From Pseudarthrobacter sp. IC2-21 (GTDB lineage: Bacteria; Actinomycetota; Actinomycetes; Actinomycetales; Micrococcaceae), in assembly GCF_034048115.1 (NCBI RefSeq), contig NZ_CP139145.1, positions 1,612,001 to 1,676,000 on the forward strand: DNA of 64,000 nucleotides, in the 5' to 3' direction. The position numbers and the translations under genes are program-made. The notes under the pieces were generated by a model that worked only from the letters and a program-made list of their open reading frames with translations, made no database searches and was not told the origin of the DNA. Below are positions 1-64,000 of the stretch, piece by piece (within the stretch, counting starts at the first letter, position 1; each line of letters begins with the position of its first letter).

Positions 1-1314
1 ATGCGCCTGCCTGCAGAGGGCAAGAACGCGCCGGACGTGATCATCACCGAAATCGGCGGCACCGTGGGCGACATCGAGTCGCAGCCGTTCCTCGAGTCCG
101 CCCGCCAGGTCCGCCAGGACGTCGGCCGCGGCAATGTCTTCTTCGTCCACGTCTCCCTGGTTCCCTACATCGGGCCGTCGCAGGAACTGAAGACCAAGCC
201 CACTCAGCACTCCGTGGCCGCCCTGCGTTCCATCGGTATCCAGCCCGAAGCAATCGTGATCCGTTCGGACCGCGAGATTCCCGAGGCGATGCGGGCCAAG
301 ATCGGCCGCATGTGCGATGTTGACCTTGAGGCCGTCATCGGCTGCCCCGATGCCCCCAGCATCTACGACATCCCCAAGACCCTGCACACCCAGGGCCTGG
401 ACTCCTACATCGTCCGCGCCCTGGACCTGCCCTTCAAGGACGTTGACTGGACCAGCTGGGACAAGCTGCTCGAAGCCGTCCACAACCCCAAGCGCCACGT
501 CGAGATCGCCCTGGTGGGCAAGTACATCGACCTCCCGGACGCCTACCTGTCCGTGACCGAAGCCCTCCGGGCGGGCGGCTTCGCCAATGACACCAAGGTC
601 AAGATCCGCTGGGTGCCCTCGGACGAATGCGAAACCCACGAGGGCGCAGTGGCGTCCCTCGACGGCGTGGATGCCATCTGCGTACCCGGCGGCTTCGGAA
701 TCCGCGGGCTCGAAGGAAAGCTGGGCGCCCTCAAATACGCCCGCGAATCCAAGCTGCCCGTCCTGGGCCTCTGCCTCGGCCTGCAGTGCATGGTGATCGA
801 ATACGCACGCAACGTGGTGGGCCTTGAGGGCGCATCCTCCAGCGAATTCGAACCCGACTCCAAATACCCCGTCATCGCCACCATGGAAGAACAGCTGGAC
901 ATCGTGGAAGGCAAGGGCGATCTTGGCGGCACCATGCGCCTTGGCCTGTACGAGGCCAAGCTCGATGAAGGCTCCGTCATCGCGGAAACCTACGGCAAGA
1001 CCACAGTCAGCGAACGCCACCGGCACCGCTATGAGGTCAACAACAAGTACCGCGAGCAAATTGCCGCCGAGGGGCTGGTCTTCTCCGGCACGTCACCGGA
1101 CGGCAAGCTCGTGGAATATGTTGAGCTGCCCCGCGAGGTCCACCCGTACTACGTGGCAACCCAGGCCCACCCGGAGCTGAGCTCGCGCCCCACCAGGCCC
1201 CACCCGCTCTTCATTGGCCTGATCAAAGCCGCGCTGGACCACCAGAACGCGCAGAACCAGGACACTGAGCAGGCACCGGCAGCCGAGCCGGCACATACGG
1301 TTGCCGCACAATAG
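1..1314 (+). CDS. pyrG: CTP synthase, C-terminal part (5' end outside window)
   Basis: CTP synthase makes CTP from UTP, ATP and glutamine in pyrimidine synthesis. The window enters the gene inside its N-terminal synthetase domain ([12 protein letters not shown] is near the start), so about 110-150 residues of a usual ~550-residue enzyme lie upstream. The ATG at base 1 is an internal codon, not the start. The C-terminal class I glutamine amidotransferase domain is complete: nucleophile Cys258 of the visible numbering sits in GLCLGLQC, and His390/Glu392 in the HPEL motif complete the triad. The C-terminus has an Ala/Gln-rich tail. A Nudix gene follows after 25 bp and probably belongs to the same transcript. 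Identification is certain. Confidence 0.97.
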
Positions 1315-1339
1315 AACCGAATAAGTAAAGGACGGCGCG

Positions 1340-2002
1340 ATGCCCGGTACACCTGAGACGACCCCGGCTGCAAAGCAGGTTTCGGATGCACCGAGCCCGC
1401 GCCGTCTTTTGTCCACGGAGAAGGTCTACGAAGGCCGGATCTGGGACGTTGTGAGCGACAGCTTCCAGCTAAGCGAGGCCGGCGAGGCGCTGACCCGTGA
1501 CTACATTGACCATCCGGGCGCTGTGGCGGTCCTGCCGATGAACGAGGCAGGTGAGGTCCTGCTCATCCGGCAGTACCGCCACCCCGTCGGCATGGACCTC
1601 TGGGAAATCCCGGCCGGACTCCTGGACGTGGAAGGCGAGGATTTTGTGGTGGGCGCTGCCCGCGAGCTGGCCGAGGAAGCAGACCTCGCCGCCGCCACGT
1701 GGAATGTCCTGGCCGACTTTTTCAACTCACCGGGATCATCCAGCGAGGCCATCAGGATCTACCTCGCCCGCGATCTTACCGACGTGCCGCACCATGAGCG
1801 CCACGAGCGGACGGATGAGGAAGCCGAAATCGAGTACCACTGGATCGCCCTGGACGACGCCGTTGCGGGCGTCCTGGCGGGACGGCTGCACAACCCGTCC
1901 GCCGTCGTCGGAATCCTCGCCGCGGCCGCGGCGCGCGCCGACGGTTATGCCGGGCTGCGTCCCGGGGACGCGCCCTGGCCGGCGCACCCAAGCCAGCGCT
2001 GA
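1340..2002 (+). CDS. Nudix hydrolase, ADP-ribose pyrophosphatase-like
   Basis: This 220-residue protein probably hydrolyses ADP-ribose or a related nucleoside diphosphate sugar to AMP plus a sugar phosphate. A Nudix box is visible around residues 94-118, ending in RELAEEADL. It differs from the canonical box by one extra residue before the first Glu and by Asp in place of the usual Gly after EEA. The region before it ([21 protein letters not shown]) is typical of the ADP-ribose pyrophosphatase subgroup. An AAGGA Shine-Dalgarno supports the ATG start. The TGA stop overlaps the xerD ATG by one base. The pyrG-nudix-xerD order is that of Rv1699-Rv1701 in M. tuberculosis. The exact substrate is inferred. 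Confidence 0.88.
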
Positions 2003-3003
2003 TGACGGCCGTCCCTTCAGCAGTGGAGGCCGCAGCCCCCGAAAGCGCGGCCCCGGCCGCCCCTCCCCAGAGCCCAATCGACCGCGCCGTGCGGGCCTAT
2101 CTCCAGCACATGGGCGTCGAACGGGGCCTGGCAGCGAACACGCTCTCCGCCTACCGTCGCGATCTGGCGCGGTACTCCCGATACCTGGCGGCACAGGGAT
2201 GCCTGGCCCCGGACCAGATCACGCGCCACCATGTGACGGGTTTCGTGCTGGCCCTCAACGACGGTTCCGACGGCGGCACGGCCCTGGGCATCCGCTCCGC
2301 AGCCCGCACGATTGTGGCTGTCCGCGGCCTGCACAAGTTCTGGGCGCTCGAAGGCCTGACGACGACGGATCCCGCCAGCGACGTGCACCCGCCCATGCCG
2401 GGGAAAAGGCTGCCCAAGGCCATCAGCGTGGACGAAGTCACCCGCATCCTCGAAGCTGCCGGCACCGACACCGCCACCGGCCTTCGTGACCGCGCCCTGC
2501 TGGAGTTCCTCTACTCCACCGGGGCCAGGATCAGCGAGGCCGTGGGCCTGGACGTGGACGACATCTCCCTGCAGGAAGCGGAGGAAGGGCCGGCGGTGGT
2601 CCGGCTGTTCGGCAAGGGGTCCAAGGAACGGCTGGTGCCGCTCGGCTCCTACGGCGCCCGGGCCGTGGCCGCGTACCTGGTGCGGGGCCGCCCGCTACTG
2701 GCGGCGAAAGGCAAGGGCACCCCGGCGCTGTTCCTGAACGCCAGGGGCGGCAGGCTCAGCCGGCAGAGCGCCTGGACCATCCTGAAGGCGGCCGCGGATC
2801 GCGCCAACATCACCAAGGACGTTTCGCCGCACACGCTGCGGCATTCCTTTGCCACCCACCTGCTCGAGGGTGGGGCGGATGTCCGCGTGGTGCAGGAACT
2901 GCTGGGCCACGCCTCCGTCACCACCACGCAGGTCTACACCCTGGTGACTGCGGATACCCTCCGCGAAATCTATGCCGCCGCCCATCCGAGGGCGCTGGGC
3001 TGA
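2002..3003 (+). CDS. xerD: Tyrosine recombinase XerD
   Basis: XerD is one of the two site-specific recombinases that resolve chromosome dimers at dif near division. The 333-residue protein has an N-terminal SAM-like core-binding domain (about residues 30-120) and a C-terminal catalytic domain. The active-site set is visible: Arg176 in TGARISEA, His277 and Arg280 in HTLRHSF, His303 in LLGHAS and nucleophile Tyr312 in TTTQVYT. An Ala/Pro-rich extension of about 25 residues precedes the core. Its ATG shares one base with the upstream TGA, so translation is probably coupled. The position after pyrG and the Nudix gene favours XerD over XerC or a phage integrase. Confidence 0.95.
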
Positions 3004-3004
3004 G

Positions 3005-3490
3005 ATGACGTACACCGCTGTCACGCTGTGCTTTCTTACCCGGGAGGTCGCCGGAACACCCCAGGTCCTGCTGGGGACCAAGAAGACCGGCTTTGGCATG
3101 GGCAAGATCGTTGGGCTGGGCGGCCACGTGGAGCCGGGGGAGACCGATGAGGAGGCAGCCTGCCGCGAGGTGCAGGAGGAAGCCGGCGTCGTGGTCCTGG
3201 AGACGGATCTCCGCGACGCCGGTGTGGTGGTTTTCGATTTCCCGGCCCGGCCGGAGTGGAACATGAGCACACGCTTGTTCGTGGCCGAGCGCTGGGACGG
3301 TGAGCCGACGGAAAGCGTCGAGATCGCGCCGGAGTGGTTCGACGTCGGGTCCTTGCCGGTTGAACGGATGTGGCAGGACGCGGCCCACTGGCTACCCATG
3401 GCGCTGGACGGGTTCCTGCTGCGCCTGACGGTGGTCCTGAACGATGACAATGAGACCGTCCGCGAAGTGCTGGACTACTCCACCCGCTGA
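3005..3490 (+). CDS. Nudix hydrolase, MutT/8-oxo-dGTPase-like
   Basis: This 161-residue protein is a single Nudix domain with a canonical box: GGHVEPGE followed by CREVQEEAGV, about residues 38-60. Such proteins clean up oxidised nucleotides (8-oxo-dGTP, 8-oxo-GTP) or related diphosphates; the substrate is not shown by sequence. The phrase GTKKTGFGMGKIVGLGGHVEPGE is close to the MTH1-like subgroup. The open frame extends 11 codons upstream, but the ATG two bases after the xerD stop is the natural start and gives the usual MTYTAV beginning. A strong hairpin follows and separates it from the convergent prp operon. Confidence 0.88.
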   Translation: MTYTAVTLCFLTREVAGTPQVLLGTKKTGFGMGKIVGLGGHVEPGETDEEAACREVQEEAGVVVLETDLRDAGVVVFDFPARPEWNMSTRLFVAERWDGEPTESVEIAPEWFDVGSLPVERMWQDAAHWLPMALDGFLLRLTVVLNDDNETVREVLDYSTR

Positions 3491-3501
3491 CGCCAGGACA
3501 T

Positions 3502-3548
3502 ACGACGGCGGGCCGGCCACCTTCCTGAGGTGACCGGCCCGCCGTCGT
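3502..3548. terminator. Bidirectional terminator between convergent nudix and prpC
   Basis: A perfect 15-bp inverted repeat (3502-3516 pairs with 3534-3548) encloses a second 5-bp stem (3518-3522 with 3528-3532). It lies in the 73-bp gap between two convergent genes, so it can end transcription from both sides. There is no long T-run, as is common in high-GC actinobacteria. Confidence 0.8.
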
Positions 3549-3563
3549 CCATTCCTGAATGTC

Positions 3564-4703
3564 CTACGGTACGTGCCGTTCTTCCGGCCCGTTGTATTCG
3601 CTCAGCGGCCGGATCAGTGAGTTTGAGGCAGCCTGTTCCATGATGTGCGCGGTCCAGCCGGTGATCCGGCTGGCCACGAACAGCGGGGTGAACGTCGGGG
3701 TGTCGAAGCCCATCAGGTGATAGGTGGGACCTGCCGGGTAGTCGAGGTTCGGCTTGATGGCCTTGGCCTCGTCCATGGCCTGCTCAAGCCCGTTGTACAG
3801 TCCCAGCAGCTCCGGCCGGCCGTAGTGGGCGATCATCTTGTCCAGTGCGGCCTTCATGGTGGGAACGCGGGAATCGCCATGCTTGTAGACGCGGTGGCCG
3901 AAGCCCATGACCTTCTTCTTCTTCGCCAGTGCGTCCTCCATCCAGGCCTTCGCCCGGGCGGCAGCGTCCTCCAGTGATTCCTCGGGCCGGATGCCGATCT
4001 CATCGAAGGTGTGCATCACGGCTTCATTGGCGCCGCCGTGCAAGGGCCCCTTGAGGGCGCCGATGGCAGCCGTGACCGCAGAATGAAGGTCAGCAAGGGT
4101 TGAGGTGACCACCCGAGCGGTGAAGGTGGAAGCGTTGAACGAGTGCTCGGCGTACAGGATCATCGAGACGTTGAAGGCCTCAATGACCTCGTCCACGGGG
4201 TCTTCGCCGAAGGCCATCCACAGGAAGTTCGCTGAGTAGCCCAGCTCCTCCCGCGGTTCCACCACGTCCTGGCCGCGCCGGCGGCGTTGATCGTAAGCGA
4301 CCACCGCGGGCATGGCGGCGAACAGGTCCACGGCCTTGGCCATGTTGGCCTCGGGCGAGGAATCCTCGGCGAGCTCATGCCTGGCGCCCAGGACGGAGGC
4401 CGCCGTCCGGCACACATCCATGGGGTGCGCGGTGGTGGGCAGGGCATCAATAACCTGCTTCAGCACCGGATCCAGGGCGCGGCCGGCGCGCTCGCGGGCG
4501 GAGAAGGCGGACAGTTCCTCGGGGGTGGGCAGCTCGCCGTTCCAGAGCAGGTAGGCCACCTCCTCGAAACTGCACTTTGCGGCCAGCTCCTGGACGGGGT
4601 AGCCGCGGTACAACAGCGAGTTGGTATCGGGGTTGACCTTGGAGACCGCGGTGTAGTCCACCACGACGCCGGCCAGGCCCTTCTTAATATCTTCAGCAGC
4701 CAT
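3564..4703 (-). CDS. prpC: 2-methylcitrate synthase / citrate synthase
   Basis: PrpC condenses propionyl-CoA with oxaloacetate to 2-methylcitrate, the first cycle step of propionate catabolism. The 379-residue protein is a short type II citrate synthase. The catalytic His222 (HGGANE), His270 (GFGHRVYK) and Asp334 (FDTPTFTPLF) are all present. Sequence alone does not separate PrpC from citrate synthase. The operon context (GntR regulator, prpD, prpB, prpC, divergent prpE) makes methylcitrate synthase the better call, and enzymes of this group often accept both acyl-CoAs. It is the last gene of the leftward operon, 35 bp after prpB. Confidence 0.93.
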   Translation of the reverse strand: MAAEDIKKGLAGVVVDYTAVSKVNPDTNSLLYRGYPVQELAAKCSFEEVAYLLWNGELPTPEELSAFSARERAGRALDPVLKQVIDALPTTAHPMDVCRTAASVLGARHELAEDSSPEANMAKAVDLFAAMPAVVAYDQRRRRGQDVVEPREELGYSANFLWMAFGEDPVDEVIEAFNVSMILYAEHSFNASTFTARVVTSTLADLHSAVTAAIGALKGPLHGGANEAVMHTFDEIGIRPEESLEDAAARAKAWMEDALAKKKKVMGFGHRVYKHGDSRVPTMKAALDKMIAHYGRPELLGLYNGLEQAMDEAKAIKPNLDYPAGPTYHLMGFDTPTFTPLFVASRITGWTAHIMEQAASNSLIRPLSEYNGPEERHVP

Positions 4704-4738
4704 GTTGAACTCCTTCGTTCTTTCGGGTTTCCCGGGCC

Positions 4739-5644
4739 CTAGCGGACGCCGGGAATCTGGAAGTTGAAAACGCCGGTATCGAATCGGTTGTAGGCCTCGT
4801 AGTCAACGAGGTCATAGAGACGCGCACGGGTGAGCATGTTCTCCACCTGTGCTTCCTGGGATCCTGTTGCCTTAATCGATTCCAGCGTACGCTCTGCAGC
4901 GCCCATGGCAATGCGCAGGAGCGTGACCGGGTAGATCACCATGTTCACGCCCACCGACTGCAGCTGGTCCACAGTGAACAGATCGCTCTTGCCGAACTCG
5001 GTCATGTTGGCCAGGACGGGTACGTCCACGGCATCACGGATGGCCTGGAACTCGGACAGGTCCTTCATGGCCTCCGGGAATATGGCGTCGGCGCCGGCGT
5101 CCACCAGGGCGCGGGCCCGCTCCTGGGCGGCTTCGATCCCTTCGACCGCCCGGATGTCGGTCCGGGCCATAATGAGGAAATTCGGGTCCCGGCGCGCGTC
5201 CGCCGCCGCCCGGATCCGCTTGGTGGCCGTGTCCAGGTCCACCACGTTCTTGCCGTCCAGGTGGCCGCAACGCTTCGGGTTGAACTGGTCCTCGATGTGG
5301 CAGCCGGCCAGGCCGGCGTTTTCGAGTTCCTGGATGCTGCGGGCCACGTTCATGGGCTCGCCGAACCCGGTGTCCGCGTCCACCAGGCAGGGCAGATCAG
5401 TCATGCGGGCGATCTGCCCTGCCCGGGTGGCAACCTCCGTCAGGGTGGTCAGGCCGATGTCCGGCAGGCCAAGGTCGTTGGCCAGCACTGCACCGGAGAT
5501 GTAGACGCCGGCGAAGCCCTTTTCCTCGATCAGCCGTGCCGAGAGGGGACTGAATGCGCCGGGGAACTGCACGATGGTGCCGGAGGCGAGCATCTCGCGC
5601 AGTGCGACGCGCTTCTGCTCCGGTGTTGTTTTGGAGTACAGCAT
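4739..5644 (-). CDS. prpB: 2-methylisocitrate lyase
   Basis: PrpB splits 2-methylisocitrate into pyruvate and succinate, the last step of the methylcitrate cycle. The 301-residue protein belongs to the isocitrate lyase/PEP mutase family. The signature K-R-C-G-H lies at residues 124-128 with catalytic Cys126. Metal-binding acidic residues are seen in VDADTGFG (about 88-95) and HIEDQ (116-120). Its length matches PrpB and is much shorter than isocitrate lyase. It lies between prpD (33 bp upstream) and prpC (35 bp downstream) on the same strand. Confidence 0.95.
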   Translation of the reverse strand: MLYSKTTPEQKRVALREMLASGTIVQFPGAFSPLSARLIEEKGFAGVYISGAVLANDLGLPDIGLTTLTEVATRAGQIARMTDLPCLVDADTGFGEPMNVARSIQELENAGLAGCHIEDQFNPKRCGHLDGKNVVDLDTATKRIRAAADARRDPNFLIMARTDIRAVEGIEAAQERARALVDAGADAIFPEAMKDLSEFQAIRDAVDVPVLANMTEFGKSDLFTVDQLQSVGVNMVIYPVTLLRIAMGAAERTLESIKATGSQEAQVENMLTRARLYDLVDYEAYNRFDTGVFNFQIPGVR

Positions 5645-5677
5645 GGGTTCTCCCTGTCAGAGGTTGGAAGGGGTTGC

Positions 5678-7198
5678 CTAGAAGAGGCCGGCGGGGGCGT
5701 CGCTGAGGTTGATCACGCCGGGGGCGGCAGTGATGTTCAACTGGTCCAGTTCGCCGGCGCCCAGGTTCGGCAGGTTCTCGGCGGCGGCGAGGAAACGTTC
5801 GATTTCCTCCTCGGTCACGAGGCCGGCAGCCAGGGTGCGGAACTTGTTGATGTACTGCTGGCGGGCGAACGGCCTGGCGCCGAGCGGGTGGGCGTCGGCC
5901 ACGGCGATCTCATCAGTGATGACAGTGCCGTTGTTGAGGGTGATTTCCACTGATCCGCCGAAGGCCTTCTCCGCGATGTCCAGCGAGTGGTAGCGGCGGG
6001 TCCATTCCGGGTCTTCCTCGGTGGTGACCTTGTGCCACAGCTCCACGGTGTCCGGCCGGCCGGCACGTTCCGGGGCGTAGGAGTCAACGTGGTGCCACGC
6101 GCCGTCCTGCAGGGCGACCGTGAAGATGTACGGGATGGAATGGTCCAGGGTTTCGCGGCTGGCCGTGGGGCTGTACTTCTGGGGGTCGTTGGCGCCGGAA
6201 CCGATCACGTAGTGCGTATGGTGGCTGGTCTTGATGAGGACCGACTTCACGTTGGCGGGGTCCGTGGCCTCCGGGTGCTCCTTGTGCAGTTTGCGGGCCA
6301 GGTCGATCCAGGCCTGGGCCTGGTACTCGGCGGAGTGTTCCTTGGTGTACGTGTCCATGATGGCCCGTTTTGCCTCGCCGGCCTCGGGCAGCGGGACCTC
6401 GTAGGAGGCGTCCGGGCCGTCCAGCATCCAGGCAATGACACCGTCTTCGCCTTCGTAGATCGGGACGGGGGACGTCTGGCCGCGCATGGCACGGTCCACG
6501 GCTTCAACGGCCATCTTGCCGGCGAACGCGGGAGCGTGCGCCTTCCAGGTGGAAATTTCGCCCTTCCGCGACTGGCGGGTGGCAGTGGTGGTGTGGAGGG
6601 CCTGGCCGACCGACTGGAAGATGGTTTCAACATCAAGGTCCAGGAGGGTGCCGATGCCGGCAGCTGCGGAGGGACCGAGGTGGGCCACATGGTCGATCTT
6701 GTGCTTGTGCAGGCAGATGGCCTTGACCAGGTTGACCTGGATTTCGTAGCCGGTGGTGATGCCGCGGATCAGGTCCTTGCCGCTGGCCCCCACGTGCTGC
6801 GCCACGGCGAGGATCGGCGGGATATTGTCGCCGGGGTGCGAGTATTCGGCCGCCAGGAAGGTGTCGTGGTAGTCGAGCTCACGTACGGCCACGCCGTTGG
6901 CCCAGGCCGCCCATTCGGTGGAGACCCTGTCGGTGATGCCGAAGACACCCGACCCCTTGCCGTTGGTGGTGGGTGCGTGGGTCAGCGCCTGGGCACGGGC
7001 GGCGACGATGGGCCCGCGGTTCAGGGAAGCGATGGCGACGGACGCGTTGTCGATGACCCGGTTGATGACCATCTCGGTGACCTCGGGGGTGACCTCGACG
7101 GGGTCGGCGGCGACCTCAGCGATCTTGTGCGCCAGCTGGTCTTTTCGGGCGAGGTTCTCTTCGCTCTTGTAGACCCGGACGTGGTTGAGCTTAACCAT
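5678..7198 (-). CDS. prpD: 2-methylcitrate dehydratase (MmgE/PrpD family)
   Basis: PrpD dehydrates 2-methylcitrate to 2-methyl-cis-aconitate. The 506-residue protein has the MmgE/PrpD fold, with family segments such as [20 protein letters not shown] residues near 95, [16 protein letters not shown] and the [13 protein letters not shown] region. The frame is open further upstream, but the ATG at 7198 gives the typical start [12 protein letters not shown]. It lies 8 bases inside the end of the gntR gene, so the two are translationally linked. It is the first enzyme gene of the leftward gntR-prpD-prpB-prpC operon. The separate hydratase step to 2-methylisocitrate is usually done by aconitase, which is not in this window. 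Confidence 0.95.
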
Positions 7199-7862
7199 GA
7201 TGCTCCTCATTCGGTGAGTGGGTTGCTTTAACGTGGGAAAGGCTGCGGTGCAGATGCACGGTGGTGGCGGCTTCGGCGAGTTTGGCGTTGCCGGCGGCGA
7301 TGGCCTCGGCAATTGCGGCGTGTTCGGCCGCTGCTGCGTTCAGGCGCGCGGCGTCGTCGGCTGCCAGCCGGCGGACCCGGACCAGGTGGACCCGAAGACT
7401 GCGCATCGCCTGGGCGAGATAGGAATTGGAGATCGCGGCATCGATTGCCTCATCGAGGCGCCCCACCAGGGCGTAATATTCGTGCCGGGCGGGATCATCC
7501 TGGCTGATGAGTTCGGGGGCGCGCAGAAGATCGGCGTGAAGCTGTGCGAACACGGCTCGCTCGCCGCGTTCGGCGGCCAGTGCGGCGGCCTTGCCCTCGA
7601 GGGTCGCGCGGAGCTCGAACATCTCATCGATGTCCTCCAGGGAGATATCGGTGACGACGACGCCGCGGCCGCCTGCCGCCGTCGTGAGCCCCTCCGCGTT
7701 GAGCCTGCTGAGCGCCTCCCGGACGGGGGTGCGGGACACGCCGAGGCGTTCGGACTGTTCCACTTCGGCGAGGACGGTGCCCGGCGCGAGGCGCCACTCG
7801 ATAATGTCCTCGCGCAGTGCCGCATAGGCTTTGTCGCTGGCTCGCAACGTTCCTCCCGTCAT
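7191..7862 (-). CDS. GntR-family (FCD) regulator of the propionate operon
   Basis: This protein of about 223 residues has an N-terminal winged helix-turn-helix of GntR type ([12 protein letters not shown]... then [17 protein letters not shown], about residues 10-70) and an all-helical C-terminal FCD ligand domain (about 85-215). It is first in the leftward operon with prpD-prpB-prpC and divergent from prpE, so it is the likely propionate-cycle regulator; the effector may be 2-methylcitrate or propionyl-CoA (inference). Start choice: a GTG at 7889 gives a longer frame but lacks a Shine-Dalgarno and falls inside a TGTATACA palindrome. The ATG at 7862 has GGAGG 11 bases upstream and is preferred. 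Confidence 0.88.
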
Positions 7863-7880
7863 GTCGTGGATGTCCTCCAG

Positions 7881-7951
7881 TGTATACACGAAATCCGTTC
7901 GGCGCCTAGCTTTCGCTTATCTGCCGGGTGAATGAGGCATCAATGTATACA
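7881..7951. promoter_or_regulatory. Paired TGTATACA operators in the gntR/prpE divergent region
   Basis: The identical 8-bp palindrome TGTATACA occurs at 7881-7888 and 7944-7951, 63 bp apart centre to centre, about six helical turns. One lies just ahead of the chosen gntR start and the other about 70 bp ahead of prpE. Placement and symmetry suit binding of the GntR-family protein encoded next door, controlling itself and prpE. The binding protein is inferred. Confidence 0.7.
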
Positions 7952-8020
7952 GAACCCTTGTGTTGCCTCGAGTCTGCGCATAGCATGAAGGGCAAATGTC
8001 AGCGTGGACGGGAGCTCATC

Positions 8021-9919
8021 ATGGCCGGTAGGAATTATCAGGAAACGTATTCGCGGAGCCTGGAAAAGCGCGACGACTTCTGGCTTGAGGCTTCCCGGGC
8101 GGTGTCGTGGACCAAGGAACCCGCTGTGGCGTTGGATGACTCGGCGGCGCCCCTGTACCGCTGGTTTCCCGACGGCGTGCTTAACACCTCCTACAACGCC
8201 CTGGACCGGCATGTCGAGGCAGGCCGCGGAGACCAGGACGCCCTCATCTATGACTCGGCGATGCTGGGAATCAAACGCAGCTTCACCTACGCCGAACTGA
8301 CTGCACTGGTGGCACGGTTTGCCGGGGTGTTGCGCTCGCAGGGCGTGGGCAAGGGAGACCGGGTGGTCATCTACATGCCCATGATCCCGGAAGCGGCCAT
8401 TGCCATGCTGGCGACCGCCCGGCTGGGGGCGGTGCATTCTGTGGTGTTCGGCGGTTTCGCGCCCAAAGAGCTGGCGGCGCGGATCGATGACGCCAAGCCC
8501 TCTGTCATCGTCACCGCCACGGGCGGCATGGAGCCCAGCCGGCGGGTGGAGTATCTGCCTGCCGTCGCCGAAGCCCTCGCCCTGAGCACCGCCGGCCCGC
8601 TGCCGGTCATCGTCAAGGGCCGGGAAGGATTCGCAGCCGCGCTCTCAGACTTCCCGGGGTGGCTGGACTGGGACCAGGCCATGGAAGATGCCGTTCCGGC
8701 GGCGCCCGTGGACGTGGCCGCCACGGATCCGCTCTACATTCTGTACACCTCCGGCACCACGGGCGCACCCAAGGGCGTCGTGCGGGACAACGGCGGCCAC
8801 GCCGTCGCCCTTTCCTGGACCATGGCCAACATCTACGACATCGGGCCCGGCGAGGTGATGTGGACGGCGTCGGATGCCGGCTGGGTGGTGGGCCACTCCT
8901 ACATCGTCTACGGACCGCTCCTGGCAGGTGCCACCACGGTCCTGTACGAGGGCAAGCCGGTGGGCACCCCCGACGCCGGGGCGTTCTGGCGCGTCATCGA
9001 GGACCACAAGGTCAATGTACTGTTCACGGCGCCGACCGCCCTCCGGGCGATCCGCAAGGCCGATCCCCACGCCGCGGAGCTGGCCCGTTACGACATCTCC
9101 AGCCTCCGCACGCTGTTTGCAGCCGGAGAACGTCTCGATACCGAAACCTACCGCTGGGCCGGCGAGGTCCTGGGCGTCCCCGTGGTGGACCACTGGTGGC
9201 AGACCGAAACCGGCTGGGCCATTTGCGCCAATCCGCGCGGCCTGGAGGACCTTCCCTTCAAACCCGGCTCACCCACCGTCCCCATGCCCGGCTATGCCCT
9301 CAGCATCGTGGACAGCTCCGGCGAGCCCGTGGAGCCGGGGGAGGAGGGGAATATTGTCCTGGGTCTGCCGCTGCCCCCCGGCACCCTGACCACACTCTGG
9401 CAAAACGATGACCGCTACGTGTCCTCCTATCTTGCGGCCTTCGAGGGCACCTACGTGACGGGCGACAGCGGATACCGGGACGCCGACGGCTATGTCTTTG
9501 TGATGGGCCGCACCGATGACATCATCAACGTGGCCGGTCACCGGCTGTCCACCGGCGCCATTGAGCAGGTCATTTCCAGCCACCCGGCGGTGGCGGAGTG
9601 TGCCGTGATCGGGGTGGCGGATCCACTCAAGGGGCAGCGCGCCTCCGCGTATGTGGTCCTCAAAGCCGGGGCGGAAACCGACGAAGCCGAACTGGCCCGC
9701 GAGCTGGTTGCCCTGGTGCGGAAGAACATAGGGCCTGTGGCCGATTTTAAGCACGCCACCGTGGTTCATGCCCTGCCCAAGACCCGGTCGGGCAAGATCC
9801 TCCGCAAGACCATGCGGCAAATTGCCGACGGCGACCCGTACGTTGTGCCCTCCACGATTGAGGACCCGGAAGTCATCGGACAGCTGGTGGGGGTGCTGCG
9901 GCCGGACGGGGCAGCCTAG
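8021..9919 (+). CDS. prpE: Propionyl-CoA synthetase (AMP-forming)
   Basis: PrpE activates propionate to propionyl-CoA through a propionyl-adenylate. The 632-residue protein matches PrpE length (~628). It carries the acetyl-CoA synthetase N-terminal segment, the P-loop-like YTSGTTGAPKGVV (about residue 240), the adenylation core (WWQTETGWAIC, VTGDSGYRDADGY) and a C-terminal KTRSGKILRKT with the catalytic, acetylation-prone Lys. The frame opens at 7928, but the ATG at 8021 has GGGAG just upstream and gives the family-typical MAGRNYQETYSRS. It is divergent from the gntR-prpDBC operon and supplies its substrate. Its TAG stop shares the CTAG palindrome 9916-9919 with the stop of the convergent response regulator. 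Confidence 0.93.
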   Translation: MAGRNYQETYSRSLEKRDDFWLEASRAVSWTKEPAVALDDSAAPLYRWFPDGVLNTSYNALDRHVEAGRGDQDALIYDSAMLGIKRSFTYAELTALVARFAGVLRSQGVGKGDRVVIYMPMIPEAAIAMLATARLGAVHSVVFGGFAPKELAARIDDAKPSVIVTATGGMEPSRRVEYLPAVAEALALSTAGPLPVIVKGREGFAAALSDFPGWLDWDQAMEDAVPAAPVDVAATDPLYILYTSGTTGAPKGVVRDNGGHAVALSWTMANIYDIGPGEVMWTASDAGWVVGHSYIVYGPLLAGATTVLYEGKPVGTPDAGAFWRVIEDHKVNVLFTAPTALRAIRKADPHAAELARYDISSLRTLFAAGERLDTETYRWAGEVLGVPVVDHWWQTETGWAICANPRGLEDLPFKPGSPTVPMPGYALSIVDSSGEPVEPGEEGNIVLGLPLPPGTLTTLWQNDDRYVSSYLAAFEGTYVTGDSGYRDADGYVFVMGRTDDIINVAGHRLSTGAIEQVISSHPAVAECAVIGVADPLKGQRASAYVVLKAGAETDEAELARELVALVRKNIGPVADFKHATVVHALPKTRSGKILRKTMRQIADGDPYVVPSTIEDPEVIGQLVGVLRPDGAA

Positions 9920-10629
9920 GACCGGTTCCAGCCGTATTCGTTCTCCGGGCGCCCCGGGGTGCCGTAGCGGGGGGCCCGGGTGGCCGCGCCGGCGTCGGCA
10001 AGGTATTCGAGGTAGCGGCGGGCGGTCACCCGCGACATCCCTAGCGCCGCCATCACCTCCGTGGCCGAAACAGCGCTCGGCTGCTGCTTCAGGTACTCCT
10101 TAACGGAGTCGAGGGTGGAGCCGGAGAGGCCTTTCGGCAACGGCAGTTCCGACGGCGCCCGGAGGCTTGCGAACGCCTGATCCACATCGCTTTGGGACGC
10201 CCCCGCCCTGCCCGCCCCTGCCGCCGGCGAAGCCAGTTGCTGCCGGAAGAGCCGGTAGCTGCCCAGCTTGTCCGCAAACGTGGCGTAGGTGAAGGGCTTG
10301 ATCAGGTACTGGACCACCCCGATGGCAACCGCGCTCCGGACAATCGCCACCTCGCGCACCGCCGTAATCGCAATAATGTCCGCCAGGATGCCGGCGGCCC
10401 GCATTCGCCGCGCAATGTCCAGGCCGTGCAGGTCCGGGAGGTTCATGTCCAGGAGGACGAGTTCCACGGGTTGGCCTGCGGCCGCGAGTTCCGTGAGGAG
10501 CCGGAGCGCGGACTGTCCGTCCGGTGCGGTGCCGGCCAGCGAGAAACCCGGGATCCGGCCCACATAGGCCGCATGGGCGGCAGACGCCACCGGTTCGTCC
10601 TCAACCACGAGGACGCGGATATCACTCAC
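9916..10629 (-). CDS. Response regulator, CitB/DcuR type
   Basis: This 237-residue protein has an N-terminal receiver domain with phosphoacceptor Asp61 (LLDMNLPD), an acidic pair near residues 10-12 and Lys111 in LIKPF. The C-terminal region (about 165-225) is a helix-turn-helix of the CitB/DcuR kind (SATEVMAALGMSRVTARRYLEYL). It is transcribed from the upstream sensor kinase gene, which it overlaps by 4 bp. With the dicarboxylate transporter on the other side of the kinase, it probably activates dctA in response to C4-dicarboxylates or citrate. Its stop codon overlaps that of convergent prpE. Confidence 0.92.
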   Translation of the reverse strand: MSDIRVLVVEDEPVASAAHAAYVGRIPGFSLAGTAPDGQSALRLLTELAAAGQPVELVLLDMNLPDLHGLDIARRMRAAGILADIIAITAVREVAIVRSAVAIGVVQYLIKPFTYATFADKLGSYRLFRQQLASPAAGAGRAGASQSDVDQAFASLRAPSELPLPKGLSGSTLDSVKEYLKQQPSAVSATEVMAALGMSRVTARRYLEYLADAGAATRAPRYGTPGRPENEYGWNRS

Positions 10630-12266
10630 AGGACCTGCTCCTTTTTATCGGTTCCGGCGGCCAGGGCCGGCAGGAACACATGGAAGCGCGCGCCGTGTGT
10701 GCCTGTGATGGTCATGCTACCGTCCAGACGCTGGACGGCCTGCCGGACCAGGGCCAGGCCGATGCCTCGTCCAAAGGGACCCGCCGCCTTGGTACTGAAG
10801 CCCTGCCGGAAGATGTCCTCCACAGCGGCCGGGTCCACGCCGGGGCCCGAATCCTCGACCATGATGTCCAGTCCCTCGGCGTCCGACTCAACCGTCAGCT
10901 GCACCCACTTCGGTGCCTCGCCATCGGCCGCGGCGTCGATGGCGTTGTCCAGGAGATTCCCCAGGATGGTGACCAGGTCCTGGACCGCAAGGCCGGTGAC
11001 GGATGCAGAGCCTTCGGCCGCGAGCGTCAGCTTGACGCCGCGCTCGTTCGCTTCGGCAGCCTTGCCCATGATCAGGGCGCTGAGGACGGGTTCGTCCACG
11101 GAGTTCACCATCTCGTCCGTGAGCTGCTGGCTCAGTTCAAGGTCCTTCGTGGCGAACTCGAGGGCCTCCCGGGTACGGCCCAGTTCCAGCAGGGACACCA
11201 TGGTGTGCAGCCGGTTGGCGTGCTCGTGGGTCTGGGCGCGCAGGGCATCGGAGAGAGTGCGCATGGTCTCGAGTTCACTGCCCAGGGATTCGATCTCCGT
11301 CCGGTCGCGGATGGTGGCAACGGTCCCGAAGACGGCCGGGCGGCGGATACCGGGGGAGACGGGCTCCACGGCAGGGCCCTGGTTCACCACCACAATCCGC
11401 GGACCCGTCAGGTGGATCTCATCGTGGGCGGGGCGGCCCGATTCGAAGAGGGCCTTCAGGCTCGGTGCCAGCGGGAGGTCCGCCAGCAGCGGCGGCCGCG
11501 AAGGGTCCTCGTCCGAGCCGCAGGGCTCCAGGCCCAGCAGGTCCGCTGCCTGGTCGTTGTACATCACCACCCTGCCTTTGGTGTCGATGAGTATGAGTCC
11601 TTCGCGGACGGAATGAAGCACCGATTCGTAATAGGCAAACAGCTGCGCCAACTGCTCGGGGCCCCAGCCTCGGGTGACACGGCGCAGGTACCGGCCCAGC
11701 AGCCAGGACGCCAGTGACCCGCCTATCAGCAGTGCGGCGCCGAGGGCCAGCAACGCCGGCAACCGGCCGGACAAGGCAACATCGACTGTCCGGACCGTGA
11801 CGCCGGCGGCCACCAGGGCCCTGACCTTCCCGGCCGCGTCCTTGACCGGGACCACCGTCCGCACTGACGGCCCGAGGGTTCCGGCGGTGACTTCGGTAAA
11901 GACTTCACCGCGGAGCGGAGCGTCGATCGAGCCGATGTAGGGCCTGCCGAGTTCCTCGTTCCGGGGATGGGTCCAGCGTGTCCTGTCGGGGGCCATGATG
12001 GTGACGAAATCCGTTCCGGAACCAGCCATGACGTCCAGCGCGTACGGCTGCAGCAGCGCGGACGGATCCGGTGTGTCGGCCGCCTGCAGGACCAGGGGAT
12101 TGGCGGCAACAGCGGCGGCCACCCCCGTCATCCGCCGGCCGGCTTCCTCATAGCTGCGGTCCCGGGCATCAACGTAAGTGGCAGTACCGACGATCGCGAT
12201 GAAGGCAAGCACGATGAGCAGGTTGGCAACAAACAGCCTGCGGGCGATACTCCAGCGGTGGATCAT
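10626..12266 (-). CDS. Sensor histidine kinase, CitA/DcuS type
   Basis: This 546-residue membrane kinase has a first membrane helix at about 11-32, an extracellular PAS-like sensor domain (33-165), a second helix (169-191), a cytoplasmic PAS domain (about 210-325), and a dimerisation/phosphorylation helix with His347 in RAQTHEHANRLHT. The ATPase domain has an N box (NLLDN, 437-441), DSGPGV (472-477) and GRGIG (499-503). This order is that of citrate and C4-dicarboxylate sensors. The frame is open upstream to 12398, but the ATG at 12266 is preceded by GGGAGGTGCTTG, a good Shine-Dalgarno. It is divergent from dctA, 143 bp away. Confidence 0.93.
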   Translation of the reverse strand: MIHRWSIARRLFVANLLIVLAFIAIVGTATYVDARDRSYEEAGRRMTGVAAAVAANPLVLQAADTPDPSALLQPYALDVMAGSGTDFVTIMAPDRTRWTHPRNEELGRPYIGSIDAPLRGEVFTEVTAGTLGPSVRTVVPVKDAAGKVRALVAAGVTVRTVDVALSGRLPALLALGAALLIGGSLASWLLGRYLRRVTRGWGPEQLAQLFAYYESVLHSVREGLILIDTKGRVVMYNDQAADLLGLEPCGSDEDPSRPPLLADLPLAPSLKALFESGRPAHDEIHLTGPRIVVVNQGPAVEPVSPGIRRPAVFGTVATIRDRTEIESLGSELETMRTLSDALRAQTHEHANRLHTMVSLLELGRTREALEFATKDLELSQQLTDEMVNSVDEPVLSALIMGKAAEANERGVKLTLAAEGSASVTGLAVQDLVTILGNLLDNAIDAAADGEAPKWVQLTVESDAEGLDIMVEDSGPGVDPAAVEDIFRQGFSTKAAGPFGRGIGLALVRQAVQRLDGSMTITGTHGARFHVFLPALAAGTDKKEQVL

Positions 12267-12409
12267 CAAGCACCTCCCATGACCAATATGAACGCAACGG
12301 TGAGCTAAGTCACGGCGTGCCCAATGATGGATATCACACCAGACTGACGCGATGTGCCCAGAGAATGCGCCGCAGCGTCTACCAGAATATCCATGCAAGG
12401 AGACACATC

Positions 12410-13756
12410 ATGGCTTCTCAACGAGGAGAGTCAGCGGCGCCTGCGAAGGCCGCCCGCAAGGGCCTCGACAAATCCCACTACCTTTACATGGCCGTCATCG
12501 CAGCCGTCATCCTGGGCGCACTCGTCGGCCTGATCTTCCCTGAGGTCGGCAAATCGCTGAAGCCGCTGGGCGACGGCTTCATCAAGCTCATCAAGATGAT
12601 GATTGCGCCCATCATCTTCTGCACCATCGTCCTGGGCATCGGTTCCATCGCCAAGGCAGCCACGGTAGGCAAAGTCGGAGGCCTGGCGCTGGGGTACTTC
12701 CTGCTCATGTCCACGTTTGCGCTCGCCATTGGCCTGGTTGTCGGCAACCTCATCCACCCGGGTGAGGGACTCAACCTGACCCCTTACGACCCCAATAAGA
12801 AGGCCGCCACGGACAGTACCGTGGACTTCCTGCTGGGTATCATCCCCGGGGACATTCCGGTCCTCCCCACCCTCCTCGCGGCAATCCTGGTCGGCTTTGC
12901 CCTCCAGAAGATGGGCCCGCAGGGTGCCCCCATCCTGAAGGCCATCGGGCACGGACAGGCTCTTGTCTTCCGCATCCTGATCATGATCATGTGGCTCGCC
13001 CCGGTGGGTGCCTTCGGCGCCATCGCCGCCGTCGTCGGGGCCACGGGCTTCCAGGCAATCATCAGCATGTTCACGCTGATGGTGGCGTTCTACATCACCT
13101 GCGCGCTCTTCATCGTGGTCATCCTCGGCGGAATCCTGCAGGTTGTTGCAGGTGTCAACATCTTCAAGCTGATGAAGTACCTGGCCCGCGAGTACCTGCT
13201 GATCTTCTCCACGTCTTCCTCCGAGGCTGCCCTGCCGCGCCTCATCGCCAAGATGGAACACCTGGGCGTTTCCAAGCCGGTTGTCGGTGTCACCGTCCCC
13301 ACGGGCTACTCCTTCAACCTGGACGGCACCGCCATCTACCTGACCATGGCGTCGCTGTTCGTGGCCAACGCCATGGGCATGCCAATGGACCTCGGAGCGC
13401 AGGTTTCCCTGCTGGTCTTCATGATCATTGCCTCCAAGGGCGCCGCAGGCGTGACCGGTGCCGGCCTGGCCACCCTGGCGGCCGGCCTCCAGGCGCACGC
13501 ACCCCAGCTGCTCGGCGGCGTCGGCATGATCGTCGGCATCGACCGGTTCATGTCCGAGGCCCGCGCCCTGACCAACTTCACCGGCAACGCGGTGGCCACC
13601 GTCCTGATCGGCACGTGGGTCAAGGAGATCGACGGCGAGCAGGTCACCAAGGTGCTCTCCGGCGAACTTCCCTTCGACGAACAGACCATGATGGCGGGTC
13701 ACGGCGACCGGATGGGCTCGTCTTCCGTCACCCCCGAGGTAGCGGCGCACGCCTAA
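12410..13756 (+). CDS. dctA: C4-dicarboxylate:cation symporter DctA
   Basis: DctA imports succinate, fumarate and malate with protons or sodium ions. The 448-residue protein belongs to the dicarboxylate/amino acid:cation symporter family. It has about eight membrane helices plus the two re-entrant loops: the serine-rich FSTSSSEAALPR (about residue 265) and the conserved PTGYSFNLDGTAIY (about 297). The ATG at 12410 follows AAGGAG, while the open frame begins earlier. It is divergent from the CitA/CitB-type two-component system, which presumably controls it. An 8-bp word ATGGATAT at 12327-12334 recurs inverted at 12387-12394 in its leader; whether the regulator uses it is unknown. Confidence 0.94.
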   Translation: MASQRGESAAPAKAARKGLDKSHYLYMAVIAAVILGALVGLIFPEVGKSLKPLGDGFIKLIKMMIAPIIFCTIVLGIGSIAKAATVGKVGGLALGYFLLMSTFALAIGLVVGNLIHPGEGLNLTPYDPNKKAATDSTVDFLLGIIPGDIPVLPTLLAAILVGFALQKMGPQGAPILKAIGHGQALVFRILIMIMWLAPVGAFGAIAAVVGATGFQAIISMFTLMVAFYITCALFIVVILGGILQVVAGVNIFKLMKYLAREYLLIFSTSSSEAALPRLIAKMEHLGVSKPVVGVTVPTGYSFNLDGTAIYLTMASLFVANAMGMPMDLGAQVSLLVFMIIASKGAAGVTGAGLATLAAGLQAHAPQLLGGVGMIVGIDRFMSEARALTNFTGNAVATVLIGTWVKEIDGEQVTKVLSGELPFDEQTMMAGHGDRMGSSSVTPEVAAHA

Positions 13757-13784
13757 GAGCCGGCTCTTCCGCTTCCAAACACCG

Positions 13785-13815
13785 ACCGCCCCTGCAGCCT
13801 TGCTGCCGGGGCGGT
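13785..13815 (+). terminator. Terminator of dctA
   Basis: ACCGCCCC (13785-13792) pairs perfectly with GGGGCGGT (13808-13815), with a 15-base loop that can form a further short stem. It lies 29 bp after the dctA stop and is followed by a short TTTGTG run. Confidence 0.75.
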
Positions 13816-13829
13816 TTGTGCGTCCCGGA

Positions 13830-13861
13830 CCTTAACCTTCGACCTCTAGTAGAGGGTCAAG
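13830..13861. promoter_or_regulatory. Candidate MerR-type operator upstream of parA-scpAB
   Basis: The segment begins with the 13-base word CCTTAACCTTCGA (13830-13842), which recurs in the opposite orientation upstream of ftsZ (63058-63070). It continues as a long imperfect palindrome centred on CTCTAGTAGAG (13846-13853 region), with left and right arms agreeing at 10 of 14 positions. Long palindromes with this central layout are characteristic of MerR-family operators. Two MerR-family genes lie in this window. It ends about 130 bp before the parA start. Confidence 0.55.
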
Positions 13862-13991
13862 GCTCAGAATCCACACAAAGTCAAGTTCCCTCGAATACCG
13901 TGTCGGGACCTGTAGCCTAGGTGAAAAGCAGGATCGGCGCTGGGTCACCAGCGGCAGGAAAATCACCGTCATCGAAAGTGTGGATAGATAC

Positions 13992-14891
13992 GTGAGCAGC
14001 GAACAGGGTTCGGCAACTCTGGAAGGCACGGAACTCGATCTGGAAGACGCCGTGATGGGTCCCACCGGGCGGCCCCACCGCGAATTCCCGGAACCCGCAC
14101 CGCTGTCCTCCCACGGTCCCGCGCGCGTGATCGCCATGGTCAACCAAAAGGGCGGGGTGGGCAAAACCACGTCCACCATCAATTTGGCTGCGGCCCTCGC
14201 CGAGTACGGCCGCAGGGTTCTGCTGGTGGACTTTGACCCCCAGGGCGCGTTGTCCGCCGGCCTGGGCATCAACCCGCATGAACTGGACCTGACCGTCTAC
14301 AACGTCCTGATGGACCGCAAAGTGGACATCCGCGACGCCATTCATCAGACCGGCGTTGAAAACGTCGATCTGCTGCCGGCCAACATCGATCTGTCCGCCG
14401 CCGAAGTGCAGCTAGTCAACGAGGTGGCCCGTGAGCAGGTCCTGGACCGGGCCCTGAAGAAGGTGGAAGACGACTACGACGTCGTGCTGATTGACTGCCA
14501 GCCGTCCCTCGGATTGCTGACCGTTAACGCGCTCACTGCTGCGCACGGCGTCATCATCCCGCTGATCTGCGAATTCTTCGCCCTCCGCGCCGTTGCCCTG
14601 CTCGTGGAAACCATCGACAAAGTCCAGGACCGGCTCAACCCCCGGCTGCAGGTGGATGGCGTCCTCGCCACTATGTACGACGCCCGCACCCTGCACAGCC
14701 GAGAAGTCATCAGCCGCCTGGTGGAAGCTTTCGGTGACAAGGTCTTCGAGACCGTCATCAAGCGTTCCATTAAGTTTGCCGACGCCACGGTCGCGGCTGA
14801 ACCGATCACCACCTACGCGGGGAACCACATCGGGGCGGACGCCTACCGCCGGCTGGCCAAGGAACTGATTTCCCGCGGCGGCGCACCCTAG
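13992..14891 (+). CDS. parA: ParA-family chromosome partitioning ATPase
   Basis: This 299-residue protein has a disordered N-terminus of about 45 residues followed by a ParA/Soj ATPase. The deviant Walker A is KGGVGKTT (about 58-65), Walker A' is LLVDFDPQG and Walker B VVLIDCQPS. It binds DNA non-specifically when ATP-bound and helps segregate chromosomes. No parB is adjacent. Instead it is followed after 7 bp by scpA and scpB, an order conserved in actinobacteria (Rv1708-Rv1710), so it may work with condensin loading. The start is uncertain: GTG at 13992 (VSSEQGS) or GTG at 13980; neither has a clear Shine-Dalgarno. Confidence 0.9.
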   Translation: MSSEQGSATLEGTELDLEDAVMGPTGRPHREFPEPAPLSSHGPARVIAMVNQKGGVGKTTSTINLAAALAEYGRRVLLVDFDPQGALSAGLGINPHELDLTVYNVLMDRKVDIRDAIHQTGVENVDLLPANIDLSAAEVQLVNEVAREQVLDRALKKVEDDYDVVLIDCQPSLGLLTVNALTAAHGVIIPLICEFFALRAVALLVETIDKVQDRLNPRLQVDGVLATMYDARTLHSREVISRLVEAFGDKVFETVIKRSIKFADATVAAEPITTYAGNHIGADAYRRLAKELISRGGAP

Positions 14892-14898
14892 CCAGACC

Positions 14899-15711
14899 GT
14901 GGCGGAGTCCAAGCCCGGCTTTGAGGTACGGCTGGCGAATTTCACCGGTCCATTCGACCTTCTGTTGGGCCTCATTGCCAAGCATCAGCTGGACATTACC
15001 GAGGTGGCCATCGCCACCGTCACTGACGAGTTCATTAAGTACATCAGGAAGCTCCAGAAACTCGGTGAGGAATGGGCGCTGGACGAAGCCAGCGAGTTCC
15101 TTGTCATCGCAGCCACGCTCCTGGACCTCAAGGCGGCGCGGCTGCTGCCGGCCGGTGAAGTGGAGGACGACGAGGACATCGCCAGGCTGGAAGCCCGTGA
15201 CCTCCTGTTCGCCCGTCTCCTGCAGTACAAGGCGTTCAAGCAGGTGGCCGCGCTGATGGCGGACAGCCTGGAACAGGAGGCCCAGCGGTTCCCGCGGCAA
15301 GTTGCCCTGGAAGAGCACTTCGCCGCGATGCTCCCGGAGCTGGTGTGGAAACACACGCCGCAGCAGTTCGCGCGGCTGGCTGAAGTGGCCCTGCAGCCGA
15401 AGGCGCCCAAGCCCACTGAGGTGGGCCTGGCCCACCTTCACGGCAGCGCCGTCAGTGTCAAGGAGCAGGCGGAGATCCTGGGCCTGCGGCTTCAGCCGGG
15501 AAAGCCCCTTTCCTTCCGGGCGCTGATTGCCGACGCCGAATCCACCCTGGTGGTGGTGGCCCGTTTCCTGGCATTGCTGGAAATGTTCCGGGACAGGGCG
15601 GTCTCCTTTGACCAGCTCTCTCCGCTGGGTGACCTCACGGTGCACTGGACAGCGGCCGGCACGGACTGGTCAACCGAAAACCTGAGCGAAGAATTTGAGG
15701 AGCAATTGTGA
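14899..15711 (+). CDS. scpA: Segregation and condensation protein A
   Basis: ScpA is the kleisin subunit that bridges SMC heads in the bacterial condensin. The 270-residue protein shows the family N-terminus FTGPFDLLLGLIAKHQLDITEV (residues 15-36) that contacts the SMC neck. A central acidic linker follows, then a C-terminal winged-helix region (about 190-265) that binds the other SMC head. It starts with GTG. Its TGA overlaps the scpB GTG in the sequence GTGA, a sign of coupled translation of two subunits of one complex. Confidence 0.95.
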   Translation: MAESKPGFEVRLANFTGPFDLLLGLIAKHQLDITEVAIATVTDEFIKYIRKLQKLGEEWALDEASEFLVIAATLLDLKAARLLPAGEVEDDEDIARLEARDLLFARLLQYKAFKQVAALMADSLEQEAQRFPRQVALEEHFAAMLPELVWKHTPQQFARLAEVALQPKAPKPTEVGLAHLHGSAVSVKEQAEILGLRLQPGKPLSFRALIADAESTLVVVARFLALLEMFRDRAVSFDQLSPLGDLTVHWTAAGTDWSTENLSEEFEEQL

Positions 15712-16394
15712 CTGCGGAGTTTTCGGCTGCCGGGGCGGCGCCTGCCGCGGACGACGACGGGCACGCAGTTCCGGACGTCCACTCACTTCCGGGCGGTCCC
15801 AAGGCTGCACTTGAAGCAGTGCTCATGGTCCTGGATCAGCCCGCCACCTCCACCGACCTCGCAGCAGGCCTTAACTTGACGGTGGCTTCCGTTGAGCAGT
15901 TGCTCGTGGAACTGCAGCGCGAGTATAGCGGCTATACTGTTAAAGCCCCGGACATGGATGACGCCAGCGTTGCTGGCTTCAGCGCCAGCCCCCGGGGTTT
16001 TGAATTGCGGAGCATCGCCGGTGGCTGGCGGATCTACTCCCGCGCAGACTTTGCCGACATTGTGGGCCGTTTTGTGCTGGAGGGTCAGACGGCCAGGCTG
16101 ACGCAGGCGGCACTGGAAACCCTTGCCGTCATCGCGTATCGCCAGCCTGTCTCCAGAGCCAGGGTATCCGCAATTCGGGGAGTCAATGTCGATTCTGTCG
16201 TACGGACATTGACCCAGCGCGGGCTGATCGAAGATGCAGGAAACGATCCTGAATCGGGAGCCATCCTCTACCGGACTACATCGTATTTCCTGGAACGGAT
16301 GGGCATCGGCTCCGTGGCGGAACTGCCGCAACTCTCACCCCATCTTCCGGGGCTCGAGGGGATCGCGGATTTCTACGACGCCGACAGAATGTAG
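15708..16394 (+). CDS. scpB: Segregation and condensation protein B
   Basis: ScpB is the accessory dimer that binds ScpA in the SMC complex. The 228-residue protein has the expected two winged-helix domains, about residues 28-110 and 120-190, with the family core TQAALETLAVIAYRQPVSRARVSAIRGV near 125-150. It begins with GTG inside the scpA stop (GTGA overlap). A short perfect stem-loop (16393-16399 with 16404-16410) sits on its stop codon but has no T-run. rluB follows after 111 bp. Confidence 0.95.
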   Translation: MTAEFSAAGAAPAADDDGHAVPDVHSLPGGPKAALEAVLMVLDQPATSTDLAAGLNLTVASVEQLLVELQREYSGYTVKAPDMDDASVAGFSASPRGFELRSIAGGWRIYSRADFADIVGRFVLEGQTARLTQAALETLAVIAYRQPVSRARVSAIRGVNVDSVVRTLTQRGLIEDAGNDPESGAILYRTTSYFLERMGIGSVAELPQLSPHLPGLEGIADFYDADRM

Positions 16395-16505
16395 GCGGGG
16401 TATCCCGCCTGCACACAAGAGTATTCATAAGGGCAGATAAATTCTGCATGGCTGGCTAGGGTTGTTCTTGGACAACTTGCCGGTCAACATATCGAAGGAC
16501 GGGTC

Positions 16506-17837
16506 ATGACACAGGCGGGACGCCAGGGTTCACCACGTAACGGTTCTGGACGGAACAGTTCAGAACGCAATGCCGGACAAGGCGGCGCCAGCCGCAGTAC
16601 GCCGGCTAGCCGCAGTACGCCGGCCAGCCGCAGTACGCCGCGCAATCCGGCGCAGGGCGGCACGGGCCGCAACCCTGCCGCAGGCCGCAATCCTGCTCAG
16701 GGCGGCAGCGGCCGCCCCGCCGCGGCGGGTGGGGGCTTCCGCGCAGGTGCCGGCAAGCGCACTGCCGGCTTCGGCGGCGGCGACCGGCCCTACAAGGCGC
16801 CGAAGCCGCGCGAGGAGCCTTTTGTTGATCCCGGAGATGCCCCGGCTTCTCCGGCAGGGCGCGGGGACTCCGACTGGAAGCCCGCCGCAGCCCCGGCCCG
16901 GAAGCCTGCTGCCCGGAAACCGGGAGCCAAAAAAGCGCCGGGCACGCCCGGGGCCCTCAAGCCCAAGCCACGTGCCGGCAAGCCCGGGGCAGCTGCTTCG
17001 CGCGCATTCGGCAGCGAACGGTTCGGCCAGAACCTTGGCCCCGTGCGCAAGCCCTCCCGCAAGCGCGGACCCCGTGGACCGGTTCCGCAGTCTGAAATGC
17101 ACGACGCCGACGGGATCCGCCTGCAGAAGGTCATGGCCCAGGCGGGTGTGGCGTCGCGCCGCGTCTGTGAGGAAATGATCGCCGAGGGCCGCGTTGAAGT
17201 GGATGGCCAGGTCGTCACCGAGCTGGGTGTCCGGGTGGACCCCAAAACGGCTGTCATCCACGTGGACGGACTGCGGATCCAGCTGGACGAGAACCTTGTT
17301 TACATGGTGTTCAACAAGCCCAAGGGCGTCGTCTCCACCATGGAGGACCCGGACGGGCGGCCGTGCATCAGCGATTTTGTGCGGAAGACCCACCAGGGCG
17401 AACGCCTGTTCCATGTGGGCCGGCTGGACGTTGCCACGGAAGGCCTGCTGCTGCTCACGAACGACGGCGAGCTGGCCAACCGCCTGACCCACCCCTCCTA
17501 TGAGGTGCCCAAGACCTACCTGGTGCAGGTCCGCGGACCGTTCCCGCAGGGAATTGGCGCCCAGCTGAAGGAAGGCGTGGAGCTTGAGGACGGCTTCGCT
17601 TCCGTGGACTCCTTCAGGCTGGTGGATTCCACTCCGGGCCACGTGCTGATCGAAGTTGTGCTGCACTCCGGCAAGAACCGCATTGTCCGGCGTTTGTTTG
17701 ACGCTGTGGGCTTCCCGGTCCTGCGCCTGGTGCGCGTCAAGGTGGGCCCCATTGGCCTGGGTGACCAGCGCCAGGGCAGCATCCGCAACCTTGGCAAGCA
17801 GGAAGTCGGCCACCTGCTGGCATCCGTAGGGCTCTGA
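16506..17837 (+). CDS. rluB: 23S rRNA pseudouridine synthase RluB-like with long basic N-terminal extension
   Basis: RluB-type enzymes convert a uridine in 23S rRNA domain V to pseudouridine. The conserved part of the 443-residue protein is an S4 RNA-binding domain (about 204-265) and an RsuA-family catalytic domain with Asp308 in GRLDVATEGLL. The first ~200 residues are low-complexity, rich in Arg, Ala, Gly, Pro and Ser, including a tandem SRSTPA repeat, and are probably disordered and nucleic-acid binding. The ATG at 16506 follows GAAGGACGGG. The position after scpB matches Rv1711. tyrA begins 3 bp after the stop. Confidence 0.92.
   Translation: MTQAGRQGSPRNGSGRNSSERNAGQGGASRSTPASRSTPASRSTPRNPAQGGTGRNPAAGRNPAQGGSGRPAAAGGGFRAGAGKRTAGFGGGDRPYKAPKPREEPFVDPGDAPASPAGRGDSDWKPAAAPARKPAARKPGAKKAPGTPGALKPKPRAGKPGAAASRAFGSERFGQNLGPVRKPSRKRGPRGPVPQSEMHDADGIRLQKVMAQAGVASRRVCEEMIAEGRVEVDGQVVTELGVRVDPKTAVIHVDGLRIQLDENLVYMVFNKPKGVVSTMEDPDGRPCISDFVRKTHQGERLFHVGRLDVATEGLLLLTNDGELANRLTHPSYEVPKTYLVQVRGPFPQGIGAQLKEGVELEDGFASVDSFRLVDSTPGHVLIEVVLHSGKNRIVRRLFDAVGFPVLRLVRVKVGPIGLGDQRQGSIRNLGKQEVGHLLASVGL
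16590..16640 (+). repeat. 18-bp tandem repeat in rluB
   Basis: An 18-bp unit (AGCCGCAGTACGCCGGCT-like) occurs at 16590-16607, 16608-16625 and, shortened, 16626-16640. It keeps the reading frame and encodes the repeated peptide SRSTPA in the disordered N-terminus of RluB. Copy number could vary between strains. Confidence 0.85.
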
Positions 17838-17840
17838 CGC

Positions 17841-18950
17841 ATGTCCGCATTTCGCTCACACGGGCGCGGACACCTCAACGGTCCCGTCGTGGTGATTGGC
17901 ACCGGCCTGCTTGGCACCAGCATCGGACTGGGACTGCGGGGCCGGGGGGTGCCGGTATTCCTCTCGGATCCCTCGCCCACCAACCAGGCTGTTGCGGTGG
18001 ACATCGGTGCGGGCCAGCCGTTGGGCATGCTTGACGGCGGGACACCGGAGCTTGTGGTGGTGGCCGCGCCGCCGGACGTAACGGCTTCCGTGGTGGCGCA
18101 GGCGCTGACTGACTACCCGGATTCCGTGGTAGTGGACATCGCCAGCGTCAAAGCCGCCATCCTAACGGAGCTGCAGGCGAGCGGGGCGGACATGTCCCGC
18201 TACGTAGGTACGCATCCAATGGCGGGCCGCGAAAAGTCCGGTCCCGTGGCGGCCCGCGGCGAGCTGTTCACCTCCATGCCGTGGGTGGTTTGTCCGGGCC
18301 CCGATTCATCGGCAGACGCCGTGCAGACGGCGCGTTCGCTGGCAACCGATCTCGGCGCGGTAGTTTCGGAATTCACGGCTGACGAGCACGATCAGGCCGT
18401 GGCCCTCGTCTCGCACCTGCCCCAGATCATGTCTTCGTTGCTGGCCAGCCAACTCCAGGGGACACCGCTGCACGCGCTGTCCCTCGCCGGCAACGGGCTG
18501 CGGGACGTTACGCGCATCGCCGCCAGCGACCCCACGCTGTGGGTCCAGATCCTCGGCGGCAACGCCGCGAAAGTGGTGGAGATCCTCTACGGTGTCCGGG
18601 AGGACCTGAACCGGCTGATCGGCACCTTGGAGCAACCCTTGGCGCCGGGTGCCAGACTGGATCTGGCCCAACTCATCAGCGAAGGCAACGCCGGGCAGGC
18701 CCGCATCCCGGGCAAGCACGGCGGACCGCCGCAGGCGTACACCTGGCTGACGGTCCTCGTTGACGACAGGCCTGGCCAGATCGCCAGGCTCCTTACCGAA
18801 ATCGGTGAGGTCGGCGTCAACGTGGAAGACCTGAGGCTGGACCATTCGTCCGGGCAGAACGTGGGAATGGTGGAACTCTCCGTACTGCCGAACAAGCACG
18901 ACCACCTGATCGAAGCACTCAACGACCGCGGATGGCGGGTACTGCAGTAA
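17841..18950 (+). CDS. tyrA: Prephenate dehydrogenase
   Basis: TyrA oxidatively decarboxylates prephenate to 4-hydroxyphenylpyruvate in tyrosine synthesis. The 369-residue protein has an N-terminal Rossmann domain with VVVIGTGLLGTSIG (about 16-29), the catalytic region THPMAGREKSGP (about 118-129) with its conserved His, a helical dimerisation domain, and a C-terminal ACT-like domain (about 298-369, TVLVDDRPGQIARLL) that may bind tyrosine for feedback control. It starts 3 bp after rluB and its TAA shares a base with the cmk ATG. Confidence 0.93.
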   Translation: MSAFRSHGRGHLNGPVVVIGTGLLGTSIGLGLRGRGVPVFLSDPSPTNQAVAVDIGAGQPLGMLDGGTPELVVVAAPPDVTASVVAQALTDYPDSVVVDIASVKAAILTELQASGADMSRYVGTHPMAGREKSGPVAARGELFTSMPWVVCPGPDSSADAVQTARSLATDLGAVVSEFTADEHDQAVALVSHLPQIMSSLLASQLQGTPLHALSLAGNGLRDVTRIAASDPTLWVQILGGNAAKVVEILYGVREDLNRLIGTLEQPLAPGARLDLAQLISEGNAGQARIPGKHGGPPQAYTWLTVLVDDRPGQIARLLTEIGEVGVNVEDLRLDHSSGQNVGMVELSVLPNKHDHLIEALNDRGWRVLQ

Positions 18951-19663
18951 TGACACAGGAACTTCTTGACACCGTGCCGGCCTTGCGCGTCGGCAGGCCA
19001 CTGGTGGTGGCCATTGACGGGCCCTCCGGCTCGGGAAAATCCAGTGTCAGCAGGGAAGTGGCCCGCAGGCTGCACCTCGCCTACCTGGACACGGGCGCCA
19101 TGTACCGTGCCCTCACCTGGTTCTGCGTCTCCGGCGGCATCGACCTCACGGACGCCGCAGCCGTGGAGCAGGCGGCCCGGGACCTCGTCCTGGACCTGAG
19201 CACCACACCCCAGGCGGAATACGTTCGCGTGGACGGGACCGACGTTACCGACGCCATTCGCGAGCCCGCCATTTCGTCGGCGGTCAGCGCGGTGGCCACC
19301 ACACTGGGCGCACGGACCGAACTGATCCGCAGGCAGCGTGAGCTCATCGAAAAGCACCACCGCCGCATGGTGGTGGAAGGACGCGACATCACCACCGTCG
19401 TCGCGCCCGGCGCCGAGGTCCGCATGCTGCTGACCGCCAGCGAGGAAGCACGGCTCCGCCGCCGCGGTATCCAACTGGGCGGCACCCAGAACGCGGAGCA
19501 ACTCGCCGCCCAAGTCACGCAGCGCGATGCGAGGGACTCCACGGTGGTGAACTTCACGCAGGCCGCCGACGGTGTGGTCACACTCGATTCATCAGATCTT
19601 GATTTCACGGAAACCGTTGACGCCGCCCTGGTGATCGTGACAAAGGTCCTCAACCGTGACTGA
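18950..19663 (+). CDS. cmk: Cytidylate kinase
   Basis: Cmk phosphorylates CMP and dCMP with ATP. The 237-residue protein has the P-loop IDGPSGSGKSSVS (about 22-34), the YLDTGAMYRALTW substrate segment, and the EGRDITTVVAPGA motif. The frame opens six codons earlier, but the ATG at 18950 overlaps the tyrA stop (TAATG) and is the better start. Its end overlaps the GTG of the acyltransferase by 8 bp. The order rluB-(tyrA)-cmk-(plsC)-der matches a conserved actinobacterial block. Confidence 0.95.
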   Translation: MTQELLDTVPALRVGRPLVVAIDGPSGSGKSSVSREVARRLHLAYLDTGAMYRALTWFCVSGGIDLTDAAAVEQAARDLVLDLSTTPQAEYVRVDGTDVTDAIREPAISSAVSAVATTLGARTELIRRQRELIEKHHRRMVVEGRDITTVVAPGAEVRMLLTASEEARLRRRGIQLGGTQNAEQLAAQVTQRDARDSTVVNFTQAADGVVTLDSSDLDFTETVDAALVIVTKVLNRD

Positions 19664-20387
19664 GCGCACCAAGGTTCCGTCCGGCCTGACCATGGCCTGG
19701 AGCCGGCCCGTCGGCTGGCTCCTGGATCACGTGGTTTACCGGACCTCTGTCACCGGCAAGCACAACGTGCCCACGGGCGGACCGGTTATTTTTGCCGGCA
19801 ACCACATCAGCTTCCTGGACGGGCCGGTGATGTTCGGTGCGTCTCCGCGCGCCATGCACATCCTCGTCAAGAAGGAGATGTTCAAAGGCTTCCTGGGCCG
19901 GGTGCTGCGCGCTTCCGGCCAGCTCCCGGTGGACCGTTCCGGGGACCGGGCAGCCCTGCTGCTGGGCAAGGATGTGCTCAAGGCCGGCCGCTGCATCGGG
20001 ATTCTGCCGGAAGGTACCAGGGGGAGCGGTCAGGCGTTGGACATCAACAACGGGGTCGCCTGGCTGGCACTGAACTCGGGAGCGCCCGTGGTCCCGGTGG
20101 CGATTTTGGGCACCAGGACCGGCAGCGAACACCTCGACACCGTACCCAGGCCCGGGCGGCGTTTCCACGTCAGCTTCGGCAATGCGCTGACCCTGAGCCG
20201 CAACCCCGGCGAAACGGGCCGTGCTTCAATGGACAGGGCGGGATTGGAAATCCGCGCTGCGCTGGCGGGGCACGTCCAGGACACCATCAAACACAGTGGG
20301 CAGCCCCTGCCCCACGCGGATTCCCGCACGAACTTCACAGCAGTAGCCGGGACGCCGGCAGATGACCACTTAAGGAAAGTGCAATGA
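19656..20387 (+). CDS. 1-acyl-glycerol-3-phosphate acyltransferase (PlsC family)
   Basis: This 243-residue protein is a PlsC-type acyltransferase that probably makes phosphatidic acid from lysophosphatidic acid at the membrane. The HX4D motif is seen in [10 protein letters not shown] (about 48-57) and the acceptor-site motif in LPEGTRGSG (about 122-130). It starts with GTG preceded by AAAGG and overlaps cmk by 8 bp. Its stop overlaps the der ATG in ATGA. A second PlsC homologue is at 37377-38189, so the two may differ in acyl or acceptor preference. Confidence 0.9.
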
Positions 20388-21934
20388 GCGATACGACTCA
20401 AACCTCCGGCCCCTCCGGCGCCGGCGAAGATGAATACACGCCCTCCGGCACGGACCATGTGGCCGAGCGGCTGGCAGCCATCGGTGACGATGAGGCGGAG
20501 CTCCGTGCCGCCTCGCTCCGGGCCGGGCTGGCCGACTACGACCTCGATGAGGACGATGCCGCCCTGCTGAGCGGCGACTACGACGACGAGGACTTCGACG
20601 GTCCGGTCAAGCTCGACCCGGTCCTGGCCATCATCGGACGGCCGAACGTGGGCAAGTCCACACTGGTGAACCGCATCCTGGGCCGCCGCGAAGCCGTGGT
20701 CGAGGACACCCCCGGTGTCACCCGCGACCGCGTGATGTACTCGGCGCACTGGAACGGGCGCAACTTCACCCTCGTGGACACCGGCGGGTGGGAGCACGAT
20801 GCCCGCGGCATCCACGCCCGCGTGGCCGAACAGGCCGAAATGGCAGTGGAACTCGCGGATGCCGTCCTTTTTGTCGTCGATTCGGCGGTGGGCGCCACAG
20901 CCACCGACGAGGGCGTCATGAAGATGCTGCGCCGCAGCAAGAAGCCGGTCATCATGGTGGCCAACAAGGTGGACGACTTCGCCCAGGAGGCGGATTCCGC
21001 CGCCCTGTGGGGCCTTGGCTTCGGCGAGCCGTACCCTGTCTCGGCCCTGCACGGCCGCGGCGTGGCGGACCTCCTGGACCACGTCATGGACACCCTGCCG
21101 GAGTTCTCCACCATTGAGGGCCTGGAACGCTCCGGCGGCCCCCGCCGAATCGCACTGATCGGCCGGCCCAACGTGGGTAAGTCCTCACTGCTGAACAAAC
21201 TCGCCGGTTCGGAGCGCGTGGTGGTGGACAACACTGCGGGAACCACCAGGGACCCCGTGGATGAGTTCATTGAACTGGGCGACCGCACCTGGCGGTTTGT
21301 GGATACCGCCGGCATCCGGCGTCGGCAGCACATGGCACAGGGTGCGGATTACTACGCCTCCCTCCGGACGCAGGCTGCGCTCGAGAAGGCGGAAGTCGCC
21401 GTCGTTCTCCTGGCCGTTGACGAGGTGCTCAGTGAGCAGGATGTCCGCATCCTGCAGCTGGCCATCGAGTCCGGCCGCGCGCTGGTGCTGGCCTTCAACA
21501 AGTGGGACCTGCTCGACGACGAACGCCGCACCTACCTGGAACGCGAAATCGAACAGGACCTGGCCCACGTTGCCTGGGCTCCGCGGGTGAACATTTCGGC
21601 CCTGACCGGCTGGCACAAGGACCGTCTGGTTCCCGCCCTTGACCTGGCCCTGGAGAGCTGGGACAAGCGAATTCCCACCGGCCGGCTCAACGCCTTCCTC
21701 GGCGAACTCGTGGCAGCCCACCCCCACCCGGTCCGCGGCGGTAAGCAGCCGCGCATCCTCTTCGGCACGCAGGCATCAAGCCGGCCGCCCAAGTTCGTGC
21801 TGTTCACCACCGGATTCCTGGACCCCGGCTACCGCCGCTTCATCACCCGCAGGCTGCGTGAGACCTTCGGTTTCGAAGGCACACCCATCGAGGTCAACAT
21901 GCGCGTGCGCGAAAAGCGCGGTAAGCAGCGTTAA
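20384..21934 (+). CDS. der: Ribosome biogenesis GTPase Der (EngA)
   Basis: Der is a GTPase needed for 50S subunit assembly. The 516-residue protein has two G domains in tandem: GRPNVGKST at 85-93 with NKVD, and GRPNVGKSS at 260-268 with NKWD, followed by the KH-like C-terminal domain. An acidic N-terminal extension of about 80 residues is absent from the shorter proteobacterial enzyme but is seen in actinobacteria. The ATG overlaps the preceding TGA by 4 bp with AAGGAAAG upstream. It is the last protein gene of the parA-to-der block. Confidence 0.97.
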
Positions 21935-22082
21935 TTACGACACACCGGAGACGTGTGGGTGGCAAAGTGTCACCGACACCCTCCGGGATCGTGTAAGCTT
22001 TTCAAGGTGGTTCGGCCGGACTGCTGAGTTGAAATCCCGGGTAACACCGGGGAGTAAACGCAGCGGAGAACGGCGGAACTAA

Positions 22083-22159
<77 letters not shown>

Positions 22160-22161
22160 TG

Positions 22162-22201
22162 AAGGGCCGTTTTCCGGTAACAACCGGAAAGCGGCCCTTT
22201 T
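22162..22201 (+). terminator. Rho-independent terminator of tRNA-Pro
   Basis: AAGGGCCG(T)TTTCCGG pairs with CCGGAAA(G)CGGCCCTT around a 6-base loop, followed by TT. The first arm starts three bases after the tRNA CCA. It may also end the leftward transcript of the small secreted protein at 22220. Confidence 0.88.
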
Positions 22202-22219
22202 GCGTTGATCCGGCGGTCC

Positions 22220-22531
22220 TTACCTCACGTAGACGGTGTAGTGGACGTGGCCTTGGCCGTCCCAGTACCGGGAGTCCCAATTACGGTGGTGGCCGTGACG
22301 GTCATTTCCCCAGCAGTCGTAGCCGTCTTCGTCGTAGCCGTCCTTGTCATAGCGGCCGTGGCCATTGTGGTCATAGCCGTGATCCTTGTGATCGTTGTGA
22401 TAGGACGAACCACGGTAGGTATCTCCTGACCGGTCGCTGGCAGAGGCAGCGGTGGCAGTCAGGGCTGCACCGCTGAAAGCCAGGCCGGCAGCAACGAGGG
22501 TGGAGCCGAATAAGCGGGTTACTTTGTTCAT
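22220..22531 (-). CDS. Small secreted His/Asp/Gly/Tyr-rich protein
   Basis: This 103-residue protein has a clear Sec signal peptide: basic MNKVTR, a hydrophobic core LFGSTLVAAGLAFSGAALT, and a likely cleavage after ATAASA near residue 31. The mature 70 residues are dominated by His, Asp, Gly, Tyr and Arg, with one Cys and a repeated DGYD/EDGYD. About a dozen histidines beside many aspartates suggest metal binding, but no family is recognised and function is unknown. The strand bias, signal peptide and G/C third positions support a real gene. It is convergent with tRNA-Pro. Confidence 0.72.
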   Translation of the reverse strand: MNKVTRLFGSTLVAAGLAFSGAALTATAASASDRSGDTYRGSSYHNDHKDHGYDHNGHGRYDKDGYDEDGYDCWGNDRHGHHRNWDSRYWDGQGHVHYTVYVR

Positions 22532-22987
22532 TGGATTTTCCCAACATAATCAGTTGACAGATGCCCGCAGAACAGGTGTCAGGGATGCAGGCACTGGCCG
22601 TCGTCGGCGCGGTCCACGCCCTTGTTGACTCGCCTGTCTACGGTTGTCTCCCAAGGCCTTGGGTGCATCGGCGCTGCCCTTCCGCCTAACGCTGCCCAAT
22701 GCTGCTTGAGGGTGCCAACGCCCGCGCCAACGGAACCCTGTTTACCCCCGGGTTCGGAATCGACGGGGCGCTGTGGGTGATGTGAATACACAGTTGGCCT
22801 GAATAGGCGCTGAACTGAGCATGAATGCCGTTCTCAGGACCTTCAATACTCCAGTTTTCGTCCAGCCCGTGATCATTTTGGGGGGACGTGAGAATCAGCT
22901 TACTCAGCTGGTTCCAAGGTGGGAAGACTCCGCGTTTTGTTAAGTGAACAATCCTGCAGGGCGGCAATCTTCTGCACGCCGCCTCTG
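22532..22987. other. Intergenic region with no convincing gene
   Basis: This 456-bp stretch separates the small secreted protein from the Fpg/Nei gene. Minus-strand open frames cross it, but they lack codon bias and a Shine-Dalgarno. The segment 22780-22950 looks less GC-rich than its surroundings and could be a decayed gene fragment. It holds the promoter of the small secreted protein at its left end. Nothing else is recognised. Confidence 0.5.
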
Positions 22988-23857
22988 CTACTTCAGGAAC
23001 TTGGAGGTCCTGCGGTCCGCCAGGATCTTGCCGTGCGTCTGGCACGTGGGGCAGTACTGCAGGGCCGTGTCAGCGAACGACACTTCCCGGACGGTATCCC
23101 CGCAGACCGGGCATGCCTCCCCGGTCCGGGCATGGACCCGCATATGGCTGCGCTTGACGTCCTTGAGTTCGCTGGGAGGCTTCCCCGCGGCCTCGGCCAA
23201 AGCCGTGCCGAGAATGGAATGGATGGCGTCGTACAGAACCTGCACGGTACCGCGGTCCAACGACTTGGCGATCGCAAAAGGCGAAATCCTGGCTGCGTGC
23301 AGTATCTCGTCACTGTAGGCATTGCCTATCCCGGCGATGACGCTTTGGCTCCTGAGAAGGCCTTTGATCTGCTGGGAACTGGATCCGAGTAGTTCAGCCA
23401 GCGCGTCGGCGTCGAAAGCCGCACTGAAGGGGTCCGGGCCCAGGGCGGCGATTCCCGGAACGTCCTGCGGATCGCGCACCACATAAACGGCAAGGCTTTT
23501 CTTCGTCCCGGCCTCGGTGAGGTCGATGCCGTGACGGCCGTGGGGGCCGTCGAAAGTGATCCTCGCGGCGATGTGGCTTTTGCCAAGCCGCAACTGCGTG
23601 TCGGTGGGGGAATCAGTGAAACGGACCCAGCCGGCCCGCGCAAGATGGAAAACGAGGGACGGTCCGTCGGTGTCAATACAGATGAACTTTCCGAACCGCC
23701 GCACGCCGGCAACAGTGCTTCCCTCCAGCGCCGTGTATGGCGGATCGGCGGTCTTCAGAACGGCGAACGACACGATCTGGACCTTCTGCACCCTCGATCC
23801 GCGCAGATGTTCCTCCAGGAATCCGGCCAGGCCGGCAACCTCGGGCAGTTCGGGCAT
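22988..23857 (-). CDS. Formamidopyrimidine-DNA glycosylase / endonuclease VIII family
   Basis: This base-excision repair enzyme removes oxidised bases and nicks the strand. The 289-residue protein begins PELPEV, where Pro2 is the Schiff-base nucleophile and Glu3 the general acid. It has the helix-two-turn-helix region (about 135-220, with GIGNAYSDEIL) and a C-terminal zinc finger with two CxxC pairs (ACPVCGD and YCPTCQ). MutM usually ends with a shorter sequence after the finger, and the N-terminal half diverges from classical MutM. It is therefore called Fpg/Nei family without choosing between Fpg and Nei. It is transcribed alone. Confidence 0.92.
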   Translation of the reverse strand: MPELPEVAGLAGFLEEHLRGSRVQKVQIVSFAVLKTADPPYTALEGSTVAGVRRFGKFICIDTDGPSLVFHLARAGWVRFTDSPTDTQLRLGKSHIAARITFDGPHGRHGIDLTEAGTKKSLAVYVVRDPQDVPGIAALGPDPFSAAFDADALAELLGSSSQQIKGLLRSQSVIAGIGNAYSDEILHAARISPFAIAKSLDRGTVQVLYDAIHSILGTALAEAAGKPPSELKDVKRSHMRVHARTGEACPVCGDTVREVSFADTALQYCPTCQTHGKILADRRTSKFLK

Positions 23858-24059
23858 GGGACTACAGGCCGGCAGCCGGCAGATGGGGGAGGGCGCACAG
23901 GGGGAACCAACCGGCCTCCGCCCTCAGGCTCAGCAGGGCGCCACCGCCAAAGATGATCCGCGGAGCCCCATATCGCTTTTTCCCGGGTGTTGCCCGTGCC
24001 TGTGATCCCATGCGTCCCATCATGTCAGAATCACCCTCGAACGCCCGAGGACTTGTGCC

Positions 24060-24065
24060 TATACT
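24060..24065 (+). promoter_or_regulatory. Candidate -10 of the gcvH promoter
   Basis: TATACT matches the consensus -10 at five of six positions and lies 64 bp before the gcvH start. No good -35 is seen 16-18 bp upstream. The 23858-24129 gap holds no convincing gene. Confidence 0.4.
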
Positions 24066-24129
24066 TTCAGCGGCGGCTTGTTTCCCAGGCCCCGTTGACA
24101 TTGGTGATTGACCCGATGAAAGGCCCCTG

Positions 24130-24516
24130 ATGAGCAACATTCCCGAAGACCTGTCCTACACCGCCGAACATGAGTGGGTCACCGCACCGAACGCCGACGG
24201 CGTGGTCCGGGTGGGCATTACCGACTTCGCCCAGGACGCACTCGGTGACGTTGTCTACGCGCAGATGCCCGAAGCCGGCAGCAAGGTCACCGCCAATGAG
24301 GTTGTGGGCGAAGTCGAATCCACCAAGAGCGTCAGCGACATCTATGCCCCGGTGAGCGGGGAAGTGGTCGCCCGCAACGAATCCCTCGACACCGACTCGG
24401 CCCTGATCAACACGGATCCGTACGGTGACGGCTGGCTGATCGAGATCAAGCTCGCCGAAGCGGACGCCGTGGACTCCTTGCTCAGTGCATCGGAGTACGA
24501 ACAGCAGGTAGGCTGA
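24130..24516 (+). CDS. gcvH: Glycine cleavage system H protein
   Basis: GcvH carries the aminomethyl group on a lipoyl arm between the P, T and L proteins of the glycine cleavage complex. The 128-residue protein has the full length of the family and the lipoylation site Lys66 in GEVESTKSVSD. AAAGG precedes the ATG. The other gcv genes are not in this window. The gene lies next to garA, as in the Rv1826-Rv1827 pair of M. tuberculosis, so its placement is the conserved actinobacterial one rather than a gcv operon. Confidence 0.96.
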   Translation: MSNIPEDLSYTAEHEWVTAPNADGVVRVGITDFAQDALGDVVYAQMPEAGSKVTANEVVGEVESTKSVSDIYAPVSGEVVARNESLDTDSALINTDPYGDGWLIEIKLAEADAVDSLLSASEYEQQVG

Positions 24517-24535
24517 ACCTAACGGGTTAATCCGG

Positions 24536-24606
24536 TCCGGCCAGCAGGCGTCTTCGCACGTCAATGGCCGGATGGGACCCGCGTCGAAACCGCGGGTATC
24601 CCGCGG
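24536..24606 (+). other. Two potential stem-loops in the garA leader
   Basis: TCCGGCCA (24536-24543) pairs with TGGCCGGA (24565-24572), and CCGCGGG (24590-24596) pairs with CCCGCGG (24600-24606) over a 3-base loop. Neither is followed by a T-run. They fill the gap between gcvH and garA and could terminate gcvH weakly or structure the garA leader. Confidence 0.4.
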
Positions 24607-24654
24607 GAAATGTTGAGTGCAGTCGTGTGAGCTGCAGCGAAAGAGGAGGAAGCC

Positions 24655-25131
24655 ATGGTTGGCCACAAGAAGGACCATGCCGAAGGCGATTACGGCACAG
24701 GTGCGGCCAGGGCTTCGGAGACCACCTCGATCCATCTCACCCCCGTCACCGATGAGCCCATCATTGCCCCCAGGCTCTCCACCGAGGAGCGGCTGTCGGT
24801 CGAGGCCCTGCCTGCCGGATCCGCTCTGCTGGTTGCCCACAGCGGACCGAATGCAGGCGCCCGCTTCCTGCTGGATTCCGACGTCACCACCGCTGGCCGG
24901 CACCCGGATGCGGACATCTTCCTCGACGATGTCACCGTTTCCCGCCGGCACGTGGAATTCCGCCGCACGCCCCGCAGCTTCGAAGTTGTGGACACGGGCA
25001 GCCTCAACGGGACGTATGTCAATCATGACCGGGTTGACAGTGTGGAGCTGAAGTCCGGGAACGAAGTTCAGATCGGCAAGTTCCGCCTCACCTTCTACCT
25101 GAGCCCTGCCCGCGCAGCAGGCCGCGCCTGA
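24655..25131 (+). CDS. garA: FHA-domain regulator GarA/OdhI
   Basis: GarA (OdhI in corynebacteria) inhibits the 2-oxoglutarate dehydrogenase complex and modulates glutamate metabolism when not phosphorylated. Ser/Thr kinases such as PknG and PknB phosphorylate an N-terminal ETTS motif and switch it off. The 158-residue protein has ETTS at residues 22-25 and a C-terminal FHA domain (about 55-150) with GRHPDAD, VSRRHVEF and GSLNGTYVN, the phosphothreonine-binding residues. An AGAGGAGG Shine-Dalgarno precedes the ATG. It is followed 17 bp later by the ftsR-type gene. Confidence 0.94.
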   Translation: MVGHKKDHAEGDYGTGAARASETTSIHLTPVTDEPIIAPRLSTEERLSVEALPAGSALLVAHSGPNAGARFLLDSDVTTAGRHPDADIFLDDVTVSRRHVEFRRTPRSFEVVDTGSLNGTYVNHDRVDSVELKSGNEVQIGKFRLTFYLSPARAAGRA

Positions 25132-25148
25132 TTCAGGAACACTTGCCT

Positions 25149-25871
25149 GTGGCCATGGCCCAACCGGAACGCCGGGGACCCCACGTCCTGAACATTGGGG
25201 AAGTCCTCGCACAACTCAGCGCCGACTTTCCCGGGATGAGCGCGTCGAAAATCAGGTTCCTGGAGGAAAAGGGACTCATCAATCCGCGCCGGACCCCTGC
25301 GGGCTACCGGCAATACGCTGAGAGCGATGTTGAGCGCCTGCGCTTTGTGCTGGCCCTGCAACGTGACCAGTACCTTCCCCTCAAAGTCATCAAGGACTAC
25401 CTTGACGCCATTGACAGGGGAGAGCGCCCCGAAAACCTGCCTCCCGGCGTCGTGGTTTCGCCCAGGATCGTCTCCGACGAACTTGCAGCGGAGCTCCAAA
25501 ACCGGGGGCGTAAATTTAGCGAGGAACAGCTGCGGGCAGAGTCCGGAGCGAGCGTCCCGCTCCTCCAGTCGCTGCTCAGCTTCGGGCTCATCAGCCACAG
25601 CCACGGCAAGTTTGATGAGCATGCGCTCCAGGTAGCCAGGGCATGCGTGCAGTTGGAGGGCCACGGCCTCGAGCCGCGCCACCTGCGCCCGTTCCAGGCC
25701 GCCGCGGAACGCGAATTCGGGCTCGTGGAGCGGGCGGTTGCCCCCTTGGCGTCCCGTCGCGATTCCGCTTCACAGGCGCGGGCGGCAGAAGCAGCCCGCG
25801 AAATTTCCGACCTTTGCCTGATCCTGCACCGGGCCCTGGTGCAGGACCGCATCTCGCGGATGGACATCTGA
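25149..25871 (+). CDS. ftsR: MerR-family regulator FtsR
   Basis: This 240-residue protein has an N-terminal MerR winged helix (about 15-85: IGEVLAQLSADFP, SKIRFLEEKGLINPRRTPAGYRQY) and a long helical C-terminal part without metal-binding cysteines. It corresponds by order and sequence to Rv1828 and to FtsR of Corynebacterium glutamicum, known to regulate ftsZ. The frame opens with TTG at 25143; GTG at 25149 sits at better distance from AGGAA, and ATG at 25155 is also possible. Its TGA shares a base with the next ATG. Candidate targets are the shared motif sites at 13830, 26381 and 63047. Confidence 0.88.
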   Translation: MAMAQPERRGPHVLNIGEVLAQLSADFPGMSASKIRFLEEKGLINPRRTPAGYRQYAESDVERLRFVLALQRDQYLPLKVIKDYLDAIDRGERPENLPPGVVVSPRIVSDELAAELQNRGRKFSEEQLRAESGASVPLLQSLLSFGLISHSHGKFDEHALQVARACVQLEGHGLEPRHLRPFQAAAEREFGLVERAVAPLASRRDSASQARAAEAAREISDLCLILHRALVQDRISRMDI

Positions 25872-26374
25872 TGATCGAAGTCGAGATCGTAGGCGTTCGC
25901 ATCGAACTGCCCTCCAACCAGCCGCTGGTCCTCCTGCGCGAGATTCACGGTGAACGCCACGTGCCCATTTGGATCGGGACGCCGGAAGCCAGTGCCATTG
26001 CCCTGGCCCAGCAAGGGGTCGTCCCGCCGCGGCCCATGACCCACGACCTCCTCGTGGACGTCGTGGAGTCCCTGGGGCATTCAGTTGTCAGCGTGAACAT
26101 CGTGGCTGTGGAGGACAACATCTTCTATGGCCAGCTCCAGTTCGAGAACGGCACCACCGTCAGTTCCCGGGCCTCGGATGCGTTGGCCATCGCGCTGCGG
26201 GCCAAGTGCCGGATCTGGTGTGCTGACTCGGTCATGGATGAAGCCGGAGTGCGCATCACGGAACACGACGAGGGTGAGGACACCGAGCCCGGCCCCACCG
26301 TGGATGAAGAGCGGGAACTGCGGCGCTTCCGGGAGTTCCTGGACGACGTGGAACCCGAGGATTTTGACGGCTGA
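25871..26374 (+). CDS. Bifunctional nuclease family (DUF151) protein
   Basis: This 167-residue protein is a DUF151/bifunctional nuclease-like domain (about 1-130) with the family features LREIHGERHVPIWIGTPEASAIALA, PRPMTHDL and SSRASDALAIALR. A highly acidic C-terminal tail follows. Some plant homologues degrade both DNA and RNA; the actinobacterial role is unknown. It is coupled to ftsR by a TGATG overlap and matches Rv1829 in order. The open frame extends far upstream in ftsR, but the overlapping ATG is the natural start. Confidence 0.9.
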   Translation: MIEVEIVGVRIELPSNQPLVLLREIHGERHVPIWIGTPEASAIALAQQGVVPPRPMTHDLLVDVVESLGHSVVSVNIVAVEDNIFYGQLQFENGTTVSSRASDALAIALRAKCRIWCADSVMDEAGVRITEHDEGEDTEPGPTVDEERELRRFREFLDDVEPEDFDG

Positions 26375-26380
26375 GGCGTC

Positions 26381-26411
26381 ATTAAGGTTAAAGTTGAGGC
26401 TGAAACTTCCG
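26381..26411. promoter_or_regulatory. Candidate MerR-type site upstream of second merR gene
   Basis: The plus strand here reads TTAAGGTTAAAGTTGAGG (26382-26399), followed by CTGAAACTT. It matches the ftsZ upstream site AAGGTTAAGGTTG at 12 of 13 positions, and shares AAGGTTAA with the parA site. It lies about 30 bp before the -35 of the merR promoter, suggesting autoregulation or control by FtsR. Confidence 0.55.
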
Positions 26412-26439
26412 ACACGCTTTCGCGATCGGTCCTAGGTCT

Positions 26440-26468
26440 TTGACCTGCGGCCCGCGCGGGCCTAACGT
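26440..26468 (+). promoter_or_regulatory. Promoter of the second merR gene
   Basis: TTGACC (26440-26445) and TAACGT (26463-26468) are spaced by 17 bp. Transcription would give a leader of about 135 nt that contains the double hairpin at 26541-26579. Confidence 0.6.
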
Positions 26469-26540
26469 CGAAGGTATCAAGCTCCCATTGCTTACAGCAG
26501 CCGCGCAAGTCACACTGTAAAAGTACGACCCCCGCGAATT

Positions 26541-26579
26541 GCACGTATGGACTTCATACGTGCACTGGCTGATGCAGTG
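26541..26579 (+). other. Adjacent double hairpin in the merR leader
   Basis: GCACGTATG (26541-26549) pairs perfectly with CATACGTGC (26555-26563) over 5 bases. The next base pairs start immediately: CACTG (26563-26567) with CAGTG (26575-26579). The structures share one base. No T-run follows, so this is not a standard terminator; it is either an RNA element or a palindromic operator. Confidence 0.55.
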
Positions 26580-26611
26580 GTCCCCGGGAGCTTATACGAA
26601 GGAGGATCCAG

Positions 26612-27208
26612 GTGAGTCCCAAAGGCGAAGCGGGCGGACTGAAGCAGCCCACAACGGCTGGTGTTGCTGTGCCCGCGAGCGGTGCCCAGGGCCTCCTGTT
26701 TACCGAAGACCTCCCTGTCCTTGACGAAGACGCAGGCTACCGCGGCCCTACGGCCTGCAAAGCCGCGGGCATCACGTACCGTCAGTTGGACTACTGGGCC
26801 AGGACGGGGCTGGTTGAACCTGCCGTCCGCGGGGCCGCCGGCTCCGGCTCGCAGCGACTTTATGGTTTCCGGGACATCCTGGTACTCAAGGTGGTCAAGC
26901 GACTGCTGGATACCGGCGTCTCCCTTCAGCAGATCCGCTCGGCCGTGGAACACCTGCGCGAACGCGGGGTGGAGGACCTGGCGCAAATCACGCTCATGAG
27001 CGACGGCGCGAGCGTCTACGAGTGCACCTCCGCCGATGAAGTCATTGACCTTGTCCAGGGCGGCCAGGGTGTCTTCGGCATCGCCGTGGGACGCGTGTGG
27101 CGCGAAGTCGAGGGGAGCCTGGCGTCGCTGCCAAGCGAGCACGCGGCCGTGCAGTCCTTTCCCGACGACGAGCTGAGCAAACGGCGCGCGGCGCGCAAAA
27201 TCAGCTGA
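26612..27208 (+). CDS. MerR-family regulator, ResR/McdR (Rv1830) type
   Basis: This 198-residue protein has a MerR winged helix at about residues 45-115 (GPTACKAAGITYRQLDYWARTGLV and a basic wing) and a C-terminal effector-like region (about 125-175) without cysteines. Its order after garA-ftsR-DUF151 corresponds to Rv1830, linked to cell division and growth control in mycobacteria. The GTG start has an excellent GAAGGAGG Shine-Dalgarno at 26598-26605. It is preceded by its own promoter, a shared motif site and a hairpin leader. A strong bidirectional terminator follows. Confidence 0.9.
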   Translation: MSPKGEAGGLKQPTTAGVAVPASGAQGLLFTEDLPVLDEDAGYRGPTACKAAGITYRQLDYWARTGLVEPAVRGAAGSGSQRLYGFRDILVLKVVKRLLDTGVSLQQIRSAVEHLRERGVEDLAQITLMSDGASVYECTSADEVIDLVQGGQGVFGIAVGRVWREVEGSLASLPSEHAAVQSFPDDELSKRRAARKIS

Positions 27209-27214
27209 CCTCAG

Positions 27215-27270
27215 ACACACGGAAAAGGCAACCCCGGCCTGAAATGCTCAGGCGGGGGTTGCCTTTTCTG
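27215..27270. terminator. Bidirectional terminator between merR and parA-like gene
   Basis: AAAAGGCAACCCC (27223-27235) and an inner GCCTGA arm pair with TCAGGC and GGGGTTGCCTTTT, ending near 27266. The T-run on the right and A-run on the left give a classical terminator in both directions. It lies between convergent genes. Confidence 0.92.
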
Positions 27271-27294
27271 TGTCGGGGATAGCCTCCGGCAGGC

Positions 27295-28116
27295 TCAGCG
27301 CTGCGTCCGGTTGCGCAACCCGCTGCCGGCCGCGAGGAGGTTGGCCAGCAGGGCATCAAAAAGGGCCGCCGACGTTTTGGCTGACTCTCCCGGCCAGTGG
27401 TGCACGGGGTGGGCGGCCCCCTGGATCTGCTGCCAGTTTGCCTGCTCGGGAATTCGGGGGCTCAGCAGCAAGTCCCCGAACATCGACTCCATCTCGGCAA
27501 GCCGGTAGGTGTGTTCGGACGAACCGGTGCGCACCCGGTTGGCGACAATGCCCGCAGGTGAGAGGTTGGGCGCGAATTCCTGCTTAAAGAGCTGGATGGC
27601 GCGCATGGTCCGCTCCGTGCCGGCCACGGAAAACAGCCCGGGCTCGGCCACGAGCGCCACCTTGTCACTCGCGGACCATGCCATTCGGGTCAGTCCGTTC
27701 AGGGAGGGCGGGCAGTCAATCAGGACCAGGTCATAACGGTCGGCGCCGGCAAGGACTGAGGACAGCCGGCGGAGATCGCGGCGGCCCAGGTCCGGGCGAT
27801 CGTAGATACCCGTATAGGCGGAGCCCACGGCGACGTCCAGGATGGCTGGCCCGGACCCGTTTGATTGGGCCCGCGCGGTCCAGGAACTGCCCGCCACGTT
27901 CTCAGCCAGTTTGGCCCGGCGGGGGCTCTTGAGCATTCTGCCGATATCCAGCTGCTCACCGGGCTGGACGCCGAGGGCAGTGGTCGCATCTGCGTGGGGA
28001 TCCAGATCCACCACCAGTGTGGGAATGCCTGCGGCAAGCGCCGCAGACGCCAATCCTGTGGTGACGGAAGTCTTGCCGACTCCGCCCTTGAGGCTGCTGA
28101 TGCTGACTACTTGCAC
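27295..28116 (-). CDS. ParA-like ATPase without a partner gene
   Basis: This protein of about 273 residues is a deviant Walker A ATPase: KGGVGKTSV (about 10-18), VVDLDPHAD for Walker A' and LVLIDCPPS for Walker B. Between the A' and B motifs is an Arg-rich segment (GRRDLRRL). It resembles ParA/MinD-like ATPases of actinobacteria of unknown cargo. No parB or DNA-binding partner is adjacent; neighbours are the division-linked merR gene (convergent) and pyc (divergent). The start could be TTG at 28128 or GTG at 28116; the second is given because it directly precedes the conserved QVVSISSLKGG. Confidence 0.85.
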   Translation of the reverse strand: MQVVSISSLKGGVGKTSVTTGLASAALAAGIPTLVVDLDPHADATTALGVQPGEQLDIGRMLKSPRRAKLAENVAGSSWTARAQSNGSGPAILDVAVGSAYTGIYDRPDLGRRDLRRLSSVLAGADRYDLVLIDCPPSLNGLTRMAWSASDKVALVAEPGLFSVAGTERTMRAIQLFKQEFAPNLSPAGIVANRVRTGSSEHTYRLAEMESMFGDLLLSPRIPEQANWQQIQGAAHPVHHWPGESAKTSAALFDALLANLLAAGSGLRNRTQR

Positions 28117-28327
28117 TTGTGAGACCAAAACCTAACGCCGGATGCCGTGTTGGGGGTAATGTTTGCTCCGGCAGTGCCGAAGCCGGGCGGCCCCTGCCGC
28201 CGTAATCATCATATGTGGCCAGGCCGGTGAATTCCGCCTTATGCGAAACCGGCACGGCTATATGGTCCGCCACGCGGACCGTATCCGGGAGCATCCGTCG
28301 ATTCGTACGGGACATGACGGAAGTTTC

Positions 28328-28384
28328 TGTGACAGTGACCACAATGATTTGTGTTTCCCGGCACAGGTCTTAGACACTGTCACA
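28328..28384. promoter_or_regulatory. Inverted repeat and CRP/GlxR-like site upstream of pyc
   Basis: TGTGACAGTG (28328-28337) is repeated exactly in inverted orientation as CACTGTCACA (28375-28384), 37 bp apart. The left copy extends to TGTGA-N6-CCACA (28328-28343), one base from the CRP/GlxR consensus TGTGA-N6-TCACA. The pair sits 36-92 bp ahead of the pyc start. The 28129-28419 gap contains no gene. Confidence 0.5.
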
Positions 28385-28419
28385 ACCTACCGATACACCC
28401 GCGATGATGCAGGAGAAGT

Positions 28420-31400
28420 ATGTTTTCCAAGATTCTGGTGGCCAACCGCGGCGAAATCGCGATCAGGGCCTTCCGCGCCGGCTACGAGCTGGGCGCCAAG
28501 ACCGTTGCTGTCTTTCCCAACGAGGACCGCAACTCGATCCACCGCCAGAAAGCCGACGAGGCGTACCTGATCGGCGAAGAGGGGCACCCCGTCCGGGCCT
28601 ACCTGGATGTCGCCGAGGTAGTGCGGGTAGCCAAGGAATCGGGCGCCGACGCCATCTACCCCGGGTACGGATTCCTCTCGGAAAACCCCGACCTGGCCCG
28701 CGCCGCCAAGGACGCAGGCATCACCTTCGTCGGTCCGCCGGCGGAGGTGCTGGAGCTGGCCGGCAACAAGGTGGCAGCCCTGAAGGCCGCGCGCGATGCC
28801 GGCGTTCCGGTCCTAAAGTCGAGCGAACCGTCCAAGGACGTTGATGAACTGATCGCGGCCGCTGACGAGATCGGCTTCCCAATCTTCGCCAAGGCCGTTG
28901 CCGGCGGCGGCGGCCGCGGCATGCGCCGGGTGGACACGCGCGAGGCCCTGCCGGAGGCGCTTCAGGCGGCGATGCGCGAAGCCGATGCGGCATTCGGCGA
29001 TCCCACGATGTTCCTGGAGCAGGCAGTACTCCGGCCCCGGCACATTGAGGTGCAGATCCTGGCCGACGCCGAGGGGAACGTCATGCACCTGTTCGAGCGT
29101 GACTGCTCCATCCAGCGCCGCCACCAGAAGGTCATCGAGATCGCGCCCGCGCCCAACCTCGACGAGGGGATCCGCCAGGCGCTCTACCGCGACGCCGTGA
29201 AATTCGCCAAGGCCCTTAACTACGTCAATGCGGGGACCGTCGAATTCCTCGTCGACACCGTGGGCGAACGCGCCGGGCAGCACGTCTTCATTGAAATGAA
29301 CCCCCGCATCCAGGTGGAGCACACCGTCACCGAGGAAGTGACCGACGTCGACCTGGTGCAGGCACAGCTGCGGATCGCATCCGGCGAAACCCTTGCGGAC
29401 CTCGGCCTGTCCCAGGAGACGGTCAAGCTCCGGGGCGCCGCGCTGCAGTGCCGCATCACCACCGAGGACCCCGCCAACGGTTTCCGGCCCGACGTCGGGA
29501 AGATCACCGGTTACCGCTCCGCCGGCGGCGCGGGGGTACGGCTCGACGGCGGCACCGTCTACTCGGGTGCCGAGATCAGCCCGCACTTCGACTCCATGCT
29601 GGTGAAACTGAGCTGCCGTGGCCGCGACTACCCGGCGGCCGTGGCCCGTGCCCGCCGTGCACTCGCCGAATTCCGCATCCGCGGCGTGTCCACCAACATC
29701 TCGTTCCTGCAGGCCGTGTTGGACGATCCCGACTTCATTGCCGGGAATGTGGCCACCAACTTCATTGACGAGCGTCCGCAGCTCCTGAAGGCCAGGGTCT
29801 CCGCTGACCGCGGTACCAAGCTGCTGACCTGGCTGGCCGAAGTGACTGTGAACAAGCCCAACGGCGAACTCACCGTGCATTCGGATCCGGCCGCCAAGCT
29901 GCCAGCCGTGACTGACCTGCAGCCCGCCCCGGGCTCCCGCCAGCGGCTGCAGGAGCTCGGCCCGGAAGGTTTCGCCAAGGCACTGCGGGAGCAGACGGCC
30001 GTTGCGGTCACCGACACCACCTTCCGCGACGCCCACCAGTCGCTCCTTGCTACCCGCGTACGGACCCGCGACCTCGTGGCAGCAGGCCCGGCAGTGACCG
30101 CGCTGCTGCCCGAACTCCTGTCCGTTGAAGCCTGGGGCGGCGCCACCTACGATGTAGCACTGCGCTTCCTGGGCGAGGATCCCTGGGACCGGCTGGCGGC
30201 CCTCCGGAAGGCGTTGCCCAACGTCTGCCTGCAGATGCTGCTGCGCGGCCGGAACACGGTCGGCTACACGCCGTACCCGGAGGAAGTGACCGAGGCCTTC
30301 GTCAACGAAGCAGCGGCCACCGGCATCGACATCTTCCGCATCTTTGACGCGCTCAACGACGTGAACCAGATGGCGCCTGCCATCCGTGCAGTCCGGGCCA
30401 CCGGAACGGCAGTGGCGGAGGTAGCCCTGTGCTACACCGGCGACCTGCTGAACCCGGACGAGAAGCTCTACACCCTGGACTACTACCTGGAGCTCGCGCA
30501 GCGGATTGTCGACGCCGGCGCCCACATCCTGGCCATCAAGGATATGGCCGGCCTGCTCAGGCCGGCCGCGGCAGCCAAGCTGGTGGCCGCCCTGCGCGAG
30601 CGGTTCGACCTTCCGGTCCACCTCCACACCCACGACACGGCGGGCGGCCAGCTTGCCACCCTGCTGGCGGCAGTTGACGCCGGCGTGGACGCCGTGGATG
30701 TTGCATCCGCTTCGCTGGCCGGCACCACCAGCCAGGTATCGGCCTCCGCACTGGTCGCGGCGCTGGCCCACACCCCGCGGGACACCGGCCTGGACCTGGA
30801 TGCGGTCAGCTCCCTGGAACCGTACTGGGAGGCCGTGCGCCGCGTCTACGCGCCGTTCGAATCAGGCCTGCCGGGACCCACTGGCCGGGTCTACAAGCAT
30901 GAGATCCCGGGCGGCCAGCTGTCCAACCTGCGGCAGCAGGCAATGGCGCTGGGACTGGGGGAGCGCTTCGAAGCGATCGAGGACATGTACACCGCCGCGG
31001 ACCGTATCCTCGGCCGCCTGGTCAAGGTCACGCCGTCGTCGAAGGTGGTGGGCGATCTTGCCCTGCACCTGGTGGGACTCAACGCGGATCCGGCGGACTT
31101 CAACGAGAACCCGCAAAACTATGACATCCCGGACTCCGTGATCGGGTTCCTGTCCGGCGAACTCGGTGACCCGCCCGGAGGCTGGCCCGAACCGTTCCGT
31201 ACCAAGGCGCTGCAGGGCCGCAGCATCAAGGTCCGCGACGCGGAACTCAGCCCTGAGGACAGCGCCGCGCTCAAGGGAGACTCCAAGACACGGCAGGTCA
31301 CCCTGAACCGGCTGCTCTTCGACGGCCCCACCAAGGACTACCTCAAGAGCGTGGAGACCTACGGCAACATCTCGGTACTGGACACGCGCGATTACCTGTA

Positions 31401-31815
31401 CGGCCTGCAACGGGGCGCGGAGCACGAGATCCAGCTGGAAAAGGGCGTCCGGCTGATTGCCTCGCTGGAAGCCGTTTCGGAGCCCGACGAAAAGGGCATG
31501 CGGACCGTGATGTGTACGCTCAACGGGCAGTCACGCCCCGTCGTTGTCCGCGACCGCTCGGTGGTCAGCAACGTCAAGGCCGCCGAGAAGGCCGATCCGG
31601 CGCAACCGGGCCACGTTGCGGCGCCGTTCGCCGGTGCTGTCACGGTAACCGTCAAGGCCGGGGACGCGGTCAAGGCCGGGGACACCGTGGCCACGATCGA
31701 AGCGATGAAGATGGAGGCATCCATCACGACGCCGGTGGGCGGCAAGGTCTCGCGCCTCGCCATTTCCGCGGTGGAGCAGGTCCAGGGCGGAGACCTCCTC
31801 CTGGTCGTCGAGTAA
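28420..31815 (+). CDS. pyc: Pyruvate carboxylase
   Basis: Pyc carboxylates pyruvate to oxaloacetate using ATP, bicarbonate and biotin, the main anaplerotic step here. The 1131-residue single-chain enzyme has a biotin carboxylase part (about 1-455, with ATP-grasp GGGGRGMR and EMNPRIQVEHTVTEE), a carboxyltransferase barrel (about 530-800, TFRDAHQSLLATR and the metal-binding HLHTHDT), and a C-terminal biotinyl domain with Lys1097 in EAMKMEAS. GCAGGAGAAGT precedes the ATG. Oxaloacetate feeds both the TCA cycle and the methylcitrate synthase encoded at 3.6 kb. A very stable hairpin follows. Confidence 0.97.
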   Translation: MFSKILVANRGEIAIRAFRAGYELGAKTVAVFPNEDRNSIHRQKADEAYLIGEEGHPVRAYLDVAEVVRVAKESGADAIYPGYGFLSENPDLARAAKDAGITFVGPPAEVLELAGNKVAALKAARDAGVPVLKSSEPSKDVDELIAAADEIGFPIFAKAVAGGGGRGMRRVDTREALPEALQAAMREADAAFGDPTMFLEQAVLRPRHIEVQILADAEGNVMHLFERDCSIQRRHQKVIEIAPAPNLDEGIRQALYRDAVKFAKALNYVNAGTVEFLVDTVGERAGQHVFIEMNPRIQVEHTVTEEVTDVDLVQAQLRIASGETLADLGLSQETVKLRGAALQCRITTEDPANGFRPDVGKITGYRSAGGAGVRLDGGTVYSGAEISPHFDSMLVKLSCRGRDYPAAVARARRALAEFRIRGVSTNISFLQAVLDDPDFIAGNVATNFIDERPQLLKARVSADRGTKLLTWLAEVTVNKPNGELTVHSDPAAKLPAVTDLQPAPGSRQRLQELGPEGFAKALREQTAVAVTDTTFRDAHQSLLATRVRTRDLVAAGPAVTALLPELLSVEAWGGATYDVALRFLGEDPWDRLAALRKALPNVCLQMLLRGRNTVGYTPYPEEVTEAFVNEAAATGIDIFRIFDALNDVNQMAPAIRAVRATGTAVAEVALCYTGDLLNPDEKLYTLDYYLELAQRIVDAGAHILAIKDMAGLLRPAAAAKLVAALRERFDLPVHLHTHDTAGGQLATLLAAVDAGVDAVDVASASLAGTTSQVSASALVAALAHTPRDTGLDLDAVSSLEPYWEAVRRVYAPFESGLPGPTGRVYKHEIPGGQLSNLRQQAMALGLGERFEAIEDMYTAADRILGRLVKVTPSSKVVGDLALHLVGLNADPADFNENPQNYDIPDSVIGFLSGELGDPPGGWPEPFRTKALQGRSIKVRDAELSPEDSAALKGDSKTRQVTLNRLLFDGPTKDYLKSVETYGNISVLDTRDYLYGLQRGAEHEIQLEKGVRLIASLEAVSEPDEKGMRTVMCTLNGQSRPVVVRDRSVVSNVKAAEKADPAQPGHVAAPFAGAVTVTVKAGDAVKAGDTVATIEAMKMEASITTPVGGKVSRLAISAVEQVQGGDLLLVVE

Positions 31816-31825
31816 CACCACCTAA

Positions 31826-31893
31826 ACCAACGCGGGGTCACTTCCCGCCCAATAAACTCGGTTTATCGGGCGGGAAGTGACCCCGCGCTGGTT
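31826..31893. repeat. Long perfect hairpin between convergent pyc and fadD
   Basis: Twenty bases (31831-31850) pair without mismatch with 31868-31887. An inner ATAAAC/GTTTAT stem (31852-31857 with 31861-31866) and an outer ACCA/TGGT extension make a nearly continuous cruciform of about 68 bp. It has no T-run. It may act as a bidirectional terminator, but the length and perfection also suit a dispersed REP-like palindrome. Confidence 0.75.
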
Positions 31894-31909
31894 GTATCAG
31901 GTTTGCCGC

Positions 31910-33718
31910 TCAGTCCCGCGGTGCGCCGTACATTTCCTCAATGACTGTCTCGAAGTCCTTCATGACCTGGGCACGCTTCACCTTCATGGAAGGGGTCAGG
32001 TGACCGGACGCCTCCGTAAAGTCGGCCGCGACAATGCGGAAGGACTTGATGGCTTCCGCCTGGGACACCGAGTTGTTGGCCTGCGTAATAAGGTCCTGCA
32101 CGGCGGCCTTCACCACAGGGTTCCCGGCTGCCTCCTCAAGGCTGGTGGACTCAGGCAGCCCATGGCGCTGCAGCCAGCCGGGAAGAGCTTCCTGGTCGAG
32201 GGTCACCAGGGCGCCGATGAAGGGCCTGTTGTCGCCGACAACCAGGACCTGCGAGACCAGGGCATCCGCGCGGATCTGATCCTCCAGGAGGGCCGGAATG
32301 ACGTTCTTGCCGCCGGCCGTGACGATGATTTCCTTCTTCCGGCCCGTGATCCACAGGAAGCCGTTCTCATCCAGCTTTCCGATATCGCCGGTGCGGAACC
32401 AGCCGTCGCTGAAGGTTTCGGCCATCAGGTCCTCGCGCCGGTAGTAGCCGCGCATAACGCAGACGCCCTTGGCGAGGATTTCGCCGTCGTCGGCAATTTT
32501 GACCGCGTTGCCCGGCAGGGGCTTGCCCACCGACCCGATTTTGATAAGGGCGGGGGTGTTCACGGTGATGGGGGCCGTGGTCTCCGTGAGGCCGTAGCCC
32601 TCCAGGATCTGCAGGCCGATACCCTGGAAGAAGTGGCCAAGCCGTTCCCCCAGCGGTCCGCCGCCGGATACCGCATGGGCCACATTCCCGCCCATGGCGG
32701 CACGCAGCTTCCCGTAAACGAGTTTGTCGAACAGGGCGTGCCTGAGCTTGAGACCCAAGCCCACGTGTCCTGCCTGGCGTGCCTTGGAGAACGCGATAGC
32801 GGTCTCGCTGGCCTTGTGGAAGATGGCGCCCTTGCCGCCGTCCTCCGCCTTGGTCAGGGCCGAGTTGTAGACCTTCTCGAACACCCGGGGCACCGCCAGG
32901 ATGAACGTGGGCTGATAGCTCTGCAGGTCAGCGAGAAGGTTCTTGATGTCCGGCGTGTGGGCCACGGTGGCTCCGGCCGCCACCGCGAGGACCGAGATGA
33001 ACCGCGCGAACACGTGTGCCAGCGGCAGGAACATGATGGTCTTGGCCTGCTCGTTGACGACGTCGCCGAGGATCGCCAGCGTGTTGTCGGAGAGCTCCAC
33101 GAAGTTTCCGTGGGTGAGCTCGCAGCCCTTGGGCCGCCCGGTGGTGCCGGAGGTGTAGATGATGGTGGCTACGTCGCTAAGTTTGGCGGACGTCCGGCGC
33201 TCCTCGAGGTCGGCGTCGCTGACATCCCGGCCCGCTTCGCGAACCGCGTCCAGTCCGGCGCCTTCGAGCTGCCAGACGTGCTGCAGCGCAGTGAGGCCCT
33301 CAGAATTGGCGGCCTGGCGGATGATGTCCTCGTGGTGGGCCGACTCGCCGAAGGCTGCAACGGCACCCGAGTCCCCGAGGTTCCAGGCAACCTGTGACGG
33401 CGACGACGTTTCGTAGATCGGCACGGACACGGCCCCGGCAAACCAGATGGCGAAGTCAACGAGTGCCCATTCGTAGCGTGTGCGGGACATGATGCCCACC
33501 CGGTCTCCGGGACCCACGCCACTTGCGATCAGACCCTTGGCCAGCGCGGAGACGTCTGCGAGGAACTCCTTTGCGGAGATGTCCTGCCAGGCGCCTGCGG
33601 AATTGAGCCGCGAGAACAGTGCCGGGTTGCTGGGCTTGGCTGCCTGCCGCAGCACCAGATCGGTGGTGTTGGTTTCCGGGGGGACAACAACCATTGGCGG
33701 AACGCTGAATTCTCGCAC
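31910..33718 (-). CDS. fadD: Long-chain acyl-CoA synthetase (AMP-forming)
   Basis: FadD-type enzymes activate long-chain fatty acids to acyl-CoA through acyl-AMP. The 602-residue protein has the AMP-binding loop TIIYTSGTTGRPKGCELTHGN (about 188-208), the YGLTETTAP motif (about 372-380), the FRTGDIGKLDENGFL segment and a C-terminal lid domain. It belongs to the FadD15-like group found beside plsC, aroG and pknL in actinobacteria. The GTG start at 33718 is supported by AAAGGAG six bases upstream. It is divergent from the glucokinase gene by 175 bp. Confidence 0.92.
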   Translation of the reverse strand: MREFSVPPMVVVPPETNTTDLVLRQAAKPSNPALFSRLNSAGAWQDISAKEFLADVSALAKGLIASGVGPGDRVGIMSRTRYEWALVDFAIWFAGAVSVPIYETSSPSQVAWNLGDSGAVAAFGESAHHEDIIRQAANSEGLTALQHVWQLEGAGLDAVREAGRDVSDADLEERRTSAKLSDVATIIYTSGTTGRPKGCELTHGNFVELSDNTLAILGDVVNEQAKTIMFLPLAHVFARFISVLAVAAGATVAHTPDIKNLLADLQSYQPTFILAVPRVFEKVYNSALTKAEDGGKGAIFHKASETAIAFSKARQAGHVGLGLKLRHALFDKLVYGKLRAAMGGNVAHAVSGGGPLGERLGHFFQGIGLQILEGYGLTETTAPITVNTPALIKIGSVGKPLPGNAVKIADDGEILAKGVCVMRGYYRREDLMAETFSDGWFRTGDIGKLDENGFLWITGRKKEIIVTAGGKNVIPALLEDQIRADALVSQVLVVGDNRPFIGALVTLDQEALPGWLQRHGLPESTSLEEAAGNPVVKAAVQDLITQANNSVSQAEAIKSFRIVAADFTEASGHLTPSMKVKRAQVMKDFETVIEEMYGAPRD

Positions 33719-33879
33719 TATAGCTCCTTTGATATCCGTGGACCCGCGCAGGGTGTCCCTAAAGACTAGTACGCCCGCAACGTGGTCGTGCAGTCACAAA
33801 CCTACTGGCCAGTAACATCCGAGTCAAAGGGTACGGGAAGGTTCGGGGCCGGGCTGCCGGAACCGGCACCGGGCGCGCC

Positions 33880-33885
33880 TAGAAT
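33880..33885 (+). promoter_or_regulatory. -10 box of a leaderless glucokinase transcript
   Basis: TAGAAT ends 8 nt before the ATG at 33894, so transcription is expected to begin at the start codon itself. There is no Shine-Dalgarno. The -35 region is weak. Confidence 0.6.
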
Positions 33886-33893
33886 GAGTCACT

Positions 33894-34985
33894 ATGTACG
33901 CAGCTTCCCTCCATGAGCAGGCCAGTCCGACCAGCCGGCCGTTGCCCTGGCGGCGGGGGCCCTGGCCTGGCCGCAGAACGACCTGGCGAGGCGGGCAGTT
34001 GCGCGCGGGCGTGCGGCCCGGGCGCAAGGGGCTGGCCATCGGCATTGACATCGGCGGCACCAAAGTGGCGGCCGGAGTGGTGGACAGCGAAGGCCGGATC
34101 CTGTGTGAGGCACGGCGGTCCACGCCAGGCAGCGATCCTCGGGCCGTGGAACAGGTCATCGTCGAGCTCGTGGACGAGCTGGGTGCCGGCCGCCGGATCC
34201 GGTCAGTGGGTATCGGCGCGGCCGGATGGATGGATCTGGACGGCGGAACAGTACTGTTCAGCCCGCATCTTGCGTGGCGCAACGAGCCTTTGCGCGCCAA
34301 CCTGCAGCGCCTGTTGCGCAGGCCCGTCCTGCTGACGAACGACGCCGACGCCGCAGCCTGGGCGGAATGGCGCTTTGGTGCGGGGCAGGGTGAGAGCAGG
34401 ATGGTGTGCATTACCCTCGGCACCGGCATCGGCGGAGCCATGGTGATGGACGGGCGGCTGGAACGGGGCCGGTTCGGGGTCGCCGGGGAATTTGGCCATC
34501 AAATCATCATGCCGGGCGGCCACCGCTGTGAGTGCGGCAACCGCGGCTGCTGGGAACAATATGCCTCCGGCAATGCGCTGGGGCGCGAAGCAAGGATCCT
34601 GGCTGCCGCCAATTCTCCGGTAGCCCAGGAACTCCTGGCTGCCGTGGGAGGGAAACCAGAGCGGATCACCGGTGCGATCGTTACCGAACTTGCCCTTGCA
34701 GGCGATGCCGCCTGCCGTGAGCTCCTGGACGAAGTGGGGGAGTGGCTGGGCCTGGGATTGGCCAATCTCGCCGCCGCGCTGGACCCCGGACTCTTCGTGA
34801 TCGGCGGCGGGCTCTGCTCCGCCGGGGATCTGCTGGTGGAACCGGCCCGCAAAGCGTTCGCCAGGAACCTGACGGGCCGCGGCTTCCGTCCCGCTGCCGG
34901 CATCGAACTGGCAGCCCTGGGACCCAATGCAGGCCTCATCGGGGCAGCGGACCTCTCTCGTGTGAGCACCCGCCTGCGGAGCTGA
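33894..34985 (+). CDS. ROK-family glucokinase
   Basis: This 363-residue protein is a ROK kinase that most likely phosphorylates glucose with ATP (polyphosphate use cannot be judged). The ATP-binding IGIDIGGTKVAAG starts near residue 48, the sugar-binding NDADAAAWAEWRFG near 150, GTGIGGAM near 178, and the zinc motif CECGNRGCWE from Cys212. The first ~45 residues are basic and Trp/Arg-rich and do not belong to the kinase fold. The ATG at 33894 lies 8 nt after a TAGAAT -10 box, suggesting a leaderless transcript that includes the extension. Internal TTG or GTG codons near 34000-34010 are alternatives. Confidence 0.88.
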   Translation: MYAASLHEQASPTSRPLPWRRGPWPGRRTTWRGGQLRAGVRPGRKGLAIGIDIGGTKVAAGVVDSEGRILCEARRSTPGSDPRAVEQVIVELVDELGAGRRIRSVGIGAAGWMDLDGGTVLFSPHLAWRNEPLRANLQRLLRRPVLLTNDADAAAWAEWRFGAGQGESRMVCITLGTGIGGAMVMDGRLERGRFGVAGEFGHQIIMPGGHRCECGNRGCWEQYASGNALGREARILAAANSPVAQELLAAVGGKPERITGAIVTELALAGDAACRELLDEVGEWLGLGLANLAAALDPGLFVIGGGLCSAGDLLVEPARKAFARNLTGRGFRPAAGIELAALGPNAGLIGAADLSRVSTRLRS

Positions 34986-35011
34986 GGCGCGCCGCCGCCG
35001 TGCCGAACCGC

Positions 35012-35680
35012 TCAGACGCGGGCGCCGTCGTCGTTGTCGTCTTTTTCCTGCGGCAGCTTCATGATCAGGAAGACCACGGCCAGGATAAACGCCACCACTA
35101 TGCCCACCATTGCCAGCAACGGCGCCGACCGCCAGAACATGGCTGACAGGAGCAGGGCGATCGGACCGCCCACCGCGCCAAGCCAGGCGAGCATGGTCAG
35201 CGGGTCAGTCCCGGCGAGGCTGGGCGGATCCTCGGGCACGAATTCGCCGTCGTCGTCCTCCACCGCATAGTCCCGGGGGCCGTCCGCGGTGGTAGGACCA
35301 TCCGGCCCGGAGCCTGACTGGCCGCCACCGCCTGACTGACCACCACCGCCTGACTGACCACCACCGCCGGTTGGGGCCGCGGCCGACCGTTCTGCCGCGG
35401 ACAACTCGGTGGGTGCCCGGCCGGCGAGGCCGAGGGGATCAAAATCGCGGAACGTCGCCGGCCGGCCTGGGGCGTCCGGCACCGGGCTGTCCTGCCCTCC
35501 GGCGGCTTCCGAGGTGCCGTCGGTCCCGGTGTTGCCTTCCTCAATGTTGGCTTCAATGTTGGCTTCCCCTGCGCTGCTGCCCCCAGAGTCGGTGCCCTCC
35601 AGCCGGGCAACAAGATCGAGCCACACGGCGTCGTCCTGGTTGGCGCTCTGGTCCGGAGAGCCGGAGTCGGGCCTAGTCAC
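35012..35680 (-). CDS. Low-complexity membrane protein, unknown function
   Basis: This protein of about 222 residues has an acidic, Gly/Ser-rich disordered N-terminal two thirds with three GGGGQS repeats (about residues 107-125) and a C-terminal pair of membrane helices (LTMLAWLGAVGGPIALLLSAMFW and LLAMVGIVVAFILAVVFLIM, about 162-210), ending in a charged tail. No catalytic motif or family is recognised. The GTG at 35680 has GGAGG nine bases upstream and overlaps the end of the upstream esterase by 8 bp, so it is the last gene of a three-gene leftward operon. A longer GTG start at 35689 is possible. Confidence 0.75.
   Translation of the reverse strand: MTRPDSGSPDQSANQDDAVWLDLVARLEGTDSGGSSAGEANIEANIEEGNTGTDGTSEAAGGQDSPVPDAPGRPATFRDFDPLGLAGRAPTELSAAERSAAAPTGGGGQSGGGGQSGGGGQSGSGPDGPTTADGPRDYAVEDDDGEFVPEDPPSLAGTDPLTMLAWLGAVGGPIALLLSAMFWRSAPLLAMVGIVVAFILAVVFLIMKLPQEKDDNDDGARV
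35317..35370 (-). repeat. 18-bp tandem repeat encoding GGGGQS
   Basis: Three contiguous 18-bp copies (35317-35334, 35335-35352, 35353-35370), the last two nearly identical, encode the GGGGQS linker repeat of the membrane protein. In-frame expansion or contraction is likely between strains. Confidence 0.85.
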
Positions 35681-36467
35681 GGGCAGCACCCTCCGTGACC
35701 CCGGTTGCTGCAGTCTCGGCCAGTACGGCCCGGATGAAGTCCACGGACCCCTGAAAGATTTCCTCGGCGTCGTTATCCAGTGTTGCCACGTGGTAGCTGT
35801 TCTCCAGGGCGGTCAATGTCAGGGGAGCATTGACCAAACCGCGGCGCAGGGCCACGATGCTCGAATCCGACACCACATGGTCCACGGTTGAACGGAACAC
35901 CCGCACTGGCGCGGTCACGCGGGGGAGCAGCCGGATGGTGTCCTTGAACATTTTGTTCAGTTCATGGGCCGCAGCCACCGGCGTCCGGGGATAGGCACCC
36001 TCGTCCACGCCGGGCTTGAGGATGTCGTTGGCGATCGCCGGAGTGCTCTTGAGTACCAGCTTCAGGAGGCCGGCCAGCGGGGCGCGGGGGTCATCGATGA
36101 CCAGGCCGGGGTTGACCAGGATGACGCCGGTGACAGGCCTGGTGGCGGCGATCCTCAGTGCCAGGGCACCGCCCATGCTCAGGCCGGCGGCAAAAACATG
36201 GTCGCACTGGGCATCGAGCTCAAGGTAGGCGTCGTCAAGCGCCGAATGCCACTGCGTCCACCGGGTCCTGGCCAGCTCCTGCCAGCTGGTGCCGTGGCCG
36301 GGGAGCAAAGGCATGCGAACGGCGTAGCCTGCGTCGGCAAGTGCGTGGGCCCAGGTGCGGAGCCCGTGCGGGCTGCCCGTGAACCCATGCGAGAGGACCA
36401 CACCAACCCGGGCTCCCTCACCGGCGGCGGGGCTGCTGAAGGGGCTGTGGTCCGGAAGGCTGGTCAT
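35673..36467 (-). CDS. Alpha/beta hydrolase, carboxylesterase/lipase-like (copy 2)
   Basis: This 264-residue soluble hydrolase resembles Est30-type carboxylesterases and monoacylglycerol lipases. It shows the oxyanion segment LSHGFTGSPHGLR (about 25-37), nucleophile elbow GLSMGG (about 94-99), Asp in STVDHVVSD and His in NSYHVATLDND. It is a clear paralogue of the gene upstream, with the same motif order, and overlaps it by 4 bp (ATGA). The tandem pair with fadD and plsC close by suggests a role in lipid or ester turnover; the substrate is unknown. Confidence 0.88.
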   Translation of the reverse strand: MTSLPDHSPFSSPAAGEGARVGVVLSHGFTGSPHGLRTWAHALADAGYAVRMPLLPGHGTSWQELARTRWTQWHSALDDAYLELDAQCDHVFAAGLSMGGALALRIAATRPVTGVILVNPGLVIDDPRAPLAGLLKLVLKSTPAIANDILKPGVDEGAYPRTPVAAAHELNKMFKDTIRLLPRVTAPVRVFRSTVDHVVSDSSIVALRRGLVNAPLTLTALENSYHVATLDNDAEEIFQGSVDFIRAVLAETAATGVTEGAARD

Positions 36468-37264
36468 GAAGTCTCCGAGGTGGGTTGGGCGGTGTGTGCA
36501 GACCGGGAATGTTCGAGGAAGAACCGGATGGAACGGCCGAAGATCTCCGGGGCGTCAACATCGAGCGTAGCCACATGGCCGCTGCTGTGGAGGTCAACCA
36601 CCTCCACCAGCCGCGGGCCCAGCCGGCGCCGCAGCGTCGCGAGCGAGGTGGGCGGCACCACGGCGTCGGTCCTGGATTTGAACACCTGGACCGGGGCGTT
36701 GATGCGGTGCAGCCCGCGGGCGGCAGCGCCAAAGAGCTTCTTGAGTTCGTGCACGGCCGCCAACGGCGTACGCGAGTAGTCGCCGTCGTCCGTTACTGCC
36801 GCCGTCGGCTGTTCTTCCTGAATGGGTGATGTGGTCCGCTGGAAATACTTGAGTACTCCGATGACGCGCACGCGGCGGTCGTAGAAGCTGAGCCCCGGGT
36901 TGACCACCGAAACCCCTGCCACGGGATGCCGCGCGGCGGTCAGCAGTGCGATGGCACCTCCCATGGACAAACCGGCCACAAAACAATGATCGGTACGCGC
37001 GTTCAGCTCCTGATAGGCGGCTTCGAAACAGTCATACCACTCCCGCCAGTTGCAGCGTGCCAGCTGCCTCCAGTCAGTCCCGTGGCCCGGGAGGAGGGGG
37101 ACAGAAACGGAAAATCCCTGGGCGGCAAGTTCCTCAGCCCACGGCATGACGCTCAGCGGGCTGCCGGTAAAGCCGTGACAGATCGCGATCCCGGTCCTGG
37201 CGTTTGGGCCGTGGCCGGGGTAGCTGAAAGCGGCAGGCCGGGGCGGTGTGCTGCTTTCTGTCAT
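36464..37264 (-). CDS. Alpha/beta hydrolase, carboxylesterase/lipase-like (copy 1)
   Basis: This 266-residue hydrolase is the first gene of the leftward three-gene operon. It carries ICHGFTGSPLSV (oxyanion region, about 28-39), GLSMGG (about 98-103), Asp in SRTDAVVPP and His in SSGHVATLDVD as the catalytic triad. It shares the layout PLLPGHGT(S/D)W and the NPGL motif with copy 2, so the two arose by tandem duplication. It is divergent from plsC at 37377, with about 110 bp of shared promoter region. Confidence 0.88.
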   Translation of the reverse strand: MTESSTPPRPAAFSYPGHGPNARTGIAICHGFTGSPLSVMPWAEELAAQGFSVSVPLLPGHGTDWRQLARCNWREWYDCFEAAYQELNARTDHCFVAGLSMGGAIALLTAARHPVAGVSVVNPGLSFYDRRVRVIGVLKYFQRTTSPIQEEQPTAAVTDDGDYSRTPLAAVHELKKLFGAAARGLHRINAPVQVFKSRTDAVVPPTSLATLRRRLGPRLVEVVDLHSSGHVATLDVDAPEIFGRSIRFFLEHSRSAHTAQPTSETS

Positions 37265-37376
37265 GAGTCCATCGTGTCACTGTTCGCCATAAATCTCACT
37301 AGAGTAGGGTTGCATTGAATTGCTGGCCTGACCCAATGGAGGGGCCGGCGGGCAGGCATCCGGAGAGGTTCGACAC

Positions 37377-38189
37377 GTGTTTTATTGGGTCATGAAAAGG
37401 ATCTTCCTGGGGCCGGTACTGCGGCTTCTCTTCCGCCCCTGGGTCAAGGGACTGGACAACGTCCCGGCGGAGGGGGCGGCCATTATCGCCTCGAACCACC
37501 TGTCTTTTTCCGACTCCATCTTTATGCCGCTGATGGTGCCGAGGCCGGTCGTTTTCCTTGCAAAATCCGAGTACTTCACGGGCACCGGCGTCAAAGGCCG
37601 GCTGACGGCAATGTTCTTCAGGCTCACCAATCAACTGCCCATGGACCGCTCCGGCGGGGCGGCATCCGCGGTGTCGCTGAACGCCGGCATGGATGTCCTC
37701 ACCAGCGGCGGCCTGCTGGGCATCTATCCCGAGGGGACCCGCAGCCCCGATGCGCGCCTCTACCGCGGCAAGGTGGGCGTGGCGAGGCTTGCCCTGCAGG
37801 CCGGTGTGCCCGTCATTCCGGTGGCAATGATCGGGACGGACAAGGTCCAGCCCATCGGCAAGCGGATGCCCAACATCCGGCGGATCGGCATGATTTTCGG
37901 GGCGCCCCTGGATTTCAGCCAGTACGCCGGCCAGGCCGATGACAGGCTGGTCCAGCGCAAGGTCACGGACCAGATCATGTTCGAGCTGATGCGGCTCTCC
38001 GGCCAGGAATACGTGGACGAGTACGCAGCCGTGGTCAAACTCCGGCTGGCCGGGGCCGAGACCACCGGCGCGGACCTCAAAGGTGCCGGCGGCAGCCAGG
38101 CCACGGGGACAGATGCCGGCGTTGCCGATGCCACAGATACCGAGGGAGAAGACGCCGGTACGGACGGCAACGACGCCGCCGCGGGCTGA
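37377..38189 (+). CDS. 1-acyl-glycerol-3-phosphate acyltransferase (PlsC family)
   Basis: This 270-residue PlsC homologue has the HX4D motif in SNHLSFSDS (about 39-47) and the YPEGTRSPD motif (about 117-125), followed by GVARLALQAGVPVIPVAM. It differs from the plsC at 19656 by an Ala/Gly/Asp/Thr-rich tail of about 45 residues. It corresponds by order (plsC, aroG, pknL) to Rv2182c. The GTG start is preceded by GAGAGG. It likely acylates lysophosphatidic acid or a related acceptor at the membrane. Confidence 0.9.
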   Translation: MFYWVMKRIFLGPVLRLLFRPWVKGLDNVPAEGAAIIASNHLSFSDSIFMPLMVPRPVVFLAKSEYFTGTGVKGRLTAMFFRLTNQLPMDRSGGAASAVSLNAGMDVLTSGGLLGIYPEGTRSPDARLYRGKVGVARLALQAGVPVIPVAMIGTDKVQPIGKRMPNIRRIGMIFGAPLDFSQYAGQADDRLVQRKVTDQIMFELMRLSGQEYVDEYAAVVKLRLAGAETTGADLKGAGGSQATGTDAGVADATDTEGEDAGTDGNDAAAG

Positions 38190-38248
38190 CTGTGACGCTG
38201 CCCCCGGACCGCGTGACGGCCCGGTGTTCCGAAGAGTCCGGAGCGCAT

Positions 38249-38254
38249 TAGTCT
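38249..38254 (+). promoter_or_regulatory. -10 box of a leaderless aroG transcript
   Basis: TAGTCT ends 6 nt before the GTG at 38261, placing the transcription start on or next to the start codon. No Shine-Dalgarno is present. Confidence 0.55.
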
Positions 38255-38260
38255 TAGATA

Positions 38261-39652
38261 GTGACTGAGCTATCTGCAAAACCTGCCTTTTCGCTGTCCA
38301 GCACCGCCCAGAGCGGAGCCGCCGATTATCCTGGCCTTGATGACTGGCGGGATCTTCCCGTCTCCCAGCAGCCAAGCTGGCAGGACAAGGACGTCTTTGA
38401 CGCCTCGGTCCGCGAACTCTCCGTGCTTCCGCCGCTGGTGTTCGCCGGCGAAGTGGACGTCCTCCGCGAGCGTCTGGCCGCCGCGGCACAAGGCAAGGCC
38501 TTCCTGCTCCAGGGCGGCGACTGTGCCGAAACGTTTGAGGCCGCCACCGCGGACAAGATCTCTGCCCGCGTCAAGACCATCCTCCAGATGGCCGTGGTGC
38601 TTACCTACGGTGCAGCAATGCCCGTCATCAAGATGGGCCGGATGGCCGGCCAGTTCGCCAAGCCGCGCTCATCCAATGACGAGACCCGCAACGGGGTGAC
38701 CCTGCCGGCGTACCGCGGGGACATTGTGAACGGCTATGAGTTCACTCCCGAGTCCCGCGGCCATGACGCCTCCCGGATGCTCCGGGCCTACCACACCTCC
38801 GCTTCCACGCTGAACCTGATCAGGGCCTTCACCCAGGGCGGCTTCGCGGACCTGCGCTCGGTTCACCAGTGGAACAAGGGTTTCACCGAAAACCCGGCGC
38901 ATGCCCGTTACGAATCCCTGGCCCGGGACATTGACCGCGCCATTAAGTTCATGGCCTCCTGCGGTGCGGACTTCGAAGCCCTCAAGCGCGTGGAGTTTTT
39001 CGCAAGCCATGAAGCCCTGCTGCTGGACTACGAGCGGGCACTGACCCGCATCGATTCCCGCACCGGCTTCCCCTACGACACCTCCGCCCACTTCCTGTGG
39101 ATCGGGGAGCGGACCCGCGGACTCGAGGACGCCCACGTCGACTTCCTCTCCCGCGTCCGCAACCCGATCGGTGTGAAGCTGGGCCCCTCCACCACCGGGG
39201 ACGACGCCCTGCGCCTCATCGACAAACTGGACCCGGAACGCGAACCCGGCCGCCTGACCTTCATCACGCGCATGGGCGCGGGAAACATCCGCGAGAAGCT
39301 TCCCGCCGTCGTCGAAAAGGTCACTGCCTCCGGCGCCCAGGTCCTGTGGGTCACGGACCCGATGCACGGCAACACCGTCACCTCACCCAACGGCTACAAG
39401 ACGCGGAATTTCGACGACGTCATTGACGAAGTGCGCGGGTTCTTCGAAGTGCACCACGCCCTGGGCACCGTTCCCGGTGGCCTGCACGTGGAGATGACCG
39501 GTGACGATGTTGCCGAGTGCCTCGGCGGCGCCGATCCGGTGGACCAGGAGTCGTTCCTGGACAAGTACGAGTCTGTCTGCGACCCCCGCCTGAACCACAT
39601 GCAGTCCCTTGAGATGGCCTTCCTTGTGGCGGGGGCACTGGCCAAGCACTGA
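38261..39652 (+). CDS. aroG: 3-deoxy-7-phosphoheptulonate synthase, class II
   Basis: This enzyme condenses phosphoenolpyruvate and erythrose 4-phosphate, the entry step of the shikimate pathway. The 463-residue protein is a class II (plant/actinobacterial) DAHP synthase with LLQGGDCAETF (about 82-92, metal-binding Cys), KMGRMAGQFAKPRS (about 124-137), VKLGPSTT and the WVTDPMHGNT motif (about 364-373). Class II enzymes of actinobacteria are often feedback-regulated by aromatic amino acids. The start is GTG, apparently leaderless. A strong terminator follows. The neighbouring PASTA kinase reproduces the Rv2178c-Rv2176 order. Confidence 0.95.
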   Translation: MTELSAKPAFSLSSTAQSGAADYPGLDDWRDLPVSQQPSWQDKDVFDASVRELSVLPPLVFAGEVDVLRERLAAAAQGKAFLLQGGDCAETFEAATADKISARVKTILQMAVVLTYGAAMPVIKMGRMAGQFAKPRSSNDETRNGVTLPAYRGDIVNGYEFTPESRGHDASRMLRAYHTSASTLNLIRAFTQGGFADLRSVHQWNKGFTENPAHARYESLARDIDRAIKFMASCGADFEALKRVEFFASHEALLLDYERALTRIDSRTGFPYDTSAHFLWIGERTRGLEDAHVDFLSRVRNPIGVKLGPSTTGDDALRLIDKLDPEREPGRLTFITRMGAGNIREKLPAVVEKVTASGAQVLWVTDPMHGNTVTSPNGYKTRNFDDVIDEVRGFFEVHHALGTVPGGLHVEMTGDDVAECLGGADPVDQESFLDKYESVCDPRLNHMQSLEMAFLVAGALAKH

Positions 39653-39677
39653 CCGCAACAAGGGTGCCCCCAGCTGA

Positions 39678-39716
39678 GGGTGCCTCCCGGACTTTTGTCA
39701 CGGGAGGCACCCTTTT
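39678..39716 (+). terminator. Terminator of aroG
   Basis: GGGTGCCTCCCG (39678-39689) pairs perfectly with CGGGAGGCACCC (39701-39712) and is followed by TTTT. It lies between convergent aroG and the kinase gene. Confidence 0.92.
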
Positions 39717-39808
39717 GGGTTCCCGGGGGCGGCGTGCCTGCGGATTTCAGGGGCCGGCGTCGCGGCGCACGGCTGAATCCATGCCCCGTGTGACGCCGGG
39801 CGCTGCGC

Positions 39809-41899
39809 TTACACCACGGTAAGGGTGATGACGGAACCTTCCGGGACCTCTGTGTCCACGGGATCCTGGGTCCGCACTGTGCCAAAGAACCCGCCCAGGA
39901 AGTTGTTGATCTTCACGTCAAAGCCGAGCTTCCGCAGCTCACGCTCGGCATCGGCCGCCTGCTTGCCCACAAAGTTGGGCACCGGCACCATTTTGGGGCC
40001 CTTGGAGATGGTCAGCGTCACGGTTCCGCCCTTGGTCAGCGTGCCGTTGGCCGGAGCCTGGCTGACCACGGAGCCTTCGGGGATCTTGCGGTCGAAGACC
40101 TGGTCCTTCGCCACCTTGGCCGTGAGGCCCGCCGCCTCGATGGCGTCGACGGCCTCGTTCTCGTCCAAACCCACCACTGAGGGAACGGGGATCGGCTGGG
40201 GGCCTTTGGACACCACCAGGTTCACCGGGGTGCCGTGCCGCGCCGGCGTGCCGGCGGTTGGGTCCTGGGTGAGCACCACCCCGGCGGCCACGGCCTCGTC
40301 GAACCGTTCGGTGACATTGCCCAGGGCCATCCTGGCCTGGTTCAGGGCGACTTTTGCCTGGTCCAGGGTGCCGCCCGTCAGCGTTGGCAGTTCGTACAGT
40401 TGCGGGCCCTTGGAGACGAACAACGCCACAGGCTGGAACTTCCTGACCTCGGTGCCGGCAGCAGGTTCGGAGCCCACCACCAGCCCCGGGGAAACGTCGT
40501 CGTCGAAGACATCGTTGGTCCGGGACTGAAAACCGGCCTGGCTCAACAGCTGCTGGGCCTGGGCCACCGTCTTGTTGGCGACCGTTGGAATCGTCGCCGA
40601 TGCGCCCGGCCCCGTACCGAAGAACCAGCCGGCTCCGGTGGCCAGCAGGGCGATGATGATCAGGGCCACTATCCAGAGGATGCCGCGGCGGCGCGGGTTT
40701 CCCTCGCGCAGGTTCCGGACCGGCGTGGCGGCCGCCCGCGACCTTGCCTTCTCATCCTCGCGGTCAAGCTTCCGTTGTGCACGCTTGCTGAGCGGGAGGG
40801 GTTCCGCGGCCTCCGGCTGGTCCGCGAAATCCTGTTCGTACTGAATCTGCTGCGGGCCTGAAGGGTATGGCTCGTCCGGCGGGTACAGGGCGTGATGCGG
40901 CGGCGGGGCATGGGGCGGCCGCGACGGCTGCTGCGGCCGCGGCCGGCCGAGTGAGGAGGACAGGACGGCGGTGGGATTGTTGGTCCGCGCGATGATCTCA
41001 GTGGCGTTGGGCTGCCCCGCCGGCAGGGCAGCCGGAGGACGCAGATCCAGTTCGGAATTGGTGAGGTTCGTCCGGATGTGCCGCAGCTCCTGGAGGAGCG
41101 CGTGGCCGTCCACCGGCCGGTTCTCGGGATCGTTCGCGGTGCACCACTGGACGAGTTCGTCCATTTCGGCGGCTAGCCCGGGCACCAGGTCCGACGGCGG
41201 TCCAACCGTTTTATGAACGTGCTGGTAGGCCACCTGGATAGGGACCTCGCCGTCGTACGGCTGTTTGCCCGTAAGCATCTCGTACAGCATGATGCCCACC
41301 GAATAGATATCGCTGCGGGCGTCGGCAGTCTTCCCCAGCACCAGTTCGGGGGAGAGGTAGCCGACCGTGCCGATCAGGGCGCCCGTGCTGGTGGAGGTCG
41401 TCACGGCCCTGGCCAGACCGAAGTCGCCGATCTTGATGCGGCCGTCGTCGGCGATGAGGACGTTCTCCGGTTTGACGTCGCGATGGATCAGGCCGGCGGC
41501 ATGGGCCTCACCCAGGCCTTCCACTACGGGATCGATGAGGGCCAGGGCCAACCGCGGCGGCAGCGCACCCTTGGACCTGATGACATCGCGCAGGGTGTGG
41601 CCCTTGATGTACTCCATCACCAGGTATGCCGTGACACCGTCGTTGCCCTGATCCAGCACTCCCACAACGTGAGGATGGGAAAGCTTCGCGGCCGCTTTCG
41701 CCTCCCGGCCGAGCCGGTCCAGGAACGTCTCATCCGTGGCGAGGTGCGGATGGAGGACTTTGAGGGCAACATCGCGTTCCAGCCGGAGGTCCGTGGCCAG
41801 ATAGACCGTGGACATGCCCCCACGCGCGAGTTTGGAACGGACGGCGTAGCGGTTGTCCACCAGCGTTCCAACGAGACGGTCAGAGACTTTTTCCTGCAC
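39809..41899 (-). CDS. PASTA-domain Ser/Thr protein kinase in the pknL position
   Basis: This 696-residue membrane kinase has an N-terminal catalytic domain (about 15-275: Lys47, HRDVKPEN with Asp141, DFG 159-161, and a Thr/Ser-rich activation loop TTSTSTGALIGT), a Pro-rich juxtamembrane segment, one membrane helix (407-427) and four extracellular PASTA repeats (about 434-498, 501-567, 569-635, 637-696) that usually sense peptidoglycan fragments. Neighbours aroG, an Rv2175c-like protein and polyprenyl synthase place it at the pknL (Rv2176) position, yet M. tuberculosis PknL lacks PASTA repeats. The GTG start lies 6 nt after TAGGAT, so the message is probably leaderless. Confidence 0.92.
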   Translation of the reverse strand: MQEKVSDRLVGTLVDNRYAVRSKLARGGMSTVYLATDLRLERDVALKVLHPHLATDETFLDRLGREAKAAAKLSHPHVVGVLDQGNDGVTAYLVMEYIKGHTLRDVIRSKGALPPRLALALIDPVVEGLGEAHAAGLIHRDVKPENVLIADDGRIKIGDFGLARAVTTSTSTGALIGTVGYLSPELVLGKTADARSDIYSVGIMLYEMLTGKQPYDGEVPIQVAYQHVHKTVGPPSDLVPGLAAEMDELVQWCTANDPENRPVDGHALLQELRHIRTNLTNSELDLRPPAALPAGQPNATEIIARTNNPTAVLSSSLGRPRPQQPSRPPHAPPPHHALYPPDEPYPSGPQQIQYEQDFADQPEAAEPLPLSKRAQRKLDREDEKARSRAAATPVRNLREGNPRRRGILWIVALIIIALLATGAGWFFGTGPGASATIPTVANKTVAQAQQLLSQAGFQSRTNDVFDDDVSPGLVVGSEPAAGTEVRKFQPVALFVSKGPQLYELPTLTGGTLDQAKVALNQARMALGNVTERFDEAVAAGVVLTQDPTAGTPARHGTPVNLVVSKGPQPIPVPSVVGLDENEAVDAIEAAGLTAKVAKDQVFDRKIPEGSVVSQAPANGTLTKGGTVTLTISKGPKMVPVPNFVGKQAADAERELRKLGFDVKINNFLGGFFGTVRTQDPVDTEVPEGSVITLTVV

Positions 41900-41905
41900 C
41901 TTACG

Positions 41906-41911
41906 ATCCTA
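41906..41911 (-). promoter_or_regulatory. -10 box of a leaderless kinase transcript
   Basis: On the minus strand TAGGAT ends 6 nt before the GTG at 41899. The expected -35 position (about 41929-41934) falls within the terminator stem of the upstream LysM gene. Confidence 0.55.
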
Positions 41912-41922
41912 ATCCCGCAGCG

Positions 41923-41958
41923 AAAAAGGGTCCGAACCGACCTGCGGTCCGGACCCTT
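41923..41958 (-). terminator. Terminator of the LysM transglycosylase gene
   Basis: AAGGGTCCG (41926-41934) pairs with CGGACCCTT (41950-41958), with an inner ACCG/CGGT stem. On the minus strand it ends in TTTTT (41927-41923). It separates the LysM gene from the kinase gene and overlaps the kinase promoter. Confidence 0.88.
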
Positions 41959-42013
41959 ATCGTTATCCGGGTTGCCCGTTGAGGCGGCCCGGCGTGCGTT
42001 GCGAAGCTGACGG

Positions 42014-43399
42014 TTAGCCGAAGTTCCTCTGGTGCGCCTTGATCGCGGCCACGTACGCCTTGGTGTCGTCGTACATGCCGTACTTGCTGACTGAATACTG
42101 GCCCTGGTAGTACCCGGCGATTGCCGTGTCCGTGTCCTTGCTGGTGGCAAGGAGCCGCTTGATGATGGCAACACCGGCCGTTGCGTTGTCGTACGGATCC
42201 AGGAGGTTCAGTTTCCGGCCTACGAGGTCTGAGGCCCATTCGCCGGAGGTGGGGATGACCTGCATGGTGCCGATGGCGTTCGCGGGCGAGACGGCCCGCT
42301 GGTTGAAGCCGGACTCCTGGTATGCAAAGGCGAGGGCAAGGGACGGCTCAACCCCCATCGCGCGGGCCCTGTCAGTCACGATGGAACGCATCTCATCCCG
42401 GGACGGCACCGGCGCGGCGTTGAGCAATGCTTTGTTCTCGTTCGCGGAGCTGACCACGGCTTCAGGGTACGAGAAGCCGAGGAACGTGCTGGGCACCAGG
42501 GGCGTCACCGTCGCTGCAGGTGTAGACGACGCCGGCTGGATGGAGGCGCCGGGGATGACCAGTTTGTTGCCCGGGTAGATCACGGTGGTCATGCTCAGCT
42601 GGTTGGCTGAGAGGACGTCCGAGAGCTTCACGCCGTGCTTTGAGGCGATCGCGGACAAGGTGTCCCCTGCCTTGATGGTGTAGGAGCCACCCGGAGCGGG
42701 GGCGGCCGGCGCAGGGGCAGCCGGGGCGGCCGGCGCGGCGGCCGGCTGCGGCGCGGCGGGGGCGGCTGCCGGTGCTGTTTCGCCGGAGCCCACCCTGACC
42801 TTCTGGCCGGGATAGATGATGGAGTTCATGTTCAGGTTGTTCCAGCTGAAGACCTCGGACAGGCCGACGTTGTGCCGGGCAGCGATGGCGCTGAGCGTGT
42901 CACCGGCCTTCACGGTGTAGCTTCCGCCGGAGTTGGCCAGGGCAGCCGGGGCGGCGGCCGGTGCCGGTGCCGGGGCGGGCGACGCGGCAGACCCGGAAAG
43001 CCGGATTTTCTGGCCGGGGTAAATGATGGTGTTCGGCTGCAGGTTGTTCAGAGCCAGTACCTCGCCGGTATTGAGGCCGAACTTCCCCGCGATGGCGCTG
43101 ATGGTGTCGCCGCGGGCGATGGTGTAGTCGGCGGGGGCTGCGGGCTGGGCGGGCCTGAAGGCCGTGGGAATGCTGGATGATACGGAGGCTGCCGGGATCA
43201 TTGCGGCTTTAGCCTCAGCTGCCTGTGCTTTCATGGCGGCCGCGAGCGTTGCGGGGATGGCGCGTGCCGGCGCCTCTGCAGGCGCTGGCTGTGCGAGGGC
43301 CAGGGACGACAGGACCACCGCAGGAAGTGCGGCCGTGGTGGCCGCAATCATGGGCAGACTCGGCCGGGTTGCCTGCTTTGGCGAGCGGGACGTCGTCAT
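42014..43399 (-). CDS. Secreted LysM-domain lytic transglycosylase
   Basis: This 461-residue exported protein has a signal sequence (about 1-37, LPMIAATTAALPAVVLSSLALA), three LysM peptidoglycan-binding modules (about 90-134, 160-203 and 238-282) joined by Ala/Pro linkers, and a C-terminal SLT-type transglycosylase domain (about 335-461) with catalytic Glu in AYQESGFNQ and the GTMQVIP motif. It probably cleaves glycan strands during growth or division. It sits between the PASTA kinase and the Rv2175c-like gene. Its promoter carries a 9-bp-phased array of GTAACA-like hexamers, so expression is probably controlled by MtrA or a similar regulator. Confidence 0.93.
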   Translation of the reverse strand: MTTSRSPKQATRPSLPMIAATTAALPAVVLSSLALAQPAPAEAPARAIPATLAAAMKAQAAEAKAAMIPAASVSSSIPTAFRPAQPAAPADYTIARGDTISAIAGKFGLNTGEVLALNNLQPNTIIYPGQKIRLSGSAASPAPAPAPAAAPAALANSGGSYTVKAGDTLSAIAARHNVGLSEVFSWNNLNMNSIIYPGQKVRVGSGETAPAAAPAAPQPAAAPAAPAAPAPAAPAPGGSYTIKAGDTLSAIASKHGVKLSDVLSANQLSMTTVIYPGNKLVIPGASIQPASSTPAATVTPLVPSTFLGFSYPEAVVSSANENKALLNAAPVPSRDEMRSIVTDRARAMGVEPSLALAFAYQESGFNQRAVSPANAIGTMQVIPTSGEWASDLVGRKLNLLDPYDNATAGVAIIKRLLATSKDTDTAIAGYYQGQYSVSKYGMYDDTKAYVAAIKAHQRNFG

Positions 43400-43431
43400 G
43401 AAAGGAATCCTCTTCTTTAACTGCCGGGGGG

Positions 43432-43503
43432 ACGGGTGATGCGTGTGACTATTGATACTAGTGTTACTTAAGTTGTTCTTGTTACAAATGTGATCTCTGT
43501 GAA
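43432..43503 (-). promoter_or_regulatory. Eight 9-bp-phased GTAACA/GTCACA-like repeats in LysM gene promoter
   Basis: Reading the minus strand from 43503 down in steps of nine, the hexamers are TTCACA, ATCACA, GTAACA, ACAACT, GTAACA, GTATCA, GTCACA and ATCACC. Seven of the eight fit an RTMACA-like pattern with at most two changes. Direct repeats of GTCACA/GTAACA at 9-bp spacing are the recognised layout of MtrA sites in mycobacteria. A candidate -10 TAGTAT (43455-43460) lies within the array, with no good -35. Confidence 0.65.
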
Positions 43504-43640
43504 TCTCTCATGAATTTGCCGCTAGCACAATAAGTTGAGCCCAACGGGTATCTCCGGTTTTGTGGAGTGTCGGTCCGTTCATCCACTTGCAGGGCAAAGC
43601 TGACTAGGCGGCAGGGCTCCGGCCGTGGCAACCTTGATCC

Positions 43641-43994
43641 GTGAGTAACGTAGAAAGCCTTGTGGGCGAGTGGCTGCCCCTGCCTGATGTCGCCAAATTG
43701 CTGGATGTTTCGATTACGAAAGTCCATAGCCTTATTGATGAACGTGCGCTGGCTGCCCTGCGCGTCGGGGAGCGGCGGATCCGCTCAGTTCCGGCCGCGT
43801 TTATCCAGGATGGCCAGGTGGTGGACAGCCTGCGGGGAACCATTGTGGTTCTGGCGGATGCCGGCTATTCGGATGAGGACCTCATCGTCTGGCTCTTCAC
43901 CCACGACGATTCCCTGCGCGGCCGCCCCATTGATGCGCTGCGCGAAGGCCGGAAAACCGAGATCCGGCGCAGGGCACAGACTCTGGCCTGGTAA
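43641..43994 (+). CDS. Rv2175c-family DNA-binding protein
   Basis: This 117-residue protein has an N-terminal helix-turn-helix (LPLPDVAKLLDVSITKVHSLIDE, about 12-34) and a C-terminal all-helical domain, as in Rv2175c. In M. tuberculosis, Rv2175c binds DNA and is phosphorylated by PknL near its N-terminus, lowering DNA binding. Here the corresponding kinase is about 1.7 kb away. The N-terminus (MSNVESLVGEW) contains Ser residues but no clear Thr equivalent. The protein starts with GTG without an obvious Shine-Dalgarno. It is convergent with the polyprenyl synthase gene. Confidence 0.88.
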   Translation: MSNVESLVGEWLPLPDVAKLLDVSITKVHSLIDERALAALRVGERRIRSVPAAFIQDGQVVDSLRGTIVVLADAGYSDEDLIVWLFTHDDSLRGRPIDALREGRKTEIRRRAQTLAW

Positions 43995-44071
43995 CGCGGA
44001 CTCCCGTACCGGCGGGCCTGGTAGCTCCCGCTCCAGGCGCCGCGGGTTGCTGGCGGGTGCTATTCCGGGAA

Positions 44072-45166
44072 TCAGGCGGCGCGGCTGACGGTGGCTTCGG
44101 CCAGCCGCCGCAGCGCCGTCTTCGGCAATTCATCGAGCGGCAGCAGTTCCAGGGCCTCATAGGCGGCGGTGCCGAACTCGTTGATGAGCAGTTCGGTGGC
44201 CTGCAGCGCCCCGGATTCCTCAATGATCCTTCGGATCTCGGCCACGTCCGCGTCGCCCAGGTCAGGGCTTCCGAGCTTGGCATCAATAAACGCTGACTCC
44301 TGCGCCGAGGCGTGCTCGAGCGCCAGTGCGATCAAGACCGTCCTTTTGCCTTCGCGCAGATCGTCCCCGGCCGGCTTGCCGGTGGTTACGGGGTCACCGA
44401 ACACGCCCAGGACGTCGTCACGCAGCTGGAAAGCCTCACCCAGTGGCAGGGCAAATGCCGAATAGCCGCGGAGCAGGGCATCCGACGCCCCCGCCAGGGC
44501 ACCCCCGAGCGCGAGCGGATGTTCGGTGGAATACTTCGCCGACTTGAACCTGATGATCGACTGGGCCCGGGTCACAGCGCCTGCGCGGTCCCGGACGGGC
44601 CCGGCGACTTCTTCGAGGATGTCCAGGTACTGGCCCGCCATCACCTCAGTTCTCATGAGGTTGAAGATCAGCCTCGCCCTGCTTCCCGAGGCCGCCTGGC
44701 CGCCAATGTCGGTGAAGGCCTCCTCGCTGAAGGACAGGCACAGGTCCCCGGTGAGGATGGCCGCCGCGTGTCCAAACCGTTCACTGTCCAGCGCCCAGCC
44801 CTGGGCGTCATGCAGCTGGCTGAACCGGCGGTGCACGCTCGGGCCGCCCCTTCGGGTGTCCGAGCGGTCAATGATGTCGTCGTGGATGAGCGCCGCAGCC
44901 TGGAACAGTTCCAGGGCGGATCCGGCCGTCACGATCTGCCCGGACCCCGGCTCACCGCCGGCCCCCCGCCAACCCCAGTAACACATGAGGGCACGGAGCC
45001 GCTTGCCTCCGGTCACCAGGTTGGAGATTGATCCCATGAGGGGCTCGATGTCGGGGGAAATCCCTGCCACCAGGGCCTGGCGCGTGGTGAGGAATTCCGT
45101 CAGCTCGCCGGCTACAGCGGCCACAAATGCGGCCTGTTCATGCCTCAGCTGCTCCGAGACAGTCAC
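44072..45166 (-). CDS. Polyprenyl diphosphate synthase (trans-isoprenyl, IdsA type)
   Basis: This 364-residue enzyme extends allylic diphosphates with isopentenyl diphosphate to make prenyl chains for menaquinone, carotenoids or carrier lipid. The first Asp-rich motif is DDIID (96-100) followed by RRG, and the second is DDVLGVFGD (250-258). GGKRLRA (about 53-59) is the usual IPP-binding segment. Chain length cannot be fixed from sequence alone. The GTG start overlaps the stop of the lipoprotein gene in GTGA. The position near the Rv2175c-like gene matches idsA2 (Rv2173). Confidence 0.92.
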   Translation of the reverse strand: MTVSEQLRHEQAAFVAAVAGELTEFLTTRQALVAGISPDIEPLMGSISNLVTGGKRLRALMCYWGWRGAGGEPGSGQIVTAGSALELFQAAALIHDDIIDRSDTRRGGPSVHRRFSQLHDAQGWALDSERFGHAAAILTGDLCLSFSEEAFTDIGGQAASGSRARLIFNLMRTEVMAGQYLDILEEVAGPVRDRAGAVTRAQSIIRFKSAKYSTEHPLALGGALAGASDALLRGYSAFALPLGEAFQLRDDVLGVFGDPVTTGKPAGDDLREGKRTVLIALALEHASAQESAFIDAKLGSPDLGDADVAEIRRIIEESGALQATELLINEFGTAAYEALELLPLDELPKTALRRLAEATVSRAA

Positions 45167-45690
45167 TTGGCTGGCTCGACTGCCGCGTTGGCCCCGATGG
45201 TGAAGGTGGAAACACCGGCCGCTTCAACCACCGCAACGTTCACCGTCTCGTTGTCGTTGCGGACGAAGTCCTTGGACGCCACCGCTCCGACGGCATCGCC
45301 GGGCACTGCCTTGAATCCCTGGCCTTCGAGGTGCTTGGTGTAGAAGTCCACGACGGCGGCCGTAGGGGCGGTGATGCTGGCAACCAGCGCCGCGGTGGCG
45401 GGCTGCTTGGCCTTGTCCAGGCTGCTGGAGATCACCGTGGCACCGGGCATGACCGGTATCAGTGCCTCGGGAAACCCTTCCACGAGTTTGCCCACCGTGG
45501 CAGAGGTGCCCGGTGACGCCGTCGGGCTCGCCGAGGCCGTAACGGTGGAGGTGGTGGAGGCGGGTGAGGAAGTAGCTGCTGACGATGACGTGGCGTCGGG
45601 CGCCGCGGGACTGCAAGCGGCAAGGGCCAGCATTGCACCGGCGGCGAGGGCCGCCAATCCTGTTGGCTTGAGATTTTTCGTGACCGTCAC
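45163..45690 (-). CDS. Secreted lipoprotein of unknown function
   Basis: This 175-residue protein has a lipoprotein signal: basic TVTKNLKPTG, hydrophobic LAALAAGAMLALAAC with a lipobox LAAC near residue 25, then a Ser/Thr/Ala-rich linker. The globular remainder (about 70-175) contains FYTKHLEGQGFKAV, a pattern of small periplasmic lipoproteins, but no family is named. The GTG at 45690 has AGGAGG about ten bases upstream; the longer frame to 45747 is not needed. It overlaps the polyprenyl synthase gene by 4 bp and is divergent from dinB. Confidence 0.82.
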   Translation of the reverse strand: MTVTKNLKPTGLAALAAGAMLALAACSPAAPDATSSSAATSSPASTTSTVTASASPTASPGTSATVGKLVEGFPEALIPVMPGATVISSSLDKAKQPATAALVASITAPTAAVVDFYTKHLEGQGFKAVPGDAVGAVASKDFVRNDNETVNVAVVEAAGVSTFTIGANAAVEPAK

Positions 45691-45751
45691 AGGGACTTTC
45701 CTCCTGGGGTTGATGCCGGGCTCAGCCTCCAGTTTAGTCAGTACCAACAGC

Positions 45752-45757
45752 TAGAAT
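45752..45757 (+). promoter_or_regulatory. -10 box of a leaderless dinB transcript
   Basis: TAGAAT, identical to the glucokinase -10, ends 7 nt before the GTG at 45765. No Shine-Dalgarno is present, so the message probably starts at the start codon. Confidence 0.6.
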
Positions 45758-45764
45758 TGCCGCT

Positions 45765-46988
45765 GTGGGGCCAGAGCAGAACAACCAGTACACCGAAGCG
45801 GGTCTTCGCGAGCTCCGACGCAACTGCATCATGCACGTGGACATGGACGCGTTTTTCGTCTCAGTGGAGCTGCGCACGCGTCCCGAGCTCATCGGAAAGC
45901 CGGTGATTGTGGGATTCCCCGCGGACCGCTCCGTGGTCCTGTCAGCCTCCTACGAGGCGCGGGCCTTCGGCGTGAAATCAGCCATGCCCATGGCAGTCGC
46001 GGTCAGGATGTGCCCTCAGGCCGTCATCATCGAGCCGCGCCACAAGCTGTACTACGAAGTGTCCGCACAGCTGATGGAAATATTCCACTCCATCACGGAC
46101 CTCGTCGAGCCGTTGAGCGTTGATGAAGCCTTCCTCGACGTGGGAGGGGCAATCCGGCGGTTGGGCCCGCCGCGCGAAATCGGCGAGCTGATCCGCCGCC
46201 GGGTTTCCGCCGAGCTGGGCATTACGGCGTCCGTTGGGATCGCAGCGAGCAAGTTCGTGGCCAAGATCGCGTCCACCCGCTGCAAGCCTGACGGGCTGTT
46301 GCTCATTAGCCCGGATGAGACCGTGCCCTACCTCCACAGCCTCCCTGTAGGCGCACTCTGGGGCATCGGGGCCAAGACCGCTGACGTGCTGGCCCGGATG
46401 GGCATCCGGACGGTCGCGGATGTGGCCGCCACGCCGGTGACGTCCTTGAAGAAGGTGCTCGGAGCCACCGGTGAGCACGTCTACCGGCTGTCGTGGGGGA
46501 TCGATGCCCGTCCGGTGACTCCAGTGCGGCTGGAAAAGAGCATCGGCGCGGAAGAGACGTTCGCTGTGGACACCGGGGATGATGCCGTGATCAGCCGCGA
46601 GCTGCTGCGGTTGGCCCACCGCACCGCCGGCCGGTTGCGGAGTTCAGGATCCGTGGCGCGGACCGTGGCGTTGAAGCTCCGGTACGCGGATTTCTCCTCG
46701 ATTACCCGGAGCCGTACCGTGCATACACCGGTGGACAGCGCGCAGCTGATCCATGGGGTGGCGCTCCAGCTGCTGGAAGCCCTGGGGCCGCGGCCCATGA
46801 CCGTCCGGCTGGTGGGCATCCGGGCGGAGCAGCTGGAAGAGGCCGCACAGACCTCCCTCCAATTGAGCTTTGACCGCAGGGATGACAACTGGCGTGCTGC
46901 TGAACACGCGCTGGACCAGGTCAGCCGGAAGTTCGGAAACAAGTCGGTCCTGCCGGCCAGCCTCCTGGACCCGGGCGGACCGAGATAA
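45765..46988 (+). CDS. dinB: DNA polymerase IV (Y family)
   Basis: DinB is an error-prone translesion polymerase. The 407-residue protein has the catalytic MHVDMDAFFVSVE (about 24-36) and SVDEAFLD (about 117-124) motifs with the three metal-binding acidic residues, two helix-hairpin-helix elements in the thumb, and a little-finger domain (about 255-370). The C-terminus is short and no clear beta-clamp QxxLF motif ends it, though LQLSFD near 365 is a candidate clamp-binding segment. The gene has a leaderless-type promoter and no LexA box is seen. Confidence 0.93.
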   Translation: MGPEQNNQYTEAGLRELRRNCIMHVDMDAFFVSVELRTRPELIGKPVIVGFPADRSVVLSASYEARAFGVKSAMPMAVAVRMCPQAVIIEPRHKLYYEVSAQLMEIFHSITDLVEPLSVDEAFLDVGGAIRRLGPPREIGELIRRRVSAELGITASVGIAASKFVAKIASTRCKPDGLLLISPDETVPYLHSLPVGALWGIGAKTADVLARMGIRTVADVAATPVTSLKKVLGATGEHVYRLSWGIDARPVTPVRLEKSIGAEETFAVDTGDDAVISRELLRLAHRTAGRLRSSGSVARTVALKLRYADFSSITRSRTVHTPVDSAQLIHGVALQLLEALGPRPMTVRLVGIRAEQLEEAAQTSLQLSFDRRDDNWRAAEHALDQVSRKFGNKSVLPASLLDPGGPR

Positions 46989-47058
46989 CAGGCGCTGCGG
47001 TGCGGGTTCACGACCGCTCAGGAGGGTAGCGGCCGTCTTTCAGAACAGGCCCCGACAA

Positions 47059-47080
47059 ACTATCCTTATATGTACATAGT
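47059..47080. promoter_or_regulatory. AT-rich palindromic promoter region of DUF3040 gene
   Basis: TATCCT (47061-47066) is a good -10 match. It is followed by the perfect palindrome TATGTACATA (47069-47078), and an ACTAT/ATAGT pair brackets the whole. It lies 173-194 bp before the gene and stands out as AT-rich. A weak stem after dinB (47013-47018 with 47028-47032) lies just upstream. Confidence 0.4.
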
Positions 47081-47252
47081 TTTCAGTTACTGCCGGACTT
47101 CTTGGACGCGCTGCCGTTCCAGTCACCCTCATGCCGGTGTTCGCAATCCGCCACCGTTGGCGGTTGGGAACCTCCCGGGCATGTGGGTCGTTATTGGAGC
47201 AGGAGTACGGGATGGGACCAGCCCGGACGTTGGCCTACTTAAGGAGGTCGTG

Positions 47253-47624
47253 ATGCCGCTCTCGGAGCACGAACAGAAGCTGCTTGAGCAGCTGGAGAAG
47301 CAGCTGCACGAGGACGATCCGAAGTTCGCAAACAGCATGGGCTCGGATCCTGGACGTACCTGGTCCACCCGGCACCTCGTCATCGGTGTCCTCTGCGCCT
47401 TGGCGGGCATCGCGTTGCTCCTGGTCGGTGTCACCACGCAGATCATCATCGTTGGTGTCCTCGGCTTTGTGGTCATGGGCGGCGGCGTCTATTTCGCCAC
47501 CATGCGGAAGGGGCCCGGCACCAGGGCCGGCTCCGCTCCCGCCGGGAAAGCCGGAAAGCCGCGGAGTTCGTTTATGTCCAGCTTGGAAGAACGTTGGGAC
47601 GAACGCCGCCGCGACGACTCCTAG
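47253..47624 (+). CDS. DUF3040 membrane protein
   Basis: This 123-residue protein starts with the family signature MPLSEHEQKLLEQLEKQLHED, an amphipathic helix, followed by two membrane helices (about 50-70 and 73-90) and a basic, disordered C-terminus. The family (DUF3040, as Rv2169c) is confined to actinobacteria and encoded near the division cluster; function is unknown. The frame opens at 47070, but the ATG at 47253 has AAGGAGG six bases upstream. The 264-bp gap before it holds only promoter-like elements. Confidence 0.9.
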   Translation: MPLSEHEQKLLEQLEKQLHEDDPKFANSMGSDPGRTWSTRHLVIGVLCALAGIALLLVGVTTQIIIVGVLGFVVMGGGVYFATMRKGPGTRAGSAPAGKAGKPRSSFMSSLEERWDERRRDDS

Positions 47625-47752
47625 GGAACTCGCTCTCCTCCGGACCTCCCGGGCCGGCTGAGCCCACTCCGCTGGGGTCTGTCCTTTTTCCTCCACTTCC
47701 AGCCCCTCCACTTTTCTCCCCGCCGGGCGCTTGCTCCTGACGGGGGCCGCTA

Positions 47753-47780
47753 CCGAAGACCCGCCCCGGCGGGTCTTCGG
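47753..47780 (+). terminator. Hairpin downstream of DUF3040 gene
   Basis: CCGAAGACCCGCC (47753-47765) pairs with GGCGGGTCTTCGG (47768-47780); the innermost pairs must open to form the loop. It is followed by CATTTAA, a weak T-tract. It probably ends the DUF3040 transcript and isolates the division cluster. Confidence 0.7.
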
Positions 47781-47854
47781 CATTTAACGGCCAGCCCGCT
47801 CCATCAGGGAGCAGCACGACGGCGGCCGGCAACTTCTGCGGGCAGCTCCGGTAG

Positions 47855-47927
47855 GCATCTCCTGTGCCGGCACCTCCTGTGCAGGGTGCGGGCACCTCCT
47901 GTGCAGGGTGCGGGCACCTCCTGGGGG
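47855..47927. repeat. 22-bp tandem repeat upstream of mraZ
   Basis: A 22-bp unit beginning GCACCTCCTGTGCAGGGTGC occurs at 47870-47891 and 47892-47913. It is flanked by a degenerate partial copy (47855-47869) and a truncated copy (47914-47927). Each unit contains the small palindrome CACCTCCTGTGCAGGGTG. Confidence 0.85.
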
Positions 47928-48078
47928 AGGGCGCGACGGCGGATCGAGCCGCCGCCGGCCCGCGGGCTTCCGGCGCGCCCGCGCCGCTCCCCGTTCCCTC
48001 CACACCCCTCCACCGCGCCATTGCGCGCCCTGTGGCGCCGGAGATCCTCAAAAGGGGGCGCCGCGGGCCTATTTTGCA

Positions 48079-48110
48079 TTGACTGTGGGGGAAAGTGGAG
48101 TAATGTGGAG
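48079..48110 (+). promoter_or_regulatory. mraZ promoter with three MraZ-type boxes
   Basis: TTGACT (48079-48084) and TAATGT (48101-48106) form a promoter with 16-bp spacing. GTGG occurs at 48085, 48095 and 48105, exactly 10 bp apart and each followed by G or AG, filling the spacer and -10. MraZ is known to bind short direct repeats of about this period ahead of its own gene, so autorepression of the division cluster is expected. Confidence 0.75.
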
Positions 48111-48176
48111 GACATAAGAGGGTAGTTGCAACATTAGGGGATGTGCAGTTCCTGACGGCAGACGGGCGGTGGGCCA

Positions 48177-48605
48177 GTGTTTCTTGGCACGCATTCACCA
48201 CGTCTGGACGAAAAGGGCCGGATTATCCTCCCCGCAAAGTTCCGCGAGGAACTTGCCGCCGGGCTGGTTCTCACGAGGGGCCAGGAGCGTTGTATCTACG
48301 TCTTCAGTGAGCAGGAATTTGCGAGGGTGCACGAGCAAATGCGGGAGGCGCCAATCTCCTCCAAGCAGGCCCGGGACTACATTCGCGTCTTTCTCTCTGG
48401 AGCCTCGGACGAGGTACCTGACAAGCAGGGGCGCGTGACCATTCCGGCGGCGCTCCGGGAGTACGCAGGCCTCGGCAGGGAACTGGCCGTCATTGGCGCA
48501 GGCACCCGGGCCGAGATCTGGGACGCCCAGGCCTGGAACGAGTACCTGGCTGAGAAGGAAACCGCCTTCTCGGAAACCGACGACGCCATTCCGGGGATTC
48601 TCTAA
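48177..48605 (+). CDS. mraZ: Transcriptional regulator MraZ
   Basis: MraZ is an AbrB-fold DNA-binding protein that controls the division and cell-wall cluster. The 142-residue protein has the two expected swapped-hairpin repeats: [23 protein letters not shown] (about 2-24) and [22 protein letters not shown] (about 77-98). It starts with GTG. It heads the dcw cluster, and its own promoter contains three 10-bp-phased GTGG boxes. rsmH follows after 165 bp. Confidence 0.96.
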
Positions 48606-48770
48606 TCACCTGAACGGCACTGAAGACCGCTTCTTGAACGAGATCTCCAGCCGCCCATCGCACAGTCCACCTGGCTCACTTCCCCGGAGCCAGGCGGCGG
48701 GACGATAGGCGCGGATGGGGATCTGGCTTAAGAAGCACCCAGGATACCCGCCGACTGAAAGGACGAAGGC

Positions 48771-49763
48771 ATGAATGATCACCCGAAGCCGACGTCCGAA
48801 CGCCATGTGCCGGTCCTCAAGGACCGGTGCATCAATTTGTTGGCGCCAGGGTTCGAAGCGGCACGGCGCCGGGGCGAAACGCCCATCGCCATTGACGCGA
48901 CCCTCGGCATGGGGGGTCACTCCGAGGCGATGCTGGAGCGCTTCCCGGACCTGCACCTGATCGGCATCGACCGCGATGAAGAGGCGCTGGCGCTGGCGGG
49001 GGAGCGGCTGGCCCGCTTCGCCGACCGCACTGACCTGGTGCATGCCGTGTACGACGAAATTGCCGACGTCCTCGAGGACCTCGGGGTCAGGGAAGTCCAC
49101 GGCATCCTGATGGACCTGGGCGTCTCGTCACTTCAGCTGGACGAGCGTGAACGCGGTTTCGCCTATTCGTTCGACGCTCCGCTGGACATGCGGATGGACA
49201 CCAGCCGCGGCCAGACCGCCGCGGACGTGGTCAATAACTACAGCGAAGAGGATCTGGTCCGCATCATCCGGAAATGGGGCGAGGAGAAATTCGCCGGCCG
49301 GATCGCCAACAGGATCGTGGCAGCACGGGCAGTCACACCGTTCACCACCACCGGTGAACTGGTGGAACAGATCCGTTCCGTGGTTCCGGCCGCAGCCGCC
49401 AAATCCGGCGGCCATCCGGCGAAACGGACTTTCCAGGCTCTCCGGATCGAAGTCAATGAGGAACTCGACGTGCTGGAACGCGCCATTCCTGCCGCCGTGG
49501 ATGCGTTGGCCCTCGGCGGACGCATCGTGGTGATGTCCTACCACTCCCTTGAGGACAAGATCGTTAAGTCCTTCTTCCAGGCCGGCTCCAAATCGTCGGC
49601 GCCGCTGGGCTTCCCCGTGGAGCTGGAAGAACACAAGGCAACCCTCAAGACCCTGACCAAGGGCACTGAGGTACCCACCGCCGTCGAAATCGCCGAAAAC
49701 CCCCGCGCTGCTTCCGCCAGGCTGCGCGCCGTGGAACGCATCAGAGCCAGGAGAGAAGCATGA
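48771..49763 (+). CDS. rsmH: 16S rRNA m4C1402 methyltransferase
   Basis: RsmH (MraW) methylates N4 of C1402 in the 16S rRNA decoding centre with S-adenosylmethionine. The 330-residue protein has the SAM-binding [14 protein letters not shown] (about 43-56), the [14 protein letters not shown] motif (about 110-123) and the C-terminal [27 protein letters not shown] precedes the ATG. Its stop overlaps the ftsL start by 4 bp (ATGA). Confidence 0.96.
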
Positions 49764-50428
49764 GCACCGCCGCTGTCAAGAACTTCCCGGTCATCTCCGG
49801 CAGCAGCGCGCCTGCTATCAGGACCCAGCCGGCAGGTCCGGGCCGCAAGGAGCGCACCCCGCTGTCCGTGGTGCGCTCTGCGCCCAAGAAGAGGCGGGCC
49901 CCCTTTGTGGTGATGTGCTTCGCCCTGCTCGCCGTGGCGCTCGTTGCGGTGCTTGTGCTCAACATTTCGGTGTCCACCTCCCAGTACCAGCTCGTGGAGC
50001 TGAGGGGCAAGCAGAGCACACTCACCAAGCAGAACCAGGATCTGACACAGCAACTCCAGAACTTCGAGGCTCCCCAGAACCTGGCCGCCAAGGCTGCAGA
50101 CTTGGGAATGGTAGCTTCCACGGTCAAAGGACAGATTGACCTTTCCACCCTCACGGTCACAGGCAAGGCAACACCGGCCGTGAAAGGTGGCGCTGCCGGA
50201 GCCGTTATCCCGGCACCGGCAGTTCCCGGGGTGCTGACAGTGGTTCCGCCGGTGACGGCGCCCGAACCCTCCGCGAGCCGCAAACCCGCCGGCCAGGAGC
50301 CGACGGCGGCAGCGGCGCCGCCGGCAGCGGTTGCCCCGCCGGCTGCGGTACCGGCAGCGCCGGCACCTGCGGTGGAGCTGCACGGCGGCTCTGTTCCCGC
50401 CCCGGAGCAGAAGGTACCGGGGCAGTAG
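49760..50428 (+). CDS. ftsL: Cell division protein FtsL-like, with long Pro/Ala-rich C-terminus
   Basis: FtsL links FtsQ and FtsB-type proteins with the FtsW-FtsI synthase at the septum. The 222-residue protein has a basic cytoplasmic N-terminus (1-48), one membrane helix (about 48-68, [21 protein letters not shown]) and an extracellular coiled coil (about 70-115) ending in LGMVAS. The last ~95 residues are a low-complexity Ala/Pro/Val extension absent from typical FtsL. The assignment rests on topology and on position between rsmH and ftsI. Confidence 0.86.
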
Positions 50429-50532
50429 CAGGGCGGTAGCGGGGCGGCCGCTGAAAAGCAGCCGGTCAGCGAAAGGCCGGGTGCCCAGCCGGGCACCAGA
50501 GCAGGCAACAAGGCGAGTAGCAAGGAATCACG

Positions 50533-52335
50533 GTGGCGCAGACAACCCGTAAGGCAAAGGCTGTCAAGGCGCCGAACGCCACCAAGCGATTGCGCCTCGG
50601 CCTGGGAATCATGCTGACCCTGCTGCTGGTGGTGGGCGGCAAACTCTTTATGGTCCAGGGCCTCGATATTGGCGGGATGGCGGCAGCCGCCCTCGACTAT
50701 CGCATGCGGCAAACATCACTGCCTGCCGAGCGCGGCAGCATCCTGGACGCCAACGGCACAGTCCTTGCCAACAGCGTGATCCGCTACAACGTTGTGGTGG
50801 ACCAGACGGTCAACACCAAGACGGAGACGTTCAAAAGGCTCGCCAAGGTAGACGGCAAGGACAAACTGGTCGACGTGTCGCGGGAGCAGGGGCTCAACGA
50901 ACTGGCCTCCGTCCTGGGCATGGACCTGGACGCCGTCCGGAACGCGGTCACGGGCCAACAGCGCTACTACATCGTGGCCAAGGACCTGAAACCGGATCTC
51001 GAGGACAGGGTCTCCAACCTGCAAATCCCCGGCATCGTCACCGAGGGCGTCAGCAAGCGCGTTTATCCGAACGGATCGATCGCCGGCGGAATCATCGGCT
51101 TCCTGCAGGACGGCGGCACCGGCCAGGCCGGCATTGAGCAGACCCAGGACGCGCTGCTGCGCGGCGAGGACGGCAAACGGCTCTTCGAAATCGGTGCCGA
51201 CGGCCTCAGGATCCCTGTGGGTGTGGACGAACTGACACCGCCGAAGGACGGCAAGGACGTCAAGCTCACCCTGAACTCGGATCTCCAGTACTTCGCCCAG
51301 CAGGCCATCCAAAGCCAAAGCGACAAGCTCGGTGCCGAATGGGGCAGCATCCTGGTGATGGATGTCAAGACGGGCAACATCGTGGCCATGGCCGACACCA
51401 ACGCCCCCGACCCTAACGACCCCGGCAGGGTGGCCGCCAAGGACCGCGGAGTCCGCACGGTGACGGCTGCCTACGAACCGGGCTCCGTGCAAAAGATGAT
51501 CACCGCCTCGGCGCTCATCGAGGAAGGAAAGTCCAGCCCGCTGGACACCTTCACGCTCCCGCCCTCCTACACAATCGACGGCCAGACGTTCACGGACGCC
51601 TTCACCCACGGGACCGAGGAACGCACGCTCGCCGGCATCCTGGGGTACTCCATGAACACGGGCACCGTGGCGGCCGGCTCCCGGCTGAGCAAGGAGCAAC
51701 GCTACGACTGGCTGCGGAAATTCGGCATTGGCGAGGCACCGGACATCGGACTCCCTGCCACCGGGTCCGGCATCCTTGCGCCCGCGGACCAGTGGGACAG
51801 CCGCCAGCAGTACACCGTGCTCTTCGGACAGGGCGTCTCACAATCCACCCTGCAGACCGTCCGCGCCTTCCAGACCATCGCCAATAATGGCGTGATGCTT
51901 CAGCCGCGCCTGATCGACTCCTACGTTTCCGCGGACGGCACCGAAGAAAAAGTGGCTCCGCAGCCTTCGCGGCAGGTGGTGTCGGACAACACGGCCCGGC
52001 AGGTCCGGGACATCCTGGAAAGCGCCGTGACCGAAGGCCAGATCAAGGACGCCGCCATTGACGGCTACCGCGTGGGAGCCAAGACCGGCACGTCCGAGTC
52101 CCCGTGCGACGACGGCAAATCCGGGTTCTGCGGCTACACGGCCTCCATGGTGGGGATGGCGCCGATGGACGATCCGCGGTTTATTGTTGAGGTGGTCCTG
52201 CAGCGTCCCAAGGGCAGCATCTACGGCATCACCAACGGTCCGGTCTTCCGGTCGGTCATGAGCCAGACGCTGCGCACCTTCAACGTCCAGCCGTCCACCG
52301 GCGAACCGGCCAGGCTGCCGCAGTTCGCTAAGTAA
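50533..52335 (+). CDS. ftsI: Penicillin-binding protein 2b/3, septal transpeptidase FtsI
   Basis: FtsI crosslinks septal peptidoglycan. The 600-residue class B penicillin-binding protein has a short cytoplasmic tail, one membrane helix (about 22-43), a dimerisation domain (about 60-230) and a transpeptidase domain with the nucleophile in S318-V-Q-K321, S373-M-N375 and K517-T-G519. Two cysteines (Cys525, Cys533) near the active site could form a disulfide. The GTG start follows AAGGAATCAC. The 104-bp gap after ftsL contains no gene. Confidence 0.95.
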   Translation: MAQTTRKAKAVKAPNATKRLRLGLGIMLTLLLVVGGKLFMVQGLDIGGMAAAALDYRMRQTSLPAERGSILDANGTVLANSVIRYNVVVDQTVNTKTETFKRLAKVDGKDKLVDVSREQGLNELASVLGMDLDAVRNAVTGQQRYYIVAKDLKPDLEDRVSNLQIPGIVTEGVSKRVYPNGSIAGGIIGFLQDGGTGQAGIEQTQDALLRGEDGKRLFEIGADGLRIPVGVDELTPPKDGKDVKLTLNSDLQYFAQQAIQSQSDKLGAEWGSILVMDVKTGNIVAMADTNAPDPNDPGRVAAKDRGVRTVTAAYEPGSVQKMITASALIEEGKSSPLDTFTLPPSYTIDGQTFTDAFTHGTEERTLAGILGYSMNTGTVAAGSRLSKEQRYDWLRKFGIGEAPDIGLPATGSGILAPADQWDSRQQYTVLFGQGVSQSTLQTVRAFQTIANNGVMLQPRLIDSYVSADGTEEKVAPQPSRQVVSDNTARQVRDILESAVTEGQIKDAAIDGYRVGAKTGTSESPCDDGKSGFCGYTASMVGMAPMDDPRFIVEVVLQRPKGSIYGITNGPVFRSVMSQTLRTFNVQPSTGEPARLPQFAK

Positions 52336-52416
52336 CACCAGGCCAGCAATACTTTTACCGCCCGCAGCGAGGCTTTTTCGCGCGGGCACGATCCACTAGC
52401 ACCATCGGAGATTCCC

Positions 52417-54057
52417 TTGTCAGAGCAGAACGCACCAGGCAGTCATACCGGGCCGGCGGGGGAGTCCGCCGCCTCCCGGTTCAGGCCATCGGCGGTGGCT
52501 GCAGTCCGACTGGCCGGCATCGGGGAGGCCATCGGCGTGCAGGTGCCGGGTGCATCGGCTGCCGTAAGCGTCACGGGAATCTCGCTCAATTCACGCACGG
52601 TGGAACGTGGCGACCTCTACGTCGCCCTGCCGGGTGGTTCCCGCCACGGAGCGGACTTCGCCGGCCAGGCCGTGGAGCGGGGCGCCGTGGCCGTCCTGAC
52701 CGACGACGCCGGCGCCCGGCTGCTGGCACTTTCCGCCGACACCGCGGTCCCCGTGCTTGTGGTGGACAGTCCCCGCAACGTAGTGGGTCCTTTGTCCGCC
52801 ATGATCTACCGGAGCCAGCCTCCCGCCGGACACCCGCCCCGCCTGTTCGGGGTCACGGGCACAAACGGCAAGACCACCACCACGTATTTCCTCAACTCCC
52901 TCCTTCGCGCGCTGGGACAACGGGCCGGCCTGATCGGAACCATCGAAATACTCGCCGGCGGGGAGCCCATCCCCAGCCTCCTCACGACGCCCGAGTCAAC
53001 GGACGTGCACGGCCTCCTGGCGCTCATGCGGGAGCGCGGCCTGGATGCGGCCTCCATGGAAGTGTCCTCCCACGCCATCTCCTTCCAGCGCGTCGACGGG
53101 GTGGTCTTCGACGTCGCCGGGTTCACCAACCTGACCCAGGACCACCTGGACCTGCACGGCACCATGGACGACTACTTCGCCACCAAGGCCGAACTCTTCA
53201 CGTCCCGCCGTGCCCGCGCCGCCGTGGTGATGGTCGACGACGAATGGGGCCGCAGGCTTGCCGCCGCGGCCGGGATTCCGGTCACGACCGTCGCGTCTGC
53301 CCCCGGCAACGGTCCCGCCGACTGGACAGTCACCTCGACGGCGCCCCGCGGGCTGGGCACCGAATTCACCCTCAGCGGTCCGGACGAGGCCCGGCTGAAG
53401 ATCCACACCGCGTTGCCCGGCGCCTTCAACGTCGCCAACGCGGCACTGGCCAGCGTGATGGTCCTGGCCAGCGGAGTGGAAACCGCCGCTCTGCAGACCG
53501 CCCTGGACAGCCATGATCCCTTCACCGTTGCGGTGCCCGGCCGTATGCAGCTCGTCGCCGAGGAGCCCGCCGCCGTCGTCGATTTCGCGCACAACACCGA
53601 CGCGCTGGCCCGCGCGCTCGAGGCTGTCCGGTCACCTCTTCCCGGCTCCCGGGTGATCGTTGTTTTCGGTGCCACCGGGCAGCGGGACCAAGGCAAGCGC
53701 CCTGCCATGGGAGCCATCGCAGCACAGCTCGCCGACGTTGTGATCGTCACGGATGACGATCCCCATGACGAGGACGCACAGGCCATCCGCGCTGACGTGC
53801 TGGCGGGTGCCAGGGCCGCGCAGGAACAGGGCGCCCTCACGTGCGTCATCGAGGAAATCCACCCCCGGGCGGCGGCCATCAACCGTGCCGCCGAGCTGGC
53901 CCGGCGGCAGGACACCATCCTCGTTGCCGGCCGCGGCCACGAGGTCTGGCAAGAGGTCAAGGGCGTCAACCTCCCCCTCGACGACCGGGTGGAACTCCGG
54001 AACGCCTTGACAGCCAGGGGATTCACGGTTCTCCAAGACGAGCGGATAGAGTCCTAG
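52417..54057 (+). CDS. murE: UDP-MurNAc-tripeptide synthetase MurE
   Basis: MurE adds the third amino acid to UDP-MurNAc-L-Ala-D-Glu. The 546-residue ligase has the ATP site [12 protein letters not shown] (about 145-156), a carbamylated-lysine region and a C-terminal substrate domain. The specificity motif is DDDPHD (residues 446-451) instead of the DNPR of diaminopimelate-adding enzymes, which argues for L-lysine or another diamino acid, as in Arthrobacter cell walls. It starts with TTG, supported by CGGAG six bases upstream and by the absence of a better codon. murF begins 6 bp after the stop. Confidence 0.94.
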   Translation: MSEQNAPGSHTGPAGESAASRFRPSAVAAVRLAGIGEAIGVQVPGASAAVSVTGISLNSRTVERGDLYVALPGGSRHGADFAGQAVERGAVAVLTDDAGARLLALSADTAVPVLVVDSPRNVVGPLSAMIYRSQPPAGHPPRLFGVTGTNGKTTTTYFLNSLLRALGQRAGLIGTIEILAGGEPIPSLLTTPESTDVHGLLALMRERGLDAASMEVSSHAISFQRVDGVVFDVAGFTNLTQDHLDLHGTMDDYFATKAELFTSRRARAAVVMVDDEWGRRLAAAAGIPVTTVASAPGNGPADWTVTSTAPRGLGTEFTLSGPDEARLKIHTALPGAFNVANAALASVMVLASGVETAALQTALDSHDPFTVAVPGRMQLVAEEPAAVVDFAHNTDALARALEAVRSPLPGSRVIVVFGATGQRDQGKRPAMGAIAAQLADVVIVTDDDPHDEDAQAIRADVLAGARAAQEQGALTCVIEEIHPRAAAINRAAELARRQDTILVAGRGHEVWQEVKGVNLPLDDRVELRNALTARGFTVLQDERIES

Positions 54058-54063
54058 ACCGAG

Positions 54064-55530
54064 ATGATTGCATTTACTGCGGCGGAAATCGCCGAAATCA
54101 CAAACGGCCGCCTGGACGCCGATCCGGGGATCACCCCGCAATCGGTGGTCACCGATTCGCGCGACGCCGTGCCCGGGGCGCTTTACGTCGCGAAACCCGG
54201 TGAACACGCGGACGGGCACGACTTCGTGGCGGCCGCTTTCAGCCAAGGTGCCGTGCTGGCCCTCGCGGAGCGACCTGTTCCCGGGCCCAACGGAACGAAC
54301 TATCCGACAGTACTGGTCCAGGACGCGGTCCTCGCCATGGGTGCCCTGGCCGCCGAAGCCGTCCGCCGCATCCGCGCGGTCCGGGCGTCGGCCGGCGAAT
54401 CCCTGACAGTCATCGGCATCACCGGCTCGGCCGGAAAGACCACAACGAAGGACCTGCTCGCCGGGATCCTCTCAACCCAAGGCAACACCGTGGCCCCTCA
54501 GGGCTCCTACAACGGCGAGGTCGGCGTGCCGCTCACGGTCTTCCGGGCGGACGCCGGGACCCGCTTCCTGGTCATCGAAATGGGTGCCACCGGCATCGGC
54601 CACATCCGCTACCTGGCTGACATGGTCAAGCCGGACATCGGAGTGGTCCTGGGCGTTGGCACCGCCCACGCAGGGGAGTTCGGCGGCGTCGAAAATATCG
54701 TGCTCGCCAAGGGCGAACTGGTGGAGGCACTCGCGCCCACCGGCACAGCCGTGCTGAACCTCGACGACGACCGGGTGGCAGGCATGCGTCCGCGCACCGT
54801 CGCAGCGGTGCTGGGTTTCTCCGCGGAGGACCGTCCCGACGCGGCAGTGCGGGCAGTCAACCCGGACACCAACAGTGCCGGAAACCCGGAATTCGACCTC
54901 GTCCTTCCCGGCAGCGATGCCGGCCTCCACGTGAGCAGCGGACTGATCGGTGCCCACCACACCGGCAATCTCCTGGCGGCAGCCGCAGCAGCGCACGCAG
55001 CCGGTGTGCCGGGCACGGACATCGCAGCGTCCCTGGCCGGCCAGTCAGCAGCCAGCCGCTGGCGGATGGAACGCACGGAACGCCCGGACGGGGTTACCGT
55101 CATCAACGACGCCTACAACGCCAACCCCGAGTCCATGCGCGCCGCCCTGCGCACCCTGGCAGACCTGGGGCGCGGACGCCGCACCTGGGCCGTGCTGGGA
55201 GCCATGCTGGAGCTGGGGCCGGATTCCATCCGTGAGCACACAGCCGTAGGAACCCAAGTGGTCCGGCTCAACATTTCGCGGCTGGTGGTGGTTGGCCGCG
55301 AGGCACGCGCCCTCTATGTTTCCGCAGTCCAGGAAGGCTCCTGGGGCGACGAATGTGTGTTCGCCGAAAACGTCGAGGAAGCCTACTCGCTCCTTGATGC
55401 CGAGCTGGAACCCGGTGACCTGGTGCTCTTCAAGTCCTCCAACAGCGTCGGGCTTCGGCATTTGGGTGATCGGATAGCATTACCCCCACAATCCACGGAA
55501 CCTGCCGAAGAAAGGAGCGAGCTGCTGTGA
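54064..55530 (+). CDS. murF: UDP-MurNAc-tripeptide:D-Ala-D-Ala ligase MurF
   Basis: MurF adds D-Ala-D-Ala to complete the pentapeptide precursor. The 488-residue ligase shows the ATP site [13 protein letters not shown] (about 118-130), the central [10 protein letters not shown] and AHAGEFG motifs, and the C-terminal [11 protein letters not shown] (about 349-359). It follows murE by 6 bp and its TGA overlaps the mraY GTG in GTGA. Confidence 0.96.
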
Positions 55531-56636
55531 TTGCACTTTTGATCGGCGCGGGACTTGCCCTGCTGTTCGCCCTGGTGGGAACCCCCCTGTTTATCCGCCT
55601 CCTTGTCCGCAAAAGCTACGGGCAGTTCATCCGCGATGACGGACCCACATCCCATCACACCAAACGCGGCACGCCCACCATGGGCGGAACCGTGGTGGTG
55701 GGAGCAGTGCTCCTCAGCTACGGCCTGACCCACCTGATCATGTGGCTGATGAACCCGGCGTCCGCCGGACCGTCGGCGTCGGCCCTGATCCTCCTGTTCC
55801 TCATGGTCGGCATGGGGCTGGTCGGCTTCCTCGATGACTTCATCAAGATCTCGCGCCAACGCAGCCTTGGCCTGGACGCGAAAGCCAAACTCATCCTTCA
55901 GGCGGCGGTGGGCATCGCCTTCGCCATCCTCGCCCTGAACTTCCCCGATCCCCAGGGCCTGACCCCGGCGTCGACAAAAATTTCCCTGGTCCGCGACATC
56001 CCCTGGCTGGACCTGGCCTTCGGCGGCACGGTCATCGGCGCCATCCTGTTCGTCCTCTGGTCCAACCTGATCGTGACGGCAGCTACCAACGGCGTGAACC
56101 TCACGGACGGGCTGGACGGGCTGGCCGCCGGCGCCGCTGTGATGGTGTTCGGCGCCTACACCCTGATGGGAATCTGGCAGAACAACCAGGCCTGCGGATC
56201 GCCGCGCGAAACCGGAAGCGGCTGCTACACCGTCCGCGATCCCCTGGACCTGGCACTCCTGGCGGCAATCCTCAGCGCCGCCCTGGTGGGCTTCCTCTGG
56301 TGGAACACTTCGCCGGCCAAAATCTTCATGGGCGACACCGGCTCCCTCGCCATCGGCGGCGCCATTGCCGGCTTCGCCATCCTCTCCCGCACCGAACTGC
56401 TCCTGGGCATCGTCGGCGGCCTGTTCGTGCTGATCACCCTCTCGGTGATCATCCAGGTGGGCTACTTCAAATTATCCGGCGGCAAACGTGTCTTCAAGAT
56501 GGCACCGCTGCAGCACCACTTCGAACTCAAGGGCTGGGCTGAGGTGACCGTGGTTGTCCGCTTCTGGATCCTGGGCGGCCTCTTCGTCGCCGTCGGCCTG
56601 GGTGTCTTCTACGCAGAATGGGTTGTGCTCCTGTGA
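55527..56636 (+). CDS. mraY: Phospho-MurNAc-pentapeptide transferase MraY
   Basis: MraY transfers phospho-MurNAc-pentapeptide to undecaprenyl phosphate, making lipid I at the cytoplasmic membrane face. The 369-residue protein has about ten membrane helices and the family motifs [18 protein letters not shown] (about 33-50), [10 protein letters not shown] with the Asp pair (about 98-107), [13 protein letters not shown] and FMGDTGSL, plus the histidine-rich PLQHHFEL. It starts with GTG overlapping murF and ends overlapping murD. Confidence 0.96.
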
Positions 56637-58195
56637 CTGTTTCCCCGCGCCTGCAGAACCTGGTCAGCTGGGACTCGGACTGGGCCGGCCTGCGCGTTGT
56701 TGTCACCGGAATCGGTGTGTCGGGCTTCGCCGCAGCGGACACCCTCATTGAACTCGGGGCCCGCGTGGTGGTGGTCGACGCCGCCACCACCGACACCGCG
56801 AAGGCCCACGCGGACACCCTGAAGATTGTCGGCGCCGTGGACGTGCTCCTTGGCGAGGAGGCCGTCAGCAGGGTTCCCAAGATTGAAGGAAGCTTCCCCG
56901 ACCTCATCGTCACCTCGCCGGGCTGGCGTCCCGACCAGGCGCTCCTCGCCGCCGCCGCACGCGCGCACATCCCGGTCTGGGGCGACGTCGAACTCGCCTG
57001 GCGGCTGCGGGTGCGTGAAGGACACAAGACCCCCGACTGGCTGACGATCACCGGCACAAACGGCAAGACCACCACGGTCGGACTGACGGCCTCAATGCTG
57101 CAGGCCGCAGGACTGAAGGCGATTGCCGTCGGCAACGTGGGCACACCCATCCTGGATGCCCTCCGCGACCCGGTGGAGTATGACGTGTTCGCCGTTGAAC
57201 TCTCCAGCTTCCAGCTGCACTGGGCGGAATCCCTCTCGCCCGTCGCCAGCGTGTGCCTGAACGTGGCAGAAGACCACGTTGACTGGCACGGTTCCTACAA
57301 CTCCTACCTGGCCGACAAAGCAAAGGTCTATGCCCGCACGCAGAAGGCCTGCATCTACAACGCCGAGCAGATCGAAACCGAACGCATGGTGGAGGACGCC
57401 GACGTGGTTGAAGGCTGCCGGGCCGTCGGCTTCACCACGCTCACCCCGGCCATCAGCATGCTGGGCGTGGTGGACGGACTCCTCGTGGACCGGGCCTTCA
57501 TCGAGCAGCGCAAGGACAGTGCCGCCGAGCTCGCGTCGATGACGGACCTGGGGCAGTTCGCCCCCCGCCACATGGTGGCCAACGCCCTGGCAGCTGCCGC
57601 ACTGGTGCGCGCCTACGGGGTGGACACGGAGGCGGTCCGCCAAGGCATCCAGGACTACGTGCCGGGCAACCACCGCATCCAGCCCGTTGCCCGGGTGAAC
57701 GGTGTTCTTTGGGTCAATGATTCCAAGGCCACCAACCCCCACGCAGCGGCCGCATCACTGACGGCATTCGAGAAGGTCATCTGGATCGCGGGAGGACTCT
57801 CCAAGGGAGTCAGCTACGACGACCTGGTCCGCGATCAGGCGGGCAGGCTCAAAGCGGTGGTGCTCATCGGCGTCGACACCGCCCCCCTTGCCGATGCCCT
57901 GCAGCGACACGCGCCCGATGTCCCGGTGATCATCGCTTCGGCGGGCGACACTGAAAATATGCAGACTGCCGTAACGGGCGGAGCCAACGCGGGCGACTCT
58001 CCGGTTCCGGGGGAGCACGTGATGTCCCGGGCCGTTGCGTCAGCAGCGCAGCTGGCCGTATCGGGCGACACCGTGCTGATGGCACCGGCGGCTGCTTCCA
58101 TGGATCAGTTCTCTTCCTATGCTCACCGCGGTAACGCCTTTATCGAAGCTGTCCGCGAGCTGGTGGAAGGGCAGGCCCAGACCGGCGAGGAGTAA
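56633..58195 (+). CDS. murD: UDP-MurNAc-L-alanine:D-glutamate ligase MurD
   Basis: MurD adds D-glutamate to UDP-MurNAc-L-Ala. The 520-residue ligase has an N-terminal Rossmann-like domain ([17 protein letters not shown], about 20-36), the ATP site [12 protein letters not shown] (about 138-149), and C-terminal [12 protein letters not shown] longer frame starts with ATG at 56618 inside mraY. The GTG at 56633 gives the same GTGA stop/start overlap used by other pairs here and is preferred. It is somewhat longer than the ~440-residue E. coli enzyme because of insertions in the C-terminal half. Confidence 0.94.
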
Positions 58196-58197
58196 GA

Positions 58198-59541
58198 ATG
58201 GTCAGCACGCCCACCCGGCCGAACGCGGCAAAGCCGCGCACCGGGAAACCCGCGCCGCGTCCGGCACCCGGGTCCACGGTGTCCAGGCCCACCCTCCCTG
58301 CCCGGATCAAGGGCTGGTACCGGGGCTTCTGGTCCGCCCTCGAAGGGAACGGGACATCCCGGAACGGCTCCACCTACTACCTCATCCTGGGCTCCACGCT
58401 GGCGCTCACGGCCATCGGCATCATGATGGTGCTCTCGGCATCCAGCGTCGAATCGATCGCGGCCGGCAAGTCACCGTACGGAGATGCCCTCAAGCAGGGC
58501 ATGTTCGCCGCGATCGGCATTTTCGTGATGTTCGTCCTCTCCAGGATCAACGTGGTGTGGCTCAAGCGGCTGGCATGGCCTGCGGTGGGCGTCGCCCTGA
58601 TGCTCCTGGTCCTGGTCCAGGTGGTGGGCGACGAGGTCAACGGCAACAAAAACTGGATAGACCTGGGCGGCATCACGTTCCAGCCCTCCGAGGCCTCCAA
58701 ACTGGCGCTGGCTCTTTGGATGGCCACCGTCCTGGCCAGGAAAGGCAAACTGCTGCGGCTATGGCAGCATGTGCTCGTCCCGGCCGTGCCGCTTGCGGGT
58801 GCCGTCATCGGCCTGGTCCTGCTGGGCAATGACCTCGGCACCGCCATGATCATCATGATGATCACGGCCGCGGCCTTGTTTTTTGCCGGCGTGCCGCTCT
58901 ACCTCTTTGGCTTTGCAGCCGTGGCCGCCGCTGCCGGGACCGCCGTTATGGCCATCACCAGTTCCAACCGCATGTGCCGGATCACCTCCTGGTGGACCGG
59001 CCAGTCCTGTGCGGACGGCATCGATGCCAACTACCAGGCCACCAACGGTCTCTACGGGCTGGCCTCCGGCGGCTGGTTTGGCGTGGGCCTGGGCCAGAGC
59101 CGGCAGAAGTACAGCTGGATTCCCGAAGCCCACAACGACTTCATCTTCGCCATCATCGGCGAGGAACTGGGCCTGGTGGGCACCGTCGTCGTGCTTGTCC
59201 TTTTTGCCATCCTCGGCGCCGCCATCTACCGCGTGGTGGTGGCGCAGGAGGACATGTTCCACCGCGTCCTGGCCGGCACCATCATGGTGTGGCTCCTGGG
59301 CCAGGCAACCGTCAACATGGCGGTTGTGACCGGCCTGATGCCCGTCATCGGCGTGCCGCTGCCCTTTATTTCGTACGGCGGTTCGGCCCTGCTTATGTCC
59401 CTCTGTGCCGTGGGCGTGGTCCTGTCCCTGGCCCGGGAACAGATGGCTCCGGCCCTTCGCCCCAAGAGAATGCTCAAGTTCGGCACCAGGAAGGCCGGGA
59501 AATCCGCCCGGCCCACCAAAACGGCAAGAAAGCGCACCTAG
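58198..59541 (+). CDS. ftsW: Septal peptidoglycan polymerase FtsW
   Basis: FtsW is a SEDS-family glycosyltransferase that polymerises septal glycan with FtsI. The 447-residue protein has a basic cytoplasmic N-terminus (about 1-60), roughly ten membrane helices, and the family motifs NKNWIDLGGITFQPSE (about 149-164), NDLGTA, the extracellular loop with GQSRQKYSWIPEAHNDFIFAIIGEE, and GVPLPFISYGGS. GAGGAG precedes the ATG, 2 bp after the murD stop. The C-terminus is basic. Confidence 0.96.
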   Translation: MVSTPTRPNAAKPRTGKPAPRPAPGSTVSRPTLPARIKGWYRGFWSALEGNGTSRNGSTYYLILGSTLALTAIGIMMVLSASSVESIAAGKSPYGDALKQGMFAAIGIFVMFVLSRINVVWLKRLAWPAVGVALMLLVLVQVVGDEVNGNKNWIDLGGITFQPSEASKLALALWMATVLARKGKLLRLWQHVLVPAVPLAGAVIGLVLLGNDLGTAMIIMMITAAALFFAGVPLYLFGFAAVAAAAGTAVMAITSSNRMCRITSWWTGQSCADGIDANYQATNGLYGLASGGWFGVGLGQSRQKYSWIPEAHNDFIFAIIGEELGLVGTVVVLVLFAILGAAIYRVVVAQEDMFHRVLAGTIMVWLLGQATVNMAVVTGLMPVIGVPLPFISYGGSALLMSLCAVGVVLSLAREQMAPALRPKRMLKFGTRKAGKSARPTKTARKRT

Positions 59542-59547
59542 CACCCG

Positions 59548-60648
59548 ATGACTTCCCAGAACCTGTCCATTGTCCTGGCGGGCGGCGGCACCGCCGGCCA
59601 CATCAGCCCGCTCCTGGCGATCGCGGCTGCCCTGCGGACCGCCGCGCCGCAGTCCCGGCTGCTTGCCGTGGGCACGCCGTCGGGCATGGAAACGCGCCTG
59701 GTCCCGGCGGCCGGCGTGGAGCTCGCCACCATCGACAGGGTACCGTTTCCGCGGAAACCGTCCCTGGACCTGCTGAAGCTGCCCGCCCGGCTGGCCGGTG
59801 CAGTGCGCCAGTCCGGCCGGATCCTGGACGAGGCCTCTGCCGACGTCCTGGTTGGCGTGGGCGGTTACGTCTGCACTCCGTTGTACCTCGCTGCCCGCCG
59901 ACGCGGGATCCCCATTGTGATCCATGAAGCCAACACCAGGCCGGGCCTGGCCAACCGCGTGGGATCGTTACTGACCCGGCATGTTGCCACCGCCTTCGAG
60001 ACCACCCGGCTGCGGCACGCCCGCCACGTCGGGATGCCGATGCGGACCGAAATCTCGGGCCTGGACCGGGAATCGGCCCGCGGTGCGGCGCGCAAGGCCC
60101 TGGGTCTTGATGAACACAAGCCCACCCTGATCGTGACCGGCGGCTCGTCCGGTGCCCGGAGCATCAACCGCGCCATGGCTGAAGCGGCCCGGGACCTGGG
60201 CGCGGCCGGGATCCAGACGCTCCACATCACCGGCCGCGGCAAGACAGTGGTGGCGCCCGACGGCGGCCCGCTCACCGCTGACGGCTACCGGCAGGTTGAG
60301 TACGTGGACGGGATGGAACTGGTGTACGCCGCCGCCGACCTCCTGCTGGCGCGGTCCGGTGCCGCCACCGTCTGTGAGGTGGCAGCAGTGGGAGTTCCCG
60401 CCGTTTTTGTACCGCTGCCCATCGGCAACGGTGAGCAGGCACTGAACGCCGCCGGGCTGGTGGAAAGCGGGGGCGCGCTCATCGTCCCGGATAAGGACTT
60501 CACCGCGCAGTGGATAACGGGCCACATCATCCCGTTGATCACCGACTCGCAGCGGCTGGCCGGCATGGCCGCCAGCTCCCGCCGGCTTGGCATCCGAAAC
60601 GCCGATCAGCGCATGGCTGGTCTTGTCCTGGAAGCGGTATCCGCATGA
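59548..60648 (+). CDS. murG: UDP-GlcNAc:lipid I N-acetylglucosaminyltransferase MurG
   Basis: MurG converts lipid I to lipid II. The 366-residue GT28 glycosyltransferase has the N-terminal glycine loop [12 protein letters not shown] (about 10-21), GVGGYVCTP (about 105-113), and the C-terminal UDP-GlcNAc site with [10 protein letters not shown] (about 198-207) and [21 protein letters not shown]. It begins 6 bp after ftsW, and its TGA overlaps the murC ATG in ATGA. Confidence 0.96.
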
Positions 60649-62021
60649 CCCCCGCAAGCATCCGCAGCCAGAAGTCCCTGGGCCGCGTCCACTTCATCGG
60701 CATCGGCGGTGTCGGCATGTCCGCCGTGGCCCGGATCATGGCGGCACGGGGTGTCACTGTCAGCGGTTCAGATGCCAAGGACCTGCCGGTCATGGCGGAC
60801 CTGGCGACCGCCGGAGCCCGCATCGCCGTGGGGTATGCCGCATCCAACCTGGGCGATGCCCAGACCGTGGTGGCGGGTTCGGCCATCCGCGCGGACAACC
60901 CGGAACTGGTGGCCGCCCGTGAAGCCGGACTGCCCGTCCTGCACCGGTCCGAGGCGCTGGCATCAACCATGGGCGACGACACTGTGGTGACCATCGCCGG
61001 AACGCACGGCAAGTCCACCACCACCTCCATGATTACGGTGCTGCTCCGGGGAGCCGGGCTGGACCCTTCGTTTGCCATCGGGGCCAACGTGCCTGCCCTG
61101 GGCGTGAATGCAGCCCACGGCAGCTCCGGCATCTTTGTGGCCGAAGCGGATGAATCCGACGGCTCCTTCCTGAACTACCGGCCGCAGATAGCCGTGGTCA
61201 CCAACGTGGAACCGGATCACCTGGACCACTACGGCACCGCGGAGGCCGTTTACGAATCCTTTGACCGCTTCACCGAACTGCTTCCGGCCGACGGCGTCCT
61301 GATAGCCTGCGCGGATGACGCCGGCGCCCGCGCCCTCGCCGAGCGCACGCGGGCCCGCGGGAACACGCGGGTGGTCCTGTACGGAACGTCGGACGGCTCC
61401 GACCTGGTTTTGCAGGACGACGGCCCCGGAAAGGTGGACGTGTCCGCACCTGCCGGCCGGTATGCCCTGGATCTGCAGGTCCCCGGCCGGCACAACGCGC
61501 TCAATGCCGCGGCCGCGGTCGCCGTCGCCCTGGAGCTGGGCGTCGAGGCCGGCGCCGCCGCGCGGGCCCTGTCCCAGTTCTCCGGAGCGTCGCGCCGTTT
61601 CGAACTCAAGGGGGAGGCCGGCGGAGTACGCGTTTTTGACGACTACGCCCACCACCCCACCGAGGTCCGGGCAGCCCTGACCGCGGCCCGGTCCGTGGCA
61701 GGCGGGCACCATGTCCACGTGCTCTTCCAGCCCCATCTGTTCTCCCGCACCAGGGAGTTCGCCAAAGAGTTCGCCGACGCCCTGAACCTGGCAGACACGG
61801 CCCTGGTCCTGGACATCTACCCTGCCCGTGAAGATCCCATCCCGGGCGTGACCAGCCAGCTGATCGCCGATCACCTGGGGCCCGGCGGCCGGCTCGTGGA
61901 ACCGGCGGAAGCTGTGTCCGCCCTGGCCCGGGCCGCCCGGCCCGGTGACATCGTCCTGACCGTCGGCGCGGGCGACGTGACCGCCTTCGGCCCGCAGATT
62001 GTGCAGGCCCTCGATGGGTAG
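60645..62021 (+). CDS. murC: UDP-MurNAc:L-alanine ligase MurC
   Basis: MurC adds the first amino acid of the stem peptide. The 458-residue ligase has the N-terminal UDP-binding [14 protein letters not shown] (about 16-29), the ATP site [13 protein letters not shown] (about 118-130), the [12 protein letters not shown] motif and the C-terminal [10 protein letters not shown]. The open frame begins far upstream in murG, but the ATG at 60645 overlapping the murG stop is the natural start. ftsQ overlaps its end by 8 bp. No ddl gene follows, unlike in many dcw clusters. Confidence 0.96.
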
Positions 62022-62931
62022 CCCGCGCCGCCCCACCTACGCGTCACCGGGACGCCGGCCAGCCGATGCCGGGGCGGCGTCGGCTGAACCTGAGACCATC
62101 TCCGCTTCCAAGAGTGTCCCCGTTCCGGATCCGGCCACCGTGCCGGCCCGCAAGAAGGGAAAGGCCCCGGGATCCGTGCCGTCCCGGGAGAAGAAACCGG
62201 CCGGCCCCGACAACGTGCTGGTTTTTCCTGAGCCGCCGGCCAAGCGCCGGAGGCGGCATTTGCTCGTTGCCGCGGGAACTGTGCTGGGGCTGGTTGCGGC
62301 CCTCCTTGCCGCAGCCATCTTTTCGCCGATGCTGGCCGTGGGCACCATTTCCGTAACAGGGACCAAACTGGTCACATCCGACCAGGTGCAGGCGGCGCTG
62401 GAGCCGCTGAAGGGCAAACCGCTGCCGCAGATCAGCGACGACGAGGTCAGCAGCATGCTGAAGTCCCTGGTGCAGATCAAATCCGTCTCTTCGCAGGCAC
62501 GGCCGCCATCAGAACTCGTGGTGCACGTGCTCGAACGCACTCCGGTGGCGCTGGTCAAACAGGGGGAGCAGTACCAGCTGGTGGACGTGGACGGCGTGGT
62601 GCTGGCTGCGACGACGGACCCGGCCTCGGTGTCCCTTCCCGTGATCGACGGCGGCGCCGGAACCATCGGCAAGGACCTTTTCCAGGCCACCGCCGAGGTG
62701 CTGGGGGCGCTCCCCCCGGACGTACTCTCGAAGCTTTCCAACGCCTCCGCCCAATCGGTGGATGCCGTGGAACTGAAGCTGGTGGACGGCCAGACCATCA
62801 TCTGGGGCAACGCCGGGGAGAAGGAACTCAAGGCCAAGGTGCTTGCAGCCCTCCTGAAGGTTCCGGCCGATCCAAAGAACCCCGTGCGCGTGTACGATGT
62901 GAGCGCGCCCCGGCATCCGGTGACGCGTTGA
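62014..62931 (+). CDS. ftsQ: Cell division protein FtsQ (DivIB)
   Basis: FtsQ recruits FtsL and its partners to the divisome. The 305-residue bitopic protein has a long, Pro/Lys-rich cytoplasmic N-terminus (about 1-85), one membrane helix (about 88-110, HLLVAAGTVLGLVAALLAAAIF), a POTRA domain (about 115-185, VGTISVTGTKLVTSDQVQAAL) and a beta domain. The ATG at 62014 overlaps murC and is preferred over the earlier in-frame codon at 61999. ftsZ follows after 201 bp with its own regulatory region. Confidence 0.93.
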   Translation: MGSPRRPTYASPGRRPADAGAASAEPETISASKSVPVPDPATVPARKKGKAPGSVPSREKKPAGPDNVLVFPEPPAKRRRRHLLVAAGTVLGLVAALLAAAIFSPMLAVGTISVTGTKLVTSDQVQAALEPLKGKPLPQISDDEVSSMLKSLVQIKSVSSQARPPSELVVHVLERTPVALVKQGEQYQLVDVDGVVLAATTDPASVSLPVIDGGAGTIGKDLFQATAEVLGALPPDVLSKLSNASAQSVDAVELKLVDGQTIIWGNAGEKELKAKVLAALLKVPADPKNPVRVYDVSAPRHPVTR

Positions 62932-63034
62932 ACCTTTCCTCCGGCAACTGCAAACTTTCCCGGTATTCGCGCGACACGCGGCTCCGGTTATTGAATGTCA
63001 GAACCATAGGAAATAGCGTTCCAACATGAGTTAC

Positions 63035-63071
63035 TTGACATAACTATAACCTTCAACTCGAAGGTTAAGGT
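63035..63071. promoter_or_regulatory. ftsZ upstream region: TTGACA and a perfect inverted repeat
   Basis: A consensus -35 TTGACA (63035-63040) is followed by the perfect inverted repeat TAACCTTC (63047-63054), 5 bases, GAAGGTTA (63060-63067), and a second AGGTT. The minus strand of 63058-63070 reads CCTTAACCTTCGA, the same 13 bases as upstream of parA. No standard -10 lies 16-18 bp after the TTGACA; TAAGGT (63066-63071) is 25 bp away, so a MerR-type activator or another promoter is likely involved. Confidence 0.65.
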
Positions 63072-63132
63072 TGCAGGCTTCAAGCCCGACTCCACAGTTT
63101 TCGCAATAGGACACGAACAAGGGACACGTAAC

Positions 63133-64000
63133 GTGGCAGCTCCGCAGAATTACTTGGCCGTCATCAAGGTCGTCGGCATCGGCGGCGGTGGCGTGAACGC
63201 AGTCAACCGCATGATCGAGGTAGGCCTCCGGGGTGTCGAGTTCATCGCCATCAACACAGATGCTCAGGCACTGCTGATGAGTGACGCCGACGTCAAGCTC
63301 GACGTCGGACGCGAGCTGACTCGCGGTCTCGGTGCAGGCGCCAACCCTGAGGTGGGCAAGCAGGCTGCCGAGGACCACGCTGACGAGATCGAAGAGGTCA
63401 TCCGCGGCGCCGACATGGTGTTCGTGACTGCAGGCGAAGGCGGCGGTACCGGAACCGGCGGCGCGCCCGTCGTGGCACGAATTGCCCGCTCGCTCGGTGC
63501 ACTGACCATCGGTGTGGTCACCCGCCCGTTCACCTTCGAGGGCCGCCGCCGTGCCGGCTCCGCCGAGGCCGGCATCGACGCCCTCCGCGACGAAGTTGAC
63601 ACCCTGATCGTGATCCCCAACGATCGCCTCCTTTCCATCAGCGACCGCAACGTCTCCGTCCTGGACGCTTTCCGCTCCGCTGACCAGGTCCTGCTGTCCG
63701 GTGTCCAGGGCATCACGGACCTGATCACCACGCCCGGGCTGATCAACCTGGACTTCGCCGACGTCAAGTCCGTCATGCAGGGCGCAGGCTCGGCCCTGAT
63801 GGGCATCGGCTCCGCACGCGGCGAGGACCGTGCAGTGAAGGCAGCTGAACTTGCCATCGCGTCCCCGCTCCTGGAAGCCTCCATCGACGGCGCCCATGGT
63901 GTCCTGCTCTCCATCCAGGGCGGCTCTGACCTCGGCCTGTTCGAAATCAACGAAGCAGCCCGACTCGTCCAGGAAGTGGCCCACCCGGAGGCCAACATCA
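63133..64000 (+). CDS. ftsZ: Cell division protein FtsZ, N-terminal part (3' end outside window)
   Basis: FtsZ is the tubulin-like GTPase that forms the division ring. The window shows the first 289 residues and runs off inside the gene, about 100-120 residues short of a usual actinobacterial FtsZ. The GTP-binding signature GGGTGTG is at residues 103-109, preceded by the N-terminal [13 protein letters not shown] (about 15-27) and followed by the [11 protein letters not shown] strand. The GTG at 63133 has AAGGGA upstream. The gene has its own upstream regulatory region, which carries the motif shared with parA. Confidence 0.97.

Follow-up and report, generated by a model that had tools for sequence, protein, structure and literature searches.

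Three intergenic places in the Pseudarthrobacter sp. IC2-21 genome probably carry operators for FtsR, a MerR-type protein that activates ftsZ. They lie in the 64,000-nucleotide stretch that was analyzed (the window), upstream of ftsZ, of a parA-scpA-scpB cluster and of a second merR gene (Table 1). The second merR gene is presumably mcdR-like, a name given from gene order; none of the protein family models names it as mcdR. The link to parA-scpAB was new to the first-pass annotation, and no published description of it was found in the literature searched.

Table 1. Positions of the genes and predicted sites in the window
Feature	Positions	Strand	Remark
13-mer, copy 1	13830..13842	+	exact CCTTAACCTTCGA; upstream of parA
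Predicted FtsR-type operator before parA(pldP)-scpAB, AACCTTCGACCTCTAGTAGAGGGTC	13834..13858	+	second distinct matrix place
AAGGCTC, first part of the conserved block touching the parA operator	13859..13865	+	family consensus AAGGCTCgCcg
TAGCCT, predicted -10 of parA	13913..13918	+	TANNNT spacing in the family
parA-like gene, probable PldP/Rv1708 orthologue	13980..14891	+	ParA/MinD-type ATPase domains; directly before scpA
scpA	14899..15711	+	best model below its own cut-off
scpB	15708..16394	+	84.8 bits, cut-off 89.2
garA/odhI (FHA protein)	24655..25131	+	176.1 bits, cut-off 200
ftsR, proposed regulator	25143..25871	+	NCBIfam NF050798, 272.9 bits, cut-off 150
Predicted FtsR-type operator before mcdR-like merR, AAGGTTAAAGTTGAGGCTGAAACTT	26384..26408	+	third distinct matrix place
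CGACACGC, adjoins mcdR operator	26410..26417	+	identical to the published WhiB2 motif
mcdR-like merR gene	26612..27208	+	Pfam MerR_1
Predicted FtsR operator before ftsZ, AACCTTCAACTCGAAGGTTAAGGTT	63048..63072	+	top matrix place; layout as the C. glutamicum site
13-mer, copy 2	63058..63070	-	exact CCTTAACCTTCGA; upstream of ftsZ
ftsZ	63133..64000	+	cut by the window end; Pfam Tubulin, FtsZ_C

The 13-mer and the predicted 25-bp operators

The first-pass annotation had reported a 13-bp word upstream of parA and, inverted, upstream of ftsZ. Both copies are exact, and they are the only two in the whole 4.27-Mb genome. The 12 of 13 positions said to be identical between AAGGTTAAAGTTG, upstream of the second merR gene, and AAGGTTAAGGTTG were confirmed, as were the perfect 8-5-8 repeat at ftsZ and the intergenic location of all three copies (between identified genes: symporter and parA, nuclease-domain gene and merR, ftsQ and ftsZ). 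Unsupported frames in the mechanical ORF list also span these three places.

The window contains 540 distinct 13-mers that occur at least twice, 21 of them with at most six G/C; three matches to the shared word with at most two mismatches were seen, against 0.70 expected. At ftsZ, on the minus strand, the word fills positions 3-15 of the 25-bp operator, and at parA the operator begins within the word, at AACCTTCGA. The own genome is the sole carrier of the word among the 66 family genomes compared at parA and the 64 compared at ftsZ, and the word turned up in 1 of the 80 named loci (best 80 of 538). Because the registers differ, repeated 13-mers are common and relatives do not keep the word, the exact 13-mer was rejected as the shared unit. 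From the sequence, its identity between parA and ftsZ is a coincidence of register; it is the predicted 25-bp site behind the word, not the word, that lies far outside chance expectation.

An operator matrix was trained exclusively on family ftsZ promoters, with 39 sites from 20 genera. The best score in the window was that of the ftsZ site (39.6, or 38.8 with the own genus left out). The parA site (24.6) and the mcdR site (16.0 and 16.2 in two matrix scans) ranked second and third and kept these ranks when the own genus was omitted. The motif in the window is consistent with the one published for FtsR; a degenerate pattern made from the published site, a AACCCTAAAGTAAAGGTTGAGGGTA-like 25-bp imperfect inverted repeat, matched the ftsZ site with one mismatch and the parA site with three, and the mcdR site was detected by the matrix only.

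Outside the scpA regions, specificity was assessed from pattern scans of the genome. At the three-mismatch level, that of the own parA site, the pattern gave 15 sites and a reversed control pattern gave 10. The mcdR score (16) does not stand out genome-wide, as other pattern matches score 18.7 (one) and 16.6-17.1 (two). Pattern matches at genome positions 153070 and 533849 lie inside long open frames. A fourth site is located before a DUF3145 gene, at genome position 2443233. Of 30 family loci inspected (69 genomes have the gene), 7 had this site, namely, all four of the own genus and three of genus g15, and on this count it was rejected as part of a wider core regulon. The DUF3145 gene is suspected to correspond to C. 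glutamicum cg2477, which has the top peak for FtsR in that species.

Conservation within and outside the family

The parA site (score of at least 10) was found in 53 of 66 family genomes (the own genome and 65 others), representing 25 of 29 genera, whereas each of 200 column-shuffled matrices reached at most 2 of the 66. One genome (G001) had been dropped from this count since its ParA match failed the filter, which required identity above 50 and a start ahead of residue 120, and three others (G014, G043 and G066) had no scpA match. The site was also present in all of the best 80 of 538 named Arthrobacter, Pseudarthrobacter and Paenarthrobacter loci; the upstream region of one, Arthrobacter ipis, is identical to that of family genome G009, so the two sets share at least this locus. 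The sequence surrounding scpA, 1.29 Mb in all (66 loci, own window excluded, G001 included), gave 68 matches scoring at least 12: 50 before parA, 15 before mcdR and 3 elsewhere. Similar words arising by chance from AT-rich intergenic DNA would fit the abundance of repeated 13-mers, the differing registers of the word and its absence from relatives. With 65 of the 68 strong matches before parA or mcdR, and with the parA site spread over most genera far above the shuffled level, this explanation is very hard to credit.

The ftsZ site scored at least 10 in 60 of 64 family genomes (from a total of 70) and in two of four that were scanned later; G040 and G064 were left out. The mcdR site was present in 16 of 29 family genomes, counting only those with the McdR start inside the stretch examined, and in 4 of 4 of the own genus; this predicted site is patchier in the family than the parA site. 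The parA site was absent from 13 of the 66 genomes though FtsR was present, and genus g5, whose FtsR is fairly close, is among these. A matching ftsZ site was missing in 6 of the 68 family genomes scanned (G014, G016, G021, G060, G002 and G048), all six with an FtsR match, and three of these (G016, G021 and G048) have the parA site.

None of the 56 genomes scored from 34 other families had the parA site, which therefore looks family-specific. For the class, parA and ftsZ stretches were taken from 40 of 118 genomes and ftsZ alone from 16 more; G153, G136 and G109 (no ParA) and G078 (upstream too short) stood outside the parA scoring. For the order, the best 30 loci of 52 genomes with scpA were used, 26 of them outside the family; G196 and G222 had no ParA. 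The ftsZ operator, in contrast, was present in 35 of 37 and 9 of 9 genomes with FtsR outside the family (two sets). The conservation check upstream of parA and ftsZ that the first-pass annotation suggested fails for the 13-mer, which among the family genomes is confined to the own one, but holds for the 25-bp site behind it. The claim that one regulator links ftsZ, parA-scpAB and merR is well supported by conservation, with the 25-bp operator rather than the 13-mer as the shared unit.

Identity of the binding protein

The first-pass annotation had left the choice between FtsR and a ResR/McdR-type MerR. The arrangement of ftsR after garA/odhI is the same as in C. glutamicum (PMC6683498), and the best solved relative of the protein is Rv1828 (5ydc), which is the FtsR of Mycobacterium tuberculosis. 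According to the account in PMC6683498, the ftsZ promoter was reported as the top target in Rv1828 ChIP-seq. The operator at ftsZ resembles that of C. glutamicum, likewise a 25-bp inverted repeat with similar letters (Kraxner et al. 2019, PMC6683498).

Another MerR protein, for example, the mcdR-like one, could instead bind all three sites, with FtsR as a bystander. The mcdR-like protein is of the MerR type, its gene adjoins one of the sites, and MerR operators resemble one another. Moreover, five fragmented genomes without an FtsR-level match retained the ftsZ operator, which favors another MerR binder. However, mycobacterial McdR has a published motif, AATnACAnnnnTGTnATT, that is unlike that of FtsR (McdR-WhiB2 loop, PMC9040748), and with up to three mismatches it was absent from all three operator sites. 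In the window, this motif had 7 matches at that level compared with 4.5 expected, one of them (26537-26554) elsewhere upstream of mcdR. On the published motif, McdR was rejected as the binder. The published FtsR motif fits the sites, and among the nine genomes sampled from family f17, the ftsZ operator was found in 4 of 4 with FtsR and in 0 of 5 without an FtsR-level match. Binding by another MerR protein is therefore unlikely, and FtsR is the likely binder of the three predicted sites, the motif fit and family f17 pointing to it and the differing motif speaking against McdR.

In the mycobacterial McdR-WhiB2 loop (PMC9040748), the mcdR gene is also preceded by a cGACACGc motif. Here, in contrast, an FtsR-type operator stands beside the WhiB2 motif, and the McdR motif is missing from the three sites.

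The pldP-scpAB locus and the predicted regulon

The parA, scpA and scpB genes are consecutive, with no parB beside them. Symporter and sensor kinase genes lie upstream, and genes for pseudouridine synthase, prephenate dehydrogenase and cytidylate kinase lie downstream. From its ATPase domains and the gene order, the parA gene most likely encodes an orphan ParA of the PldP/Rv1708 type, linked to scpAB. PldP/Rv1708/MSMEG_3743 is likewise an orphan ParA/MinD-type ATPase in the excerpts of PMC3989709 and PMC10482377 consulted, which do not deal with how its transcription is controlled. The locus tag of M. smegmatis pldP adjoins the scpA tag MSMEG_3742, suggesting the same order as here. The coordination of division plus segregation proposed at first thus stands as to the linked loci, but with a probable division gene in place of a segregation gene it comes closer to a division regulon.

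At pldP, conservation covers the operator and the 11 bases that follow it; the flanks are near random. A TANNNT element follows 50-56 nt downstream of the operator in 42 of the 53 family genomes with the site, at nearly fixed spacing; a scan for consensus promoters and terminators near the gene gave no match. Alternatively, the element could be a conserved structure of another kind (promoter, RNA or terminator) that happens to resemble the ftsZ operator; this would agree with its palindromic nature, its contact with a second conserved block and its presence in the three genomes without a matching ftsZ site. Such a structure is improbable, since the letters of the element fit the ftsZ matrix where column-shuffled matrices fail, no terminator-like site was found at it, and its position upstream of the predicted -10 places it outside the predicted transcript.

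An FtsR operator at pldP would be centered about 75-80 bp before the predicted transcription start. This is near the -73 of C. glutamicum ftsZ (PMC6683498), which makes activation from upstream the likeliest mode. At ftsZ itself, the operator is mostly preceded by a promoter-like hexamer (36 of 51 cases), unlike the arrangement in C. glutamicum, and this is a poor fit to a single mode of action for the two promoters. We infer activation by FtsR and cotranscription of scpAB with pldP.

In the proposed mechanism, FtsR would bind the 25-bp imperfect inverted repeat at ftsZ, a site widespread in the class. In the family of Arthrobacter it would also bind ahead of the pldP(parA)-scpA-scpB operon, and in some members ahead of mcdR as well. 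A single FtsR input could then jointly set how much is supplied of FtsZ, the MinD/ParA-like division ATPase and the two condensin subunits, ScpA and ScpB. The difference from C. glutamicum is that pldP-scpAB and mcdR additionally carry an FtsR-type site here: the nine peaks listed for FtsR ChAP-seq in that species include none at pldP (PMC6683498), and no link between Rv1828 and Rv1708 (pldP) was found in the literature searched. The C. glutamicum FtsR phenotype reportedly goes beyond what ftsZ alone explains (PMC6683498).

Little is known about how actinobacteria control division at the level of transcription, and these sites provide concrete further FtsR target candidates in mostly soil bacteria. 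The operator matrix from ftsZ promoters is itself open to direct testing. The FtsR-like sites at ftsZ and at a MinD/ParA-like gene with its condensation partners suggest shared control of division and chromosome handling. In the family of Arthrobacter, the ftsZ activator FtsR has probably, though with less assurance than for the operators themselves, become the head of a compact cell-cycle regulon of ftsZ, pldP-scpAB (added once) and mcdR with its WhiB2-type motif. This would clearly illustrate how a regulon acquires a division/condensin operon within a single family.

The shared word and the operator upstream of ftsZ

The 13-mer CCTTAACCTTCGA, reported by the first-pass annotation upstream of parA and, inverted, upstream of ftsZ, was found exactly at both places, and these are its only two exact copies in the 4,265,009-base genome. 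The word upstream of the merR gene (mcdR) matches at 12 of 13 positions, as claimed. As statistics, a 13-mer shared by two places is weak, because 540 distinct 13-mers occur repeatedly in the window, compared with 214 in one shuffled copy. The word was not conserved in relatives: it was present before parA in 1 of 66 family (Micrococcaceae) genomes and before ftsZ in 1 of 64, each being the genome itself, and before parA in one of the named loci, a set limited to the best 80 of 538 relatives.

In C. glutamicum, FtsR is reported to bind an imperfect inverted repeat of 25 bp upstream of ftsZ, AACCCTAAAGTAAAGGTTGAGGGTA; similar sites were proposed for other actinobacteria (Kraxner et al., PMC6683498). 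A weight matrix was trained on family ftsZ promoters alone (39 sites, 20 genera). A site scoring at least 10 was detected before ftsZ in 60 of 64 family genomes, a count that includes the sites that trained the matrix, and a site was found in two of four further family genomes. No matching site was present in the 400 to 500 bases read upstream of ftsZ in G014, G016, G021, G060, G002 and G048. These six family genomes slightly lowered our confidence in the overall explanation, that the three intergenic sites are FtsR operators, which we still consider likely. G016, G021 and G048 (genera g16 and g21) have parA sites scoring 14.4, 12.4 and 17.2 although none was matched before ftsZ in those bases; an ftsZ operator may lie outside them.

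Positions of the features (window coordinates unless marked)
Feature	Position	Remarks
CCTTAACCTTCGA upstream of parA	13830-13842	exact
CCTTAACCTTCGA upstream of ftsZ	63058-63070	exact, inverted
FtsR gene	25143-25871	272.9 bits (cut-off 150); best solved relative Rv1828
ftsZ operator AACCTTCAACTCGAAGGTTAAGGTT	63048-63072	genome's best match to degenerate form of C. glutamicum repeat
tACTTGACATAAC	63032-63044	immediately upstream of ftsZ operator
parA matrix place	13834	
mcdR matrix place	26384	
Putative parA -10-like element TAGCCT	13913-13918	TANNNT
AAGGCTC, start of block AAGGCTCgCcg	13859-13865	directly 3' of parA operator
CGACACGC	26410-26417	published WhiB2 motif, 1 bp past mcdR operator
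Sodium:dicarboxylate symporter gene (Pfam SDF)	12317-13756	ahead of parA promoter in this genome
FtsR-type site, DUF3145 gene	genome 2443233-2443257 (locus L016 1501-1525)	score 18.7; 124 bp upstream of gene

Sites upstream of parA and mcdR

Since the matrix was trained on ftsZ promoters alone, parA and mcdR served as independent cases. The three top distinct places in the 64-kb window were ftsZ (39.6), parA (24.6) and mcdR (16.0). Leaving the genus itself out of the matrix did not change these three (38.8, 24.7 and 16.2), with the fourth place at 10.4. Upstream of parA, a score of at least 10 was reached in 53 of 66 family genomes and 25 of 29 genera, while column-shuffled matrices (n = 200) reached a mean of 0.275 and a maximum of 2 of 66 genomes. 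Around scpA, 1,287,478 positions in 66 family genomes other than the genome itself gave 68 matches of at least 12: 50 before parA, 15 before mcdR and 3 elsewhere. The parA site was also present in all of the 80 named loci (minimum score, 16.8), which are labeled Arthrobacter, Pseudarthrobacter or Paenarthrobacter; one of them equals G009, so the two samples overlap at least there. The mcdR site was found in 16 of 29 family genomes (8 of 16 genera). The 25-bp site recurs in relatives, but the 13-mer itself is not kept.

The parA site was missing in 13 family genomes: the members of genera g3, g5, g6 and g12, together with a pair of g10 genomes. This pair (G039 and G063; loci L122 and L126) has a perfect 25-bp palindrome, GAGGTTCGAGTTCTACTCGAACCTC, at the place of the parA operator, with letters that differ from the family matrix.

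A TANNNT element lies 50 to 56 nt downstream of the parA site in 42 of the 53 family genomes bearing it. With transcription assumed to start 6 to 7 nt past this element, the operator is centered at about -75 to -80, close to the -73 of the C. glutamicum ftsZ site (PMC6683498). Such an upstream position would suit activation of parA. At family ftsZ promoters, in contrast, the recurrent TANNNT lies 34 to 36 nt upstream of the operator (36/51), so the mode of action there may differ. At mcdR, TANNNT follows the site by 24 nt in 9 of 16 genomes.

In family parA promoters, the 11-base block AAGGCTCgCcg is conserved nearly as well as the operator. tACTTGACATAAC is strongly conserved in family ftsZ promoters, and no fitting -10 element was seen downstream of it at ftsZ. 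In genera g17, g20, g22 and g23, GACAC runs into the mcdR operator.

The candidate binding protein

Outside the family, the same matrix detected the ftsZ operator in 35 of 37 FtsR-bearing genomes (all except G110 and G088), and the operator was found in 9 of 9 further ones. The class sample contains nine genomes of another family, f17. Four of these (G082, G116, G142 and G182) have FtsR, and all four have the ftsZ operator. The other five (G101, G129, G152, G162 and G172; three genera, 99 to 100% complete) lack the operator, and their best FtsR matches reach only E values of 7e-8 to 3e-5, the level of other MerR proteins. FtsR and its operator were apparently lost jointly in these five. Counter to this pairing, the operator is kept in five fragmented genomes without an FtsR-level match (G075, G112, G115, G081 and G171), in which we think FtsR is present but was missed.

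McdR is unlikely to be the protein binding the three sites. Its published motif differs from FtsR-type sites (PMC9040748) and, with up to three mismatches, matched none of the ftsZ, parA and mcdR sites.

The site upstream of the DUF3145 gene was found in 7 of 30 loci (4/4 genomes of the window's own genus and 3 of genus g15). This gene may correspond to C. glutamicum cg2477, the top FtsR target there.

The predicted parA-scpAB operon

The parA gene is located immediately upstream of scpA and scpB, with no parB among its scanned neighbors. Its relatives are probably PldP (Cg1610, Rv1708), orphan ParA-like proteins, judging from domain type and the place beside scpA. PldP is reported to be located at the division site, and a pldP mutant to show variable length and minicells (PMC3989709). 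Rv1708 is reported to complement an E. coli minD mutant and to interact with ScpA and ParB (PMC10482377). Among the open-licence papers listed, none was seen to join FtsR with pldP or scpAB, as judged from titles, beginnings of abstracts and term counts.

Outside the family, the best parA score was 4.3 in 56 genomes of 34 families (36 class and 24 order genomes, 4 common to both), and 61 nonfamily loci (47,299 bases upstream of parA) gave no match of at least 8. The nine FtsR ChAP-seq peaks listed for C. glutamicum (PMC6683498) do not include pldP. Transcription of parA may start farther upstream in some other lineages. Given the low scores outside the family and the lack of a pldP peak, the parA site seems to be a family-specific addition.
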